From an uncultured Clostridia bacterium (GTDB lineage Bacteria; Bacillota; Clostridia; TANB77; CAG-508), in NCBI GenBank assembly GCA_947385375.1, contig CANDKR010000004.1:62001-126000 (forward strand): DNA of 64,000 bases, given 5' to 3'. The notes beneath the pieces are model-generated. The model was not told the origin of the DNA and did not search any database. It saw only the letters and a program-made list of their open reading frames with translations. Positions 1 to 64,000 of this stretch are shown here, one piece after another. Numbering within the stretch: position 1 is the first letter of the stretch; every line of letters starts with the position of its first letter. Position numbers and translations under genes: made by a program.

Positions 1-59
1 ATGCCAGATTATTGAAATAAATTATACTTATTATAACAGCATACTTTGTGAAATGCAAT

Positions 60-87
60 AAAAAAAGAGAATTTTTTCAAATTCTCT
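60..87 (-). terminator. Rho-independent terminator of the G5/3D protein gene
   Basis: A perfect 9-bp stem (arms 66-74 and 79-87) with a 4-base loop is followed on the minus strand by a run of seven U. It lies just after the stop at 97. Bases 1-59 beyond it show no feature that can be supported. Confidence 0.85.
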
Positions 88-96
88 TCTTCTCTA

Positions 97-1080
97 TTAG
101 TTATATATATAACATTCTAAGTTTCTTCTACCAAATTGTGTACATTCAGATACTGAGTCAAAGTAAATATCAATTCTATTATTTGATATTGCTCCACCTC
201 TATCTTGTACTACAAACCATCCACCATTTGGGCTACTAGCAAAATATGGAATGTATACTACTGTTCCAATTGGATAAGCACTACCTGCTGCTACTGTGTA
301 GTAAGATTTTGCTGCTGCTCCTGATGATGTAATACCATATCCTGGACTACCTACTGGTTTACCGCAAGTTGAAGCTGTATATGCAGAAGCATTTAAAGTA
401 ACTGCTCTACCTTGTACTCCTTGTACACTTGCTGCAAGTACATCTGGTGCAATTGAAGTACTTCTAATAGCTGATCTTGAAGTTATCTTTGTAGATATTT
501 GTATAATCTTATCAACTGGTTCTTTAATGATTTCTTCAGAAATTACTACTCTTTCAATCTCAACTTCATCTTGGAATTTTGCTCTATATTTTATTTCTTT
601 TAAGCCGTTTTCGCCTTTTTGCAATACTCTATCTGTTGTTTCAGTTCCTTCTTTTGAAACATCTTTTGTTACAGTTTCAAAAGGAATTTCTACTTGCTCT
701 GTAATAATTTTCTCTGTTATTGTTACATATTTTCCTAGTATTTCTTCTGTTGAAACGCTTTGAACATCTTCTGCAACAACAACTTTGGCGTCTTTTGCTT
801 TGCTGATTATTATTTTTCTAGCGATATCAATATTAGACTCTAAATCAGGGTTAACTACTTCATCTGGAAGTAATATGATATGATTTTCATCTAATATATC
901 AGAAACTTTTACATTAGAGGTCATAACTGAAATTTCTGTATCATCTGCAAAAACAATTGTAATATTATTTATGTCAGATCTACCAGCTATAACTCCTACT
1001 GCAAATAAACAAATTAGAATAATACATACAAAAACAATCTTACGAATTATCTTTACAGATAATTTTTTGTCTGTTTTCAT
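97..1080 (-). CDS. YabE-like cell wall protein with DUF348, G5 and 3D domains
   Basis: This 327-aa protein is probably a secreted or membrane-tethered peptidoglycan-active enzyme of the Rpf/YabE type. It has a single N-terminal hydrophobic segment (about residues 10-32) serving as signal or anchor. A DUF348-like stretch follows at about 37-80, then a G5 domain at about 120-200. The C-terminal 3D domain (about 228-325) shows the three conserved aspartates in the context QDRGGAI..NRIDIYF. The 3D fold is related to the MltA lytic transglycosylase barrel, so cleavage of wall glycan is the likely activity, which is inferred. A consensus promoter lies 30 bp upstream and a good AAGGAGG precedes the ATG. 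The family is often linked to resuscitation and growth of spore-formers. Confidence 0.9.
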   Translation of the reverse strand: MKTDKKLSVKIIRKIVFVCIILICLFAVGVIAGRSDINNITIVFADDTEISVMTSNVKVSDILDENHIILLPDEVVNPDLESNIDIARKIIISKAKDAKVVVAEDVQSVSTEEILGKYVTITEKIITEQVEIPFETVTKDVSKEGTETTDRVLQKGENGLKEIKYRAKFQDEVEIERVVISEEIIKEPVDKIIQISTKITSRSAIRSTSIAPDVLAASVQGVQGRAVTLNASAYTASTCGKPVGSPGYGITSSGAAAKSYYTVAAGSAYPIGTVVYIPYFASSPNGGWFVVQDRGGAISNNRIDIYFDSVSECTQFGRRNLECYIYN

Positions 1081-1109
1081 AAAATGTACCTCCTTAAAGT
1101 TACGAACAC

Positions 1110-1138
1110 ATTATACTATTATTCCTGTTTTTTGTCAA
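1110..1138 (-). promoter_or_regulatory. Sigma-A promoter of the YabE-like gene
   Basis: On the minus strand a perfect TTGACA (1133-1138) is spaced 17 bp from a perfect TATAAT (1110-1115). It sits between the htpX stop and the start at 1080. Confidence 0.85.
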
Positions 1139-1146
1139 TTATGACT

Positions 1147-2040
1147 TTATTTTAATTTTTCTAATGCTTCGACTCTTTCATAAACGCTTGGATGCGTTGA
1201 AAACAGGCTACTTGCTTCTTTTTTTCTTTTGTTTTTAAAAGGATTTTCAATATACATAAAAGCATTGCTTCCACTTGCTACATCTAGTTCTGAGTCATCT
1301 TCAGAAATTTTTTTCAAGGCTGAAATCAATCCGTCAGGGTTTCTAGTAAAGGAAACTGCTGTTGCATCCGCTAAATACTCCCTTCTTCTTGAAACTGCAA
1401 GTTGTATTAAATTTGAAATAAGTGGTGATAAAATTAAAAGTATTGCACCAATTAATATTAAAATTCCTTGTCCTGAATTTGAATCATTATCACTACTTCT
1501 ATTTCTCCTAAAACTTGAACGATAAATCATATCAGATAATATAACTATGAAACCAGCCATTACACTAATTACTGCTGAAAGTCTTATATCATAATTCTTA
1601 ATATGTGAAAGTTCGTGTGCAACAACGCCTTCAAGTTCTCTATAATTTAGTTTTTCAATTAATCCAGTAGTTACACATATTACTGCATTTTTAGGGTTCC
1701 TACCTGTTGCAAAAGCATTAGGCTGAGGAGATTCTACAACATATAATCTTGGTTTATCTTCTAAACCAGAAGCAATCATTAAACCATCTAATATATTAGT
1801 AAGTTGCAAATCTTCTTCAGGTGTTGCAGGTCTAGCCTGCACTGAAGCTAGAACTACCTTATCACAATTATAATATGTTGCAATTGAAGAAATGATTGCA
1901 AAAATCATTGAAAAAATTATTGCTGATTCTCCATAACCACATAAATGACAAACTGCATATATAATTAGAGTAATCATTGTTGTAAATATTGCAACTATTA
2001 CACCTGTTTTTATTTTGTTATTTCTTATATCTTCGTACAT
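1147..2040 (-). CDS. htpX: Zinc metalloprotease HtpX
   Basis: HtpX is a membrane M48 metalloprotease that degrades misfolded membrane proteins. The 297-aa product has the zinc motif HELSH near residue 142. Two N-terminal hydrophobic segments lie at about 13-57 and two more at about 155-210. The downstream EYLADA motif supplies the third zinc ligand region. Length matches the family. The ATG at 2040 is preceded by AAGGAGAG at good spacing. It lies 51 bp after lemA on the same strand, a common pairing in Firmicutes, and is probably cotranscribed from the promoter in front of lemA. Confidence 0.95.
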   Translation of the reverse strand: MYEDIRNNKIKTGVIVAIFTTMITLIIYAVCHLCGYGESAIIFSMIFAIISSIATYYNCDKVVLASVQARPATPEEDLQLTNILDGLMIASGLEDKPRLYVVESPQPNAFATGRNPKNAVICVTTGLIEKLNYRELEGVVAHELSHIKNYDIRLSAVISVMAGFIVILSDMIYRSSFRRNRSSDNDSNSGQGILILIGAILLILSPLISNLIQLAVSRRREYLADATAVSFTRNPDGLISALKKISEDDSELDVASGSNAFMYIENPFKNKRKKEASSLFSTHPSVYERVEALEKLK

Positions 2041-2091
2041 AATGCTCTCCTTAAAAAAATGGAGCGAATACTATCTTTCGCCCCATACTTC

Positions 2092-2643
2092 TTATTTGTT
2101 AAAATCAACTTTTACATTTTGTCTTGCTTCACTAGAAGCTACTTCAAATAACTCTTCTGCTTTGAAGTTAAAGATAGAAGCAATAATGTTTGTTGGTATA
2201 GTTTGTATTTTTGTATTATACCTTGTAACACTATCATTATAGAATTGTCTTGCATAAGCAATCTTATCCTCTGTGCTTCTTAACTCTTCTTGTAATTCAG
2301 AAAAGTTTTTGCTAGCTTGTAAATCTGGATAATTTTCAGAAACAGACATAATTGTCTTTAATGCTCCTGTTAATTCTCCATCTAACTCTGCTTTTTTAGA
2401 AACTGTTGTAGCATTTGCCCAAGAAGTTCTAAGTTCTGTAACTTTTGTAAGAACACTCTCTTCATGTGCCATATAACCTTTAACTGTTTCTACTAAATTA
2501 GGTATTAAATCAAATCTTCTTTGTAATTGCACATCTATTTGGCTCCAAGCATTGTGAACTCTATTTCTTAAAGACACCAAACCATTGTAAATTAGTACAA
2601 ATACAACTAATATAACTAGTATTATTATAATAATTGGTCCCAT
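2092..2643 (-). CDS. lemA: LemA family protein
   Basis: LemA proteins are small membrane-anchored helical proteins of unclear role, often encoded next to htpX. This one has an N-terminal membrane helix (about residues 4-23), then the conserved [19 protein letters not shown] and [12 protein letters not shown] signatures of the family. I place the start at the ATG at 2643 (183 aa). A TTG three codons upstream is nearly fused to the GGAGG, whereas the ATG sits about 10 bases after it. A strong promoter (TTGCTT-16-TATAAT) is just upstream. Confidence 0.93.
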
Positions 2644-2675
2644 AATTTCCAATCCTCCATATTAAATTTGACTTC

Positions 2676-2703
2676 ATTATATCACATCGAAAAAAATAAG
2701 CAA
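2676..2703 (-). promoter_or_regulatory. Promoter of lemA-htpX
   Basis: Minus-strand TTGCTT (2698-2703), a 16-bp spacer and a perfect TATAAT (2676-2681) lie directly upstream of the lemA ribosome binding site. Confidence 0.7.
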
Positions 2704-2716
2704 GTATTTTACAAAT

Positions 2717-2747
2717 AAAAATAGAGGCTGGTTTTATCCAAGCCTCT
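2717..2747 (-). terminator. Terminator of the cohesin-like gene
   Basis: A stem of AGAGGCT(T)GG against CCAGCCTCT is followed by U5 and more U-rich sequence on the minus strand, just after the stop at 2754. Confidence 0.85.
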
Positions 2748-2753
2748 TTCTTA

Positions 2754-3917
2754 TTAAAATTCTTTATATTTTAAATATTTAATATAACTTACATATCCTA
2801 GTACTGCAAATACTACAACTGGTAACATTAGCATTCCTGCTCCAGCTTTAGGAATTTTATTTCCTGAAACTGTTGTATCATTTACATTTTTGTTAGAATT
2901 TACATTTTTATTTGTATTGTTAGTTGTATTATTTGTATTTTTATTAGTGTTTGTAGTGTTATTTACATTTTTGTTTTCATTTTTCTTGTCATCTTTTTTA
3001 TCATCATTATTATTTCCATTACCAGCTGTTGATTTTATCCATGACACTTCTGCTCTAGCTTTTCCAGTATTTCCGTCATCATCTGCAAATTCAAATATGT
3101 AATATCCATTTTTACTGAAAGTATAAGTCTTTTTTCCACTGTTATTTGTAACTGTTACACCATCATCTACTTTTAGAGTTGCTGTAACAGGTCCTGTTGT
3201 TTCACTAGTTGTACTATAACTTATTTCACCTTTTAACTCTTTTTTCTCTGGTTTGTTATCATCTGGTTTATTATTGTCATCTGTTTTGTTCTCGTCTGTC
3301 TTATTCTCATCTGGTTTTGGTGGCTCTTCTGTACTTGCATTTTTATCTAGAACTTCAAAGCTTAAGTTTGCTGAAAGATCAGTTACTTTATCTTTTAAAT
3401 CGCTTGCTGAAACTGCTGATGCTACTCTAAATTTTACAGCTTGTGTAGCTTGTGCAACAGTTGCATTATCTTTTACTTTAAAGTTTAAAGTCATAATATC
3501 GCAATTACCTTTGATATCTTTTCTTAAATCCATTATAAAGAAACAGTCATTATTTTCAATATTTTCTTTTTTAGTGTTGAAAACAACATCATAATCTGAG
3601 TCTGTATTTTGTGGATTAAAGACATAATCTAAATCACTTACTTTTTTTCCATCTGCTTTGATTTCAATTTTATCACCTTTTATCATACTTTCTGATATTG
3701 GCTCTAAAACATTTTCATCAACATTTATATAACCTTCTATTGAAGATACTGGTCCTGAGACATTATTTAATTTAACTGCAACTACTAAATCTGAACCTTG
3801 TTTTACTTTCTCACTTTCTGGAACTAAACTTAAGTCCATTGTAAGTGCAGCATATACATTTGTACATACTAATACAAATGCTATAAACACATATACTATT
3901 AATAATTTTCTCTTCAT
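2754..3917 (-). CDS. Membrane-anchored cohesin-like surface protein
   Basis: This 387-aa protein looks like a surface anchoring receptor. A signal peptide (about residues 1-24 from the chosen start) precedes a cohesin-like beta domain at about 27-185. Its clues are the VKQGSDLVVAVKLNNV opening, an alternation of strands, and NFKVKDNATVAQA near the end. An Asp/Lys/Glu/Pro-rich linker follows, then a second Ig-like domain (about 220-285), an Asn/Lys/Thr-rich stalk, and a C-terminal membrane helix with a basic tail. IPKAG just before the helix resembles, but does not match, an LPxTG sorting motif. I chose ATG 3917 because AGGAG lies 8-9 bases upstream; the in-frame GTG at 3962 has no such site. 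The gene next upstream encodes a dockerin-bearing protein, which supports a cohesin-dockerin partnership. Confidence 0.7.
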   Translation of the reverse strand: MKRKLLIVYVFIAFVLVCTNVYAALTMDLSLVPESEKVKQGSDLVVAVKLNNVSGPVSSIEGYINVDENVLEPISESMIKGDKIEIKADGKKVSDLDYVFNPQNTDSDYDVVFNTKKENIENNDCFFIMDLRKDIKGNCDIMTLNFKVKDNATVAQATQAVKFRVASAVSASDLKDKVTDLSANLSFEVLDKNASTEEPPKPDENKTDENKTDDNNKPDDNKPEKKELKGEISYSTTSETTGPVTATLKVDDGVTVTNNSGKKTYTFSKNGYYIFEFADDDGNTGKARAEVSWIKSTAGNGNNNDDKKDDKKNENKNVNNTTNTNKNTNNTTNNTNKNVNSNKNVNDTTVSGNKIPKAGAGMLMLPVVVFAVLGYVSYIKYLKYKEF

Positions 3918-3997
3918 TAATTTTCTCCTATGATTGATATTTATACAAATTAAGAATATCACTAAACACTCTTAATTGCAATACCTTTTTTTGACAA

Positions 3998-4026
3998 ATT
4001 CTCATAAGGGAAATCCTTATGAGAAT
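3998..4026. repeat. Perfect 12-bp inverted repeat between the dockerin and cohesin genes
   Basis: Arms 3998-4009 and 4015-4026 are perfect complements around a 5-base loop. On the minus strand no U-tract follows, so it is not a standard terminator. It could act as an RNA processing or stability hairpin, or a partial terminator, between the two genes. Confidence 0.6.
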
Positions 4027-4045
4027 CTGCCTGGATTTTATTTAA

Positions 4046-7000
4046 TTATAGAATGTATCCGTCTATTTTTGCTCTATGGTATAATAGTAATCTTACGTCT
4101 ACTACTGTAACTTCATTATCTGCATCAATATCTGCTGCTGTTAAGAATGCTCCAGATAATGTTGTTAATTTAGCTCTGTAAGCTTTAATTAATGAACTAT
4201 CTGCTGCATCTGCAACTCCGTCTCCGTTTACATCACCTTTTACTATTAGCTCAAAAGTATCTACTACTTTTCCATCTTTTGATATAACTACTAAGTCACT
4301 TGTTGCAACTTTAGCTGTATCTGAAATTTTATTTCCATTTCTCTTAACTTCTGCTGTATATCCTTCTTCTGTTAGTAATTTTGTAATAAATGCTGATGTT
4401 ATTGTATCTGGTGAAATACCAAGTAACTCTGTTCCATCTTCTGAAACTGTATATCCATATTTTACTCCTGATGGAGTAGGTGGATTTGGTTTGTCTGGTT
4501 TATCTGGGTTGTCAGGGTTGTCAGGGTTATCAGGATCAACAGGTGGTGTAGGTGGATTTGGATTATCAGGTTCTTGTCCTTCTGGTAATTTTACTGTTAT
4601 TGCTAAGCTTCCAGATCTATTTGGATCTGTAACTGATGTTGCTGTTACTAATAATGCACCTGATGTTTCGTTATCTCCTACTGAAAGTACACCTTGATTT
4701 GAAATCTTTGTATTAACACTTGTATTTCCTGCTACTGTCCAAGTAACTGCTTGATCAGAGTCTTTTAAGTTTGAACCTTCAACTGTTGCTGATAAACTAA
4801 TTGCTTTTCCAGGTTCTACTTCTCCGCTTGTTGCTGTTACTGTTACAGCTGTTACAACTTTTTCAAGTTCTGGGTCTACTACTGCAACTACTTTAACTGC
4901 TTCTTTTCTTACATCTATTGCAGATGTAGCTTTAATTGTCAATGTTTCTGCTGTTTCGTTAGCACCTACAACTAAAAGTCCTGTATCTGAAATACCTGTA
5001 CCTGTACTTGTATTTCCTTCAACTTTCCAATTAACTTTTGTATCCTCTACATTGTTACCTTCAACTTTAGCTGTAAATTTTTGTGTGCTTCCTCTTGCAA
5101 CTGTTGTTATTTCTTCTTCAACAATTTTAACTGATAAGACACCCATTCTTCTTACAGAATAGTTAATTTTACATCTTGAATTAATACCCATTGAAGTTGT
5201 TATATCTTCTGGATAACCATTTTTTGCTATAACTGTTACTTCTGCTGTAAAGTCACCCTCTTCATATACTGGAATATATGCTACTCCTCCTGAAGCTTTA
5301 ATTGATCCTTTAGAACTTGTTGTACCAAAAGCTGTTCTTGTTGCATCTATGTACTCTAATTGAGCAAAGATTGGTGGTAATTCAAGTTCATATACTCTTA
5401 CACCTGCCTTAAATTCAATTGGATTTTCAAGGTTGATTTCTAGTTCTTGTCTACTTAAGTCTAAGTTTAAAGTATCTTCTCTTGCGAAGTATCTTGTTGG
5501 ATCTCCTCCAGATGTAATTTCAAAATCATTTATAATTCTTGTAATATCTGAATATCTATTTCCTGCTAAAATTAAGTCTTTTAATTTTGGCATTTTTCTT
5601 AATGATAAGTTAAATGATCCTTCTAATAAGTTGTCTGATACATCTAAGTATCTTATGTTTTCTAATACTTGTAATGGTGAGATATCATCAATAAAGTTAT
5701 AAGATAAATCTAATTTCTTTAGTGATGTCATTGATGCCCAATCTACACACTTAATATCTCCTGTTACAAAGTTATGTCCTGCATATAATTCTTTTAAATA
5801 TTTTAAATCTGTTAATGATACATCTTTTGTTGTAACTGTTCCATCTGGAGCAGTTATTATCATTTTTGTAGGTCCTAAAGATTCGATTTCATTATTTCTA
5901 ATATCAATTTTCTTTAGTGCTGGTAGTGTAATATATTTTTCTGTCTCATCTACTACTGTAAATTTATTTGCTAAACTCATCAATTGTGTAAAGAAGAATG
6001 CACCTTTAGTACTTTCTTTTCCACCTTGCATTACCTCTGTAAAGTAAATTTCTGATGGGTAATCACCTGCTGGTGATGTAGCTTTTGTTTCTTTAACTTT
6101 TAATTCTCTTACTGGGTAGTAAGCGCCTTCACATTTAAAGAAATCTGAGTCATTATAAACTAATTTTTCTTCAATGTATTTTAAGAATATGTTATTTAAT
6201 GTTGAATTATATCTTGTTGAACCTTCATCATCTCTTACTTTATGGAAAATTGCTTCAGCTAATTCTGAGTCAATTCCTTCATATTGATAATTTTCAACTA
6301 ATTTTTCTAAATAATCTGCTGCATAACAAGCTGTTGCTCCTGTATCTTTGTTCATTCTTTCTAGTAAACAGTAATTAGCTGCTCCACTATATAAACCAAT
6401 TTCGATAAATGTTTCATTTATGTTTACCCAAGTTGATCTTGAAACATCGTCTTCGTCAAACATTTTAACTAATTCATTTAATGCATAAGAAACTGGATAT
6501 TCTTGTTCATCTGATAAAGATAAACCAAATGCTTTAACAATTAATTCTTTTTCAAATTCTGATAAAGCACCTGCTTTTTCATAATTTGTTATTCTTGAAG
6601 CTTGTTCTTTTGCAATTCCTTTAGCTCCATCTTTTGTAGAGCTTTTATCTTTGTATTCTAAATACTCTTCTTCTGTTTGATAATTTAATGTTGGTACTAA
6701 AATTGATACCAATTTGTATTCTTTATTGAATACTCTATACATATTTGAAAGTCTTGTATATAGTGTGCTTAAATTAGAATTTAATCCATCTTGAGGATCT
6801 CCTAATGATTTTTCAAATTCTCCCATTAAGCCATTATCTTCAGCATTTTCTGGATCTCCATAAATTGCTTTTATAGCACTTTGAATAGCTTTTATAGCAT
6901 TTGTATATTCTGATGATGCTGTATCTGTTATTGTTGCTATAATATCCATTTGTTCTTTAATTTTCTTAACATTGTCTTCTATTGATTTCTTTGTTGTAAG

Positions 7001-8575
7001 TATTTTATTATAAGCTGCTGTTATCTTAGTTTTAGTTGAAGCCATAGCTGCTTTTCTCTCATTAAATAATTCTCTTAAAGAACTGTCTTTTGATTGTTTA
7101 TTAGCATCTAAAGCATAAATATATGCTAAGCTATTAATATAGTTGAATGAAACATTTAAGTTTGATTCTAATCCAACAAAATGCTCAATTCCTGATAAAT
7201 TACGTATTTGTTTGTCGTTCAATATCAAAGAAGTGATTTTATTTACTATATCTAAATCAGTTATTACAAATGCTTGAGCTTCATCCCAAGCGTCAACATA
7301 TAAATTACGGCAATCTGCATTTATATGTGGTACTTTTACTCTACGTTTATATGTAACATTTCCATCTTCATCTATAATTTCGTCTGTAACAACATCATAA
7401 TCAACTAAATAGCTTTCACTTGTTCTTAAATCATAAATGTATCCACTTCCTCTTGAACCTGTGAAATCTGATAATTCATATAAGTCATTACCATTTATAG
7501 ATAATATTGTTTTTCCACCTTGTGCTCTGTAATCACATAAATCATAAGCAAGTTCTCCACCGCTTGATGTTCCATATCTATAACTTAATAAATCAGTATT
7601 TATTTCTTGGTTTTTAATTAATTGTTCTTTAATAGCTGTATATAATCTATTATCTTTTATGATAATACCATCTGATACATCTGTATGAACAACATAGTAT
7701 AAAGTAAATATACTATCTTTTAATATGTTCTCAGAAGATGGGTTTGGATTATATGAACCATTATTTCTATCTTCTATTTTAATAGATAACTTAATTAAAC
7801 CTTGAAGTGCTGTATAAGAGCCTCCTGATTCTAAACCAACTTGAATTTTAAATGTATTATCTTCTGCTGTAACTGGGTTTGGAACACTAGCACCTACTAT
7901 ATATGGTGCTAAATATGATGCACTTGATGGCTTACTTTCATTTACAAACCAATCAGCTTTTAAGTAACCTTTATTTGTGATTTCTCCTTTTTTAACAATA
8001 CCAGCCATTTGTAAAATTTGTGGTAAAGTGTAAGTTACTGTTAATAGTTCTTCTTTAGCATCTGTTTCAACGTCAACTACCATAGTAGCTGTTTGGCTAC
8101 TTAAGTTTACTGCGTTTGAATCTTTTTCTAATAAAGTAGTAACTAATCCTTCGATAGCACTTACATCTGTTATATTATTTGAAGAAAGATCAAGGTATTC
8201 TAAGTTCGCAAAACCATTTAATACTTCCAAGTTACTATGCTCTGTTAATTGGTTAGCAGAGATAATTAAGCTTTTTACATTAGTAAAAGCATCAATACCT
8301 GTAATATCATTTATTCCTTTCTCTTTTAATGATAACTCTTCAATACCTGCTATAACATCTTGAGATATTATAATTGTATGATCAATATCGTCATACTTAG
8401 CCTCTATTCCTTCTTCTTGGAAATAGGCTTTTAACCCTTTATAAAGGGGTGTATTGAAGGTTAATTCTGCAATTGTGTTTTCGACATCGTCAGCAGCATA
8501 TCCAATAATTGGAAGAAAACTGCTAAGTAGCATTATTGCAACTAATGCCACCACGATTAGTGTTTTCCTTCTCAT
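4046..8575 (-). CDS. Large secreted leucine-rich-repeat protein with Ig-like domains and C-terminal type I dockerin
   Basis: The 1509-aa product has a signal peptide (residues 1-28, ending YAA). LRR blocks lie at about 80-150, 450-490 and 900-1030 (for example LKKLDLSYNFIDDISPL and IRYLDVSDNLL). A helical, repeat-poor insert lies at about 490-860. Two Big_2-like Ig domains follow at about 1150-1350, then a Pro/Asp/Asn linker. The C-terminal 65 residues form a dockerin with two calcium loops, DVNGDGVADAAD and DIDADNEVTVVD, each with acidic ligands at positions 1, 3, 5 and 12. Dockerins bind cohesins, and the next gene encodes a membrane-anchored cohesin-like protein, so this protein may be held on the cell surface by that pairing (inference). 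AGGGAGG precedes the ATG. A promoter and the conserved surface element lie upstream. Confidence 0.85.
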   Translation of the reverse strand: MRRKTLIVVALVAIMLLSSFLPIIGYAADDVENTIAELTFNTPLYKGLKAYFQEEGIEAKYDDIDHTIIISQDVIAGIEELSLKEKGINDITGIDAFTNVKSLIISANQLTEHSNLEVLNGFANLEYLDLSSNNITDVSAIEGLVTTLLEKDSNAVNLSSQTATMVVDVETDAKEELLTVTYTLPQILQMAGIVKKGEITNKGYLKADWFVNESKPSSASYLAPYIVGASVPNPVTAEDNTFKIQVGLESGGSYTALQGLIKLSIKIEDRNNGSYNPNPSSENILKDSIFTLYYVVHTDVSDGIIIKDNRLYTAIKEQLIKNQEINTDLLSYRYGTSSGGELAYDLCDYRAQGGKTILSINGNDLYELSDFTGSRGSGYIYDLRTSESYLVDYDVVTDEIIDEDGNVTYKRRVKVPHINADCRNLYVDAWDEAQAFVITDLDIVNKITSLILNDKQIRNLSGIEHFVGLESNLNVSFNYINSLAYIYALDANKQSKDSSLRELFNERKAAMASTKTKITAAYNKILTTKKSIEDNVKKIKEQMDIIATITDTASSEYTNAIKAIQSAIKAIYGDPENAEDNGLMGEFEKSLGDPQDGLNSNLSTLYTRLSNMYRVFNKEYKLVSILVPTLNYQTEEEYLEYKDKSSTKDGAKGIAKEQASRITNYEKAGALSEFEKELIVKAFGLSLSDEQEYPVSYALNELVKMFDEDDVSRSTWVNINETFIEIGLYSGAANYCLLERMNKDTGATACYAADYLEKLVENYQYEGIDSELAEAIFHKVRDDEGSTRYNSTLNNIFLKYIEEKLVYNDSDFFKCEGAYYPVRELKVKETKATSPAGDYPSEIYFTEVMQGGKESTKGAFFFTQLMSLANKFTVVDETEKYITLPALKKIDIRNNEIESLGPTKMIITAPDGTVTTKDVSLTDLKYLKELYAGHNFVTGDIKCVDWASMTSLKKLDLSYNFIDDISPLQVLENIRYLDVSDNLLEGSFNLSLRKMPKLKDLILAGNRYSDITRIINDFEITSGGDPTRYFAREDTLNLDLSRQELEINLENPIEFKAGVRVYELELPPIFAQLEYIDATRTAFGTTSSKGSIKASGGVAYIPVYEEGDFTAEVTVIAKNGYPEDITTSMGINSRCKINYSVRRMGVLSVKIVEEEITTVARGSTQKFTAKVEGNNVEDTKVNWKVEGNTSTGTGISDTGLLVVGANETAETLTIKATSAIDVRKEAVKVVAVVDPELEKVVTAVTVTATSGEVEPGKAISLSATVEGSNLKDSDQAVTWTVAGNTSVNTKISNQGVLSVGDNETSGALLVTATSVTDPNRSGSLAITVKLPEGQEPDNPNPPTPPVDPDNPDNPDNPDKPDKPNPPTPSGVKYGYTVSEDGTELLGISPDTITSAFITKLLTEEGYTAEVKRNGNKISDTAKVATSDLVVISKDGKVVDTFELIVKGDVNGDGVADAADSSLIKAYRAKLTTLSGAFLTAADIDADNEVTVVDVRLLLYHRAKIDGYIL

Positions 8576-8611
8576 AAATAAAATCCTCCCTGAAACTATT
8601 TCATTAGTTAT

Positions 8612-8639
8612 ATGATAGCATTTTTGTTTTTTTTTGCAA
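8612..8639 (-). promoter_or_regulatory. Probable promoter of the LRR-dockerin gene
   Basis: Minus-strand TTGCAA (8634-8639), a 16-bp A-rich spacer and TATCAT (8612-8617) lie 37 bp upstream of the start codon. Confidence 0.55.
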
Positions 8640-8680
8640 TAGGTGATTTTTGGGCTTTTTAGAAATCATTAACAAATCCT

Positions 8681-8741
8681 TTACGGAAGCACCTTACAGC
8701 TTTTTTCATTTTTTTATATTAAGTTTTTGTTACATTTTTAG
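8681..8741 (-). promoter_or_regulatory. Conserved bipartite upstream element, copy A
   Basis: Plus-strand TTACGGAA (8681-8688), a 27-base gap, then a 26-base AT-rich block beginning ATATTAAGTTTTT (8716-8741). The same arrangement with 28-base gaps occurs at 27521-27582 and 42743-42804, always upstream of a giant surface-protein gene. Function unknown. Confidence 0.6.
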
Positions 8742-8783
8742 GGGTTTTATCCACTTTTTCTACGAAAATTGGGGATTGCGGGC

Positions 8784-8820
8784 AAAAAAATAAAGTAGAA
8801 ATTTTTAAAATTTTCTACTT
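8784..8820 (-). terminator. Terminator of the tatD operon
   Basis: Arms 8793-8801 and 8812-8820 form a 9-bp stem overlapping the tatD stop codon. On the minus strand it is followed by a U-rich run including seven U (8784-8790). Confidence 0.8.
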
Positions 8821-9588
8821 TTCTTTTATTTTAAATACTCTATTTGCATTCTGATAGGTAATTTTTGACACTTCTTCCAAAGATATACCTTTTATGTCTG
8901 AAACTCGTTTTGCGACTAATTTCACTTTAGAAGAATCATTTCTAGTTCCTCTAAATGGCTCTGGTGTGAGGTATGGGCTGTCTGTTTCTATAAGTATCTT
9001 TTCATTTGGTACAAGCCTAACAGGTTCTTCTGATTTTGCATTTTTGAAAGTGATATTCCCGCTAAATGATATATAAAAACCAAGTTCTAAACCGTTTTTA
9101 ATAAGTTCTTGATTTAATGGACAGCAATGAAAAATACCTGTATTTTTAACTGGATGTTCTTTTAAAATTTGTATAGTATCAACTGAAGCATCTCTAGTAT
9201 GTATAACTATCGGTAAATCAAGCCTATTTGCTATTTCTATTTGTTCTATAAAAAGCTTCCTTTGAGCTTCTTTATTCTCCTTATTCCAATAATAATCTAA
9301 ACCTATCTCCCCTATTGCTACTACTTTTTCGTGCTTTGCCAAACTTTCAATTTCTTTTAAATTTTCCTCTGAAAAGTCTTCTATATCATTCGGAGAAATA
9401 CCCACTGTCGCAAACAAGAAATCCTTTTCTTCTGCAAGTTTTACAGCAAGCTTACTTTTCTCTATATTATAACCTACACAGGTAATTCTCGTAATTTGTT
9501 CTTCATTATATAATTTGTTTAAAATAGCTTCTCTATCTTCTTCAAATCTTTCATCATTATAATGTGCATGCGAATCAAAAAATTCCAT
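8815..9588 (-). CDS. tatD: TatD family metal-dependent deoxyribonuclease
   Basis: TatD proteins are TIM-barrel metal-dependent DNases acting in DNA repair or turnover. The 257-aa product has the expected metal ligands: FDSHAHYND at the N-terminus, GEIGLDYYW, the HTRDA motif, and ETDSPYLTPEP near the C-terminus. Length fits the family. It starts directly after the acpS stop codon (the two genes abut), and its AAGGAG lies inside the end of acpS, so the genes are translationally linked. Confidence 0.95.
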   Translation of the reverse strand: MEFFDSHAHYNDERFEEDREAILNKLYNEEQITRITCVGYNIEKSKLAVKLAEEKDFLFATVGISPNDIEDFSEENLKEIESLAKHEKVVAIGEIGLDYYWNKENKEAQRKLFIEQIEIANRLDLPIVIHTRDASVDTIQILKEHPVKNTGIFHCCPLNQELIKNGLELGFYISFSGNITFKNAKSEEPVRLVPNEKILIETDSPYLTPEPFRGTRNDSSKVKLVAKRVSDIKGISLEEVSKITYQNANRVFKIKEK

Positions 9589-9960
9589 CTAATTCTCCTT
9601 ATATATAGCAATTACATTTGCTACTGCATATAATTTGCAATGTGAAATACTAATATCAATGTCTTCAAGGTTAGGGATCTGCGCATTTATAAAAACTTTT
9701 GGCTTTCCGTGTTCATCATTTAGTACCTCAAAGTCCTTCCAATTAGATAGTGGCCCAAATCTAGTACTTATAGCTTTAAAGATAGCTTCTTTTGCAGCAA
9801 ATCTAGCAGCATAATGCTGATATTTATTAGATTTTCTGCTTTCACAATATTCAATTTCTCTTTCTGTATAAATAGTGTTTAAAAACTTATCTCCGATATC
9901 TTCTATGCACGATTTAATACGGTCTATTTCGATAATATCAGTCCCACAAGAAATCTTCAT
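9589..9960 (-). CDS. acpS: Holo-[acyl-carrier-protein] synthase
   Basis: AcpS transfers the phosphopantetheine group of CoA to the serine of apo-ACP for fatty acid synthesis. The 123-aa product shows the family motifs GTDIIEIDRI at the start, with the magnesium-binding Asp, and RFAAKEAIFKA in the middle. The ending ISISHCKLYAVANVIA is typical. GAGGG precedes the ATG. It sits between an unknown tail-anchored protein and tatD in a four-gene operon. Confidence 0.95.
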   Translation of the reverse strand: MKISCGTDIIEIDRIKSCIEDIGDKFLNTIYTEREIEYCESRKSNKYQHYAARFAAKEAIFKAISTRFGPLSNWKDFEVLNDEHGKPKVFINAQIPNLEDIDISISHCKLYAVANVIAIYKEN

Positions 9961-9972
9961 TTTATATTCCCT

Positions 9973-11232
9973 CTATGCTAGTAAATACATTAAGAATAAA
10001 ATATTTACTGTATTAAATATAAGTGAGAAAATAAGTAATATAATTATAATAGAGTAATATGAGTTGTTTTTCTCAATATTTAAGTCTTTATATACAATCT
10101 CATATTTTGTCTTTATTTCCTCATATAAATCGTCTAATTCTAATGTTTTTTTAATAGTTTTGTAATATAAACTTCCTGTATCTTCAAGTGTTATTTCCTT
10201 CTCCCAAATTTGTTTCGTAAAGTTTACAAACTTACTATGCATTTTGGAAATAGTCTCATATTCTTTAAAATCTGAATTAAGTTTCTTTAAAAACATCTTC
10301 TGATATAAAGTAAGTATATAAGTATAGAAATACTCATTTTCAAATTGATATGGAAGTTTTGTATAATTATTTGTCTCAATACCAGAGCAAAATATGCTCG
10401 CAGAACTTTTAGTAAGAGCCATTTTAGAATATTTAAATTTCTCTATAATATGCAAGTTTTGCTCTATATTAGTTTTATTAAAATCTGATAAATATTGTCT
10501 TGGTAAGGCATTTGCATATTTATAGAATTCGTTTTCAATATGCAAAAATTCATTTTTCTCATTCCATTTATCGTTTTCAATGCAAGCATAAGAATAAACA
10601 AAGAAATTTGAATTAGTAAGCTCACCTTTAGTTTTAGATATCCTTCTTTCATAAACTCCTGTAATCTGTGTTATAAGTTCTGAAATATCTTTAATATCTG
10701 TAAATATATCTGTTTGTATTTTTATGTTTTCAAAGTTTTTAAGTGATGAGAACTCTGAATTTATTGTTTTAAATCTATAATTAAAGTCTAATAAATCAGA
10801 AAACTCTTCAGTTCCCTCAATATGCGTTTTTATAGCTAAAAAGCATATTCCAGTATCAAAGCAAATAATTTGTATTTTTGCTATACTGAAAAATATTCCA
10901 TTTTCTTCTCCCATTTTACCTTGAATATCGTCTGCTAAATTATAATCAAAACAAGCTACATGGTGCTTTGAAACTATTTTACTTTTAGCTTCTTTTGAAA
11001 GACTATTAAAATCTTTTAGCTTGTCTCCTCTATATTCAAAGGTTGGAAACACATAATCTCTTATATGTGGTAAAAAGTAATTGTAAATGTCTAAATCTTT
11101 CTCTTTTTGAAATATCTTAAAACTACATTTTTTGTCTCTAAAAAGCTTCAAGATATACTTGCTATATTTAGTTTCATCTACAATATATGGATGTATAAAA
11201 TACGTATATTGATATTTTGTCTTTAGTTCCAA
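9973..11232 (-). CDS. Unknown protein with C-terminal membrane segment
   Basis: I do not recognise this 419-aa protein. Residues 1-390 are soluble in character, rich in Lys, Glu, Phe and Tyr, without an evident catalytic motif. A predicted helix (about 340-390) leads to a hydrophobic C-terminus (about 394-418) that could be one long or two short membrane helices ending at the last residue, so the bulk probably faces the cytoplasm. There is no signal peptide. It lies 24 bp after the WG-repeat gene and 12 bp before acpS, in the same operon. The end is faintly like a CorA-type membrane anchor, but no GMN motif is present, so I do not claim that family. Confidence 0.75.
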   Translation of the reverse strand: MELKTKYQYTYFIHPYIVDETKYSKYILKLFRDKKCSFKIFQKEKDLDIYNYFLPHIRDYVFPTFEYRGDKLKDFNSLSKEAKSKIVSKHHVACFDYNLADDIQGKMGEENGIFFSIAKIQIICFDTGICFLAIKTHIEGTEEFSDLLDFNYRFKTINSEFSSLKNFENIKIQTDIFTDIKDISELITQITGVYERRISKTKGELTNSNFFVYSYACIENDKWNEKNEFLHIENEFYKYANALPRQYLSDFNKTNIEQNLHIIEKFKYSKMALTKSSASIFCSGIETNNYTKLPYQFENEYFYTYILTLYQKMFLKKLNSDFKEYETISKMHSKFVNFTKQIWEKEITLEDTGSLYYKTIKKTLELDDLYEEIKTKYEIVYKDLNIEKNNSYYSIIIILLIFSLIFNTVNILFLMYLLA

Positions 11233-11256
11233 GATAAATCCTTCCTTTTTCTTTCG

Positions 11257-12780
11257 TTATTTTGTGTATATATTCATATAACTATTTTCATATATATGCC
11301 AAGTTTCAATAAAGTTAATATATAAGTTATTATCTAAATTTACTCCTGGCTTTAAGCAAACTGAACCATCTGCTTTTAAACTTCCCCATAAGTCACCTTG
11401 TTTTACAGCAACATATCCAAAAGAGTTTTGTTCTGTTCCATCATCATAAATACAATCAACCACTCTTTGTCCTTCTTTATTCTCATATCCATACTTACCA
11501 TTTTCTTTAACTAAGAATAAAGTATTTGTTGGCATAACTTCTTGTGCCTTTTTTTCTTCAAATTGGAAATTGTAATATTTATAATCTCCGTCTTGTCTTA
11601 CTCTAATATACCCTTTTTCAGTGTTTACTTCTGAAAGAATAACACCTGCAAGTGCTGTTTCCCCAGTAGAACTTATAACATCAGTCTTATAGTCTTCACC
11701 ATCTGCTTCAATAAAATTAGGTTCTTTTCTATAGGTCATATTGTTATATTTGAAGTCAACCTTCACACTATTATCAGAATTTATTAGACCATACTTGTTT
11801 TCCTTTTTGGCAATATATGTATTCTCAAAAGCTGTGGATAACTTTTCATACTCACAAGGAATTATATTATTTCCTTGTAAATCTATAACTCCATATTTTC
11901 CTCCAAGTTCAATAACTATGCGCTCTCCGTCGATTGAAACTACATCATCAAATCCATTTTCTAAAACAGTAGAACCATCTTTTTTTATGATTTTGTTTTT
12001 TCCACCTTCGGTAACAACGAACATTTCATTACTAACTACATTATCAATTTTATCATATTTGCACTCTAAAATTTCTCTTTTATCTGTTGTAATAACTCCA
12101 TAATATGAATCAGTATTTTTAACTATGTACCCATGTTCGTAAGTTGTTCCTAAACTCTGTATTTCCGCATACTTTGCCTCAATAATAACCTCACCCATAC
12201 TGTTGCTAACTAATCCACAAAGTCCGTCTTTTTCTATTATAATACTTTTTTCTACACCTGGTAGAGCATAAACTTTATCATACTCAGCAGGTACAATTTC
12301 TTTTCCTGAAAAATCTATTAAACCAATTTTTCCATCTTTCTTATATTTCAAAATTTGATTCTCATACCAAATAGAATTTGCATCATAATTTTCGATTGCT
12401 TCTACTTGCTCAAAATCTTTTAAAATTTCTTTTCCTTTTTTATCTAGCACTCTTGTTTTATATTCCCCATTCTCGTAATTCGCATCATAAGTGCAAATGA
12501 AAAGATCTTTAGTATTATCTGGAATAACAATCATCTCATCATAATTTGTCTCAATGACTACTTCTCCTTTGTTATCAATAACACCCCATTTATTATTTGC
12601 AAACACAGTAAAGTAAGTTGTGACTGATGCAACATCTACTGGTTTGTCTTCTGGTTTCAATAAATTTCTAAGTGATATTATAAACATTATAAATACAAGC
12701 ACTGCAATTATAGTTGCTAAAACTTTTTTTATATTTAATCTCGGCTTATCATCGTATCTTTTACCTCTGCTTTGGCTCAT
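11257..12780 (-). CDS. Membrane-anchored WG-repeat protein
   Basis: The 507-aa product has a short basic N-terminus, one membrane helix (about residues 21-41), and then an extracellular region made of about eight or nine WG (KWG) repeats. Examples of the repeat are NKWGVIDNKGEVVIETNYDE, GKIGLIDFSGKEIVPAEYDK and GKYGVIDLQGNNIIPCEYEK. WG repeats form beta-rich, probably binding, scaffolds; the ligand is unknown. GGAGG lies 6 bases before the ATG. It is the first gene of the operon leading to acpS and tatD. Confidence 0.9.
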   Translation of the reverse strand: MSQSRGKRYDDKPRLNIKKVLATIIAVLVFIMFIISLRNLLKPEDKPVDVASVTTYFTVFANNKWGVIDNKGEVVIETNYDEMIVIPDNTKDLFICTYDANYENGEYKTRVLDKKGKEILKDFEQVEAIENYDANSIWYENQILKYKKDGKIGLIDFSGKEIVPAEYDKVYALPGVEKSIIIEKDGLCGLVSNSMGEVIIEAKYAEIQSLGTTYEHGYIVKNTDSYYGVITTDKREILECKYDKIDNVVSNEMFVVTEGGKNKIIKKDGSTVLENGFDDVVSIDGERIVIELGGKYGVIDLQGNNIIPCEYEKLSTAFENTYIAKKENKYGLINSDNSVKVDFKYNNMTYRKEPNFIEADGEDYKTDVISSTGETALAGVILSEVNTEKGYIRVRQDGDYKYYNFQFEEKKAQEVMPTNTLFLVKENGKYGYENKEGQRVVDCIYDDGTEQNSFGYVAVKQGDLWGSLKADGSVCLKPGVNLDNNLYINFIETWHIYENSYMNIYTK

Positions 12781-12813
12781 TTAAAACCTCCGTAATATTT
12801 CCGTTAAATTATT

Positions 12814-12842
12814 ATTATACATTTCTACTATATCATACTTCC
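12814..12842 (-). promoter_or_regulatory. Possible promoter of the WG-repeat/acpS/tatD operon
   Basis: A perfect minus-strand TATAAT (12814-12819) lies 34 bp upstream of the start at 12780. The -35 position (12837-12842) is poor, so this is a tentative call. Confidence 0.4.
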
Positions 12843-12878
12843 GTAGTAAATTACAATACTAGAAGACAAAAAACTCAC

Positions 12879-12908
12879 AAAAAAATAGACGTTTCTCACG
12901 CCTATTTT
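12879..12908 (-). terminator. Terminator of spoIIE
   Basis: An AATAGGCGT stem pairs with ACGTCTATT, with G-U pairs, across a short loop. It overlaps the end of spoIIE and is followed on the minus strand by about seven U. Confidence 0.75.
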
Positions 12909-15181
12909 CTCTTAATTATCTTCGCTACTATAACAGTAATATCATCTCCTGCTACACCATAATTGTTATCTATTGCCTCTGCTAAAATCATATCAGATAT
13001 CTTTTGAACATTATTTGTACTAACATTCTTTAAGTATTCTTCCACCCAATCTTTCTTTAGCTCTTCTTTAGAATCCAGTAATCCATCACTACAAATAAGT
13101 ATTATATCTCCATCTGATACTGGAAGCACCTTCTCTTTTAGGTTAACTTCAAGTCCTAAACCGATTGGCATTTCTTCTGATTTTATAACAGATATATTCT
13201 TTCTATTTTTTATATATGTATTACAAGCTCCATTTTTTATAAGGCTCATATTACCTTCATATAAATCAAGCACACACATATCTAAAGTAGAAAACTCATC
13301 TTTTTCTGTTTTTAAACTTAAGCTACTGTTTACTAATTTTATAGATTGTTCTTTTTCAAAACCATTTTGTAAAAGCTTCTTTAATCTATTAATAACTAAT
13401 TTACTGTTTTCTCTAGCTTTTGCACCTGTTCCCATTCCATCACTAATTGCTAGAACATATTTACCATCATTCAATCTAATTTGTAAATTACAATCGCCAG
13501 ATGCCTCACTATCATCTTTTGATATCTTAGAGCTTCCTACTTGCATTATAAACTTGTCTTCTGATGAATATACTTGTACATATTCCCCAGTCTCTAAGTT
13601 CCTTTTATCTTTTTGGAAAGTTATCTTGCTTCCAATAGTCTTTGAAACTAAATCTGCTATATTTGCAATCTTGCTTTTCTCTCTTAAAGAATTATCCACA
13701 AAATCAAGTTCTAATTCTACAATATATTTTCCATTTTTAACTTGTTTTATATTTGCTTTTTCAATCGGAAGATTTTTTCCTCTCAAAATTTTCTCAAGCT
13801 CTTTTTCCTTTTTGACAAGTTTTTCATCTTTCTTTTCTTCTACTTTTTCTATACAAGTATCAACAGCTTTTGCTACTTCCCTTGCTACATCTGCAATTTT
13901 TTTATTTGCTTTTTTATTTTCATTTATTTTTATATTTTCAATCTGAATAATTTTGTAAGATCTGTTTGCAATTTTAATTACTTCACGAAGGTCATCTTTT
14001 ATTTTTTGATCTTGTACTAAAATATAATTATTATTTTTCTTAAAGATTTCCACAAGGTCATCTTCTAAAATTATGTCATTATTTTCTAAAATATCAAATA
14101 TATCTTTTGCAATATCGTTTTCTGCGAGTATTAGTTCGTCATAAAAGATGTTATCCTTTATTTCCTCAAGGTTATCGAAGAAAGCTTCTTCATATTTCTC
14201 GTATTTTTTCTCCTCTAGCTTATCCACAGCCTCATATTGCATTGTATCCTCAAGAGTTTCCTTAAGTTCTTGTAAATTATCAACGATTTCTCTATGTTCC
14301 GTAAGTCTTGTCTCACCTTTATTATCTAACATTTTAGTATTTCCAAAGATTTTCTTTAAATCTATTCTTCTAAAATGACTTAAGAAACCTACTACGGCAG
14401 CTGGCACTATGAAGATACTTATATTACTTATATCAAAAGCTTGTACTAATCCTAGCATAATAGCAGATAGTATAGCAGTTGATACACCAGCAAGTATACC
14501 TTTTTGCCAGCCAAGTATTATTATTAAGAACATACCAATAATACTTGATATAGTTAGCTTGTCTATAACATTGTTATTAAAGAAAGATAAGGCAAGTACT
14601 ATAATTGCTATTCCAGAAGCTGTTTCTTCAACAGTAAATACTTTTTTCTTATTAAAATCTTTTATGATTATAATTCCATTTACAAAGATTTTATAAAACA
14701 CATAAAGTATTCCGCCTGTCATACAAGACATAAATAAATTATAAATCCAGCCACTGCCCCAGTTTCTAAATATACTACAAATCACATAAGCCCAAAATAA
14801 TCTACTACCAGTCTTATATATCTCATTTCTTTCTTCTACGCAAATTTTGGCTCTAAACATAGATAATAATAAAAAATATACTATTGATAGCCAAAATACA
14901 TTTGCAAATTCTGATGATCCAACTGATATAGCTGTACCAATCAAGCTACAAATATATACCAATACAATAGGTACTGTGCTTCCTAGGCAAGCTGCAACCA
15001 TTGCTATCCCTAGAGGAATATATGTATCTTTTACTGTTATCATAGATATCAGCAAAGTAAGTATATATATGACTATATTTTGTACTTTAAACAGTTCTTT
15101 TAGCAATTTTGCCCATCTAGCATTAATATTAATATTTTCTCTTTCATTTTGCATTGTCTCTTCTGCAATATTTTGAAACAT
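12902..15181 (-). CDS. spoIIE: Stage II sporulation protein E (PP2C-type phosphatase)
   Basis: SpoIIE is the membrane-bound phosphatase that dephosphorylates SpoIIAA to activate sigma-F in the forespore, and it also acts at the polar septum. The 759-aa product has a multi-spanning membrane region at about residues 33-290, a coiled-coil-rich middle region, and a C-terminal PP2C domain at about 560-757. The PP2C part shows AISDGMGTG, a CSDGLLD motif, and GDDITVIVAKI at the end with the metal-binding Asp residues. Length is close to other SpoIIE proteins. It stands alone between two terminators. A possible Spo0A-like box overlaps the -35 region. Confidence 0.95.
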   Translation of the reverse strand: MFQNIAEETMQNERENININARWAKLLKELFKVQNIVIYILTLLISMITVKDTYIPLGIAMVAACLGSTVPIVLVYICSLIGTAISVGSSEFANVFWLSIVYFLLLSMFRAKICVEERNEIYKTGSRLFWAYVICSIFRNWGSGWIYNLFMSCMTGGILYVFYKIFVNGIIIIKDFNKKKVFTVEETASGIAIIVLALSFFNNNVIDKLTISSIIGMFLIIILGWQKGILAGVSTAILSAIMLGLVQAFDISNISIFIVPAAVVGFLSHFRRIDLKKIFGNTKMLDNKGETRLTEHREIVDNLQELKETLEDTMQYEAVDKLEEKKYEKYEEAFFDNLEEIKDNIFYDELILAENDIAKDIFDILENNDIILEDDLVEIFKKNNNYILVQDQKIKDDLREVIKIANRSYKIIQIENIKINENKKANKKIADVAREVAKAVDTCIEKVEEKKDEKLVKKEKELEKILRGKNLPIEKANIKQVKNGKYIVELELDFVDNSLREKSKIANIADLVSKTIGSKITFQKDKRNLETGEYVQVYSSEDKFIMQVGSSKISKDDSEASGDCNLQIRLNDGKYVLAISDGMGTGAKARENSKLVINRLKKLLQNGFEKEQSIKLVNSSLSLKTEKDEFSTLDMCVLDLYEGNMSLIKNGACNTYIKNRKNISVIKSEEMPIGLGLEVNLKEKVLPVSDGDIILICSDGLLDSKEELKKDWVEEYLKNVSTNNVQKISDMILAEAIDNNYGVAGDDITVIVAKIIKRK

Positions 15182-15212
15182 CCTTAACCACCTCTTACTT
15201 TCTTAAAATAAT

Positions 15213-15242
15213 ATAATATTTTTTAAGCTAATATTTTGTCAG
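15213..15242 (-). promoter_or_regulatory. Probable spoIIE promoter with Spo0A-like box
   Basis: Minus-strand CTGACA (15237-15242), an 18-bp spacer and TATTAT (15213-15218). The plus-strand TTTTGTCAG at 15234-15242 resembles the Spo0A box TTTGTCGAA with mismatches. spoIIE promoters are known Spo0A targets, so the overlap is plausible but unproven. Confidence 0.45.
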
Positions 15243-15331
15243 TTTTACTACATTATTTTAAAAAGTTTTCTACAATTTGTGATAATTTATAACACACACA
15301 TTTTATTACACTTTTTTCGAAAAGACAAGAG

Positions 15332-15367
15332 AAAAAAAGAAACTTCTAGAAAAATTCTAGAAGTTTC
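15332..15367 (-). terminator. Terminator of surface operon II
   Basis: A perfect 13-bp stem (15339-15351 with 15355-15367) has a 3-base loop and is followed on the minus strand by seven U. Confidence 0.9.
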
Positions 15368-15381
15368 CAATTATTTTCAGT

Positions 15382-18300
15382 TTATTTTAAAACTGTTTTT
15401 TTGATTACTATGATACCAATTACTAAGATTCCTAATGCAACTACTGCTACTATTAACATTTGAGTTGTAAGTATAGTATTTGTATTTAAACCAGTTGGTG
15501 GTGTAAATGTGATAAGCTCTGTTGCACTAGCATCTCTTTCTTCAAGTGAAGCTGTGAACTCTCCAAGTTTTGGTTCTGCGTTACCAGCGATAGTTTCAAT
15601 GTCTCTTCTACCAACTGTATTTTCAAATTTAACAATCTCAGCAATATTGTCATAAGCTAAATCTTCATCTTCGATTTGGCTATCAATTGATCTTGTCATT
15701 GTCATAGCCATTGCTGTTTGACAACTTGTATCTAACTCACCATTTTGTGTAGATGCTGTGAAAGGTACTAATTTGATTATAAATCCTGGGTTAGTTAATT
15801 TTTCGCCTTCTACATTATCAACACTTAGGACTAAGTTATTTCTTTGACTTGTAGTATAAGCAACACCATAATCATCTACGATAGTCTTATTACCGTCTTC
15901 ATCAGTTTCAATTAAGTCACTTGCGATAACTCTCTTCTCATCTAATTCGTCTGCTGTTACTGTTCTCCAGCTTGAATCTGGAGCTGTATTATCAGCTGCT
16001 TTAAATACTACGTCATTATCAACATAATCGATTAATTGTCTTACCATTGTTGTAGCAACTATATCGTTTTGTGTATAAGCTTCGTCTTTACCTATATAAT
16101 AGATACTTCCGATATGCTCACCGATATTTGGGTGGTAAATATTCTTTAATTTACCGTCTTCTTTTGTATAAATTTGTCTATCAATCTCTTCTGCTTTTGC
16201 AAGAATTTCTTCTGCACTAGCATTCTCTAAGAAGTTTGATGCTCTATCAACTTCACCAACATTTAGTGCTGTGAATTTGTAGATAACTTCTATATTTAGA
16301 GATTGAGCTATTGAGTCATCATAGTAAATGTATCTAAAGTTTTGTAATCCTTCTTCCTCATCTTTGTTTTGTGCAAGTAAGTTTTCTGTTCCGAAAGATT
16401 TTTCTCTATTTAGAGTAACATTTGCTGTGTACTCACTTGTTCCTGACTCTCTATCTACATCATAGTCATAACTAATGTCATAAACTGCTTTTAAGATAGT
16501 GTCATCAGTATTTGTTTTAACTGTAATTGCTTCAATTTCTTTATCAAGTACAATCTCTGTATTTGAACGTTCTTCTATACCACAGTCAATTGCATCTACA
16601 TTGTATGCATAATTAATTAAACTTACAGTACCTTTTTCACCGTTAACATCTGTTTTACCGTAAACATAATTTGATTTTAAGCCTTCTTGAGTTTCCTCAC
16701 CACCAGCTATAACTTCTGTTTGTTCACCAGTATTTGCATTTGTTATAACGATTCTTTGTCCTGATAGACTATGCATATTTTCAATGTTGAAGTTAATTTT
16801 TGCTGTGTCTGCAAACATACTTGTATTTTTATATAACTCTGTATGATCTGCATTATAATCATTAGCTGATGCTAATGCTGTTGTTATTGTGTTATCTAAT
16901 ACTTTTGAGTACGCGATAACTCTTAATCTTCTTGCCTCATTATCAATTGCATCTGAGTTATGGCTAACTACTTCACCTGCGTCATTATAATCACAAGTAT
17001 CAAAGTCATACCATTCATCATTTATAAATCCACCTTCAGCATATTCATGTTCAACGTCTGCTTGATATTCTGTTGTCTTGAAGTCTTGACCATTATATAC
17101 TGCTGGTTTTCTTGAATTGTCATCAGATGTTTGTGGTTCTGCCACTCCGTCTAATTTAACTAGGTTACCTTCGTCATCTAAGCTATCTGATGGGAAATCA
17201 CCATAAGTAAATCTTACTATATAATTTCCGGCTGGGATATTCTTAAATCCATATTCACCTAATTTTTCTGCTGTATTACCTGTTAAAGTAATACTATCAA
17301 ATCCTGTTACGCTCTCTAATGAGCTTCCATTTAAGAAGTCAAAGCTTTGTGATGTTGGCCATACGAAATCGTATTCTCTGTATGTATTATCAGCTTGTTT
17401 TACTCTAACTTTTTCTACCATCTCAGTAGTTAAGTTACCAATTTTTCTCTCGCCTTCATCATACATACCATTACCAATTTTTTGATTGTAATCGATTTCC
17501 TCTGTTTCTTTATCTTCCCAAGCCATACCATTTAAGTTTCTTGTCTCTGTGTACAAGTCTAAGGTTATAACTGGTGCTGAATCAGCGTCATCTTCATACC
17601 AAGCTTTTTCATTCTTGCTTTCGATATCAACATTGTTTGGTGCTGAATCTTTATCTACTTTACCAGCTACTTTATTTGTTTCTGGATAGAAAGTTGAGTA
17701 TGCTCCAATTTCTGCAACATTAGCTTTTGTTCCTAATCTTACATAAGATTTTGTAGCATCGCTTGCTCCGTCTCCAAAAGATGCTGGTGTTTCATCTGTT
17801 CTTACTTTAAATGTTAAGTATAATTCAAGTTTTTCTCCTACTGCTAATGTTAAATCGCTTCCACTTAAATCAATTTCTGCTTTATAGTAGTTCTTGCTTT
17901 CTTCACGTCTTACATTATCTGATGGGTTCATTGCTTCACTACCTGATGTTTCTATTGTTGTTGAACTATTTACTAGTCCTCCGCTTACGTTAACTTTTCC
18001 TTCAAGTGATTTCTTTAATTGCTCTGCCCACATACTGTCTCCAGATTGACCTTTCTTAATTACGTAAGCTGGTGACGCTACTGTTGTTTCTTCATCAACA
18101 CTCATACCATTTGCTTCTTGAATGTATCTTGTAACTGTAGTGTCAACTAACTCTAAGTCTTCATCAAAGTAATCTGTTAATTTCTTAACTTCTGCTAAGT
18201 ATGAATCTGAGTTATTATATACATTAATCTTATAGGTTAAGAATACATCTAAATCTAATTCGTCTGAGATATTCTCTTTACCTATTGATCTGTAGAATTC

Positions 18301-21300
18301 TTCAAGAGCTCCATGTACTTCGTTTCCTTCATATACTTTTGCTCTATAATAGTAATCACTTTCATATAAATCTAATTTATATGAGATATTTGCGTCTGCA
18401 ACTTTTAATTGTAGATTTAAGTAATCTTGATATTCTTCTGATTCAAAATCTACATATTCATTATATTTGTAGTTCATCAATTTTTGATTTACTACAACAT
18501 TTGCTGAGTAAACATCTTTTGTTACTGCTAGCTCAGCTTCATCTCTTTTTACTAAACCTAAATTGATATTTAGTAAATAAGGATATGTTGCTGAATAATG
18601 ATATTTAATTACTAATCCGCCTTCGATTTTATTCAAATATTTATCAACATAGTCGATATGATATTTGCTATCAAATGGGAATGTTAATCCTCTTGTAGAT
18701 GTTCTTGCTGGCATTTTGAATGGTTCTCTAATGAATCCATTTTCTAATGTTTGAAGTTCCGATATTTTTCTAGTATTTCCATCTAATGATGGCATTGAAT
18801 CAGTTGAGTAATATGTTAAATCTGTTCTTTCTCCATTAGTTCCTTCTGCATAACCATTTGTAACTCCGTCATCATCAATAGGTGAATCACCTGTAAATGT
18901 TGCGAATTTATTGTTAAATGCATCTCTTTCCGCTTCATCGTCAACTGCCATTGAGTCTTTGTTAAATTTATTTCTTTCAGCATTTGTTGTATTATTTCTA
19001 AATGCTGCTGCGTTTCCGCCACCTGTTACTAAGAACTCTGTTGGTTCATAAGTTTGACCATCATAGTAGAATTCTACATCATAATCTGCTCTTGTAATAC
19101 CTTGTGCTTTTTCTTCGTCTGTTATACCAGGTACTGACATTCTAGGAGCTGACCAGATACCTTCTACTGATGTGTATATTGGATAAGATATTTCTGTATC
19201 AGAACCTTCTTCATAGCCTGTTGCAAGCACCCTTCCAACTTCTGTTTGTCCTGAATATAATACTTTCCAAATTAATACTTCTACATTTTGTAATCTTTCT
19301 TCTGAATCATCTAATAAACCATTTGGTTTAGAATCTTCAGTATTTTTGTCTTCTTCATTTAATGGAGCGTCAACCCAAACTGTACCAGACATTGCCATTG
19401 TTAAGTCATATTCTGTTGTAATCTTGTACTCGTTTACACAAACAACTTGACAAGTAGCATCATCTTTTAAAGTTCCTGTTGCATTAGATATTCTAATTTG
19501 TCTCCATCCTTCTGGTAAGTCACCCTCACTTACTGAGTATGTAGGAGCATCTCCTTTCCAAGTAATTGATGGTGATGTCCAAGTTTCATCTGGTTTTAAA
19601 GTTGTTTCAATTATCTTGTTTCCATTTACAATACTTTCTCCGTCACATTCAAATGTTCCAGAAATTCTTATTTTAAATGGGAAGTCTAAGTTATTATCTA
19701 CTCCTATTTTATCATCTGTCTCGATTTCTTTCTTAACAGATATCTTACCTTCGTGGTCTTCTCCGTTATTTATAACGTTAACAGAAATCTTTTGATTTGC
19801 TGAAAGTGTACCACTCTTGTTGTCAATATTTACTAATGTCCAACCTTCTGGAAGGTTAATTTCTTCTACTTCATAAGTTGGAGCTGGTGTTCCTTTTTCC
19901 CAAACATATTTGTCTGTCCAAGTTTGACCTGCTTTTAACTCTTTTGTATAAGTTTTATCTCCAACTCTTAATTTTACTGTAAATGTTTCTGAGCTTGTTG
20001 CTCCTCCATCAAGCATTTTCTTGATAGAAATTTCTGCACTATCCCAAGCTTCATCATTATATGCGTCTACTCTTGCTACATTTTTATCTGATAGTTTACC
20101 AGTTTTATTTGTAATCTTATATAGTTTTGCACCTTCTGGAATATTAACCTCTTCTACTCTATATGTTGGAGCTTTTCCTGAATAAGTAATATCTCCTGAG
20201 GTCCAAGTTTCACCTGGGTGAATTGTTATAATTCCATCTGAATTTGTATTAGGTCCTACATATAATTTATTAGCAATATATAGCTTGAATTGGAATTCCC
20301 AATCGCTATGTTCTGGATCTGCATGTTTTGTGATTGAAACTGAACCTTTATGTTCAACTTCTTGGTTTGTTGCTGTAAATGTAAATGTTCCATCTTGCTC
20401 TGTTTTTTGAATGTCAATTAATTTATAATTATCAGCTGTGTCGCCTTCGAAAGCTTCTTTAATTTCAACATTAGGTCTGCCTTCGCCTTCTTTTACTTTA
20501 TAAGTTTGACTTTTGAATTTTACATTTCCTCTAACTTGAACTCTATCAAAGAATTCTCCATTTGTATATACATCAAATACGAATTTATCTGATGTAGATA
20601 CTTCATTTCCTTGTGCGTCTACTACTTTTTTATAAATTTCATAGTTCCACTCATCATCTAATGTAATGTCATCATCAGTTAAATCTAATTCTGTATATTC
20701 ATACCATCTAGCACCAACTACACCATAAGCTAATAATTGAGATGGTCTTTCTTCCATAGATGTTAAGTCTAACCAGTAATTCCATTTAATTGGATGTCTT
20801 GAGCTTTTTCCATGAACACAATTTCCGTTACAAGTACTATTTGGTCCATGTGAAGAATGTCCACAAGTACCAGGACAATATTCAGCAACTTCTGAATCTG
20901 GTGTCCAAGTTTGTTTGAAGTATGTACCTTCTAGTTTTTCATATCTACCACCTGCATTCATATATTTGAAATCAAAATGTAGGTTTTCAATTTTTGTTAC
21001 TCCTGGAATATAATCTAATTCAATATAGAATACTTCGTTAGAGTGTGGGAATCTATATTTATCTGTAACTTCCCTTTGGTCTTTTAAGAAGTTAAATTTC
21101 CATTTTGCACCTTCAACTTCTTGAATTTCATTTGCTATACCTTCTTCATCTTCTTTGATAGCAAATGGAACTTCACCTAAGTTAGTATATAATTGTGCAT
21201 TTGTAATACCAGCAAATTGAACTGGTTCTCTATCATTTTGTGGAATATCTTGTAAACTTGCTGTATTTGTAAGTTGGCTTCCATTAGCATCTGTAATTGG

Positions 21301-22284
21301 ATTTCCATATTCATCAACTTGTGCATATTCGAAATCACCATCTAAATCTGCTAATTGGAAACTCTCTTCAACATAATCTACTGAGAATGGTCCAATTGTC
21401 CAAGTATTTGTATCTGTATCAAATGTTGCTGTAACTTTGTCTTCGCCTGTTGCTACTCCATTTTCATCTTGCTCTATTTTACCATCTTGGTTTGCATCTT
21501 CATTGAATGCTGGTTCATATTCTAACTCTGGAGCAGGTACTGTTCCTGAGTGAAGTTCACCATTTTTATCTGTAAATTCATAATCTGTATTTACAAAATC
21601 TTTTTCATTTACACTTTTTGCAATTTGTCTAATGTATGAATAAAATGCTTCTGCTTCATAATATAAAGCATTATATGTATTATGATTTGTTCCTAAGTTG
21701 TCATCTGTTACCCACCAAGCATATTGGATAGTTGTATAATTATTTGGATAAAATACTTTCTCTCTTACTTCTGGGTCTACTTCTGCAATCATTTCTGCTA
21801 ATATATAAGAGTTATCTGGGCTTGTTATAATTATTTCTGTTGCTTCGTACCAAGCCCAGCTTTCTGCACTATAAGATTCTGAAGTGTATGGTGATTGTGG
21901 ATCTTCTGAGTTTGTTATTGTAAGTGCTGTACTTCCTTCATCACCTTTTGTTAATTCACCAAGATGTTTTCCTGCATCAGTATATTGTGTACTTCCTGCT
22001 TCTGTTTCTAAAGTAGGAGTATTTCTACCACCTAAGTGTGAGTCATTACCACCATGATAACAACATAAGATATCATATCTTTCTTTTAAGTCTTCCCAAG
22101 TTAAGTATTGTCCTTGGAAGTTTATGGTCTCTTCTGTTCCCATACTTCCTCTTGATTCCATTTCTGTTGTAACTACTGTTGCATATGCTAGAACGGCAGT
22201 GCTTAATAGTGTAACAAGAATTATTGTTAATGAAATTATAAATTTTTTGTCAAGTTCTGAAAATAATTTCTTCATATTAAACAC
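15382..22284 (-). CDS. Giant surface adhesin B' with predicted thioester domain and Cna-B-like modules
   Basis: The 2300-aa product has a signal segment (about residues 14-35) and a C-terminal membrane helix with a short basic tail. The N-terminal 80-230 region fits a thioester (TED) domain: LCCYHGG with Cys74/75, and TIQYAWW with Gln187, preceded by the ILAEMIAEVD-type segment typical of the family. Thioester domains can bond covalently to host targets. A small Cys/His-rich insert lies at about 468-495. Three tandem Cna-B-like repeats follow (about 648-948, each opening ISIKK or similar), then SdrD-B-like modules (GTVWVD, GMAWED) and DUF11-like modules. The C-terminal third is clearly homologous to the 3010-aa protein, including TPPTGL before the anchor. 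It overlaps the upstream gene by 8 bp. AGG lies shortly before the ATG; MKK at residue 4 is an alternative start. Confidence 0.85.
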   Translation of the reverse strand: MFNMKKLFSELDKKFIISLTIILVTLLSTAVLAYATVVTTEMESRGSMGTEETINFQGQYLTWEDLKERYDILCCYHGGNDSHLGGRNTPTLETEAGSTQYTDAGKHLGELTKGDEGSTALTITNSEDPQSPYTSESYSAESWAWYEATEIIITSPDNSYILAEMIAEVDPEVREKVFYPNNYTTIQYAWWVTDDNLGTNHNTYNALYYEAEAFYSYIRQIAKSVNEKDFVNTDYEFTDKNGELHSGTVPAPELEYEPAFNEDANQDGKIEQDENGVATGEDKVTATFDTDTNTWTIGPFSVDYVEESFQLADLDGDFEYAQVDEYGNPITDANGSQLTNTASLQDIPQNDREPVQFAGITNAQLYTNLGEVPFAIKEDEEGIANEIQEVEGAKWKFNFLKDQREVTDKYRFPHSNEVFYIELDYIPGVTKIENLHFDFKYMNAGGRYEKLEGTYFKQTWTPDSEVAEYCPGTCGHSSHGPNSTCNGNCVHGKSSRHPIKWNYWLDLTSMEERPSQLLAYGVVGARWYEYTELDLTDDDITLDDEWNYEIYKKVVDAQGNEVSTSDKFVFDVYTNGEFFDRVQVRGNVKFKSQTYKVKEGEGRPNVEIKEAFEGDTADNYKLIDIQKTEQDGTFTFTATNQEVEHKGSVSITKHADPEHSDWEFQFKLYIANKLYVGPNTNSDGIITIHPGETWTSGDITYSGKAPTYRVEEVNIPEGAKLYKITNKTGKLSDKNVARVDAYNDEAWDSAEISIKKMLDGGATSSETFTVKLRVGDKTYTKELKAGQTWTDKYVWEKGTPAPTYEVEEINLPEGWTLVNIDNKSGTLSANQKISVNVINNGEDHEGKISVKKEIETDDKIGVDNNLDFPFKIRISGTFECDGESIVNGNKIIETTLKPDETWTSPSITWKGDAPTYSVSEGDLPEGWRQIRISNATGTLKDDATCQVVCVNEYKITTEYDLTMAMSGTVWVDAPLNEEDKNTEDSKPNGLLDDSEERLQNVEVLIWKVLYSGQTEVGRVLATGYEEGSDTEISYPIYTSVEGIWSAPRMSVPGITDEEKAQGITRADYDVEFYYDGQTYEPTEFLVTGGGNAAAFRNNTTNAERNKFNKDSMAVDDEAERDAFNNKFATFTGDSPIDDDGVTNGYAEGTNGERTDLTYYSTDSMPSLDGNTRKISELQTLENGFIREPFKMPARTSTRGLTFPFDSKYHIDYVDKYLNKIEGGLVIKYHYSATYPYLLNINLGLVKRDEAELAVTKDVYSANVVVNQKLMNYKYNEYVDFESEEYQDYLNLQLKVADANISYKLDLYESDYYYRAKVYEGNEVHGALEEFYRSIGKENISDELDLDVFLTYKINVYNNSDSYLAEVKKLTDYFDEDLELVDTTVTRYIQEANGMSVDEETTVASPAYVIKKGQSGDSMWAEQLKKSLEGKVNVSGGLVNSSTTIETSGSEAMNPSDNVRREESKNYYKAEIDLSGSDLTLAVGEKLELYLTFKVRTDETPASFGDGASDATKSYVRLGTKANVAEIGAYSTFYPETNKVAGKVDKDSAPNNVDIESKNEKAWYEDDADSAPVITLDLYTETRNLNGMAWEDKETEEIDYNQKIGNGMYDEGERKIGNLTTEMVEKVRVKQADNTYREYDFVWPTSQSFDFLNGSSLESVTGFDSITLTGNTAEKLGEYGFKNIPAGNYIVRFTYGDFPSDSLDDEGNLVKLDGVAEPQTSDDNSRKPAVYNGQDFKTTEYQADVEHEYAEGGFINDEWYDFDTCDYNDAGEVVSHNSDAIDNEARRLRVIAYSKVLDNTITTALASANDYNADHTELYKNTSMFADTAKINFNIENMHSLSGQRIVITNANTGEQTEVIAGGEETQEGLKSNYVYGKTDVNGEKGTVSLINYAYNVDAIDCGIEERSNTEIVLDKEIEAITVKTNTDDTILKAVYDISYDYDVDRESGTSEYTANVTLNREKSFGTENLLAQNKDEEEGLQNFRYIYYDDSIAQSLNIEVIYKFTALNVGEVDRASNFLENASAEEILAKAEEIDRQIYTKEDGKLKNIYHPNIGEHIGSIYYIGKDEAYTQNDIVATTMVRQLIDYVDNDVVFKAADNTAPDSSWRTVTADELDEKRVIASDLIETDEDGNKTIVDDYGVAYTTSQRNNLVLSVDNVEGEKLTNPGFIIKLVPFTASTQNGELDTSCQTAMAMTMTRSIDSQIEDEDLAYDNIAEIVKFENTVGRRDIETIAGNAEPKLGEFTASLEERDASATELITFTPPTGLNTNTILTTQMLIVAVVALGILVIGIIVIKKTVLK

Positions 22285-25200
22285 CTACCTTTCTTCTTTT
22301 TAATATAATTTGTGTGTATGCTATAAATATAACTATTGATCCTAAAATTACACTTGTTATAATTACTGAGATGTAAATAAATACTTCACCAGTTTTTACT
22401 GTAATAATTGCGTCTGCTGAACTCATATCATTTTCGCCTTGTGCTTTATTAAGTGGTGTTGAGTTTGTATCAGATACACCGTAAATATTGTAATCTTCAG
22501 CAATCTCTGCTATGTTATTTACGTTTCCAGTATTATCTTCTGTCATTTGTTTAGTTAATACTAATTTAACTTCTCTTGACTCACCTGGTTGTAATTCTAC
22601 ATCTGCTAAGGCTGATGTGTATAAGTTTCCGTCTGTACCTGTGTACCAATCTGGATTTAATGTTGAGCTAAATGTCATACCTGCTGGGATATAATCAACT
22701 ATTCTCTTAACATTACCAGCTATTTCTCCAAGATTTGAAACTTTAATTTTGTATTCAATATATGTTGTTGAACTTGATATGTGTTTTGCTGCAATTGGCA
22801 TTTGTGCAAGTGTTGCATTTTCAAATTCTACACTGTCTGTTCCTGCTCTATTTTGTACTGTCATTTTGGTTATAGATGTTTCTAATGCTAAATCAAAAGT
22901 ATCTGCATATAAGAAACCTATATCTATATTTGATATACTAGAATCTGCAACTACTATTCTATCAGTAACAGCTGCATTTCTTTGTCTACCATCTTGCTCA
23001 ATCTTTGTTGTAATTGCATCAGAGTTAACATTTACTTCAACTCCTGCTTTTTGATAAGTTGTAACTGTATATTTTACTGTGTCATAATCAAAAATTACTA
23101 AGTAATTTCCATTTGCAATTCCTGCAAATGTATATGCACCTTTACTATCTGTTGTAACAGATTTTATGATTGTGCCTGTATCTGCATCTACAAGTCTTGC
23201 TGTAATTCCTGACATTTTTTGTTCAGAGTCATCTCTTACACCGTCTTTATTCTCATCAAGCCAAGCATTACCTGTAACTTTATATGTTTTTGTTATATTT
23301 GAAGAACTGCTTCCTCCACCATTTGCTGTTGCTCCAGTATTCTCTACAATATCTTCAACTACTTGATTTGCATATTCTGGGTCAGCCTCAACAATGTGTG
23401 TTATTTCATTTGATGTAATTGGTTCTGACATTGTTTTTGATTGAACTGTACCTTTGTTAGTAACTGTTGTTTCAGCTGCTCCATTTAAGCTCTTAGCTAA
23501 AGCTTTTACTGTTGCTTGAAGCTCTTTACCAGCTGGGATACTAACTGTAATTGTTGGAGCTGTTGCTCCTGAAACTCTTTTTGTTGATGTTTTTCCGTTT
23601 ATACCATAAGTAATTGTTTTTGCAAGTAATCCTTCTGGTACATAATCTATTAAGCTAACATCTTGTGCTTCATAACTACCCTCATTTTTTACTGAGAATA
23701 CATATTCTATTGTTTCACCTTCAGTTACATAAGTATTTGTTGTGTTTGTACTTTGAGAAAATACTAAGCTTGCTCTACCAACACCTAACTCACTTATATT
23801 AGAAGTAACTAATTCTAATCCGTTTGCCCTTGCTGTCGCTACTGCACTTACAACTTTATAAGTTGAACTTGCATCTAATAATTTTGTTGTTACAAATATT
23901 TTTACTTGTGTTGTTGTTTTTGATTTAATTGTTCCTGCGTCTACTTTAACTGTTCTTGTTCCTTCATCATAACTTACTAATGTATAGTTTTTACCAGTTG
24001 CATGTGATGTTGATGCTTCTACAACATATCCTTCTTTATAAGAAACTTCATCAGGTAATCTAAATTCAATAATTCCTCCTGTTAAATCTTCTTTTGAAAG
24101 GTTTGTTGCTGAAATATCATATCTAACTTCACGATCTTCATTAACTGTTGTATTTCCATCTGTATAGTTATGTGATAATAATAATTTTAATACTGTTTCT
24201 TCAACTGTAAATTTAATTGGCTCTGATACAGCACCTTGACCTAAATCATCTGCCATAGCTGTTGCCATAACTGTAAAGTCTTTATTTTCTTCTCCAGCTC
24301 TTGCTGTAAGTTTGAAACTTACTTCTTTCATTTCGTCAATTCCTAATGTTGGTATATTATATGTAATTGTTCCATTTTCTACGTTTGTTGTAATTCCTTC
24401 TTCTGCAATAACTTCACCAATTACTAATCCGCTTTCAACTGGTACTGATAGTACAACATTTTGTGCAGAAGTTTTACCTGTATTTCTAACTTCAGCTTTA
24501 AAGATTATTTCTTCATATTCTTTAATTTTACCATCAACATCTGCTGTTAATTTTACTGAAAGTTCAGGACCTTCTCCTGTGCTTAAACCAACTTTGTCTG
24601 CAACTGCTTCTTCATCGATTGTTGCAACTTCTGTATGGTTTTTATAATATGCTAAGAATGTACCATATATGTTTTCATTTAATTGTAAGTTTTCTGGAAT
24701 TTCATAATCATAAGTAAATCTTAAAATATCAGAAACTTGCATTTCATAATTACTATCTTGTGGAACTATTAAGTATGACTTAATATTATCAAAATTTTCT
24801 ACATTTTCTGTCCAACCATTTGAACTATCATTTAAGTCTTTTGTAGCTTCTCCGTTTTCAGAATAATATACTTTAAAACTTGCTGTATTTTTCTCATCAG
24901 CTACTATACCAGAAACTAATCTAGTATCAACTGTTGTTCCTAAATCTTCATCTGTTTTTATATCTTTAACACCTTTAAAAGGTATTCTACCTAAGATACA
25001 AAAATCTGAAACTACATTATCATTATTGTTCATTGCAATAATTTCCATTGTTGCAATTCTTGAAGCTGCATTTTTAGCAATTTCAGCTTCTTGTTCACCT
25101 TGTCTGATAGAAGTTAATACTGTTCCCATATCATCAAAGTTTTTTGTACTGTTAACTACTACTAATCCTGTTGGAGCTGAGTAGTAGATTGGTAATAATG

Positions 25201-27382
25201 TTAATCCACCATTTTCATAACTTGTTGCTTCATCATTTGTATATTTTAATACAAATGTATCTCCTGCTGCTGGTGTATATAAATCTACTGTCATATTTGT
25301 GTTTAATACAATGTTTGTACCATTGTTTAGGACACCTGTGCTTATTGCACCTTGTATTCCATCTACTGTTACTCTAATGTATTTTTCTCCATCTACATCA
25401 TAGATTTCTACATTAGAAATTTCTAATCCTTCACCATACATTATGCTACTGTCTGTTACTTCAACATTTCTTACATAAGTAGGTAATTTAATTTCAAATA
25501 CTGAATGTCCATAAATATCTGATGTATCAGTATTGTTATTTAATTCTAATCTTAATTCTACATTTTCGTTAGTTGCTAGAGTTGATAAACTTTCTCTGTC
25601 TAACACTAAAGTAGCTTTTGTTGAAACATCATCTAAAATTGTTTCAATTTCTGTTTCTCCAATAACAGCTGGCTCTTCAACATAAGTATAGTTTGCTTTA
25701 CCTACTGTTTTTGAAACTAATTTACTAAATGTTTTGTATTGCTCTTTAGCATACATGCTATTGCTACTTGCTTTTTCACTTGAAATAATAATATTTCCTT
25801 CTGCTACTGCTTTGCTTGTTTCAATAGCTACTTTTGAAACTCTTGAACTGAAATTATATACATAATCTCCATTTTCATTTGTTTCATATTCATTTCCTAT
25901 AACTGCTAAACTGTTTCCTTCTAAGTCTTTAATTGTAATTGTTCCTTCTTCTCCAAGAACACTTACCATATTATCTTTATTAATAACTATATTTTTATAA
26001 TAAACATCATCTGCTGGATAGTTATTTCCATCAGTAGATACATAATAACTATCTACATCTTCTAAAATTACGCCTTCTACTATTTCTGAGTATGATACGT
26101 TTATTGTTGATTTTGAAATATATGGTATTTCATATCTTCCGTCTGAATTATAATTAACAAGTGTGTAAGCTTTACTTACATTCTCTGTTTCATTATTTAT
26201 ATTGTAAGATACTATGTCACCAGTTTCTCCACTTAATTTATATTGATAATTTTCTTCGTTTGTCATTTTATTAACGTATTCAGCACTTTGTACACCACTT
26301 AATGTTACAAGTTCTGTCTTTACCTTTGTGTCTAATGTAACTTCTTCAATTTTGTCTAAATCTTCATAAGTATAGGTAACCACATAAGAATCTATACCTG
26401 ATTTTGAATAATATCTTTCTTCTTCTACAAGTTCTGCTTCACCATCTATGATGTTATCATTTTCACCAGCATTTGAAACTTCAACTAATTCTTTTTCATT
26501 TGATACTGAGATTGTTAAGATATTTGTTTCTACATCATATCCCCAATTTCCTTCTCCAAATAAAACTCTTTCATCAGTTTTACCATTTGTTCCTGCTGTT
26601 GATGTTGCTAAAACTTGAACACTTGAAACTTGTTTTCCATTAATTTTTGGAACTTCAATACTAACAACAGAATTTTTAGCTGGTAATGAATTTCCTTCTA
26701 CTTTGCTATCAACAGTGACAACTGTTTGAAGAATAACTCCTGAAGCCTCTCCGTCATTAAACATTATGTATTTTGTTGCTTCACTAGTTGTTTTTACTGC
26801 TCTATCGTCTTTCCAAAAAACATTTAAGTCAATTTCCTTTGAAAGTTCTGTTTCCTCACCTTTGTCATCAACATAAGTTCCTGTAAATACGACTTTGCTA
26901 TCTCTAGTAAGCTTTGTTTCGTTAACATATTCCTCATTTTGATATTCGATTGGGATATTCAAAACTACATTTTCATCAAAATTGATTTGCTTTAAGTAAA
27001 TGACATTTTCTTCAATACTTTGAATCTCATTTACTTCTTCTTGCTCATCTTTTAATTTAAAATTAAGTTTTTCTCCCTCTTCTTTAGTTTGAATAGCTAT
27101 TTGTGCATATTTTACATAACCGCTATCCTTTACGTTTAAATCCATTGTAATCGCAAGATTCTCTGCATTTACATCACTAACAGTCGAATAAGACTTCTCT
27201 TGTTCGACTCCAAAATATGCATCAAATTGTACATTTTCGTGACCAGTGCTTGAATCTCCACTGAAAAATGTATCAAAAAATGATGTTGCTAATGCTTCTG
27301 TGGTAAAAGCGAAATTAGCAAAAGTTAATGTGAATACAAGAATTCCTGCTAAAACTTTTTGTGACAATTTGCTTTTTAGCAT
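22277..27382 (-). CDS. Giant surface protein A' with DUF11-like and SdrD-B modules
   Basis: The 1701-aa product has a signal peptide ending ALATS (about residue 34), many beta-rich modules including DUF11-like repeats at about 950-1330, and an SdrD-B module at about 1367-1450 (GNAWLDENKDGVRDDSE, with a calcium-loop-like acidic pattern). A further DUF11-like domain and a C-terminal membrane helix with an RRK tail complete it. It is paralogous to the 1919-aa protein: both share the AMNN..LGRIP block, the ATKDLND..NGW..SYLIVP block and the same signal-peptide ending. AGGAGG lies 8 bases before the ATG. It is the first gene of operon II. The role is probably structural or adhesive at the surface. 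Confidence 0.85.
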   Translation of the reverse strand: MLKSKLSQKVLAGILVFTLTFANFAFTTEALATSFFDTFFSGDSSTGHENVQFDAYFGVEQEKSYSTVSDVNAENLAITMDLNVKDSGYVKYAQIAIQTKEEGEKLNFKLKDEQEEVNEIQSIEENVIYLKQINFDENVVLNIPIEYQNEEYVNETKLTRDSKVVFTGTYVDDKGEETELSKEIDLNVFWKDDRAVKTTSEATKYIMFNDGEASGVILQTVVTVDSKVEGNSLPAKNSVVSIEVPKINGKQVSSVQVLATSTAGTNGKTDERVLFGEGNWGYDVETNILTISVSNEKELVEVSNAGENDNIIDGEAELVEEERYYSKSGIDSYVVTYTYEDLDKIEEVTLDTKVKTELVTLSGVQSAEYVNKMTNEENYQYKLSGETGDIVSYNINNETENVSKAYTLVNYNSDGRYEIPYISKSTINVSYSEIVEGVILEDVDSYYVSTDGNNYPADDVYYKNIVINKDNMVSVLGEEGTITIKDLEGNSLAVIGNEYETNENGDYVYNFSSRVSKVAIETSKAVAEGNIIISSEKASSNSMYAKEQYKTFSKLVSKTVGKANYTYVEEPAVIGETEIETILDDVSTKATLVLDRESLSTLATNENVELRLELNNNTDTSDIYGHSVFEIKLPTYVRNVEVTDSSIMYGEGLEISNVEIYDVDGEKYIRVTVDGIQGAISTGVLNNGTNIVLNTNMTVDLYTPAAGDTFVLKYTNDEATSYENGGLTLLPIYYSAPTGLVVVNSTKNFDDMGTVLTSIRQGEQEAEIAKNAASRIATMEIIAMNNNDNVVSDFCILGRIPFKGVKDIKTDEDLGTTVDTRLVSGIVADEKNTASFKVYYSENGEATKDLNDSSNGWTENVENFDNIKSYLIVPQDSNYEMQVSDILRFTYDYEIPENLQLNENIYGTFLAYYKNHTEVATIDEEAVADKVGLSTGEGPELSVKLTADVDGKIKEYEEIIFKAEVRNTGKTSAQNVVLSVPVESGLVIGEVIAEEGITTNVENGTITYNIPTLGIDEMKEVSFKLTARAGEENKDFTVMATAMADDLGQGAVSEPIKFTVEETVLKLLLSHNYTDGNTTVNEDREVRYDISATNLSKEDLTGGIIEFRLPDEVSYKEGYVVEASTSHATGKNYTLVSYDEGTRTVKVDAGTIKSKTTTQVKIFVTTKLLDASSTYKVVSAVATARANGLELVTSNISELGVGRASLVFSQSTNTTNTYVTEGETIEYVFSVKNEGSYEAQDVSLIDYVPEGLLAKTITYGINGKTSTKRVSGATAPTITVSIPAGKELQATVKALAKSLNGAAETTVTNKGTVQSKTMSEPITSNEITHIVEADPEYANQVVEDIVENTGATANGGGSSSSNITKTYKVTGNAWLDENKDGVRDDSEQKMSGITARLVDADTGTIIKSVTTDSKGAYTFAGIANGNYLVIFDYDTVKYTVTTYQKAGVEVNVNSDAITTKIEQDGRQRNAAVTDRIVVADSSISNIDIGFLYADTFDLALETSITKMTVQNRAGTDSVEFENATLAQMPIAAKHISSSTTYIEYKIKVSNLGEIAGNVKRIVDYIPAGMTFSSTLNPDWYTGTDGNLYTSALADVELQPGESREVKLVLTKQMTEDNTGNVNNIAEIAEDYNIYGVSDTNSTPLNKAQGENDMSSADAIITVKTGEVFIYISVIITSVILGSIVIFIAYTQIILKRRKVGV

Positions 27383-27441
27383 AAATTCATCCTCCTAACA
27401 AACTTTTTGACATAGTATGACTCTATTATCATATATATAAT

Positions 27442-27469
27442 ATTTTACTACTTACAAGGTTTTAGTCAA
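27442..27469 (-). promoter_or_regulatory. Promoter of surface operon II
   Basis: Minus-strand TTGACT (27464-27469), a 16-bp spacer and TAAAAT (27442-27447), 60 bp upstream of the start at 27382. Confidence 0.65.
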
Positions 27470-27520
27470 GAGCCAAAACGCTTGTGTTTCGTAAGTTTAA
27501 CAAACTTTCCTTCAAACTAT

Positions 27521-27582
27521 TTACGGAAGCTTTTTTCATAAAAATTATATGTTTATATATTAAATTTTTATTACATTTTAAG
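27521..27582 (-). promoter_or_regulatory. Conserved bipartite upstream element, copy B
   Basis: TTACGGAA (27521-27528), a 28-base gap, then the AT-rich block 27557-27582, which matches copy A at 23 of 26 positions. The rest of the 422-bp intergenic region holds the promoter and the terminator of the upstream operon, and otherwise AT-rich sequence without a visible gene. Confidence 0.6.
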
Positions 27583-27756
27583 CAACTCAAAACAGCTTAT
27601 TTATAAAAGCCTGCTCACTATCTATTATACCAATTTTTGTAAAGGTTTTCAACCTTTTTCATCACTTTTTTCAAGTTTTTTGTAAATTTTTTCAGCTATT
27701 TTATTGCCTTTAAAAGTTTTTATTGTCATATTAGAATTCTTTTTATGTTTTTTAGA

Positions 27757-27791
27757 CAAAAAATGACCCACAAGCTTTAAATTTGTGGGTC
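27757..27791 (-). terminator. Terminator of surface operon I
   Basis: GACCCACAA (27765-27773) pairs with TTGTGGGTC (27783-27791). On the minus strand it is followed by a U-rich run. Confidence 0.85.
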
Positions 27792-27804
27792 TATTTTTAC
27801 TCAA

Positions 27805-30800
27805 TTATTTGATGCGTCTATTACGATATATTTTTATTATAACTAATACTACTACGCATACAAGTATTACAGCAATTATTGTAACAACTGTGTAACTTGC
27901 TCCTTCAACAACCTTTCTTACTGTTCTATTTAATCTGTCTAAACCTGTTGGAGGTGTTAATGTTACTTTTTCTACTGAAGCCGTATCACTTTCGGTTCTA
28001 CCTTCGTAATACTCAGAGCTTTCGTTTGGTCTCTTATCTGGTGTTGAATTTGTTAATTCTTCAATCTTAGCATTACCTATTGTAGTTGCTAAGTTTGTTA
28101 CCCTACCAGTTACTGAAGAGTATTGGATAATCTCTGCTATATTTTCATATACCATATCATCATTTTCATCTTCAGGTGAGATTACTTTTGATGCATATAA
28201 TGAAATTGTTCCAAAACTGTCTAAACTCTTTTCTCTTGAGTATCTTGGGATTAAGAAGTTTGTAAATTTCTTATTTGTTGTTGTATCTTCTTCTAATGCT
28301 GGTGCTCCAGGTTGTCCATAATCATCTCTTACTCTATCGTCAAGAGATATTGCCAAGTTACTTCTTTGTTCAGTATTATATGCTCTACCATCAGAGTCAA
28401 CTAATTTCTTATCAAGTGCCTCTTTATTTGCTTGAATTTGTGCATTATCGCTTATTAGTTCTCCATCTTGATAATATGAATATGTTGTTTCATTTAACAT
28501 TCCATCACTAAACAACTCTGCTGCTGTTGTTGTCTTCCATAATCTGTCTTCGCCTCTGTTATCGTCATTGTTGAATACTAAGTCATTATCAATGTAGTCT
28601 AATACCTTATCAACCTTCAACTCTGCTAAAACATCCATATCTTCGTTGATTCTACCTGTAAAGTATGTTGATCCTAAGTATCTACCATAGTATGTACTTC
28701 CTGTTAATGCTGAATTTACTGGTGTTAACATTGTTGTATCTGTATGAGCATTTTCTACATCAACGATTTCTACTACTCTATCATTTGCCTTCATATATTT
28801 TTGTTTTACTTTGTATAGTATATCATTTTCTGCCTCACCTTTTAAGTTGTCATACATTAAGTCTGATGTTGCACCATTTAAGTATTTAACTTTATCATTA
28901 CCGTTTAATTCATAACGATAATATTCACTAAATAATGCATTTCTTGCTGTCTTTGCTGCTGAGTAATTTTGATTAATCAATGTTAGCTTGTCTCTTTGAC
29001 CGCTTATTTGATAATCATATTCGTTATAGTATGAGCTACTATCATTTATAGTTCTATCATACTTTCTAACTTCATTGTTTTCTTTAAATCTTAAATCAGA
29101 AAGATTTGAAGAAACTCTATCAATTTCACCTAAGTTTGTTCCTGTGAATAAGTATTTAATCTTAATTGTAGCACCTTGCATAATGTCGTCATCAACAACT
29201 ATGTATGCAAAACCTTGTGTTGAGCTTACTAATACTTTTCCATTTGCTTCGACAGTTACTGGATTTCCTTCCGCATCTGTTTCATATTCATTTGGTAAGT
29301 ACTGAACATTACTTAGTCCAATTGATTTATCTTTGTTTAACTCAGTTCCAGCTACTGCTAAAATATAAGTTCCGTCATTATTTTTCTCAACGCTTGATGT
29401 ATTTACTCCTGCACTACTTAACACAGAATTTATAATCTCAGTTGAAGCTGCTGGGTCAACTCTAATAATTTCACCTTCACTATCTGTACAGAAGGTTGTT
29501 GCACCTGTTACGTAGTCTGTTTCTTTAACAACTCCGTAGAATTCATCAAAGACAGCGTCTACTAATGGAGCATCTGATTTGCCGCCATTTTGGTCTGATG
29601 TAGTTAATGTGATATTAGAAATGTATTTGTTAATTCCTAATTGTAACTCTGGTCTATATTCTATACCGAAGTCAACATTATTAACTCTAAATCTTGCTTG
29701 ACTTATTGTTTCTATAATCTTTGTATTGTACTCTTGATATGTCAAGACTGTTACTTTTCTAATCTCTTTTTCTGTTCTTACTAAGAAGTCTGCTGTTTCT
29801 GCAAACATTGCTGTATTACCAATCATTGCATTTCTATCTGTTGAATTTATACCTCTTAGTATTTCGTTTTTCTGGTTATTCATTGTTTCTGAATATCCAA
29901 TTACTTCAAGACGTCTCATCTCATCGTCTTTAGCGTCTGAAATTCCGTCTTTCTCTAAGATGTCTAATCTTACGTCTCCTGCTGTTTTTTCGCCTTGTGG
30001 CTGTGCATTTTCTGCTAAAACAGCTTCTCCTGCTTGATATGATGTTGATTTATAATCTTGACCATTGAATATCAAACATTTTTCTTTTGTAACATCATCG
30101 CCATAAGTGAATTTAACTATATACTCACCTGGAATATATCCACTTAGCATATATTCACCATTAGCGTCTGTTCTTGTTTCCATTACAGAGTCTTCATTTA
30201 CATAGATTGTATCTTCGTAAATTCTTTCCTCTGCTATTCCTTCTGCATTTCCTTCTGGTCCTTTGTCTGATATAACCTCACCAACATTATTTACTGGTAT
30301 TCTGATTTGTTCTACCAATTTTGCCTCTACATCTTGTACTCTGATATCGTTTTCTTCACCATTTGGAACTGCTAAACTTCCATCTGCAAGTTTTGCTCTG
30401 TTCTTTCTAGCTTCTGCGATAGCATTTACTGATGTATTCCATTTACCATCTCCTAAGTACTGTGTACCATCATCATTTTCTGCTGTCTCACTTCTTGCGT
30501 CATCCCATACATATCCAATTAAAGTTCTTTCGATAAATTCTTTATCTCTATTAACTGGTGTTGGTGGATCTGGGTCTGGGTCATCTGGGTCTGGGTCTGG
30601 TATTATTGTAGGTGTTGGAATTGTTAAGTTAATTCCTGTTTTAAATGTATCATCTTCATAGAATTTGATGTAGCCTGCATTGTTTACGTCTACTCCTTCA
30701 TAAGCTTCTCCAAAGTTTCCTGGGTTAGAATCTGCATCAACTAAACTTGCTGATTTATAAGTTTCTCCCTCTTTGTAGTATGTTGAGTATGCACTTACTT

Positions 30801-33800
30801 CTGCTACATTTTCTTTTGCTCCTAATATTGTTTCCATTTCTACTTTATTAGGTGTTTCTGCTTCTTTTTCTACTACAAATTTGATTATAATATCTAAGCT
30901 TTCACCTTCTGCTAAAATTAATTGTCCAGCTTTGATATTTGTTCCTGTAAGTGCGTTTGTAGCAAAATTTTGATTTGTTGGTGTAATAAATATTGTGTCA
31001 TAACCTTCAATTGTTCTTGTTGTATTATATGGTGATGTATTACTTAAAGTTACATCTACCTCTGTTCCATCTGGTAAGTACGCCTTTGCTTCTGCTACTT
31101 TCATTGCTGTATTTACTAAGTAGTCATTTGCATCTTTTGTCTTTACATTAAATGCTTGGATTTCTCCATTTGCTCCAGCTTGTATGTCTACAAAATCTTC
31201 TGAATAGTATTCAACGATTTCATTAACACCTGTATAAACTGGAATATCAACACTTGCTCCATTTTCAAAGCTTGGTAAATATGGCTCGTCATTGTCTATT
31301 ACATTATTTGTAACTCTTATTCTGTATTTAATTTCTGTATTTAATTCGCTTTCTCTACCAGTTACTAGAGCATTTGTTACTGAATCTGTTCCTAATGTAT
31401 TGTCTAGTATTACGCTATTTCCACCATCATTTACTATTGCATCATAATTTGTTCTTAATGGTGAACCTTTGTAATTTCTTACTGTTTGTATATTGTATTG
31501 AGAAATTCTATAATTGTAATCTTCTAAGTAATACTCGAAATTATAATATGTTGGAGTTTGACCGTTTCCATCTCCTCTATATCCAGTCATAAATCTCTCA
31601 CTGTCGAATTTTTCTGTTCCTGGTGCTTTTTCTTTGTCTATTTCGTTTGCTGCTGTATTTTCTGGATCTTTTCTTGTGTATTTGTTTTGGTTAAACTCAT
31701 AAGTCATTTCTTCACCGTTTATTGTTGTTTTTAACTCATAAACGTCGTGAGTAATACTTAAGTCAACATCTTCTCTTTCCTCTAAACCTAAGTTGATAAA
31801 TTTCAAGTATTCTGTTTCAGGTAATTCTGTTGATTGTTGTTTATATAGCCATAGAAGTTTTGTATTTTCTATGCTCTTTGTCAAGTCTTTACCTTTTATG
31901 AAACTTCTTGCTGTTATTACTCTGTCTTTGTTTACACGAATATATGATTCGTGATCTTTCTTTTCATATTTTAAGTCTGGGTGTTCTGGCGTTGTACCAT
32001 CACCTTTATAGCCTTTGTTGTAAGCTATAATTTCATAATTTGTATTGAACTCTTCTCTTACGTCTTTAAATTCATAAGCATTTGAGTCAATCTCATATGG
32101 ATCGTTATATGTTCCGTCTCCATTTATGTTCTTATCATTTGAGTAGATTTCTGTACTCTTATATACTAAACCATCATACTCAAATTCGATATAGTAATTT
32201 ACAAGCTTAGCGCCACTGCCATAAGTTTTATTTGTTGGATCTTTTGGCTCTGCTTTGTCAATTCTTTGATCACTATCTTTTGCTGCTGTTATATGTGTAT
32301 ATTCTCCATCACACCAAGTTAATGTTCCTGAGTTTTCATCATAAGTTTGAGCAAAAGTATATAATCCTTCGTCATTTGTAGCTGTTGTTCTTACTAATGT
32401 TCCATCTTCTTTATATAGTTTTACTACAATGTTTTTCATTGCGTATTCTACATTATAATCTGGAAGTTTAGTACTTGGTTCTTGTCTTACATCTAACATG
32501 TTTCCAAGAATTCCATTTTTACCTGGTCCAATATGACCATCTTTATCAACGTCTAGCCATACTGTACCTGCAATAACTAGGTCTTTCATTTTAACCCATT
32601 CTTTTGTCTTTTGTTGTGGTGCCATGTTCTCATTTACAGAACCATCTTCATTTTGAATAATTCTGTCAAGAGTTTTAGCATTTACGTTTGTAAGTATCTT
32701 ATAGCTTGCTTCATTATCTAGTTTTCCTAGATACATATTGCTTTCTATAACTTTTACATAAACTGTATATTCTAAGTAATCTCCTGGATCAAGTAATACA
32801 TATTTACCGTTTGAGAAGTTCTCTATTGTAAATTCATATCTTGTTCTACCATTTCCGCCACCTACATTTGTGTAAGTTACGTTTACATTGTCAACTTTTA
32901 CATTTCCAGATGAATCGTAAATCTTAGCTGAAACTGGTATTCCAGAGATTCCTACTGCACTTAGCTCACCTTGATCTGCAAGTCTTAAACCTTCGTGCAT
33001 TTCATCAATAACATTGTTTGGTCTAACCTGTGTTGCTGGCTTCTTACCGCCATAGCTTGATTTTTCTGTATATTCGTCTTGTGCATCATTTGTTAATCTA
33101 ATCTTATATGTCAAGATATCATTTTTCTCAGCAGGGAAAGGTCTTGCCTCTTTATCTGCTTCACTCATTTGAGATCTTGATTTTGTATCATCATCTACTT
33201 CGATTTTTTCGTCTTTTGTGATTCCTCTTTCTTCGTTTGCCTCAGAAACAGGTGATTTATAATCTGAAATAAATTTGTTTATTCCTAAATTATAGTTATT
33301 TAATGCATACCAATCTGAACTTTCTGTTAATTTGTTTGGATCAAGTTCTGCTAAGTTAACTACTGGTCCTGGTCTGTCTTCTGAGTCATAAACTGTTCTC
33401 ATATAGTCAACATTTAACTCATCACCTTGCACATAACCAATATTGTTTGTTATGATTTGTGCTTTATTTTCAAATTTTAGTAATTGTCCTGTTGGTGTTG
33501 ATGGTGTTGGTCTTGGATTTGGTGTCGGTGGCGTTGGTGGTGTTGTTGGTGGTCCAAATGGATCATCTGGATTTATATCCTCTCCACCGCCTACTGTATC
33601 GCCTTGAACTACTCCACTTGTTAAACCGCCTGCGTCTAATCCGTCAACCCAGTCTAATACTTTTACTTTAACAGTTAAGTCTACTTTTCCTGGTGCATCT
33701 TGTGTTCCTCCTGGTATTTGTAGCCATTGTGTTTCCATCTTAAACTTATGTGTAGTATATGAAACTTTTTCTCCCATTACACCTTCTTGTGTAGTTGTCT

Positions 33801-36800
33801 TTGTACCTTCTTTTGTATAAATATATCTTTCTGATGGTGACTCTGCTGTCCATTCTTCTGTTCCATCAGATATTGATATTAACTCACAATTTTCTGGTAG
33901 GAAGTCAATTATCTTAGCTTCTACTTTTTGTAATTGATGGTTTTCTAATCTGATTATGTATGTAACTATATCACCATACTCTACAAACACTGGATTTTCT
34001 TCTTTTAATCTTTCATTTTCTACTGCATTATCTGATAATTTTGCTCTTATTTCACTCTTTTGGAATGAAGTATCTAAATCTAATGTATTTCCTTCTATTT
34101 CTTCATGCTCAACATCTGTTATAAATTTATTTACTGTTACGTCTGTTGTAAGTCTTATGTCTAACTCGGTTGTGATTGGTGTCTTGATTACTGCTGTATA
34201 TGCATCACGTACTGCTAAGAATGTTTGTCCTTTAGCAACACCCTTATATGGATTCTGCCATTTTGGTATGTACCAACATTCTGTATGTCCTTCACCGCTG
34301 TAAGCATGTACTTTTGTTGTACCTGTATGTGGACATCTGTAATATGCCCAACCAGTTCTATAATGTCCATCACAAGAGCAGTTACATCCTGACCTTGTTC
34401 CTCCGCTTGGACATTCGTGTCCACCTAGACAGTAGTATCTTATACAACTGCTACCACATGTGTGTGTACATCCATCCTTACAACCTAGACCACATCTATG
34501 TGTACAATATCCATAGTCCCAATCCCAATTATCACATGAATGATAATGATTTGCTTCATCAGTCCAATGTAATCCAGATGAGCTTCTAGCTGAACCTGGG
34601 CTACAACTATGGTCTCTTAAACATTCATGCCAGCCTGGTGTCGACCTCTCATTATCACCATATCCTATATAATCATTTGGATATCGTCCTGAGTTTGGAC
34701 AATATGCATAATATGTTGTTTCTTGCCAGTCACCTATTTTATCATATTTTGTTCTGCTTTCTGGTTCTCCCCACTTATCACTACCACCTTCTAATTGTTT
34801 ATCTGTCTTAGTTATATGATAATTTTCCCAACATTGTGTACCATTTGCATCTGCATCTCTTGTCCATTTTGTGACTACATATTTTGAGCAAATTACCCAT
34901 CCACGTCCATCTGATTTTGTTTGTCTATAATTAAATTCAAATTTTGTTAATTTTACTGCACTCTCAATAACTGATTTTTTAATAGTTATATAGAAAGTCG
35001 AATTTGGATATGGGAATTCATACTCTGTTTCTGATGGTGTTCTTATATATGTTGCAGATATAGCATGTCCTTTATTTCCTGTCTCTCTTCCTTTCATATC
35101 TGTATATACTATTTCAACTTGATCGTCTACTAATTTTCCAATATCTACTTCTATTGGTGCTCCTGCCTCATTTTCAAAAGTAACTTTACCTTCTAATATA
35201 CCACCAATCATACTCTTTTTCTCTCCTAAGTAAGAGCCTGAAAAGTTTTCTATATTTCTTTCATCTACTGCAAAAGCTAGAGCATAATCACTCATGATGA
35301 ATGGTCCTACTTTATAATAGTATTCTCCATTTTCTTCGTAAATCGTTGTACCTGTTGAATCATCTTTACTACCTACTTTTTCACCTTTTACTTCTTCTGT
35401 AAAATCATCTGATCCTGGATCAGCATTTATTTTTACTGATGGTCTATTAAGTAGATTTTCATCTTTTCCTTCAATTGCTGCTGCGTGTTTTGCTGCTTCA
35501 TCTCCTGAAATATTAACTGTTAGTAATGCTTCATACTCATTTAAAGCAGCTCCTGCTTCCCATAATTTAGAATTCATTACTCTATTAGCATCTACCTCAG
35601 AATATTCAACATCTTCTGCTGCTTCTGAACTTGTATCTCCTTGTGTTACATCTTCTACACTTACATCTGTATCTACATTTCCTCCGCCTTCACCACGGGC
35701 TGGATCACCTACAACACCCCATATAGCATTCTGTGCTCTTTCTTGATTATATCTATTAGAATTTATATCTGTATAATTTCCTGTCATCTTTTCAGAGAAA
35801 CTTACTGCATATGGGAATATGTTTGAATGATATGTTCCAAATTTATTATTTATTGTATAAATATTTGTATATTCTTCCCAGTAATGTACATTTGAATATA
35901 CATATCTTGAGTTCTTATTTTCTGTAGTTGCTGGTTTTCCTCCTGAGCTTGGTTTTCCTCCTGTTCCAACATTACCACCTACTACTATATCTGAAATTCC
36001 TATACCTATTCCTAATTCTCCAGTAGTTTCACCTGCTGATGCTCTTTCACCTGTAAAATCAGTTGAAAGACCAAAAGTTAAACCATTTTGCACTGTGCTT
36101 GTACCATAACGAGTTTTTCCATCAGCACAAGTTTGTCTTGCGTGATCTGGTTCAATAACCATATCTAAGTGATCACTACTATTGAAAGCATCTGGATTAA
36201 AATATGTTATACTATAAGCTCCATAACTACTATTATTGGTTTGAATTATACTAGGAATACTTAAATCTTGACTTCTACTATGGTGATCCATTTGAAAGTA
36301 TCCATGATATCTACCAATAGCTTGTCCACCTTTTAAGCAGAAGAAAGATGGAAAGGATCTTAACGCTCTTAAACCAGTACTCATACTTGGTCCTGCATCT
36401 ATATTAGTATCATTTAAAAAATCCATTAAGTTTTTTATAGTAGTTCCTTTTACATCACCACTGTTTCCAAATTTTACTTTTGGAGTAATTTCTTCTGATT
36501 TATATTTTATTTTTACTCTTCCACTTGGTAGAGTTTCTCTGCTTTCCTCAACACTTTTTACGTCTGCTACTTCCCAAGCTGGCTCGCCTTCTAGTAAATA
36601 AGTTTTACCTTTGTGGTTATATTTTGCTTCTACTATGTAGTCACCAACTGTAACATTACCCTCTTGGATTGCTTTTACAGTTGTTTGCTTTTGTAATTCT
36701 TCAGGAGTCTGGCTATCTTCTTTTGTATTAAATAATGCACTCCAGTCAAAACCACTAGCTGTCATTTTAAAACTTGTAAACAATACTATCAGCATAAAAA

Positions 36801-36831
36801 CTGCTAATATTTTCGTTAATTTACTTTTCAT
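27805..36831 (-). CDS. Giant surface adhesin B with predicted thioester domain and Cys/His-rich insert
   Basis: This 3008-aa protein is the longest in the window. It has a signal peptide (about residues 1-28) and a C-terminal membrane helix with a basic tail. Counting from the first possible ATG (36837), the thioester signature is FFCLKGG with Cys167 and AQNAIWGVV with Gln369, which fits the TED pattern. A Cys/His-rich insert lies at about 650-860 (about 19 Cys and 13 His). A Pro-rich linker follows near 1090-1115, then SdrD-B-like modules (GTVWLDVDKDGHIG, GYVWDDARSE) and DUF11-like modules. The ATG at 36831 is preferred because it is 6 bases after GGAGG; the one at 36837 directly abuts it. 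It follows the 1919-aa gene by about 14 bp, as operon partner. Confidence 0.85.
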   Translation of the reverse strand: MKSKLTKILAVFMLIVLFTSFKMTASGFDWSALFNTKEDSQTPEELQKQTTVKAIQEGNVTVGDYIVEAKYNHKGKTYLLEGEPAWEVADVKSVEESRETLPSGRVKIKYKSEEITPKVKFGNSGDVKGTTIKNLMDFLNDTNIDAGPSMSTGLRALRSFPSFFCLKGGQAIGRYHGYFQMDHHSRSQDLSIPSIIQTNNSSYGAYSITYFNPDAFNSSDHLDMVIEPDHARQTCADGKTRYGTSTVQNGLTFGLSTDFTGERASAGETTGELGIGIGISDIVVGGNVGTGGKPSSGGKPATTENKNSRYVYSNVHYWEEYTNIYTINNKFGTYHSNIFPYAVSFSEKMTGNYTDINSNRYNQERAQNAIWGVVGDPARGEGGGNVDTDVSVEDVTQGDTSSEAAEDVEYSEVDANRVMNSKLWEAGAALNEYEALLTVNISGDEAAKHAAAIEGKDENLLNRPSVKINADPGSDDFTEEVKGEKVGSKDDSTGTTIYEENGEYYYKVGPFIMSDYALAFAVDERNIENFSGSYLGEKKSMIGGILEGKVTFENEAGAPIEVDIGKLVDDQVEIVYTDMKGRETGNKGHAISATYIRTPSETEYEFPYPNSTFYITIKKSVIESAVKLTKFEFNYRQTKSDGRGWVICSKYVVTKWTRDADANGTQCWENYHITKTDKQLEGGSDKWGEPESRTKYDKIGDWQETTYYAYCPNSGRYPNDYIGYGDNERSTPGWHECLRDHSCSPGSARSSSGLHWTDEANHYHSCDNWDWDYGYCTHRCGLGCKDGCTHTCGSSCIRYYCLGGHECPSGGTRSGCNCSCDGHYRTGWAYYRCPHTGTTKVHAYSGEGHTECWYIPKWQNPYKGVAKGQTFLAVRDAYTAVIKTPITTELDIRLTTDVTVNKFITDVEHEEIEGNTLDLDTSFQKSEIRAKLSDNAVENERLKEENPVFVEYGDIVTYIIRLENHQLQKVEAKIIDFLPENCELISISDGTEEWTAESPSERYIYTKEGTKTTTQEGVMGEKVSYTTHKFKMETQWLQIPGGTQDAPGKVDLTVKVKVLDWVDGLDAGGLTSGVVQGDTVGGGEDINPDDPFGPPTTPPTPPTPNPRPTPSTPTGQLLKFENKAQIITNNIGYVQGDELNVDYMRTVYDSEDRPGPVVNLAELDPNKLTESSDWYALNNYNLGINKFISDYKSPVSEANEERGITKDEKIEVDDDTKSRSQMSEADKEARPFPAEKNDILTYKIRLTNDAQDEYTEKSSYGGKKPATQVRPNNVIDEMHEGLRLADQGELSAVGISGIPVSAKIYDSSGNVKVDNVNVTYTNVGGGNGRTRYEFTIENFSNGKYVLLDPGDYLEYTVYVKVIESNMYLGKLDNEASYKILTNVNAKTLDRIIQNEDGSVNENMAPQQKTKEWVKMKDLVIAGTVWLDVDKDGHIGPGKNGILGNMLDVRQEPSTKLPDYNVEYAMKNIVVKLYKEDGTLVRTTATNDEGLYTFAQTYDENSGTLTWCDGEYTHITAAKDSDQRIDKAEPKDPTNKTYGSGAKLVNYYIEFEYDGLVYKSTEIYSNDKNINGDGTYNDPYEIDSNAYEFKDVREEFNTNYEIIAYNKGYKGDGTTPEHPDLKYEKKDHESYIRVNKDRVITARSFIKGKDLTKSIENTKLLWLYKQQSTELPETEYLKFINLGLEEREDVDLSITHDVYELKTTINGEEMTYEFNQNKYTRKDPENTAANEIDKEKAPGTEKFDSERFMTGYRGDGNGQTPTYYNFEYYLEDYNYRISQYNIQTVRNYKGSPLRTNYDAIVNDGGNSVILDNTLGTDSVTNALVTGRESELNTEIKYRIRVTNNVIDNDEPYLPSFENGASVDIPVYTGVNEIVEYYSEDFVDIQAGANGEIQAFNVKTKDANDYLVNTAMKVAEAKAYLPDGTEVDVTLSNTSPYNTTRTIEGYDTIFITPTNQNFATNALTGTNIKAGQLILAEGESLDIIIKFVVEKEAETPNKVEMETILGAKENVAEVSAYSTYYKEGETYKSASLVDADSNPGNFGEAYEGVDVNNAGYIKFYEDDTFKTGINLTIPTPTIIPDPDPDDPDPDPPTPVNRDKEFIERTLIGYVWDDARSETAENDDGTQYLGDGKWNTSVNAIAEARKNRAKLADGSLAVPNGEENDIRVQDVEAKLVEQIRIPVNNVGEVISDKGPEGNAEGIAEERIYEDTIYVNEDSVMETRTDANGEYMLSGYIPGEYIVKFTYGDDVTKEKCLIFNGQDYKSTSYQAGEAVLAENAQPQGEKTAGDVRLDILEKDGISDAKDDEMRRLEVIGYSETMNNQKNEILRGINSTDRNAMIGNTAMFAETADFLVRTEKEIRKVTVLTYQEYNTKIIETISQARFRVNNVDFGIEYRPELQLGINKYISNITLTTSDQNGGKSDAPLVDAVFDEFYGVVKETDYVTGATTFCTDSEGEIIRVDPAASTEIINSVLSSAGVNTSSVEKNNDGTYILAVAGTELNKDKSIGLSNVQYLPNEYETDAEGNPVTVEANGKVLVSSTQGFAYIVVDDDIMQGATIKIKYLFTGTNLGEIDRVSSNLSDLRFKENNEVRKYDRTINDSSSYYNEYDYQISGQRDKLTLINQNYSAAKTARNALFSEYYRYELNGNDKVKYLNGATSDLMYDNLKGEAENDILYKVKQKYMKANDRVVEIVDVENAHTDTTMLTPVNSALTGSTYYGRYLGSTYFTGRINEDMDVLAELKVDKVLDYIDNDLVFNNDDNRGEDRLWKTTTAAELFSDGMLNETTYSYYQDGELISDNAQIQANKEALDKKLVDSDGRAYNTEQRSNLAISLDDRVRDDYGQPGAPALEEDTTTNKKFTNFLIPRYSREKSLDSFGTISLYASKVISPEDENDDMVYENIAEIIQYSSVTGRVTNLATTIGNAKIEELTNSTPDKRPNESSEYYEGRTESDTASVEKVTLTPPTGLDRLNRTVRKVVEGASYTVVTIIAVILVCVVVLVIIKIYRNRRIK

Positions 36832-36845
36832 AACCATCCTCCTTT

Positions 36846-39800
36846 CTATTTATAAATTTTCTTTGTGTTAATTTTTACTTTTAATTTGTTGTTTTCTATT
36901 TTTATTATCATTCTTTCTGTTGCTATTGCATAAGCTCCAAGTGCTATAATTACTATTACAACAGTTAATGGTACAAAGTTACCACCTGTTCTAATTGAAA
37001 TAATAGTTTCTTGTGTTGATGTATTATTTTCCTTTTGTTCTGTTACATTTGAACTACTTTCTGCTTCTGCAATTTCAATTAAGTTACTTATTACACCAGT
37101 ATTTTCTGTATTCATCTTTCTTACTAATACTAAGCTTACTTCTTTTTTCTCATTAGGTGCAATATTTTCGCCTTTTAAGCTTTCATTGTATAGTTTGCCA
37201 TCATTTCCTAAATACCAGCCTTTATTGTCTTTCTCATTGAATTCCATATCCTTTGGTAAATGGTCTACTAATTTTAGAGCTTTACCTGATACATTACCAG
37301 TATTTGTAACAACTATTTTGTATGTTAATGTTACTGTTGTATTTTTCATTTTCTTAGCATCAACTTCTAATTTTGCAAGGTCTGCATTATCATAAGTTTT
37401 TGATACTTGTTTTCCTTTTACATCAACTACTGATTTAGCAATAAATTTGTCAACTTTTAAATCAAAAGTATCTCTTGACTGTAAACCACAATTAATGTTT
37501 TCTAAGTTTAAGTCTGAAATTGTAATTGTATTTGTTACAGCTATTCCATCAGTATAATTCATTGCATCAGAATTTCTATCCTCTTCTATATCAGCACCTT
37601 TATATGTTGCAGAAATATATTTTTCTCCATCATATTTAAAGTTAACTGTATAATCTCCTGCTTCAATGCCTGTAAATTGATATATACCACTTCCATTTGT
37701 TGTAGTTGTTTTTACAACATTTCTTCCTTGATGTAGTTCTACTTCTAGTCCTGAAATTCCTTTTTCTTCATCATCTTTTCTATTGTTTTTGTTTGCATCT
37801 AACCAAACTAAACCTGTAATTGAATGTGTTTCTTTTGGTGCTTGATTTACATTAGGTGTTGAATTATTATTGTTGTTTGAACTATTGTTGTTATTTGAAT
37901 TGCTATTATTGTTATTACTATTTGAATTATTATTGTTGTTGTTATTATTATTTATAGGGTATCTATTGTTATTGCTTGTTCCACTGTTGTTATTATTGCT
38001 GTTATTATTGTTTGAATTATTATTGTTATTATTGTTATTCGTTTTATCTGAATTATATATAGGTGTTTCTTCTTGTTTATATGGATCTTCTTCAATATTT
38101 ATATTTATAACATTTGATTCAACAGTACCAACATTTTTTACACTTACTTCTGCTTTGTTTGAAATTGTTTTTGCAACTCCATCTAATCTTTGAGCTTTTC
38201 CTATAATAGTAATTATAAATTTTGCACCTGGTTTAAAGTTTAGCATAGTATAAGTAAATGTCGCTCCGCCATTATATCTTCCAGCTTCATTTCCATCTAT
38301 TTGCACTATAACATCTTTTAAATGTTCTGAAATTATATCTTTAAATACAACATTTTCTGCAACATAATTTCCTTTATTTTCAATTTCTAATGTTAATTTT
38401 ACTTGTTCATTTTCTTTAACATTATTTATAACATCTGTTGTTTGGTTAATTATAATATTAGGTGCTACATATTTTCTTGATAAAACATAACTTTTTTCTG
38501 GTTCTAAGCCATCAGCACTAACCATAAAGAAAGTATCAAGGTTTTTATCATTTCCAGTTTTTCCTTTTGCTCCTATGTAAACACTATATGCTTCTTCTGC
38601 TTTCATTTCTGCAAAAGTTACTGTTACTGTACGAGTAGCTTCATCAAATTTTAAGTCATATTTTCCATCTTCTTTATAAGTATATATTTCATTTTCACCA
38701 GTATATTCTACCGTGTTTGGTAAAGTTAATGTTACTACTACATTTTTCAAATCTTTGCCTGAAATATTGCAAAAATCGTTTGTATATGTAAATAATTGTC
38801 CTGGTTTAATTTCTGTTTTACATTCTGTATTTACTGTCATATCAAAATTAGATTTTACTAATTTATTTTTAACTGTATTTGTTGTAATTGCATCTCCAAA
38901 GTTTGCTGCTTTAATTGTAGCTTTATTCTCAAGATATACTGAATAATTTAAATCTACATATACCTTTTCAGAAACCTCTAATTCGCCTTCCATTGTTTTT
39001 TCTGTATAATAGTAACCTTTTTCATCTTTTTCAATTTTTACTCTTAATGTTCTAGCGTAATAAGCTTCTGGTGTAGGTATCTGTGCTGTTTTTACATAAT
39101 ATGAATATTCTTTCTTTTCTCCTGGTTGAATATTTTCGTAAACTGCATATAAAGTTTTAATATCTGTTGCTATATAGTTATCATTTCCATAACCATTTTC
39201 ATTAGTATATGCTTGTAATACTGCATCAAGTGGCATATCATTTTCGATTGTAACTTCTGTTGCTTCAACACTACCAGTATTAGCAATAGTTATTGTATAT
39301 TTAATGTATCTAGCTTCTCCAACATCTTTTCCATCTCCTATGTCAACTGACATACTAGCTTCTAGCTTTGGTCCAACTTCTGTTACTAAACCTACTAGGT
39401 CTGCGCTTGAAGTTTCATACATTACTGCAACATCTGAATGATTGTTGTAAAATGCACCAAATGAACCATAAAGCTCTACCTCATAAGGTAAATTTGCTGG
39501 AATTTGGAAACCATAATTAAACTTAAATACTGTTCCTGCTTCAACAGCACCTGTTGGTACTATCAAATATGATTTAACTTTGCTCATATCGCCTGGGTCT
39601 TTTCCCCATCCATTTGCAGGGTCATTTAAATCTTTTGTTGCTGAACCGTTGCTTGAATAATAAATATCACAACTTATTGGATTACTGTCAGCTGGAGTAA
39701 TTCCTGTTATCATTTCTGTATTTCTATTTGTACGTAATTTCTCACCTGTTATAACATCTGTTGCTTCTGAATGTGGTATTCTACCAAGCATTGCAACATC

Positions 39801-42605
39801 TGTACAAGTATTTCCTGTATTGTTCATTGCTGCTAAACTCATTGTAATTTGTTTTGGAACTTCTCCCATTGCAACTAAGGCTGTTATTTCGCCTTGGTCA
39901 ATACTCTCAAGAGTTCCTCCGACTCCGTCATAGTTTTCCATTGAGTTTGTTGTTATAAATCCTATTGGTGCTTTGTATGAGAATACTACTACATCAAAGC
40001 CATTTGTTGTTTTTAGTATTCCTTCAGGTGCTGGTGTTGAAATCTTCCAATCAGTTTGTGATTGATAATTTGTCACACCTTGGTTGAAGTAATACATTTT
40101 TAATTGGTCGTCTCTTCTTGGTGTATAATCATCTAATTGTATTTTTGTATTGATTATAATATTTGTTCCGTTTGTTCCGTCACTTGTACTAAAGTGTGTT
40201 TGGAAGCCTTCTAATTGAACTTTCATTCTTTGAATATTAGCTTCATCTTTGAAAAGTGTTATATTTTTAACTGCTAATCCATTTTCATATAATAGATTAA
40301 CTCCTCTTACTTCTACATTTTGTACATACTTAGGGAAGACAACTTCAAACTCTGGGTTTATGTATAAATCGCTCTTCTCTGTGTTGTTATTAAGCTCAAT
40401 TTTAATCTCAACATTGTCATTATCAACTGTTGTAGATAATTCTTCTTTACTCATTGAGATTTCAGCTCTTGTATAGCTTTTCTCAAAATATTTTTCAGTT
40501 TTAATTGGTGTAAGCGGTATAACTGAATCAGATGTACCATATCTTACTTCTGCTTTAATTCTGCTTTCAATCTTATCAAAATTATTGAAAACTGCTTTGT
40601 CATAAGTACATTTACCAATTGCTTTTACAAAATCAATTGTAAATGTTCCATTTGCTACTACGTTTTTGAAAGATACTTCGACACCGCGAACATCACCATT
40701 TAACGTAATTTCGCAATCTTCTTGTTTACTGCTATTATCTTTATTTAATGTATGTAAAACTTCACCTGTATTTGTTCTTACTTCTATAATTCCGCCTTGA
40801 TCTAATAATGTCATTAATTCATTGTATCTGAATTTAATCATTTTGTATTTAACATCTTGTGATTCTAACTCTATATTATCTTTATTAATATAGTATTCTT
40901 TTGTATCTTTTAATGTAAATTCTTCTAAAACATCATCTGTAAGTATATTTATACCTACTGTTGATGTAAATTCTGCTTCATAAACTGCATCTACTGAATT
41001 ATAGTTTGCATTTATTAAACCTTTGTTAATTGTATCTTCTGTTGTTCCTATTGAATATGTAATAAGCTCTCCAATATTAACAACTGTTGTTTTATCAGTA
41101 GAAAACTCTTTTACAACTAAATTGTTTGATCTTCCACTATATTCTTCAACTGTTGCTTTTCCTTTTAAACTTACAGTTACTTCTTCATTTCCGACATAAT
41201 CTTCATATCTTAAAACAACTGTATATATATCTTCGCCATTTGTTAAGACAGCTTCAGGATTTTGTACTTTTATAGTTATGGTTTTAGAACTTTCATCATA
41301 AGACCAATTGTCTTGTGAAAAAGTTACTTCGTTAATCTCTTGACCTTTTGTAGCTTTTAATTTTGTAGCATTTACTTCTAATGCTATTGGTAATTTTCCA
41401 TTAATTTGTGGTACTTCTATTTCTAAAGTTGTTTCTTTAGCTGGCAAGTAATTTTCATCTAGACACTCTCTACGAAGTATTACTTTTCCTTCAACTAAAG
41501 TTCCTTTTGTTCCTTCAATCTCAAAAGCTGAGATTTTTGAAATATCACTTGCAATCATAATATTGCTTGTATAAGTCCACTCTGTATTAACTGCGTCTGT
41601 TGCATTTATAGCTACTTCTTGTAAATCTTCATTTATATATGTTCCTGCTAAATCTAAATTTGCAGTTTTATATAAATCAGAAGGTTTTAAATTTTCACTT
41701 GCCTTATATCCAATTCTTACATAAATAGTAGTTGGATGAATGATATTTTCAACTAAAATTTCATTACCATTAATAATTTTTGCGCTACTTGAAGAAGGTG
41801 CTTTTATCTCTGCATCTTCTTTTTCTTTTACTTGATCTTCATATGCACTATCTTCATCCACCATAGTATCATCTGCTTCTACTACTGGTGGTGGTGTAAT
41901 TACTGATAATTCAGGTGCTTTTTCTTCTGCTGGTATTTCTGGCAATGTAGTCTCTGGGACTGTTTGCTCTGGTACTACTGTGTTTTCAGCAGGTACTGTA
42001 TTCTCAGTAGATATTGTATTGTCCGGAGTTGTAATTTCATTTGTACTAACTGTATTATCTGTATTTACAGTGTTTTGCTCTAAAGTATCTGATGATACCT
42101 CATTTGTAGTAGTTTCAGTGCTACTATCTGTAACGTTAGTATCTGGTAATGTGCCATCTAAACTAACTGTTGGTAATTCAGTATTTAGAACTTGCTCAGC
42201 TTGTAGCAATGGTTTATCTGCTTGTACAAGTTGATTTGCATTTTCCTCCTCTTCATCACCTTGTGTAGAGAAATTTAAAATTTCTAAAAATTCAAAATTT
42301 GGCTCTCCTTCATCAGTAATAGCCTTTATTGTTCCTGACTTCAAATAGCCTACTTCTTTTGGCTCTAGCTCTAGAACTAATGTCATATCTTGGTTAACAT
42401 CAGCTTTCATTTCTTTGATTTTCTTGTTATTTGCGTCTAAGAAATATGCCTCGTAATCAAGGTTACTCTTAGCAAATAGCTTGAAACCAAAGAACGAAAT
42501 ACCATCACTAGTTGCTAAAGCTTGCAAAGTAAGACCGCAATTTGAAAACGTCATAACGAATACGATAGCCATTACTAAGATTCTCTTAAGTACTTTGTTT
42601 TCCAT
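36846..42605 (-). CDS. Giant surface protein A with DUF11-like modules and poly-Asn stalk
   Basis: The 1919-aa product has a signal peptide ending ALATS (about residue 33), a Thr/Glu/Pro-rich acidic region at about 120-250, many beta-rich modules, and DUF11-like repeats at about 1090-1500. An Asn/Ser homopolymer stretch lies at about 1521-1582. An SdrD-B module (GLVWLDANKNNRKDDEEK) is at about 1592-1680, then another DUF11-like domain and a C-terminal membrane helix with a long basic tail. It is paralogous to the 1701-aa protein along much of its length. The ribosome binding site is AAAGGG, weaker than its neighbours. It is the first gene of operon I, upstream of the thioester adhesin. Confidence 0.85.
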   Translation of the reverse strand: MENKVLKRILVMAIVFVMTFSNCGLTLQALATSDGISFFGFKLFAKSNLDYEAYFLDANNKKIKEMKADVNQDMTLVLELEPKEVGYLKSGTIKAITDEGEPNFEFLEILNFSTQGDEEEENANQLVQADKPLLQAEQVLNTELPTVSLDGTLPDTNVTDSSTETTTNEVSSDTLEQNTVNTDNTVSTNEITTPDNTISTENTVPAENTVVPEQTVPETTLPEIPAEEKAPELSVITPPPVVEADDTMVDEDSAYEDQVKEKEDAEIKAPSSSSAKIINGNEILVENIIHPTTIYVRIGYKASENLKPSDLYKTANLDLAGTYINEDLQEVAINATDAVNTEWTYTSNIMIASDISKISAFEIEGTKGTLVEGKVILRRECLDENYLPAKETTLEIEVPQINGKLPIALEVNATKLKATKGQEINEVTFSQDNWSYDESSKTITIKVQNPEAVLTNGEDIYTVVLRYEDYVGNEEVTVSLKGKATVEEYSGRSNNLVVKEFSTDKTTVVNIGELITYSIGTTEDTINKGLINANYNSVDAVYEAEFTSTVGINILTDDVLEEFTLKDTKEYYINKDNIELESQDVKYKMIKFRYNELMTLLDQGGIIEVRTNTGEVLHTLNKDNSSKQEDCEITLNGDVRGVEVSFKNVVANGTFTIDFVKAIGKCTYDKAVFNNFDKIESRIKAEVRYGTSDSVIPLTPIKTEKYFEKSYTRAEISMSKEELSTTVDNDNVEIKIELNNNTEKSDLYINPEFEVVFPKYVQNVEVRGVNLLYENGLAVKNITLFKDEANIQRMKVQLEGFQTHFSTSDGTNGTNIIINTKIQLDDYTPRRDDQLKMYYFNQGVTNYQSQTDWKISTPAPEGILKTTNGFDVVVFSYKAPIGFITTNSMENYDGVGGTLESIDQGEITALVAMGEVPKQITMSLAAMNNTGNTCTDVAMLGRIPHSEATDVITGEKLRTNRNTEMITGITPADSNPISCDIYYSSNGSATKDLNDPANGWGKDPGDMSKVKSYLIVPTGAVEAGTVFKFNYGFQIPANLPYEVELYGSFGAFYNNHSDVAVMYETSSADLVGLVTEVGPKLEASMSVDIGDGKDVGEARYIKYTITIANTGSVEATEVTIENDMPLDAVLQAYTNENGYGNDNYIATDIKTLYAVYENIQPGEKKEYSYYVKTAQIPTPEAYYARTLRVKIEKDEKGYYYTEKTMEGELEVSEKVYVDLNYSVYLENKATIKAANFGDAITTNTVKNKLVKSNFDMTVNTECKTEIKPGQLFTYTNDFCNISGKDLKNVVVTLTLPNTVEYTGENEIYTYKEDGKYDLKFDEATRTVTVTFAEMKAEEAYSVYIGAKGKTGNDKNLDTFFMVSADGLEPEKSYVLSRKYVAPNIIINQTTDVINNVKENEQVKLTLEIENKGNYVAENVVFKDIISEHLKDVIVQIDGNEAGRYNGGATFTYTMLNFKPGAKFIITIIGKAQRLDGVAKTISNKAEVSVKNVGTVESNVININIEEDPYKQEETPIYNSDKTNNNNNNNNSNNNNSNNNNSGTSNNNRYPINNNNNNNNNSNSNNNNSNSNNNNSSNNNNNSTPNVNQAPKETHSITGLVWLDANKNNRKDDEEKGISGLEVELHQGRNVVKTTTTNGSGIYQFTGIEAGDYTVNFKYDGEKYISATYKGADIEEDRNSDAMNYTDGIAVTNTITISDLNLENINCGLQSRDTFDLKVDKFIAKSVVDVKGKQVSKTYDNADLAKLEVDAKKMKNTTVTLTYKIVVTNTGNVSGKALKLVDHLPKDMEFNEKDNKGWYLGNDGKLYNESLKGENIAPNEKKEVSLVLVRKMNTENTGVISNLIEIAEAESSSNVTEQKENNTSTQETIISIRTGGNFVPLTVVIVIIALGAYAIATERMIIKIENNKLKVKINTKKIYK
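37862..38040 (-). repeat. AAT/AAC-rich low-complexity tract encoding Asn/Ser stalk
   Basis: This in-frame tract encodes about 60 residues, mostly Asn with scattered Ser, interrupted by a short RYPI block. It lies between the ectodomain and the membrane-proximal SdrD-B module, where a flexible stalk would be useful. Such tracts are prone to length change by slippage. Confidence 0.85.
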
Positions 42606-42660
42606 AACTTTTTCCCTTTCTGCCTTTTGGGCGCAATACTGCTTAAATTAATATATTTAT

Positions 42661-42689
42661 ATATTACTCTTTTCATTTTCGTTTGTACA
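42661..42689 (-). promoter_or_regulatory. Possible promoter of surface operon I
   Basis: Minus-strand TGTACA (42684-42689), a 17-bp spacer and TAATAT (42661-42666). A palindrome GGGAAAAATTCCC (42692-42704) lies just upstream of the -35 and may be an operator. Confidence 0.45.
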
Positions 42690-42742
42690 TAGGGAAAAAT
42701 TCCCATTTCTCAATTGTTACAGGGTTTTTCAACATAAAAAAA

Positions 42743-42808
42743 TTACGGAAATAGCGGGTTTCAAAACACAAATTGTTAATATTAAGTTTTTATTACTTTT
42801 TCGACAAA
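42743..42808 (-). promoter_or_regulatory. Conserved bipartite upstream element, copy C, with a Spo0A-box match
   Basis: TTACGGAA (42743-42750), a 28-base gap, then the AT-rich block starting ATATTAAG at 42779. At its edge the minus strand carries TTTGTCGAA (42800-42808), an exact match to the textbook Spo0A box. A single short match in AT-rich DNA can arise by chance. Confidence 0.5.
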
Positions 42809-42856
42809 TAAAGCAAAAGCAATCCACAACTTTTGCATTGTTTGTGGATTGCTTTT
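42806..42856 (-). terminator. Terminator after the minC-linked small genes
   Basis: A perfect 15-bp stem (42815-42829 with 42842-42856) lies 41 bp after the stop at 42897. The following minus-strand sequence is U-rich but interrupted (GCUUUAUUU). Confidence 0.75.
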
Positions 42857-42896
42857 CTCTATTCCCTAACATTTCTAATTTTTATTACCTAATAAA

Positions 42897-43238
42897 TTAC
42901 CAAATATACCCCCTCCGACTTTCTCCCAATATCTCTAAAATTGTAATCATATATGTTATTTTTATGTATTCTTCTAACTTATCTCCCATTTCTTTATTTA
43001 AAAATGGTTTTAAGGCATTTAATAATTCTATTCTTGGAGAACTCTTTTCTTTAGCTATATCAATCATATTCTTTATTTTTAATATTGTTCCGATATCTAT
43101 ATCAAATCCAAGAGTTTTTTCAGAAGAATTTCCAGTATCTTCACTTTTTTCTCCCACATTCATATTAGGAATTTTCACATCTTTTTCGTCTAGAATGTCT
43201 TTAAACTTTGAAATTACTTCTGAAAAATCTTCGTTCAT
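42897..43238 (-). CDS. Small unknown protein downstream of minC
   Basis: I do not recognise this 113-aa protein. It is soluble in character and mostly helical, with an acidic N-terminal third and the segment SSPRIELLNALKPFLNKEM, which resembles a short helical interaction module. It ends ESRRGYIW. AGAGGAGGAAG precedes the ATG. It lies 14 bp after the 41-codon gene on the same strand, and the pair follows minC. The earlier terminator at 43419-43446 suggests the pair may have its own promoter. No function is claimed. Confidence 0.7.
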   Translation of the reverse strand: MNEDFSEVISKFKDILDEKDVKIPNMNVGEKSEDTGNSSEKTLGFDIDIGTILKIKNMIDIAKEKSSPRIELLNALKPFLNKEMGDKLEEYIKITYMITILEILGESRRGYIW

Positions 43239-43252
43239 ACTTCCTCCTCTGC

Positions 43253-43378
43253 TTATTGCTTTCCTTTAAAGTCTGTACTTTTAAGTATTTGTTGAGCTTT
43301 ATTTAAGTTTTTCTCTAGTTCCTCTTTATCCATTTTTGCAATCATATCTAATAACTTATTTATGTCCATATCTTGCAT
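43253..43378 (-). CDS. 41-codon small protein upstream of the 113-aa gene
   Basis: This gene is supported by AAAGGAGGG 6 bases before the ATG, by a clean stop 14 bp before the next start, and by a coding-like sequence. The product begins MQDMDINKLLDMIAKMDK, then an amphipathic helix and a lysine-rich end. It is probably cotranscribed with the following 113-aa gene. No family is recognised. Confidence 0.65.
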   Translation of the reverse strand: MQDMDINKLLDMIAKMDKEELEKNLNKAQQILKSTDFKGKQ

Positions 43379-43418
43379 TTTATTCCCTCCTTTTTTTATA
43401 TTTATATGCTATAAGAAA

Positions 43419-43446
43419 CAAAAAAGTCACGGTTTTACCGTGACTT
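43419..43446 (-). terminator. Terminator after minC
   Basis: AAGTCACGGT (43424-43433) pairs perfectly with ACCGTGACTT (43437-43446). On the minus strand it is followed by a U run. It ends the mre-min operon. Confidence 0.9.
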
Positions 43447-43454
43447 TTAATATT

Positions 43455-44060
43455 TTAGCTTATTACTATTTCATTTCCTGAAGCTTTACATATTGGATTT
43501 CTTTCCATTTTTTCTTCGACTTCTTTAACTAAATTTCCTATACGTATTTGTGTAACATCAATAGAATTTGCTGATATCATAGCCATCATATTACCATTTG
43601 CACCAGCATGTGCTAATCCTCTAAGTGAGCCTACTACTATAACATTTCCTCCTGCTACAACTTCTCCACCGGGATTAACATCTCCACAAACTACTATACT
43701 TCCTGGATATTCTTCTTTTTGACCTGAACGAATTGAATTACCAATATATTTTGTTTCAGATATCTCAGTATTTGCTTGAAAAGTCTTTTTGATAGCATGT
43801 AATCCAAGTAAATCTGATACTTCATCAAATCTAACTTTTATATGTAATTCATCTTGTATCATATTTTTTATTATCTCTGTTTCATTCTCTGAAAACAGCT
43901 TACCCGTAACTCTCATAGGAAGTTTTGAGGTTTTATAAAACTCTTTTAATTTAGGAAGTTTTATACTAAGTTCTTCTAAAATTTCATTCATTTCCGCCAT
44001 AATATTAATATTTAATACTATTTCCTCTGACTTTTGTATAATTTTAATATTGTTCAACAT
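43455..44060 (-). CDS. minC: Septum site-determining protein MinC
   Basis: MinC inhibits FtsZ polymerisation away from midcell. The 201-aa product has an N-terminal domain (about 1-95) and the C-terminal beta-helix domain with its typical signature: RSGQ near 112, GSIVVCGDVNPGGEVVAGGN, and GSLRGLAHAG, the glycine-rich face that binds MinD. Length fits the family. It lies 14 bp after the mrdA 3' part in the mreBCD operon. The usual next gene, minD, is not present here. Confidence 0.93.
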   Translation of the reverse strand: MLNNIKIIQKSEEIVLNINIMAEMNEILEELSIKLPKLKEFYKTSKLPMRVTGKLFSENETEIIKNMIQDELHIKVRFDEVSDLLGLHAIKKTFQANTEISETKYIGNSIRSGQKEEYPGSIVVCGDVNPGGEVVAGGNVIVVGSLRGLAHAGANGNMMAMISANSIDVTQIRIGNLVKEVEEKMERNPICKASGNEIVIS

Positions 44061-44074
44061 CTTTTTCCTTCCTT

Positions 44075-45961
44075 CTATATAAAGCTTTCTATTTCTGAAC
44101 GAACTTGCATAGATTCTTTAACTTCTTGTACGTTCATACCAAAATATTCTGCAATAATATCTCTTACTACTTCTGCTGTATAATATCCATGTCCACCGTT
44201 TTCAACCATAACGACAACTGCAATTTCCGGATCATCAAACGGTGCAAAACCTACGAACCAAGCATGTGTTTTAAGTCCAGCCTCTGCGGATCCTGTCTTA
44301 CCACCAACTCTTATATTGAAATCTTGGAAAATTTTATAGGCTGTACCACCACTATCGTCTGTAACTGATAGCATACCTTGTAAAACTGCTCTTGTAGTTT
44401 CTTCACTGATTTCAAAATTCTCGCTTGTATCTTGTTCTAAATTTAATTTTTTATTAACAAAGTTTTCTATCTCTGAACGTGCCACATAAGTACCATTTGA
44501 TAAGATAACATCTTTTATAATTGTTGTATTTACTTTATGTCCGCCATTTGCAATCATTGAAATATATTGTGCCATTTGCACTGGTGTAACATTGTTTCTA
44601 CCTTGACCAATTGCTGCATTTAAAGTATGTCCTTGTGTCCAACCATAACCAGTTGCTTGTTTTAAACCTTCTCTACATGCTACTTCACCGCTATTTTCAC
44701 TTGAAAGTTCAACACCTGTTTTTCTGCCAAGTCCATAAAATCTAGCATATTTCTCTAAAGTATCTATTCCCATTCTCGTTGATACTTCAAAAAAGAAATA
44801 ATTACATGATTTTTCTATAGCACCTACCACATTTAATAACCCGTGTCCTATTCCATAATCATTCATATACCAACAAGCTGGTCTATCCTGATAATTATTT
44901 ATACCTTCTACTGGGTATCTTTGATTATCATTAATTTTCTCTGATGTATTTGTAACTCCTGACTCTAATGCACCTACTGCTGTTATCATTTTAAAAGTTG
45001 AACCTGGTGCATAAGGGCTTGAGATTGCTCTAAAATGAAATGCATTTCCATTATTATAATTATCTAATTGCGTTTTTGAAATTCCTGTATAAAATAGTGA
45101 CGGGTCATAATCTGGACAGCTTGCCATTGCAAGTATTTCACCAGTTTTAATATTCATTACTACTGCACTACCACCTTCTGCCTCATAAGCCTGTCCAAAT
45201 CCACCTGTTCTTATCTTTTCTATATTTGCAGCTAATGCTCTTTCTGTAATTCCCTGTAAGTTTGCATCTATTGTAAGTACGATATTTGCACCACCAATTG
45301 CCTCTTCTGCTGTATATTCACCAGTAATCGTACCATCTACTGACATATCAATTTGTTTTATACCATCTTGTCCTCTAAGATATTCTTCAAATACGTATTC
45401 GATACCTGTTTGTCCTACTTTGTCATCATTTTCATATTCGTAGGTATCTCCTCTTCTTTCAAATTCTTCAACATTTTCTTTTCTAAGTTTTTGTACATAA
45501 CCTATGATATGTGATGCCAAAGTACCTGTATGGTATTTTCTAACTGCCTCTGAAACTACTCTAACACCTGCTAGATTTTGTCCTTGTTCTTCTAGCTGTT
45601 GAACACTTCCATCACTGATTGATTTAGAAATTTGTAATGTTTTTGTTGCTGACGAATATCCTTGTGTCGTAATTGCATATCTTATAGCTAATATCTGTAA
45701 AATCTCTTCTGGATTGTCATTATCTATATTGTATTTATCTCTCATTATATAAAATGCTTCTTCTGGTGACGCTGCTGCTGGTATTTTATATTTCTCACGC
45801 CACTCAGCCAGTTCTTCTTCTGAATTAAAGACAAATCCAAATTCCGGCTCTATACAAATTGGAAATGGGTTTATATATGTATCTCCATTTTGTTTAAGTA
45901 TATTTGTCATTAATAATATTGAATCATTAAGAACTTTATCATCAACATTAGTTTTATACAT
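44075..45961 (-). pseudogene. mrdA: Penicillin-binding protein 2, main part (frameshifted from its N-terminus)
   Basis: This 628-aa reading frame holds most of a class B PBP, the transpeptidase of lateral wall elongation. It has the dimerisation region and the transpeptidase domain with STFK (about residue 323), SCN (about 384) and KTG (about 556). It lacks the cytoplasmic and membrane N-terminus, which is encoded in another frame by the gene at 45963-46217. Reading the frame upstream of its ATG gives ASLE before MYKTNV, which restores a normal PBP2 sequence if one base near 45974 is skipped. It is therefore a single-base frameshift: sequencing error, recent mutation, or less likely a recoding site. 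Catalytic motifs are intact. Confidence 0.9.
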
Positions 45962-45962
45962 T

Positions 45963-46217
45963 TCAAGAGATGCACCGAAGTTCCGTTGATACTAAATTAA
46001 CACCTGTCCTATCTGAAATAGAACCTCTTGCAGCTTCAATTTTACCTTCTCTAGTCAGTCTAGTGTTCGAGTTTTCTCTATATTCAGCGCCATCTACTAT
46101 TTGCATATTGAACAACTGAACAAGAATGACAATTCCAACAAAATATGCACAAGCAGTTAATATATTATATCTAAAATTAGACTTTTCCAGCTCACTCTTC
46201 TGCCTCAGTTTCCTCAC
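45963..46217 (-). pseudogene. mrdA: Penicillin-binding protein 2, N-terminal part (frameshifted)
   Basis: This 84-aa reading frame contains the cytoplasmic tail, the membrane helix (about residues 20-41) and the start of the periplasm-facing region with RGSISDRTGVNLVSTEL, the conserved RGxIxDRxG motif of class B PBPs. It then runs into a TGA. The rest of PBP2 continues in the next frame. Its stop and the next ATG are separated by a single base, so re-initiation is conceivable but would give a protein without a membrane anchor. It starts 5 bp after mreD. Confidence 0.9.
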
Positions 46218-46222
46218 CTCAC

Positions 46223-46756
46223 CTAAAAATATCTTGTAAGTATATTATTTTTCTTAAAGTTTCTATCTACTTTGTAACCTAAATTTTGAATAAGTGGATA
46301 TAACAAGATAGTTATTAAAACATTATATATTACTTCAAAAACAACTATTCTCATAAATCTTAACCACTCAAAATCATATCCAATAATTGCTCCACTTAAT
46401 ATGTAATACCCTAGTTCATATACGATTGTTGAACCTATAACCATTAGCAATATCTTGAACTTACTCTCTTTCGAGAAGTTCTTATCGAAATACGCTCCTA
46501 AATAGCCCACAACGCAAAGCATAATTGCGGTAATACCAATTACCCTTCCATACAATAAATCAAGTATAATGCCCATTATAATTCCAAATATGATAGCTTC
46601 AGTTGCATTTGCGAAAAGACCTATCCATAAAATAAGAATTACAAACAAATTTGGCATTACTCCTGCAATTTGTAAATGTGGAAAAAGGTTTGCTTGCAGT
46701 ATATATATAATTACAAAGGTTATAAAAAATAACACTGATATTCCTAATTTTTTCAT
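46223..46756 (-). CDS. mreD: Rod shape-determining protein MreD
   Basis: MreD is an integral membrane component of the elongasome. The 177-aa product is hydrophobic throughout with about five membrane helices and the characteristic LQANLFPHL and GIIMGIILDLLYG segments. It lies between mreC (9 bp) and mrdA (5 bp) in the standard order. Confidence 0.93.
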   Translation of the reverse strand: MKKLGISVLFFITFVIIYILQANLFPHLQIAGVMPNLFVILILWIGLFANATEAIIFGIIMGIILDLLYGRVIGITAIMLCVVGYLGAYFDKNFSKESKFKILLMVIGSTIVYELGYYILSGAIIGYDFEWLRFMRIVVFEVIYNVLITILLYPLIQNLGYKVDRNFKKNNILTRYF

Positions 46757-46765
46757 ATTATTTCC

Positions 46766-47581
46766 TTACTCAGCTATAATTAAAACATTATTTACAGTTG
46801 AAAAATCTACTGCTGGCTCAACTATTGCATACCTATCTATAACATTACTTGTTGTTACTATCTCTTTTATTGTTCCAATATGTATTCCTTTTCTATAAAT
46901 TCCACCAAGTCCTGAAGTTGATACTGTATCGCCATGTATTAATTCTGCTCCTGTTGGAATAAAGCTCGCTCTTAAGCTTTGATCATTATCTAGAGTTCCT
47001 TTACAAATAATACTTTGTTCAGTAGTACTTATAGAACAGCTTACTGTACTTGCTGGATCTATAATAACTTGTACTTTTGCAGTATTATTTGTAACAGAAA
47101 TTACGTGTCCTACAAGTCCTTTATCTGCTATTACTGTCATATTTTCTCTAACACCATTATCTGAACCTACATTTATTACAAGTGTACTACTTAAATTGCT
47201 TACATCTTTGTTTATTACATATGCTGGTATTGTTTCATATTCAGCATATTTCTGTGTTAAATTCATATATTCTTGCATTGTTTCATTATCTGCTTTTATT
47301 ATTTCAAGCTCTCTTATTTGCTCTTCTAAGTTGCTATTTTGCTCTTTTAATTCTGCATTCTCAGCTATTAAATCTTCCATATTTGAAAAATATGTATTAT
47401 TCCCAGTAGCTTTATTTCTTAGGCTTATAAATAAATTCTGAACAGGTGAAAATACAGAACTTGCTATGCCTTCAAAAAAAGACAATTTGCTAGTTTGCAC
47501 ATTTGATAAAAATATAAGTAAAACTAAAATTATTAAAGTTATAATTATTCCTAAAGCTTCTGTTTGCTTATTTCTGTTCAT
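46766..47581 (-). CDS. mreC: Rod shape-determining protein MreC
   Basis: MreC links MreB and MreD to the wall synthases. The 271-aa product has one N-terminal membrane helix (about 9-26), a coiled coil (about 65-105) and the C-terminal beta-barrel region, with VINVGSDNGVRENMTVI and DKGLVGHVISV, followed by GGIYRKGIHIG. Length is usual. It lies 14 bp after mreB. Confidence 0.95.
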   Translation of the reverse strand: MNRNKQTEALGIIITLIILVLLIFLSNVQTSKLSFFEGIASSVFSPVQNLFISLRNKATGNNTYFSNMEDLIAENAELKEQNSNLEEQIRELEIIKADNETMQEYMNLTQKYAEYETIPAYVINKDVSNLSSTLVINVGSDNGVRENMTVIADKGLVGHVISVTNNTAKVQVIIDPASTVSCSISTTEQSIICKGTLDNDQSLRASFIPTGAELIHGDTVSTSGLGGIYRKGIHIGTIKEIVTTSNVIDRYAIVEPAVDFSTVNNVLIIAE

Positions 47582-47595
47582 TATTTATATCTCCT

Positions 47596-48612
47596 TTATT
47601 TTTTAGCGACTTTTTCTAAAGTCTCCATATCTTCTAACATTCTTCTAGTGCCATTTACTACGCAATCTAACGGATTTTCCGAAATATATACTGGTATTTC
47701 AAGCCTTTCTGAAAGTAGTGCATCTATATTTTTTATAAGAGCGCCTCCACCTGCCACCATAAGTCCTTTAACTGCAATATCTGATATAAGTTCTGGTGGT
47801 GTTTGTTCAAGTGCAACCTTAACTGCCTCTGCAATTTTATATAAAGACATTTTAAGTGCATATTCTACTTCAATAGAAGATATATCTCTTACAATTGGAA
47901 GTCCTGTACTTGCATCTCTTCCACGAATTTCTCTATATTCTTCAGTAAGTAATGGTTTTGCACAACCAATTTCCTTTTTTATACGTTCTGCTGTATTTTC
48001 ACCAATTATAATATCTAATCTTCGTTTTGCATATTGCATAATATCTTCTGTAAGCTCGTCACCGGCAATTTTTATAGAATTACTAACAACTATTCCACCT
48101 AAAGAAACTACTGCAACTTCTGTTGTTCCTCCACCGATATCTACTATAATATTTCCAGCTGGTTCACCTACCCTTAAGCCTGAACCAATTGCAGCAGCCA
48201 TCGGCTCATCTACTAAATAGACTTCACTTGCTCCACTAGAAATAATAGCTTCTTCTACTGCCCTTGCTTCTACTTCTGTAATTCCAGAAGGCACTCCTAC
48301 AACTACTTTAGGCTTAGTTACTCTATATTTTCCACAAACTTTTTCTAAAACTTCTTTTAGCATAAGTTTTGTAGCTGTAAAGTCTGCAATTACTCCATCT
48401 TTTAGAGGTCTAATTGCAACTATATTTTTAGGTGTTTTACCAAGCATTGACTTAGCTTTTTCGCCAATTGCAATTACTTCCCCAGTTTCTTTGTTATAAG
48501 CTACTACTGATGGTTCACGATATATAATGCCTTTATCTCTAAGTGTAACCAAAATATTTGCAGTACCTAAATCTATACCCAAATCTCTGCTTGCAAAATT
48601 TAATATACTCAT
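47596..48612 (-). CDS. mreB: Rod shape-determining protein MreB
   Basis: MreB is the bacterial actin that guides lateral wall synthesis. The 338-aa product has the phosphate 1 motif GIDLGTANILV, the VGVPSGITEVE connect region, the phosphate 2 motif VDIGGGTTEVAV and the adenosine motif MVAGGGALI. The start ATG at 48612 has AGGAGAG upstream. It follows a DUF4321 gene and precedes mreC. Confidence 0.97.
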   Translation of the reverse strand: MSILNFASRDLGIDLGTANILVTLRDKGIIYREPSVVAYNKETGEVIAIGEKAKSMLGKTPKNIVAIRPLKDGVIADFTATKLMLKEVLEKVCGKYRVTKPKVVVGVPSGITEVEARAVEEAIISSGASEVYLVDEPMAAAIGSGLRVGEPAGNIIVDIGGGTTEVAVVSLGGIVVSNSIKIAGDELTEDIMQYAKRRLDIIIGENTAERIKKEIGCAKPLLTEEYREIRGRDASTGLPIVRDISSIEVEYALKMSLYKIAEAVKVALEQTPPELISDIAVKGLMVAGGGALIKNIDALLSERLEIPVYISENPLDCVVNGTRRMLEDMETLEKVAKK

Positions 48613-48631
48613 CTAGCTCTCCTAAACTTGT

Positions 48632-48889
48632 TTATGCTTTTCTATATAACCAAATTGATATTCCAATACCTATTATACTCGCGATATTTATTTTAAATAC
48701 CACACTAAAAGTCATTTTTATAACATGTAAATCTAATGATAGTGGTGTTGTTATACCAAATTCCTGTCCATAAGATAGCCACCAAAGCCAGTCTACATTT
48801 GAAGCAAACTCACCAAGCAAGCCTCCTATAACAATTCCAGATAAAATAAAAATCATTAATATCCATATATTTTTATCTTTTGTAGCCAT
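48632..48889 (-). CDS. DUF4321 small membrane protein
   Basis: This 85-aa protein has two membrane helices (about 8-26 and 60-82) and the central segment FGITTPLSLDLHVIKMTFSV that is characteristic of the DUF4321 family, known beside mreB in Clostridia. I chose the ATG at 48889, which lies 8 bases after GGAGG. The in-frame ATG at 48904 contains the ribosome binding site itself. It is the first gene of the mre-min operon. Confidence 0.85.
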   Translation of the reverse strand: MATKDKNIWILMIFILSGIVIGGLLGEFASNVDWLWWLSYGQEFGITTPLSLDLHVIKMTFSVVFKINIASIIGIGISIWLYRKA

Positions 48890-48951
48890 ATATAGTACCT
48901 CCATTTTTTCTTACGGTTTTTTGAATTTTGCGTTCTTTTTTATCCTCGTAT

Positions 48952-48980
48952 ATTATATATTGATATATGAGTTTTTTCAA
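48952..48980 (-). promoter_or_regulatory. Promoter of the mre-min operon
   Basis: Minus-strand TTGAAA (48975-48980), a 17-bp spacer and a perfect TATAAT (48952-48957). Confidence 0.8.
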
Positions 48981-49043
48981 GTTTTTTACGCAAACTTTTT
49001 TGATTTATTAATATACTAGAATTAAGATTTCCAAAAACTTACA

Positions 49044-49072
49044 TTTACTTTAAGTATTTATCATACTATAAT
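49044..49072 (+). promoter_or_regulatory. Promoter of the MecA-like gene
   Basis: TTTACT (49044-49049), a 17-bp spacer and a perfect TATAAT (49067-49072), 30 bp before the start at 49103. Confidence 0.7.
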
Positions 49073-49102
49073 TTATTTATATTCACTTATGGAGGGCGTT
49101 TT

Positions 49103-49444
49103 ATGAAACCAGAAAAAATAAATAACGAGAAAAAAGTAATTTCAAAAAGAAAGATTGATATGTTTATTAATAACACTTCAATCTATTATTTTAATAGTTT
49201 AGAAAACTATTATGAATTTGTAAATTTTATTAAACTACACAAAGCTCCTTTACTTAGTAAATTTCAAAAAGCAAGCAGTTTGTATCTACTTTCTGATACT
49301 TATTTCTTGATTATACAAAATTTTGAATTAGAAGATGACGAGCACGCCTTCTTTTGTTCTTGCATTACTGAGTTTGCAAAATTTATAAACAATTCAAAAC
49401 CTCTTATTTCAAAAATATTAGAAAATGCTGAAGCTATTACATAA
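49103..49444 (+). CDS. Small protein resembling the MecA C-terminal domain
   Basis: The 113-aa product has a basic N-terminus, then YFNSLENYYEFVNFIK, SSLYLLSDTYFLIIQNFE and ITEFAKFINNSKPLI. This order matches the MecA C-terminal domain, which binds the ClpC unfoldase (known pattern: a FxDFEDxI helix, SLYxxxxxYYLVL, xxxEF). The N-terminal substrate-binding domain of MecA is missing. If correct, it could be a ClpC-binding adaptor or competitor. GGAGGG precedes the ATG. The resemblance is by eye only. Confidence 0.5.
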   Translation: MKPEKINNEKKVISKRKIDMFINNTSIYYFNSLENYYEFVNFIKLHKAPLLSKFQKASSLYLLSDTYFLIIQNFELEDDEHAFFCSCITEFAKFINNSKPLISKILENAEAIT

Positions 49445-49446
49445 CA

Positions 49447-49471
49447 AAAACTCGCTTTAAAAGCGAGTTTT
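49447..49471. terminator. Bidirectional terminator
   Basis: The dyad AAAACTCGCTTT/AAAGCGAGTTTT lies between convergent genes ending at 49444 (+) and 49476 (-). U-rich sequence follows the GC core on either strand. Confidence 0.8.
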
Positions 49472-49475
49472 ACTG

Positions 49476-50444
49476 TTAATTATATAAATAATTTTGTGGG
49501 TTTTTAGCTACACCATTTACTCTAATTTCTAAGTGTAAATGATTTCCTGTTGAATTTCCTGTTGTTCCTACACCACCAAGCACAGTTCCTTGTGCTACTG
49601 AATCACCTGCATTTACATATATTGACCTACAATGTGCATAATATGTTTCAATTCCATTTCCATGAGATACAACAACTAAATTCCCATAAGAACCTTTATA
49701 TCCGGCATAAGTAACTACACCTGCTGCTACGCATTTTATCGGTGTTCCGCCTGATGTTGCTATATCTAATCCTGTATGTAAACCTCTACTTCTGTTACCA
49801 AATCTTGAAGTAATAATTCCATCAACTGGTTTTATAAGTGCTAATCCTAAAGGTGTATTATTATAATCAACTGTCTTTTTAGTATTTACTGCTCTATTTT
49901 TCTTTACTACTGGTTTTTCAATATACAAGCTTGCTACTGCTTCATCTACACCAGTGAATTCTTTTGCTTCTGTTTCATATTTTAATAAATATGAAATTTC
50001 GTCTTTATTCATACTATTTTTATCTTTTAAATCGGATACTACTTTTTCAGCTTCCTCATAAGTTTGTACATAATATTTTTCTTCTGTACCATTCAAAATC
50101 GCATAATACTTATAATAAGGAACACCAGTATTTATAACTGTATCAAAGATTTCATCATCATTACTCTCTATTCCTTTTTGAAGCAAACACAATTTATATT
50201 CTGGAAGTGTGTCAATATCAACGAAAGCTATGGTTTTACTATCACCGCTCTTTTGATATTCATCTATTTTATCTTGCATATCTCGCTTATCCTCAGTATA
50301 ACCGATAAACTCACCATTTAAAGTTACACTATACATAGGATTATATACGAAAAATACTATAAAGCAAATTATCGCAATTGCTACTAAAAGCAAGGTTATA
50401 AGCTTTGTCCACGTTCTTAAAAATACGATTATTTTTTTAAACAT
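49476..50444 (-). CDS. M23 family metallopeptidase (LytM-type endopeptidase)
   Basis: The 322-aa product has an N-terminal membrane helix (about 15-35), a linker domain (about 40-185) and a C-terminal M23 domain (about 205-320). The zinc ligands are present: HTGLDIA and HLHLEIR, with YYAHC in between. These enzymes cut peptide crosslinks in peptidoglycan; the SpoIIQ and forespore engulfment partners also belong here, but no specific role is shown. GGGAGG lies rather far (about 15 bases) upstream. Confidence 0.9.
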   Translation of the reverse strand: MFKKIIVFLRTWTKLITLLLVAIAIICFIVFFVYNPMYSVTLNGEFIGYTEDKRDMQDKIDEYQKSGDSKTIAFVDIDTLPEYKLCLLQKGIESNDDEIFDTVINTGVPYYKYYAILNGTEEKYYVQTYEEAEKVVSDLKDKNSMNKDEISYLLKYETEAKEFTGVDEAVASLYIEKPVVKKNRAVNTKKTVDYNNTPLGLALIKPVDGIITSRFGNRSRGLHTGLDIATSGGTPIKCVAAGVVTYAGYKGSYGNLVVVSHGNGIETYYAHCRSIYVNAGDSVAQGTVLGGVGTTGNSTGNHLHLEIRVNGVAKNPQNYLYN

Positions 50445-50482
50445 TTTATTCTACTTACACCTCCCTTTTTCATACTCATATT

Positions 50483-50511
50483 ATTTTATATATTATTCCA
50501 TTTTAAATCAA
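50483..50511 (-). promoter_or_regulatory. Probable promoter of the M23 peptidase gene
   Basis: Minus-strand TTGATT (50506-50511), a 17-bp spacer and TAAAAT (50483-50488). Confidence 0.5.
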
Positions 50512-50616
50512 TTTTTAAAATAACAACTTTTTAGACCCTTAAGTCAGTTTTTCTCTTTTTTTCTCTTCCGTTTTTTCATATTCTCATTTTTCACTTTTTT
50601 TCCAATTTCCGTAGGT

Positions 50617-50656
50617 AAAAATTAAATAGGATAAATGTTTTATTTTCATTTATCCT
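50617..50656 (-). terminator. Terminator of the spore coat gene pair
   Basis: AGGATAAATG (50628-50637) pairs perfectly with CATTTATCCT (50647-50656). On the minus strand a U-rich tail follows. Confidence 0.8.
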
Positions 50657-50663
50657 ACTTGCT

Positions 50664-50906
50664 TTACATACATTCATTATGAACTTTTGCAATTTCATCT
50701 GGTTTTGCTGGTTGTGCTGGTGAATAATACCCTTTACACTCAGCTAGTTTAAATAATTCATATTGGAAATTCTCAGAAGAATTTCTTATGTTTTGCACAG
50801 TTTGTCTAAGTTCCATATTAGCACACTCTAATATAGCACCTTCATAATCCTTTATACCTGCTTTTGTATTTTCTAAGATGTCATTTACCATATACTTCTC
50901 TTCCAT
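50664..50906 (-). CDS. CotF-like spore coat protein
   Basis: The 80-aa helical protein fits the Coat F family: MVNDILENTKAGIKDYEGAILECAN, an aligned second helix with FQYELFKLAECKGYYSPAQPAK, which corresponds to the KGWY end of CotF-type proteins. It is paired with a second helical coat-like gene 11 bp upstream, a typical arrangement in Clostridia. GGAGGGAT precedes the start. Sporulation-specific expression is expected but no such promoter was identified. Confidence 0.75.
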   Translation of the reverse strand: MEEKYMVNDILENTKAGIKDYEGAILECANMELRQTVQNIRNSSENFQYELFKLAECKGYYSPAQPAKPDEIAKVHNECM

Positions 50907-50917
50907 CTTATCCCTCC

Positions 50918-51106
50918 TTAATTCTCTAAAAATGAAATTAGTTTTTGCTTAGTGTTTAGACTATCTTGAGCTGCTTTGTTAAACACTTGCTTAATTTGAG
51001 GATCTACAGCATATTCTGCGTAGTTTTGTAACTTTTGATAAGAAGTATCTTGTGCCCCAATCAAATGTCTTAGATGTTGCAATTCTGCTTGATTTAAGTT
51101 TTGCAT
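50918..51106 (-). CDS. Small CotF-family-like spore coat protein
   Basis: I place the start at ATG 51106 (62 aa, MQNLNQAELQHLRHLIGAQD) because AAGGAG lies about 10 bases upstream. A longer reading to 51175 has no ribosome binding site. The two-helix pattern, with ELQHLRHLIG and QKLQNYAEYAVDPQIKQVF, resembles the ferritin-like coat proteins encoded beside CotF in Clostridia. It is the first gene of a two-gene operon. Confidence 0.7.
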   Translation of the reverse strand: MQNLNQAELQHLRHLIGAQDTSYQKLQNYAEYAVDPQIKQVFNKAAQDSLNTKQKLISFLEN

Positions 51107-51175
51107 AATCAATAATCTCCTTCTTTCTATAATTTGATAATTATAATATTTCCACAAACATTGATTTATATACAT

Positions 51176-51203
51176 AAAAAAAGCGTTTCTTACGAAACGC
51201 TTT
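51176..51203 (-). terminator. Terminator of the polysaccharide kinase operon
   Basis: AAAGCGTTTC (51180-51189) pairs perfectly with GAAACGCTTT (51194-51203) around a 4-base loop, with a minus-strand U run. Confidence 0.9.
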
Positions 51204-51208
51204 AAATT

Positions 51209-53233
51209 TTATTCCTCTTCTTCAACTACTTTTTTTCTTCTTGTTGTAGTTGTTTTCTTAGTAGCTGTTTTAGCTGCTTTTTCAGTTAATTCAGCTTTTT
51301 GTTTATAATAATCTTCTATAAATTTCTTTATCTTCTCATTATTACTTGATTGTGAGTTTGCAAGTTCTTCTGTAAGGCTCTTCATTTCCATTATCTCGTC
51401 TTTTAACTCATCTATTGTATCATCGCCTCTAATATCGTCTATTGACTGTTTTAAGTTACTAATGTCAAATCTTATAAGCTCAATATCTTTTGCAGATACT
51501 TTATTTGTATTTACAGCAACTTGCATTAACAGATTTTTCATTGCTGCAAGCTCAGTATCTATTTTTTCGATCTTATATTCTAATGCTGCTGACATTTCTG
51601 TTCCAGTTCCTGTATTATTACTGCTACTACTAAAAGCTGTACCTTTAAAAATATCTATTCCTTTAAAAGATGGTGTTGGTCCTGGATTTGTAACTAATGT
51701 CGCATCTTTCATATCAACATATCTAAATGAATTTGAGTTGATATTTGCATCTTCTAAGAAATTCTCAACAGTTCTAATTTCTGTACGAGCTGTTTCTTCT
51801 AATTTACTATCAATTCTTGCTTCACTATAATAATATGAAGATGTATAGCCTTCCTTTGTAAGTGGGTATTTATTAAGTACCGCACCATTTAATCTTGTTC
51901 CTACTTGTTCAAATGATTTTATTAATTTCTTAACTTCTTCTAATTTTGATGTTTTATATGCTGTAACTAACATTGTAAAATCAGTAAATCTTGAAATAAC
52001 AACGCTATCAGCAATAATACTTGATGGTGTTCCATCTATGATTATAATATCATAAATCTCACCCAATACTGATAACAAACCTTTAATCTTTGGTGCACTT
52101 AACAATTCTGCTGGGTTTGATGGTCTACTTCCTGATGTCATTAAGTGTAAGTTTGGAACTTTAGTTGTTTTAATATATGAAGTAACATCACTAATATCAA
52201 CTTTTGTTTCTTCACAATTTGCTAAATAGTTTGACAAACCTCTTTTATTTTCTAATCCAAAGATTTTGTTTTGTCTTCCTTTACGCATATCTGCGTCAAC
52301 TATAATAACTTTTTTATCTGTTTTGGCGATTGTTGCTGCTAAGTTTGCTGCTACATAAGATTTACCTTCACCCATTCTTGATGATGTAATAAGTATTGTT
52401 TTTGTATTTTGAGTAAATGTAACGTTTGTACGAAGTGCTCTAAAAGCTTCAGCAACTGGTGACTTAGCATTATCTAAAATTACTATCTCATTATCTTTAT
52501 TAAATTTCCTACGTCCTTGATCAGCACTTTGGCTTGAACTCTCTTTTTGAATTGTTTTCTCTAATTTCTTTTCAAAAACAGGTATTGTGCCAAGTATTGG
52601 TAATCCAACTTCTTCAAGATCTTCTTCCTCTTTAACTGTTGTATCAAGCATATATATAAGAAGTATTAAACCACATGATAAAAATGCTCCAAGCATTCCA
52701 AAAATAATTAAATCTTTTACATGATTTATATTATATGGATAATATGCTCTCTCCGCAGCATCAATGATATTTACGTTTTCTATTTGGAAAATCTCTTGTG
52801 CTTCTTCAACAAATACTTTTGCAAGTTCTTTTGCAATTGTTTCTGCAAGCTCTGCATTCTCATTTGACACTGTTAATACAATCATCGCTTGATTTTCTTG
52901 TGTAATACCCATCATACTTTTTACTGCTGAATATGATACATTTAAGCCAAGATTATCAATAACTTTATTTACAACTCTTTTACTTCCTAATAAAGAAATG
53001 TATGGTTGTATTAAAGTACTGGTCATTGATAAATCGGCAACTGTATTTCCGTCTTCATTCTTTTCATCAGCTAACTGTGCAAGTAAAAAAGACGTTGTTG
53101 AACGATACTTTGGTATAACACACGTATATGAATAAAAATAGCCTGCCCCTAGGGAGACAATCATTATCAATATAATAAAAACTTTCTTTGCCCACGCTAA
53201 TTTGGCAAATTTTTTCAAATCAAATTCTTCCAT
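51209..53233 (-). CDS. Wzz/BY-kinase fusion (capsular polysaccharide chain-length regulator and tyrosine kinase)
   Basis: The 674-aa product fuses a Wzz domain (membrane helices at about 16-37 and 172-196) to a cytoplasmic BY-kinase. The kinase has the P-loop SSRMGEGKS (284-292), Walker A' VIIVDADMR (309-317) and IIIDGTPSS as Walker B. Such proteins control polymer length and export through autophosphorylation on a tyrosine cluster. Here the only cluster is YTSSYYYSEA, and it is followed by a long extension of about 180 residues with a coiled coil and a Lys/Thr/Arg tail ending EEEE, which is unusual. The partner phosphatase is the next gene upstream. No glycosyltransferases are adjacent. Confidence 0.9.
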   Translation of the reverse strand: MEEFDLKKFAKLAWAKKVFIILIMIVSLGAGYFYSYTCVIPKYRSTTSFLLAQLADEKNEDGNTVADLSMTSTLIQPYISLLGSKRVVNKVIDNLGLNVSYSAVKSMMGITQENQAMIVLTVSNENAELAETIAKELAKVFVEEAQEIFQIENVNIIDAAERAYYPYNINHVKDLIIFGMLGAFLSCGLILLIYMLDTTVKEEEDLEEVGLPILGTIPVFEKKLEKTIQKESSSQSADQGRRKFNKDNEIVILDNAKSPVAEAFRALRTNVTFTQNTKTILITSSRMGEGKSYVAANLAATIAKTDKKVIIVDADMRKGRQNKIFGLENKRGLSNYLANCEETKVDISDVTSYIKTTKVPNLHLMTSGSRPSNPAELLSAPKIKGLLSVLGEIYDIIIIDGTPSSIIADSVVISRFTDFTMLVTAYKTSKLEEVKKLIKSFEQVGTRLNGAVLNKYPLTKEGYTSSYYYSEARIDSKLEETARTEIRTVENFLEDANINSNSFRYVDMKDATLVTNPGPTPSFKGIDIFKGTAFSSSSNNTGTGTEMSAALEYKIEKIDTELAAMKNLLMQVAVNTNKVSAKDIELIRFDISNLKQSIDDIRGDDTIDELKDEIMEMKSLTEELANSQSSNNEKIKKFIEDYYKQKAELTEKAAKTATKKTTTTRRKKVVEEEE

Positions 53234-53286
53234 TAACTCTCACCCAAATCATTATACTTATAATAAAAAGTTTTTTCAACAGATAT

Positions 53287-53997
53287 TTACATATTTTTTA
53301 ATATTTTTTCTTGGCATTTTTCTGTAATATAATCGTAATAATCGTTCTTTGCGTAGCGCTTCAAGACTTTAAGTATTTTATTCATCTTAGTATATGTTGA
53401 ACCTTCTCTGTGATTATCTGTTGACAATAATGATATTTTTTCTTCCTTTAGTAATTTTTTTAAAGTTTTTTCTGCAAGCTTACCATATTTCCCTAAAAGT
53501 GATTCATAATTTCCTTGTAACAATACTCCTCTTTCTAAAAACTGATCAAAGTATTTTAAATCTTTTTGTGCATATATGTATCTTTCAGGATGTGCCATAA
53601 TTACTGTATATCCTGCAAAAATTAAATTTTCTATCATCTCATCAGCATTAAGTAATTTTTGCACAATTGGTAATTCTACAAGTACATATTCAGTATCTGC
53701 TATTGTAGAAATTTTTCCTTCTCTTATTAAGTCTTTCATATTATCTGTAACATATACTTCATTTCCTAAAAAAAGTTCAATATCAATATTTTCTTCTAAG
53801 AGTTTTTCTTTTATTATTTTTAATTTGGCTTCGTTTTCCTCTTTTGTTTTTATGTATTGTGGCTCAATATAATGAGGAGTGCAGCAAACTTTTTTGAAAC
53901 CTGCTGCCTCTGCTTCTCTTAATATATTAATACTATTTTCAATAGTTCTTGCGCCATCATCTGTATCATAAATAATATGACAATGTAGGTCTATCAT
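53287..53997 (-). CDS. PHP-family tyrosine-protein phosphatase (CpsB/CapC/YwqE type)
   Basis: The 236-aa product is a metal-dependent phosphatase that reverses BY-kinase autophosphorylation. It has the PHP metal ligands DLHCHIIYDTDDGA, CTPHY, the HPERY motif and LLSTDNHREGS. Length matches the family. It follows a 45-codon gene by 9 bp and precedes the kinase gene by 53 bp. The ATG has AGGAG upstream, next to the stop of the small gene. Confidence 0.93.
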   Translation of the reverse strand: MIDLHCHIIYDTDDGARTIENSINILREAEAAGFKKVCCTPHYIEPQYIKTKEENEAKLKIIKEKLLEENIDIELFLGNEVYVTDNMKDLIREGKISTIADTEYVLVELPIVQKLLNADEMIENLIFAGYTVIMAHPERYIYAQKDLKYFDQFLERGVLLQGNYESLLGKYGKLAEKTLKKLLKEEKISLLSTDNHREGSTYTKMNKILKVLKRYAKNDYYDYITEKCQEKILKNM

Positions 53998-54006
53998 TTT
54001 TTTCTC

Positions 54007-54144
54007 CTAAAATGTAATTTTTAAATATTCTTTCGTGTCATCTCCAAACATTATGCTAGGTAAATTTTCATAGTCGTATTCATTTGTATTATTGAAATTA
54101 CCAAATGAATTACTAGCATAAGGGAAAATTTCACTAAATAACAT
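54007..54144 (-). CDS. 45-codon acidic small protein at the head of the polysaccharide operon
   Basis: The gene has AAAGGAGG with good spacing, an ATG at 54144, and a TAG nine bases before the phosphatase start. The product is rich in Phe, Tyr, Asn and Asp and begins MLFSEIFPYASNSFGNFNN; the end is EYLKITF. It has no membrane helix and no recognised family. A perfect promoter with an extended -10 lies 45 bp upstream. It may be a leader peptide or a small regulator; both are inferences. Confidence 0.65.
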   Translation of the reverse strand: MLFSEIFPYASNSFGNFNNTNEYDYENLPSIMFGDDTKEYLKITF

Positions 54145-54161
54145 ATTGCTTTCCTCCTTTA

Positions 54162-54217
54162 TTTCCCTAAAGGGAATTACACTTCTATATTATACCATAA
54201 TTTGATTTTTTTGTAAA
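54162..54217 (-). promoter_or_regulatory. Promoter of the polysaccharide operon with adjacent palindrome
   Basis: Minus-strand TTTACA (54212-54217), a 17-bp spacer and TATAAT (54189-54194) with TGG just before it (extended -10). A perfect 14-bp palindrome TTCCCTTTAGGGAA (54162-54175) lies in the early transcript, close to where a repressor would sit. Confidence 0.7.
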
Positions 54218-54234
54218 CTAAATTACAAAATGGC

Positions 54235-54263
54235 TTGACTTTACGTTGTATTCATATTATAAT
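54235..54263 (+). promoter_or_regulatory. Promoter of tRNA-Lys
   Basis: TTGACT (54235-54240), a 17-bp spacer and a perfect TATAAT (54258-54263), 23 bp before the tRNA. Confidence 0.85.
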
Positions 54264-54285
54264 AACATTTGTTAATAAAATATAT

Positions 54286-54361
54286 GGGTTATTAGCTCAG
54301 TTGGTAGAGCAGCAGACTCTTAATCTGACGGTCCGGGGTTCGACTCCCCGATGACCCACCA
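54286..54361 (+). tRNA. tRNA-Lys (anticodon CTT)
   Basis: The 76-base cloverleaf has acceptor arms GGGTTAT/ATGACCC, a D arm with GCTC..GAGC, an anticodon loop CTCTTAA (anticodon CTT for Lys), a T arm CGGGG TTCGACT CCCCG, and an encoded CCA end. The variable loop is short, as expected. Confidence 0.95.
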
Positions 54362-54366
54362 AACGG

Positions 54367-54397
54367 AAAAAGTGCGTACGAAGTATGTGCTTTTTTT
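54367..54397 (+). terminator. Terminator of tRNA-Lys
   Basis: A 12-bp stem (54368-54379 with 54383-54394, several G-U pairs) with loop GAA is followed by T7. Confidence 0.75.
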
Positions 54398-54432
54398 GTT
54401 TGTGGTTTTGACAGAGGGAGAGTCGAAAAATT

Positions 54433-55260
54433 CTATATTTTTACTTCTTCTAAAGTTTGTAAATAATCTTTAATTGTACTTAAAATGATATCAATATTTG
54501 TATTTGTCCAGTTATAGTTATTAGAAAGATTAGAAATAAACATTGGCTCACTTAATACTAAATTCACAGTATTATAAAGTTCTTTGATTTCATGAATATC
54601 TATGTCATTATCAAAAATTAGAATTTTCATATAATTTAAAATCTTATCTTTATCTAAATTTCCTTCAGTTATTAACCAATACAAGTCAAATATATCTCTA
54701 TACCTTGTTGATAAAGGTCCAAATTTTAGTAGAGGAATCAATTTTTCTATAAAAATTTGTTCCTTTGGGTTGATTAAAAATTCTATATTTCCATCGATAA
54801 TTTGTGTATTTAATAGTAAAGTATCTTGCTGAATATCTGTATGTTTATGTACTCCAATATCTAATTTAACATTGTAAGTTTTTCTATAAGTATCTGTTAT
54901 ACTAACAGTTAATCTTTTTCCATGATAATCTTGATGTGATAATTCTTCAATTTTATTTTTATCAATACTTAATTTGAAACCATCAATATGATCTAATTTA
55001 CTAAGGTCAATAAAAATATTAACAATGTTTTCCGCTTTAATAGACATATTAATTAAATCCATATCAATATCTACAGTTACTCGACGAATATTATTTGTTA
55101 GATGGAACATTACAACTCCACCTTTAATTGTGATTTTATCACTATACTTAGAATGGTAAATTCTATTTATTATAATATCTTGACATACTTTAGAAATAGC
55201 ATAACTTCGGTTATAACCTTCCTTAATATATTGATTAACACATTCTTTTAGACTGTTCAC
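54433..55260 (-). CDS. abiEii: AbiEii-type nucleotidyltransferase toxin
   Basis: The 275-aa product belongs to the AbiEii/DUF1814 nucleotidyltransferase family, the toxin of type IV-like abortive infection systems. It shows GGVVMFHL (around 47-54) and RRVTVDIDMDLI (59-70) with the catalytic Asp64 and Asp66, plus the helical FGPLSTRYRDIFDLYWL segment typical of the family. Known relatives modify tRNA or other targets with nucleotides. The start is a GTG that shares its G with the TAG of the upstream antitoxin, showing translational coupling. Confidence 0.9.
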   Translation of the reverse strand: MNSLKECVNQYIKEGYNRSYAISKVCQDIIINRIYHSKYSDKITIKGGVVMFHLTNNIRRVTVDIDMDLINMSIKAENIVNIFIDLSKLDHIDGFKLSIDKNKIEELSHQDYHGKRLTVSITDTYRKTYNVKLDIGVHKHTDIQQDTLLLNTQIIDGNIEFLINPKEQIFIEKLIPLLKFGPLSTRYRDIFDLYWLITEGNLDKDKILNYMKILIFDNDIDIHEIKELYNTVNLVLSEPMFISNLSNNYNWTNTNIDIILSTIKDYLQTLEEVKI

Positions 55261-55799
55261 TACATCACTTCCTTTTCGATAGTTTGCATTATATATGAAC
55301 TATTAAATACTTGAGCATATTTATAAACCTTCATAAAATCTAACTCATTTTTAATTTTTCGATAATTGTTTATAACTTCTTTATATAATTCATACGATAA
55401 TTTTGTTTTATATCTAACAAGCTCTATCAATAATCTTTCTTTATCGTATATAAATAGTTCTGCTTCTTCTATTTTACACTTAGCAAGTCCAATCTTTAGA
55501 AAATCTTTTTTCATAAAAACTTGTTTTACAGAAGAATCCTTTATGATATAAGACTTGATATCTGTTGCTAGGTAATAATACTCAGGTATTTTGTCTGTTA
55601 AATCATAATAATAAAAAGCACTATTTAAGGTTAATATTACATTAGGATGTTTTTTTACTATTACAGATAAATCATAGGGAAATTCTTCATCAGAATAAAT
55701 TCCTCTTGAAATTTTAAACAATTCTTTGCTTGCAACTTTTTTTTCAATTTGATATTTATTTAATCCATTTTCTAATAATTCGTTAAAATAATATAACAT
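55260..55799 (-). CDS. abiEi: AbiEi-type antitoxin and transcriptional regulator
   Basis: The 179-aa product has an N-terminal winged helix (about 1-45, KYQIEKKVASKELFKISRGIYSD, typical of AbiEi) and a C-terminal domain (about 60-170). AbiEi antitoxins neutralise AbiEii and repress their own operon by binding inverted repeats at the promoter; a perfect palindrome is present over this promoter. GGGGG with TATA lies before the ATG. The pair sits next to a tRNA-Lys gene. Confidence 0.88.
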   Translation of the reverse strand: MLYYFNELLENGLNKYQIEKKVASKELFKISRGIYSDEEFPYDLSVIVKKHPNVILTLNSAFYYYDLTDKIPEYYYLATDIKSYIIKDSSVKQVFMKKDFLKIGLAKCKIEEAELFIYDKERLLIELVRYKTKLSYELYKEVINNYRKIKNELDFMKVYKYAQVFNSSYIMQTIEKEVM

Positions 55800-55816
55800 T
55801 TTATACCCCCTTTTTT

Positions 55817-55865
55817 ATTATAAACAAACAAATCGGTTTTTGTCAACAAAAAACCGATTTGTTTG
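55817..55865 (-). promoter_or_regulatory. abiE promoter within a perfect 17-bp inverted repeat
   Basis: Minus-strand TTGACA (55841-55846), an 18-bp spacer and TATAAT (55817-55822). The arms 55825-55841 and 55849-55865 are perfect complements, covering the spacer, the -35 and the sequence upstream. This fits an AbiEi operator for autoregulation. Confidence 0.8.
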
Positions 55866-56043
55866 CAAATTTTAATAACGATTATTTATTTTTTAAAACT
55901 GGTGCATTACTTAAAAGTTCGCACCACTTTGGAGATTTTTCTTAAATTTATTTAAATCTTATTAAACTTTTCTAAACCATAACAAATTTTTACTTTTTTA
56001 TGAAATCCTATTGAAATGTATAATTCTAACAATTTCTATTTCA

Positions 56044-56202
56044 TTATTTACTTTTCATATCCAAATACCTTTCATACTCGTCTTTTATAAAAATCTTGCT
56101 TCTATTACAATTAGGCTCAAGTAATGAGCAATGATTATAACAACCTCTACAAGTTTTATTTTCTATATATTTTTCAAATTCTTCATCTTCTAGATAATCC
56201 AT
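56044..56202 (-). CDS. 52-aa small protein with four cysteines
   Basis: The gene has AAGGAG before an ATG at 56202 and a clean TAA. The product begins MDYLEDEEFEKYIENKT and then shows CRGCYNHC followed by C32 (cysteines at 18, 21, 25 and 32), a pattern that could bind a metal ion or iron-sulfur cluster. It lies 17 bp after the FTR-like gene on the same strand, so is probably cotranscribed. The 178 bp after it up to the abiE promoter hold a weak hairpin (GGTGC/GCACC) and no gene. Confidence 0.65.
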   Translation of the reverse strand: MDYLEDEEFEKYIENKTCRGCYNHCSLLEPNCNRSKIFIKDEYERYLDMKSK

Positions 56203-56219
56203 AATTTCTCCTTATATTT

Positions 56220-56417
56220 TTATTTTGATTTATAATAAAGCAAACAATGGCAATAACCTTCAAACTCTGGGTCTGCTATTTGCTCACGAAACTCTTTACA
56301 CATACATTTTGTATCTTCTGTTTTCTCTAATCTACAAGGGCAATATCCTCCTGTCCTTTGCAATCCTTCCTTTATTGTATCTACAATTTCTTTATTCTCA
56401 TTTAATTTTACTGCCAT
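56220..56417 (-). CDS. Ferredoxin-thioredoxin reductase catalytic-chain-like protein
   Basis: The 65-aa product carries CPCR, CMC and CHC motifs at about residues 26-28, 38-40 and 56-58. The order and the ending CHCLLYYK match the catalytic chain family, in which four Cys bind a 4Fe-4S cluster and two form the redox disulfide. It is shorter than plant-type chains but like stand-alone bacterial versions. GGGAGG lies before the ATG. It is divergent from a radical SAM gene. Confidence 0.85.
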   Translation of the reverse strand: MAVKLNENKEIVDTIKEGLQRTGGYCPCRLEKTEDTKCMCKEFREQIADPEFEGYCHCLLYYKSK

Positions 56418-56449
56418 AAATTTAACCTCCCTATTTAATTATCAATCAG

Positions 56450-56477
56450 ATTATAACATAAATTTTATCTAAAACAA
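56450..56477 (-). promoter_or_regulatory. Promoter of the FTR-like and 52-aa genes
   Basis: Minus-strand TTGTTT (56472-56477), a 16-bp spacer and a perfect TATAAT (56450-56455). Confidence 0.6.
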
Positions 56478-56499
56478 AGACAAATAGCTAATTTTATGG

Positions 56500-56505
56500 T
56501 ATAAT
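56500..56505 (+). promoter_or_regulatory. Extended -10 promoter of the radical SAM gene
   Basis: TGGTATAAT, an extended -10 (core at 56500-56505), lies 36 bp before the start at 56541. A clear -35 is lacking. Confidence 0.55.
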
Positions 56506-56540
56506 ATTAATAGTTTTTTAAAAAACTGGAGGATGTATAA

Positions 56541-57623
56541 ATGGAAAATAAGTTACAAGAAATTGATTTTCACATAACTGACGTATGTCAAGGACATTGT
56601 CCTATGTGTTATGCTACAGAAGAAGGAATGTGTAGAACACACGGAGATATCGAAACTCTAAAGAAAGTTGTACATAATGCTATTGTCAATGGCGAAGTAG
56701 AAAGATTTGTAATGGTAGGAGGGGATCCTTGTGAGCACCCTCAAATTATGGAACTTTTAAGATACATTAAAGCAGAAGGTCAAGCTCATAATGTAAACGC
56801 TAGAACTATTGTATTATCTAATACTCACGATTACAGAGATAATGGGCAAATAGTGCCTTTAGAAGAAGTAGCAAAATATGTTGATGAAATGTCAGTTACT
56901 GTCCACGGTGCAACAGCTGAAGAACACGATGCTTTTAATGGTGTACCTGGCTCTTATGCTCACGTTATGGCAAACCTAAAAGAATTTGCTAGAGTAAAAG
57001 GTGATAATCAAGAAATTTCTGCAACTATAAATGTTATGCCTCACACAATTCATAATATGGAACAAATAATGCTTAGAACAGCTCTAGAATTAGATGGAAA
57101 TTTAGACTATTTCTTTATTCAAAGAATTGCTCCAAGTGGTAGAGCAAAAGACAAAGCATTTTTTATACAACAAGTAGAAGTAAATGAAGTAATGAAAGTA
57201 TTTAAAGCTTTAAAAGATGAACATGGATTTAATATTGAATTTTGTGATGTATTTCCTTGGTGTGCTGTAAAACCTGAATATAGAGATATGCTACCTAAAG
57301 GTGGTTGTAATTGGGGCACTGAAGTATGCGCTGTCTTTGCAGATGGCAGTGTTAAAAGATGTGCAATGGGTGAAAACACTTTATCAGCTAATATGGCTGA
57401 GCTAGATACTCCTGAAAAGTTTCAAGCTTTTTGGGAAACAGACCAAGAATTACAAAAATTCAGAAAAATGGCTCACCTAGACGAAAGATGTAGAGCTTGT
57501 GAAATGCTACAAGACTGCGGTGGCGGTTGCACAATGGGTAGAAAAGATGGTGACCCATATAAAACAGAAATTACATCTGTTGGACATGATATTTTAAGAG
57601 CACCAAATCACGAAGATAGGTAA
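56541..57623 (+). CDS. Radical SAM/SPASM protein
   Basis: The 360-aa product has the radical SAM motif VCQGHCPMC (Cys16, Cys20, Cys23) and the GGDPCEHP glycine-rich SAM-binding segment. The C-terminal part has a SPASM-like cysteine set: GGCNWGTEVC, KRCAMG, ERCRACEMLQDCGGGC, which would hold auxiliary iron-sulfur clusters. Such enzymes often modify peptides or proteins, as in ribosomal peptide maturation or sulfatase maturation; no substrate is shown here. CTGGAGG lies before the ATG. It is followed 16 bp later by a flavin-binding family protein, apparently cotranscribed. Confidence 0.9.
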   Translation: MENKLQEIDFHITDVCQGHCPMCYATEEGMCRTHGDIETLKKVVHNAIVNGEVERFVMVGGDPCEHPQIMELLRYIKAEGQAHNVNARTIVLSNTHDYRDNGQIVPLEEVAKYVDEMSVTVHGATAEEHDAFNGVPGSYAHVMANLKEFARVKGDNQEISATINVMPHTIHNMEQIMLRTALELDGNLDYFFIQRIAPSGRAKDKAFFIQQVEVNEVMKVFKALKDEHGFNIEFCDVFPWCAVKPEYRDMLPKGGCNWGTEVCAVFADGSVKRCAMGENTLSANMAELDTPEKFQAFWETDQELQKFRKMAHLDERCRACEMLQDCGGGCTMGRKDGDPYKTEITSVGHDILRAPNHEDR

Positions 57624-57639
57624 TTAAGGAGGAAAGAAA

Positions 57640-58044
57640 ATGGAAGAAACCTTTGAATTCTTGAAAATTAAAACACAAGTAAATTATGTTGCTACAATTA
57701 ATGGAGATAAGCCAAGTTGTAGACCTTTTGGAGACCCAGTATTATTTGACGGGAAAATATATGTCATAACAAATGCTAACAAAAAAGTTTCTAAACAAAT
57801 AGAAGCTAACAATAATGTATGTATTGTTGCTTATGATGAAACAGACTGGATTAGAATAGATTGCAAGCTTATTGACGATAGCAATAACATAGAAGCTAAA
57901 AAGGCTATAATTAACGAATTTGACTGGGCAGAAGAAGCAGGATACACGTTAGATAATCCTGATTTTAAAGCTTTTTATATAGCAAACGCTACTTCAATAA
58001 TATATAATGAAGATGGAAATGAATTATCAAAACATATTTTTTAA
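57640..58044 (+). CDS. Pyridoxamine 5'-phosphate oxidase family protein
   Basis: The 134-aa product matches the small PPOX-like flavoprotein family: NYVATINGDKPSCRPFGDPVLFDGKIYVITNANKKVSKQIEANNNVCIVAYDE (read in parts; the split-barrel opening and the VSKQI helix are typical). Members bind FMN or F420 and reduce or oxidise small molecules. AGGAGG precedes the ATG. It follows the radical SAM gene, suggesting a shared pathway. Confidence 0.85.
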   Translation: MEETFEFLKIKTQVNYVATINGDKPSCRPFGDPVLFDGKIYVITNANKKVSKQIEANNNVCIVAYDETDWIRIDCKLIDDSNNIEAKKAIINEFDWAEEAGYTLDNPDFKAFYIANATSIIYNEDGNELSKHIF

Positions 58045-58048
58045 ATAG

Positions 58049-58080
58049 TAAAAGGTATATCTTTCGATATACCTTTTATT
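58049..58080. terminator. Bidirectional terminator
   Basis: AAAAGGTATATC (58050-58061) pairs perfectly with GATATACCTTTT (58066-58077) across TTTC. It lies between convergent genes. Confidence 0.85.
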
Positions 58081-58525
58081 TATGAAATATTGCTTTTATT
58101 TTATTTATAATTTTAGTTATAAAACTTTCTTTATACTCTGTCATTGCCATTTCTTCTTTTACTTGCTGATGAACTGGCTCTGCTGTCGTATTATTTTTAA
58201 ATATATTATCAGGATTATATTTTTCTCGAAGTTCTTCTTCAAATTTAGTTTGATTGTTGTTTAATATCTCAACATACTCCTCTTTTTGATCTTTTGGGCA
58301 AAGGTAATTATAATAAATTACACTAAGCATTGCTTTTGTTTCTTTCTTTAATGTTAATTCTTCAATTTGTTTATTTTTATCAAAAGCTATTTTATATGTT
58401 TTTGAAGCATTCTCTTTAAGAAAATTCATAAATTTTTCAGGAATGCTATTTTTCTCTTCTATTGGTGTATTATCTAATATCGCAAGTACTTCAACAAAAG
58501 CTTCACTATATCCTGTCGAAACCAT
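58076..58525 (-). CDS. Unknown soluble protein
   Basis: I do not recognise this 149-aa protein (start MVSTGYSEAFVEV at 58525, chosen because AAGGAG lies 7 bases upstream; a longer reading to 58582 has none). It is helical and charged, with the central segment KAMLSVIYYNYLCPKDQKEEY. A basic tail is at the end. A promoter is present and is divergent to that of the following plus-strand gene. Confidence 0.65.
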   Translation of the reverse strand: MVSTGYSEAFVEVLAILDNTPIEEKNSIPEKFMNFLKENASKTYKIAFDKNKQIEELTLKKETKAMLSVIYYNYLCPKDQKEEYVEILNNNQTKFEEELREKYNPDNIFKNNTTAEPVHQQVKEEMAMTEYKESFITKIINKIKAIFHK

Positions 58526-58553
58526 ACTATTCTCCTTAGTAAAATATAGTATT

Positions 58554-58582
58554 ATTATATTGCTAAAAAAAACTTTATTCAA
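58554..58582 (-). promoter_or_regulatory. Promoter of the 149-aa gene
   Basis: Minus-strand TTGAAT (58577-58582), a 17-bp spacer and TATAAT (58554-58559). Confidence 0.7.
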
Positions 58583-58597
58583 GTGTTAAATAAAAAT

Positions 58598-58625
58598 TTG
58601 CATTTTTTTTCTGTTATGTTATAAT
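58598..58625 (+). promoter_or_regulatory. Promoter of the 154-aa gene
   Basis: TTGCAT (58598-58603), a 16-bp spacer and TATAAT (58620-58625). It is divergent from the promoter of the 149-aa gene. Confidence 0.7.
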
Positions 58626-58656
58626 GATATTAGATTATTTACAAAGGAGATTTATT

Positions 58657-59121
58657 ATGGCAGTATCTTATGCTACATCAACATATAAAAAGTCACAACA
58701 ATTTAATAAAAGATTAAGTGAATTACAAGAAAGCATTGACCCAAAAGTAATTAGAACATACTTAGCAAATGCTAATAGAGTTCAAAGTGAAGACGTGGAA
58801 ATTCCTGAATTAGAAGGACTTAGCGCTGAAGATATCGCAGCACTTGAAGAACTTAGAGAAATTAGAACTTCAGGAATACAAGGAGAAATGAAATATGCAC
58901 TTGCACAAGCAGAAAAAAGTGGTGTTCATTTACCTGAAAATATAGTATCTGGTGAGACAATAGTTCCTGGCTTTAGTCAAAAAGTTTTAGATAAAGTACC
59001 TAGCTTAGGTGTTTATAGATTATTTATGCTATTTACAGAAAAAGAACTAGATTCATATTTAGAACAATATGAGCAAGAAGAACCTAAGGCTAAGCCTACA
59101 CAAGATGATGGACAAAGATAA
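58657..59121 (+). CDS. Unknown acidic helical protein
   Basis: This 154-aa protein is not recognised. It starts MAVSYATSTYKKSQQFNK at 58657, with AAAGGAG upstream, rather than at an in-frame ATG at 58624 inside the promoter. It is acidic and mostly helical, with LEGLSAEDIAALEELREIR, and ends with an acidic, Pro-rich tail. No membrane segment or signal. It converges on the HD-GYP-like gene. Confidence 0.7.
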   Translation: MAVSYATSTYKKSQQFNKRLSELQESIDPKVIRTYLANANRVQSEDVEIPELEGLSAEDIAALEELREIRTSGIQGEMKYALAQAEKSGVHLPENIVSGETIVPGFSQKVLDKVPSLGVYRLFMLFTEKELDSYLEQYEQEEPKAKPTQDDGQR

Positions 59122-59123
59122 TA

Positions 59124-59155
59124 AACAAAAAGGACTTTCAAAAGTCCTTTTTTGT
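59124..59155. terminator. Bidirectional terminator
   Basis: AAAAAGGACTT (59127-59137) pairs perfectly with AAGTCCTTTTT (59142-59152) across a short loop, between convergent genes. Confidence 0.85.
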
Positions 59156-59157
59156 TT

Positions 59158-60972
59158 CTATTTTATCACTGCATCTTGATCTCTAGTTTCTCTTATATTA
59201 TCCCCTCTTACCATTTTATTTATCATTTCATTTGCATCTTTAACATTAGCCATATTATACTCATTATCACGGCTTGCAGCATTTGCAATCTGACTAGCTA
59301 AACTTGGCTTAACTGGGTTTGAACTAGGTGCTTCTATATCTGTTGGATTTGTTTTTTCATCATTTGCCTTTTGTGGTTGTGGTTTTTTTACTTCTTCTTG
59401 CACTTGTTCTTGTATTTCTCTAAAAGTAACTCTTTCAGTAATCGGTGTTGCAGTTACTTTAACAGGTGGCACTATTGCAGCTCTTTCCATCATGTTTATT
59501 CCTTCCTTTTCGTCACCCATAATCATGCCATAAGCAGATTGCTCAACTTTTTCTTTATCTTCAACTGTTAACTCTGTTTTTCCTTCTACTGGATGTTCTT
59601 TTAAATCTTTTTGTGCTAGCATTAATTTGAATTTAACTTTATCTTGATATGGAATATTTAAGTCTCTCTCAGGTGCGTGTTTCCCTTCAAACTCTAGATG
59701 TCCGCTTGCATCTAATCTAAAGCCAAGTTTTCCATAAGTCCCAACCTCAGCTTCTCTATTTACCTCGAACTTATCAGCATTTGCTTCTAAAAATGCTTTA
59801 ATTTCTGAATCTACTTTCACATTCCATTTTGGTGGTTCATCTACAACTAGTTTTAGTGGGTCAATACCAAGTGAAGCAATTTCTTTTGCAAACACAACCA
59901 TTGCAGCTTCTGCTATTTCTGGTTTGAATTGTACACCTTTATTTTTCTGAAGGTCTCTAAACATCTCTAATACGTGTTTTGGATTATTATATGCTCTTTG
60001 TGAGGTCATAGCATCTATACAATCTGCTACTTGCAAAGTTAGAGCGCAGTCACCAACTTTATCGCCTCTTATCTCATCTGGTGGCTCTCCTTCTCTCCTA
60101 CCATGCATACCATTCCAGTCTTTATGGTGATACCCAACACCTTTTATAACTTCTGGTGTAATATATTCAGAAAGTTCTGGTGCACGAGCAAGTACAGTTC
60201 TTAATATTGCAACACCCTGCTCTGTATGCTCACCCATTTCTATTCTTTCGACATAACTTAAATCAGAAGGTTTCGCTAAAACGCCATCACTTACAACAAT
60301 TTTACCTATATCGTGAAGTCTAGCTGAAAGAGAAACTTCTCTTATTTGTTCTTCAGACATTCCCATTTCTCTTGCGATAGCTTCAGAATATTTTGACACT
60401 CTATCAACGTGTCCTGCTGTATAATCATGTTTTTGCTCAGTTGCATCGATAATCATTTGTACTAATTTATCAAGTTTAGCTTCTGCTGTTTTCTCAGGTT
60501 CATTTGCAGTTTGTAAGTGCATTTGTGCTACTGGGCTAATTACGCCATTAAAATAGCTTTCTATCTCATGCATTGTCTGCACATTTGCTGGATCTGCATT
60601 AATCATTTCTGGCGTTATATCAGAAAATTTTTGAGAATATATCTTAGCTAAAGCTTCTTGTTCCTCTTTTGCTACTTCTGGTCCAGCTCGACCATCTGTT
60701 AATGGGAACAATGAAAGATCTTCGATATTCTCTTGACTTAGCATTACATCTTCTAATTGTTGCAAATACTCTTCATTGCTACGAATACTATTATAATATA
60801 ATACTCCTTGTAATGCTCCCATTTCTAGAACTTCTTTTTTACTCATTCCAGTAATGTCAACTAATTCTATTTCGCTATCTTGACCTTCTCGCCAACCAAA
60901 ATTCTGCTGTGCAATTTCTGCTATATTTTTTTGATCTTGACTACCTATAAAAGCAATTTTGAAAACAGCCAT
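59158..60972 (-). CDS. HD-GYP-like domain protein lacking the GYP motif
   Basis: The 604-aa product has an unfamiliar N-terminal domain (about 1-95, opening VFKIAFIGSQDQKNIAEIAQQ, which resembles a Rossmann-like or response-regulator-like fold), an HD-GYP-type phosphohydrolase domain (about 165-370) and a long, charged, low-complexity tail. HD motif RLHDIGK gives His220 and Asp221; His282 and His283 (YHHKDW) and CIDAMTSQRAY complete the metal-binding set. The GYP part reads GMHGRREGEPP instead of the usual GTGYPRGL. Cyclic di-GMP phosphodiesterase activity is therefore uncertain. AGGAAGG precedes the ATG. Confidence 0.85.
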   Translation of the reverse strand: MAVFKIAFIGSQDQKNIAEIAQQNFGWREGQDSEIELVDITGMSKKEVLEMGALQGVLYYNSIRSNEEYLQQLEDVMLSQENIEDLSLFPLTDGRAGPEVAKEEQEALAKIYSQKFSDITPEMINADPANVQTMHEIESYFNGVISPVAQMHLQTANEPEKTAEAKLDKLVQMIIDATEQKHDYTAGHVDRVSKYSEAIAREMGMSEEQIREVSLSARLHDIGKIVVSDGVLAKPSDLSYVERIEMGEHTEQGVAILRTVLARAPELSEYITPEVIKGVGYHHKDWNGMHGRREGEPPDEIRGDKVGDCALTLQVADCIDAMTSQRAYNNPKHVLEMFRDLQKNKGVQFKPEIAEAAMVVFAKEIASLGIDPLKLVVDEPPKWNVKVDSEIKAFLEANADKFEVNREAEVGTYGKLGFRLDASGHLEFEGKHAPERDLNIPYQDKVKFKLMLAQKDLKEHPVEGKTELTVEDKEKVEQSAYGMIMGDEKEGINMMERAAIVPPVKVTATPITERVTFREIQEQVQEEVKKPQPQKANDEKTNPTDIEAPSSNPVKPSLASQIANAASRDNEYNMANVKDANEMINKMVRGDNIRETRDQDAVIK

Positions 60973-61001
60973 AATTCACCTTCCTAATTTTTTCTAACGC
61001 T

Positions 61002-61030
61002 ATTATATATTAACTAAAATATTTTATCAA
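61002..61030 (-). promoter_or_regulatory. Promoter of the HD-GYP-like gene
   Basis: Minus-strand TTGATA (61025-61030), a 17-bp spacer and TATAAT (61002-61007). Confidence 0.75.
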
Positions 61031-61031
61031 T

Positions 61032-61060
61032 AAAAAAGTGCATACTTTTTGTATGCACTT
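61032..61060 (-). terminator. Terminator of the VanW/G5 gene
   Basis: AAGTGCATAC (61036-61045) pairs perfectly with GTATGCACTT (61051-61060), followed by six U on the minus strand. Confidence 0.9.
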
Positions 61061-61067
61061 CAAATTT

Positions 61068-62741
61068 TTATGGTCCAACTCTTACTATCGTTTTCATAGG
61101 TTGGTAAGTATCTGTTGATACTACTTCTTTTGACACTAATTTATCACCTATTTTAGTTTCTCTATATGTTGTAACTTTACAACCACTATGTCCTGCTTGC
61201 ACTACTACTTGTTGCCCTGGTGCTAAGCTTGCGTCTGGTATTGTTTGTGTATTATATGGAATTGAAGATGTAACTACTGGTACTAAATCTACTGTATATT
61301 CTATTTGTTCTGCTATACCATGAATATCAAACTGTGCAATTCCACTATTAACACTACCTGCAATTTTTACAGGATATGTTCTTGTATTCTTAAATTTAAA
61401 ATCTATTACTCCATATACGACTGTTGCATCTTTTCCTGCTGGTACATAAGATGTTGTAAATGAATGATTTCTTCTTTCTACTATCTCTAAATTAGCTTTT
61501 ACTACTGCATTGTATAATGTTGAAGATATCTGACAAATACCTCCTGCTAAGCCATCTACAACTTGCCCATCTTGATATATTTTTGCGTCTTTATATCCCT
61601 CTTCTATTGTTCTTTTTCCAACTACTTTGTTGAAAGAAAACTCTTCGCCTGGCATCAAAACTGTACCATTTATCTTATTAGTAGCAATTTCTAAGTTCTT
61701 ACTTCTATTGATATTACTTGCATCATATCTAGTTGTAAAAGTGCTAAGTAAGCAAGGAAATGCCTCTGTTCCAATATCATTTATTGTCTTTGTTGCTGGT
61801 GTTAATTTAAGTGGTATCTTATATTCTTCCGCATTAGCTGAAACTATTTGCTTTGCTTCTTCTTTAGAAATAGCAAAATCTACACCCTCAACTTCTGCAA
61901 AAATTTTAAATGGATTTTCCTCATAATAGGCGTCTTTTGGCTCTGTGTATATCTCTTCATAAATCTTATCAATATTAATTGCATCTGCTTTTTTATCCTT
62001 TATTGGTATTTGTATTAAAGCAAGTTTATTTTCCTTTAAAATCTTTATAGCATCTTGTTTAACAATCGTATCTAAGATTTCTGTTTGGAATTTGTTTTTA
62101 TCAATACTAATTCCATCTTTACCTGATATAATCACAAGTTCTTCGCCTTCTCTATAATATGAAGCTTGCTCTACTAGTCCTGGTATTTTGCTCTCAATAC
62201 TGTCAACTATATAATTTAAAGTATCTTCATTGTATGAATACTCTGGCATAATTTCTTTTCCAAATAGAGCCGTAGCTAATATTTCATAATTATTTTTAAT
62301 AATATTATCTTTTCTTCCTATAGCATAAGCATCTTCAATCGCTTTTGATATATTATAGTTAAATTCTATTTGGTTTGTGTTTAATGTAGTTTCATATTCA
62401 TTAGTTTGCAATTTTATAGGAACATTTAATTCAATACCAAGTGCTTCTTCTATTTTAGATTTCGCCTGCTGCATTGTAAGACTTGAAACTTCTATTCCTT
62501 TTATAGACACTCCATTTATTATTACATTTCTTGTAACGTTCATAAAAGCAAATATTATTGAAAAAATTCCAATAAGTATAAGAATTATTACAACATTTAT
62601 AATGATAAATAAATTCTTTTTTTGCTTCATTTCTGCTTGTTCTAATAAAGTCGGTTTTTCTGGTGTTTTAACTTTTACCAATTCTTTATGCTCTTCTTTC
62701 TTTATTTCTTTTTCTTTTGTAGTTTTCTTTTTCTTTGCCAT
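61068..62741 (-). CDS. VanW family protein with peptidoglycan-binding-4 and G5 domains
   Basis: The 557-aa product has a Lys/Glu-rich cytoplasmic N-terminus, one membrane helix (about 45-68), PG_binding_4-like domains (about 95-330), a VanW domain (about 345-475, with LMPGEEFSFNKVVGKRT and GGICQISSTLYNAV) and a C-terminal G5 domain. It is a wall-associated surface protein; the VanW role is not established. I chose ATG 62741 because AAGGGG lies close upstream; an in-frame start at 62801 has no such site. Confidence 0.9.
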   Translation of the reverse strand: MAKKKKTTKEKEIKKEEHKELVKVKTPEKPTLLEQAEMKQKKNLFIIINVVIILILIGIFSIIFAFMNVTRNVIINGVSIKGIEVSSLTMQQAKSKIEEALGIELNVPIKLQTNEYETTLNTNQIEFNYNISKAIEDAYAIGRKDNIIKNNYEILATALFGKEIMPEYSYNEDTLNYIVDSIESKIPGLVEQASYYREGEELVIISGKDGISIDKNKFQTEILDTIVKQDAIKILKENKLALIQIPIKDKKADAINIDKIYEEIYTEPKDAYYEENPFKIFAEVEGVDFAISKEEAKQIVSANAEEYKIPLKLTPATKTINDIGTEAFPCLLSTFTTRYDASNINRSKNLEIATNKINGTVLMPGEEFSFNKVVGKRTIEEGYKDAKIYQDGQVVDGLAGGICQISSTLYNAVVKANLEIVERRNHSFTTSYVPAGKDATVVYGVIDFKFKNTRTYPVKIAGSVNSGIAQFDIHGIAEQIEYTVDLVPVVTSSIPYNTQTIPDASLAPGQQVVVQAGHSGCKVTTYRETKIGDKLVSKEVVSTDTYQPMKTIVRVGP

Positions 62742-62779
62742 CACAAATTCCCCTTTATATAACTTACTACAATATATAA

Positions 62780-62808
62780 ATATTATCACACTTAAGTGCA
62801 TTTCGCAA
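62780..62808 (-). promoter_or_regulatory. Promoter of the VanW gene with a palindrome in the spacer
   Basis: Minus-strand TTGCGA (62803-62808), a 17-bp spacer and TAATAT (62780-62785). The spacer contains the perfect palindrome CACTTAAGTG (62789-62798), a possible operator. Confidence 0.5.
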
Positions 62809-62828
62809 CTAAAAAAATTTTTTTCTAC

Positions 62829-62857
62829 TAGACAATATTTTCATTTTTATATATAAT
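62829..62857 (+). promoter_or_regulatory. Promoter of the XRE-S24 regulator
   Basis: TAGACA (62829-62834), a 17-bp spacer and TATAAT (62852-62857). Confidence 0.65.
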
Positions 62858-62892
62858 AATAAAAACGGAAATTAAGTGAGGTAATAAAACAA

Positions 62893-63459
62893 ATGATAGG
62901 AAATATGCTTTCTAAAATTCGTAAAGAGAAAAGAATTACAAAAACAAAATTAGCTGAACTAACAGACATCAATATTGGGCATCTTACTCATATTGAAAAA
63001 GGTGAAAGAAATCCAAGTCATAAAGCACTTAAAAGTATCTGTAATGCTTTAGAAATTCCTTATCAAGAATTATTATATACTTATGATAAAGAACTTACAG
63101 ATGAGCAAATTGAATATGACTACATCAATTATGTGCCTTATAACAAAATTCCAGCTTTTTCTAATTTAGACAGTTTTGTTGATTGTCCTGCAAAATTTGC
63201 AAATGCTTCTTTTGCTTATAAAGTTCCAGATGATTCAATGGAGCCACTTATCAAAGAAGGTTCTTATGTTTACGTTGAACAAAATGCTTTACTTGCAAAT
63301 AAAGATGTAGGGTTATTCTACTATAATGACGAATTTTTGATTAGACATTTATTATATAAAAAGGACAAATTTGTACTAAAAGCAAGAAATAAAGAGATTA
63401 AAGATATAACAGTTTCAAGAAATGACAATTTCTATTTTATTGGTAGAATTTATCTATAA
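62893..63459 (+). CDS. XRE-type HTH regulator with S24-like C-terminal domain
   Basis: The 188-aa product has an N-terminal HTH domain (about 5-62, LSKIRKEKRITKTKLAELTD) and a LexA/CI-like S24 domain (about 95-188) with the PDDSMEPLIKEGSYVYVE signature carrying the nucleophile Ser. The position of the catalytic lysine reads LIRHLL, so Arg replaces Lys; self-cleavage is therefore doubtful. GAGG lies about 11 bases upstream. It is divergent from the VanW gene. A prophage or stress-type regulator is likely, but no prophage genes are next to it. Confidence 0.85.
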   Translation: MIGNMLSKIRKEKRITKTKLAELTDINIGHLTHIEKGERNPSHKALKSICNALEIPYQELLYTYDKELTDEQIEYDYINYVPYNKIPAFSNLDSFVDCPAKFANASFAYKVPDDSMEPLIKEGSYVYVEQNALLANKDVGLFYYNDEFLIRHLLYKKDKFVLKARNKEIKDITVSRNDNFYFIGRIYL

Positions 63460-63491
63460 TTATTACAATTTAATAACATTGTCAAATGCTG

Positions 63492-63520
63492 TTGAATATA
63501 TTTCGCATTAAGATTATAAT
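63492..63520 (+). promoter_or_regulatory. Promoter of the carbohydrate-binding-module gene
   Basis: TTGAAT (63492-63497), a 17-bp spacer and a perfect TATAAT (63515-63520). Confidence 0.75.
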
Positions 63521-63550
63521 GATTATAGTTATATTTGAGGAGTAATATTA

Positions 63551-64000
63551 ATGGAGTTAGTTAAGAATATTTTCTTTAATACAGATAAATTAACGCCAAA
63601 TAATAAAGTAAAAATCTCATATACAGGTAAGTTTTTTCAAGATGGTTCTACTGATGTTTTCATTAGATATGGTTTCGGTGAAAACTGGGAACATCTTGTT
63701 GAAGCTGGGATGGTTAAAAGTGAATTAGGCTTTCAAATCGAATTAGAATTGGAAGATAATACAACTTTTAATTTTTGTTTCAAAAACGGTAAAAATGAGT
63801 GGGATAATAATGGCGGAGAGAATTACATATTTACAATTGAACACCCTGACACAGCCTTAATTTCTACAAATTCAGACGAATTCGGCTTAATTAGACCTAG
63901 AAAACTTAGAAAGTCTTATTTGTATTCTAAAAAAATTAGGCTTGCAATTTATAAAATGCTTATTATTATACCAAGACTTATTTCAGGTAATTTCAGAAGA
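63551..64000 (+). CDS. Carbohydrate-binding-module protein, 5' part only
   Basis: An open frame begins at ATG 63551, with GAGGAG 9 bases upstream, and runs off the window end (150 codons seen). The first 100 residues resemble a CBM25/CBM53-type starch-binding module: YGFGENWEHL, FNFCFKNGKNEWDNNGGENYIF. After that the sequence becomes basic (RPRKLRKSYLYSKKIRLAIYK). No signal peptide is seen, so the protein is probably cytoplasmic, perhaps a glycogen-associated enzyme whose catalytic part lies beyond the window. Confidence 0.75.
   Translation, partial: MELVKNIFFNTDKLTPNNKVKISYTGKFFQDGSTDVFIRYGFGENWEHLVEAGMVKSELGFQIELELEDNTTFNFCFKNGKNEWDNNGGENYIFTIEHPDTALISTNSDEFGLIRPRKLRKSYLYSKKIRLAIYKMLIIIPRLISGNFRR

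Follow-up and report, generated by a model that had tools for sequence, protein, structure and literature searches.

On the minus strand of the 64-kb stretch of DNA analyzed here (the window), two bicistronic operons at 15382-42605, A1-B1 and A2-B2, encode four giant surface proteins. This arrangement raises the question of whether each A works together with its B, and of what such a pair would do at the surface of an uncultured, gut-type member of the Clostridia. A preliminary description of the locus had proposed a two-gene module present twice in the same A-then-B order. The four ORFs were found in the order A1, B1, A2, B2 and at the lengths given there, the choice of start shifting B by 2-3 aa, and the motifs named in that description, i.e., ALATS, ATKDLND..NGW..SYLIVP, YIDND/YVDND..VF, and TPPTGL, were all present (Table 1).

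Similarity of the copies and expression signals

The alignment of A1 with A2 covered about 1685 columns, nearly the full length, at 29% identity (581 bits, E 6e-180). For B1 and B2, the likeness claimed previously held for the C-terminal half (E 2e-31 and 1e-22), but the N-terminal halves shared a common domain plan with little readable identity, and pairwise alignment found one short N-terminal stretch with an E of 9e-4. No alignable similarity was found between A and B (best E 0.045 and 0.093).

Table 1. Features of the two operons and of related loci; positions are those of the window unless a contig is named.
Feature	Position	Strand	Length, parts, or remark
A1	36846..42605	-	1919 aa; signal peptide (..LQALATS), family-specific core ~280-1080, DUF11-type domains, Asn-rich linker ~1520-1585, SdrD_B 1595-1688, last DUF11/CLIPPER ~1714-1850, IRTGG + TM + basic tail
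B1	27805..36837	-	3010 aa counted from first ATG; signal peptide, putative divergent thioester-type head (C167, QNAIW369-373, VGPF510), DUF11/SdrD_B-like stalk, anchor
A2	22277..27382	-	1701 aa; signal peptide (..TEALATS), family-specific core ~130-980, DUF11-type domains, SdrD_B 1373-1461, last DUF11/CLIPPER (K1533-D1563-N1623), VKTGE + TM anchor
B2	15382..22284	-	2300 aa counted from GTG; putative divergent thioester domain (C74, QYAWW187-191, GPF298-300, candidate Gln516), four CnaB-type isopeptide repeats, region common to B1, TPPTGL + TM + KKTVLK anchor
B2 residues 40-545, thioester-domain-like head	20650..22167	-	class II motif order
B2 residues 546-955, four tandem CnaB-type repeats	19420..20649	-	
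B2 sorting-type signal	15382..15501	-	TPPTGL + hydrophobic segment + IKKTVLK
B1 sorting-type signal	27805..27954	-	TPPTGL + hydrophobic segment + RNRRIK
Operon II promoter-like site	27624..27652	-	TTGAAA-17-TATAAT with TG extension; 11/12, consensus match only
Terminator-like hairpin after B1	27765..27791	-	GACCCACAAATTTAAAGCTTGTGGGTC then ATTTTTTG on minus strand
Terminator-like hairpin after B2	15338..15368	-	14 bp + T run, between operon II and spoIIE
Terminator-like hairpin after minC	43422..43448	-	between minC and A1-B1 operon
Terminator-like hairpin upstream of A1	42813..42836	-	
TED-DUF11 protein, this genome	L013:11209-15192 = G000:C4 ~21-25 kb	-	1327 aa; Pfam TED

Terminator-like hairpins, of which shuffled sequence contained far fewer, follow minC, B1, and B2, and another precedes A1; the promoter-like site of operon II, a strong one, lies about 240 bp upstream of A2. 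These signals, all consensus patterns, suggest that the window probably contains two separate bicistronic operons, co-transcribed with neither minC nor spoIIE; the hairpin upstream of A1 indicates that A1-B1 is probably a transcription unit of its own. Signals for coupled translation were found as well. Directly past the A1 stop, B1 is preceded by AAAGGAGG, and the ATG best spaced to it, at 36831, is the likely true start (3008 aa). The A2/B2 junction reads AAAGGTAGGTGTTTAATATG, suggesting that B2 probably starts at the well-spaced ATG 22275 (2297 aa). Across the genus, the last codons of A2 (e.g., AAA GGA GGT GTT TAA TATG) double as the B2 ribosome-binding site, and in most species the B2 ATG follows the A stop by no more than a few bases. 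The A-to-B gaps of intact pairs ranged from -32 to +39 bp, with a single exception of 178 bp, and those from B to the next A were at least 243 bp; gaps of about 1-2 kb within pairs came from broken ORFs. The B genes of G014, G006, G007, and G001 (L090-L092, L095-L098, L111-L113, and L102-L105), mostly B1-type, were split into at least two ORFs, for which assembly error, decay, or phase variation are possible causes.

Distribution, locus, and co-inheritance of the pair

A was present in 34 of the 36 genus genomes, this one included, and a search with the C-terminal half of B found that protein in 33. Wherever the assembly continues, B comes after A, so the two-gene order that was to be sought in other genomes holds throughout the genus where the locus is assembled, and there neither A nor B occurred independently of the other. 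Only a short domain match was obtained for G002 and G013 in the A search: in G002 the contig stops after minC, so the apparent absence of the pair sits at an assembly edge, and in G013, where minC was not found, the pair is apparently absent. In G031, a large ORF comes next after minC and A, on a contig that is cut. The 20 genomes searched from the order's other families all lacked the pair, and among 291 genomes sampled across the class, only members of the same family gave long matches to A. Viral collections held no relatives of the module, plasmid matches were limited to the SdrD_B domain, and a single-sequence scan of the genome contigs returned one relative, L073. A 24,599-residue open frame in G030 was rejected as an artefact, being a run of N. 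In the reading favored here, the A-B module goes back to the ancestor of this Clostridia family.

Wherever both flanks were assembled, the locus order in the family was mreB/C/D-pbp2-minC-[A-B]n-spoIIE, with one A-B copy (G004, G028, G022), two (most genomes), or three (G001, G017); G004 and G239 carried extra pairs away from the minC-spoIIE site. Spo0A is encoded in the genome, and minD lies at a separate site away from the module. This fixed position among shape, division, and sporulation genes leaves room for a structural or cell-cell role, where A and B would be envelope proteins of growth or division (a surface layer, a sheath, or a septal or cell-cell connector) and the head would cross-link cells or the cell's own surface. 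In agreement, nearly all genomes of the genus have A-B, which cannot be said of many adhesins, and a thioester domain (TED) acts on another bacterial cell in Bacillus conjugation (PMC8092201). However, terminators part the operons from minC and spoIIE; B heads differ strongly between species in length and sequence, as ligand binding would predict; and an N-terminal TED with an isopeptide stalk and a wall anchor is the published covalent-adhesin layout (PMC4450167, PMC6194298). We regard a structural role as unlikely.

Some neighboring genes deserve separate mention. The gene mreB precedes mreC here (window 47596-48612) and in G033, G004, and some other genomes; many genus members showed no mreB match before mreC, and an ORF of about 190-230 aa occupies that place instead. 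At window 2754-3962 (minus strand) lies a gene for a 402-aa surface protein with, by eye, a cohesin-like N-terminus, and at 4046-8575 (minus strand) one for a 1509-aa leucine-rich-repeat protein with an end that looks dockerin-like, DVNGDGVADAADS..DIDADNEVTVVDVRLLLYHRA; the two may form a cohesin-dockerin surface pair and lie beside lemA/htpX in several genus genomes. A two-gene cassette resembling, again by eye, an AbiEi/AbiEii-type toxin-antitoxin adjoins a tRNA-Lys gene at 54433-55799 (minus strand).

Whether the paired genes co-evolve, a question posed with the original claim, was addressed with trees of 36 pairs. The A and B trees were strongly congruent (Mantel r 0.957); when partners were swapped within genomes, the mean r was 0.36, and none of the 2000 swaps reached 0.957. 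In both trees, A1/B1 and A2/B2 formed separate deep clades, indicating that the duplication seen in the window is older than the present species of the genus. With both pairs significantly similar and the clades of the two trees matching, the module was duplicated as a unit, as had been proposed. Later tandem duplications (G012, G016, G035, G001, G017) mostly copied the whole pair as well.

Single-ORF A::B fusions of 2601-4080 aa were detected in G012, G020, and G004, and twice in G298, a genome of another genus. They retain the xTG and membrane segment of A, then a short basic loop and the signal-type segment of B, which has a signal-peptidase-like site (VYA/ADS, VFA/VET, and similar). At 42%, the fused B of G004 is more similar to its unfused neighbor than to the G012 and G020 fusions (about 28%), and the B half of the G298 fusions had, outside G298, an unfused B of G195 as its nearest relative. 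These affinities suggest that fusion probably arose at least three times. Assembly error could account for any one fusion, but it is unlikely to account for all of them. In G004:C5 (~57.8-79.4 kb), a fused A::B gene has an unfused A-B pair of its own family directly beside it; this site lies downstream of lemA/htpX and of a 3D-domain protein gene, not at the minC site.

The congruent trees, the coupling signals, the strict order, and the fusions in three lineages point to selection for 1:1 co-production. The same observations argue against two independent fibrillar adhesins that would share an operon for expression only and would not cooperate physically. That A and B each have their own signal peptide and anchor, and no sequence in common, fits such independence, which we nevertheless find distinctly improbable. 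Collectively, the earlier suggestion that A and B work together is supported, and physical contact between them is predicted.

Domain architecture of B and A

Neither B1 nor B2 gave a match at the cut-off of the Pfam TED family (PF08341), and one related-genus B scored an E of 0.25. A PDB profile search with the alignment of B heads recognized nothing, and phmmer with B2 found nothing. A profile of the TED family, built from the genus's own Pfam-TED proteins, matched the B of G195 with an E of 2e-5 (best reversed decoy, 1.1); this B lies in a minC-A-B-A-B-spoIIE locus of a related genus. With hhalign, related-genera B proteins matched TED (E 1.6e-6, Prob 90), and B2-type proteins matched related-genera B (E 5e-9, Prob 96), while the direct B2-TED match was weak (E 0.002, Prob 13); all reversed decoys had E of 0.24 or more. 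Comparisons of the B heads with a loose class-wide TED alignment were not significant (E 0.13 and 0.03). A column-shuffle control was unusable, some shuffles scoring very high, and was replaced by the genus-level TED profile with reversed decoys. The weak direct match and the strong stepwise matches indicate that the homology to TED is transitive; judged by these profiles, the B head is a putative divergent class II-type TED, remotely related to the known ones.

The order of motifs agrees with this assignment. A class II TED has a [YFL]C motif, a TQxxPhiW helix, a beta-sandwich, and a bond-forming Gln (PMC4450167, PMC6194298). The B2 head has Cys, a TQxxPhiW helix motif, a putative beta-sandwich with GPF and FYI strands, and Gln, in that order. 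Invariant in 24/24 B2-type proteins were Cys74, usually within [YFL]C or [YFL]CC, Gln187 (QxAWW), the glycine G298 (GPF), Tyr304, Pro413, Phe419, and Gln516. The helix motif QxA[WFI]W, of the TQxxPhiW type, has its Gln at Q187 in all 24 B2-type proteins and at Q369 in 9/9 B1-type proteins; C167 of B1 is kept in eight of these nine, and B1 also has QxAxW and VGPF. The Gln of QxAWW was dropped as a candidate thioester Gln, because the published motif order (PMC4450167, PMC6194298) points to the later Q516. This candidate bond-forming Gln of B2 (24/24) lies within SQxLALGxxAARWY, and the position aligned to it reads YQNLI/SQNLL in related-genera B vs. LQPIV in TED. For B1, the candidate Q871 was not conserved among B1 relatives, and its placement is insecure. 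Thioester formation in the B head is predicted. An AlphaFold model of the B2 head from two sequences (pLDDT 29) was discarded. Cys/His-rich inserts (e.g., CTHRCGLGCKDGCTHTCGSSC), which may form disulfides or bind metal, occur in the head, at residues ~650-860 of B1 (window ~34260-34890) and 469-500 of B2 (~20785-20880).

Behind the head, B2 carries four repeats of about 100 residues each. Pfam and NCBIfam found nothing anywhere on B2; on B1 they gave weak SdrD_B/DUF11 matches. A Lys, a Glu, and an Asn are identical across all four repeats, and the triads of repeats 1-3 were conserved in 20-24 of the 24 B2-type proteins. AlphaFold, given the four repeats alone, modeled one repeat with a pLDDT of 88. 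This model matched the CnaB domains of PitA, Cpa, and Cna (Foldseek E 2e-5; Z up to 10.5), its best PDB matches being all CnaB/pilin domains, and related B proteins have curated SpaA domains at the same position. As modeled, the B2 stalk has the CnaB fold with isopeptide-type triads. The intact B proteins checked end in a TPPTG, SPPTG, TPNTG, or MPSTG-type motif, not the canonical LPXTG, followed by a hydrophobic segment and a basic tail, and a sortase is predicted to act on this anchor. The genome contains six sortase matches, of which none lies near the module or in the window.

The likeness of the B2 repeat to pilins and Cpa would also fit a sortase-assembled pilus with A as the shaft and B as a tip adhesin such as Cpa, for which a pilus-presented TED is known (PMC4450167). 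Against it stand the missing sortase gene in module and window, the size of A and B (1700-3000 aa each), and the xTG of A, in which the proline typical of pilin sorting signals is missing. A pilus is therefore very improbable.

A has no TED and is a DUF11/SdrD_B protein: on A1 and A2, Pfam and NCBIfam found SdrD_B and DUF11, the latter (PF01345) above its cut-off. The SdrD_B domain matched the solved SdrD, and the conserved core of about 850 residues matched nothing in Pfam or PDB, phmmer included. In the last DUF11, K1533, D1563, and N1623 were invariant in 36/36 proteins, with a Lys-Asp-Asn spacing of 30/60 vs. 33/58 in the solved CLIPPER; CLIPPER domains form isopeptides through Lys-Asp-Asn (PMC12617251). 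A TG precedes the membrane segment of A in 35/36.

Given what the computations show, namely homology between the copies, A-B pairing, signals of coupling, joint inheritance, gene fusion, a CnaB fold, conserved motifs, and transitive TED homology, we consider it probable that B is a covalent fibrillar adhesin and A its dedicated partner, forming a 1:1 surface pair per operon; adhesion as the role of B is predicted from its sequence. A and B would be made from one mRNA by coupled translation, each operon giving a dedicated 1:1 surface protein pair. The N-terminal class II-type TED of B would hold a strained Cys-Gln thioester, and attack by an amine of the target molecule would produce a permanent bond. 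A stalk of CnaB domains locked by isopeptide bonds, together with more Ig-like domains, would keep the head off the cell, and the TPPTG sorting signal would attach B to the wall. Its obligate partner A would be a fibre of DUF11 and SdrD_B domains that has a core specific to the family and is anchored by an xTG-TM end; it would probably stand next to B, serving as a scaffold, a guard, or a co-receptor. More tentatively, and with considerable doubt, A may keep the thioester head of B inactive or position it, or the head may bond covalently, either with A or with a sister cell, which would yield a covalently sealed heterodimer or a link between cells. If so, fused A::B would be a precursor cut by signal peptidase into exact 1:1 parts, and A would be, to our knowledge, the first known dedicated partner of a thioester adhesin.

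Comparison with known systems

Most accounts of thioester adhesins concern single proteins, largely from pathogens. They belong, like CnaB stalks and DUF11 fibres, to kinds already known. Our literature search, most subscription journals lying outside its coverage, found no description of the A-B pairing.

The closest relatives in layout are the TIE proteins, i.e., adhesins with thioester, isopeptide, and ester domains (SfbI, FbaB, BaTIE, SaTIE, EfmTIE86, CpTIE). They resemble B in being secreted, with an N-terminal thioester-type head, a Lys-Glu-Asn isopeptide stalk, and a C-terminal sorting-type signal (PMC4450167, PMC6194298). B, in contrast, is far longer, and its motif is TPPTG; its head lies below Pfam TED detection and has inserts rich in Cys and His, and the Cys and Gln of the head are widely spaced. 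Moreover, B always occurs with the second giant A, a pairing absent from the TIE accounts in the sections of these papers that were covered. TIEpLS20, of the Bacillus subtilis plasmid pLS20, likewise has a class II TED, whose Cys is required for function, and Cna domains, but it is the product of a plasmid-borne single gene, is without a sorting signal, and has a role in conjugation (PMC8092201). A shares the SdrD_B and DUF11 ends and the Lys-Asp-Asn set with the DUF11/CLIPPER and SdrD_B fibrillar adhesins (PMC12617251), and differs from them in its unmatched core and its obligate link to B.

Pfam TED proteins were present in 40/40 genus genomes searched, and most genus genomes encode a TED-DUF11-type protein besides A-B. 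In the 1327-aa family, YC155, QQxAIW, and Gln448 were invariant and GPF (358-360) nearly so. The member in this genome is like B in its TED motif order and like A in its DUF11 stalk and SISTGD-TM anchor; unlike A-B, it is encoded by a single gene with no partner, which shares a contig with the module at a distance of about 50-80 kb.

The novelty lies in how two giants, one of them headed by a putative TED, are paired in an uncultured Clostridia family: the pairing is obligate and ancient, and duplication and fusion of the two genes have both occurred repeatedly. This family would thus have a thioester adhesin at a fixed chromosomal site with a constant giant partner, the pair being multiplied as a unit, and the divergent B heads would represent a branch of TED-like domains missed by Pfam. 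The pair makes testable whether covalent adhesins need partners and how commensals may attach permanently.
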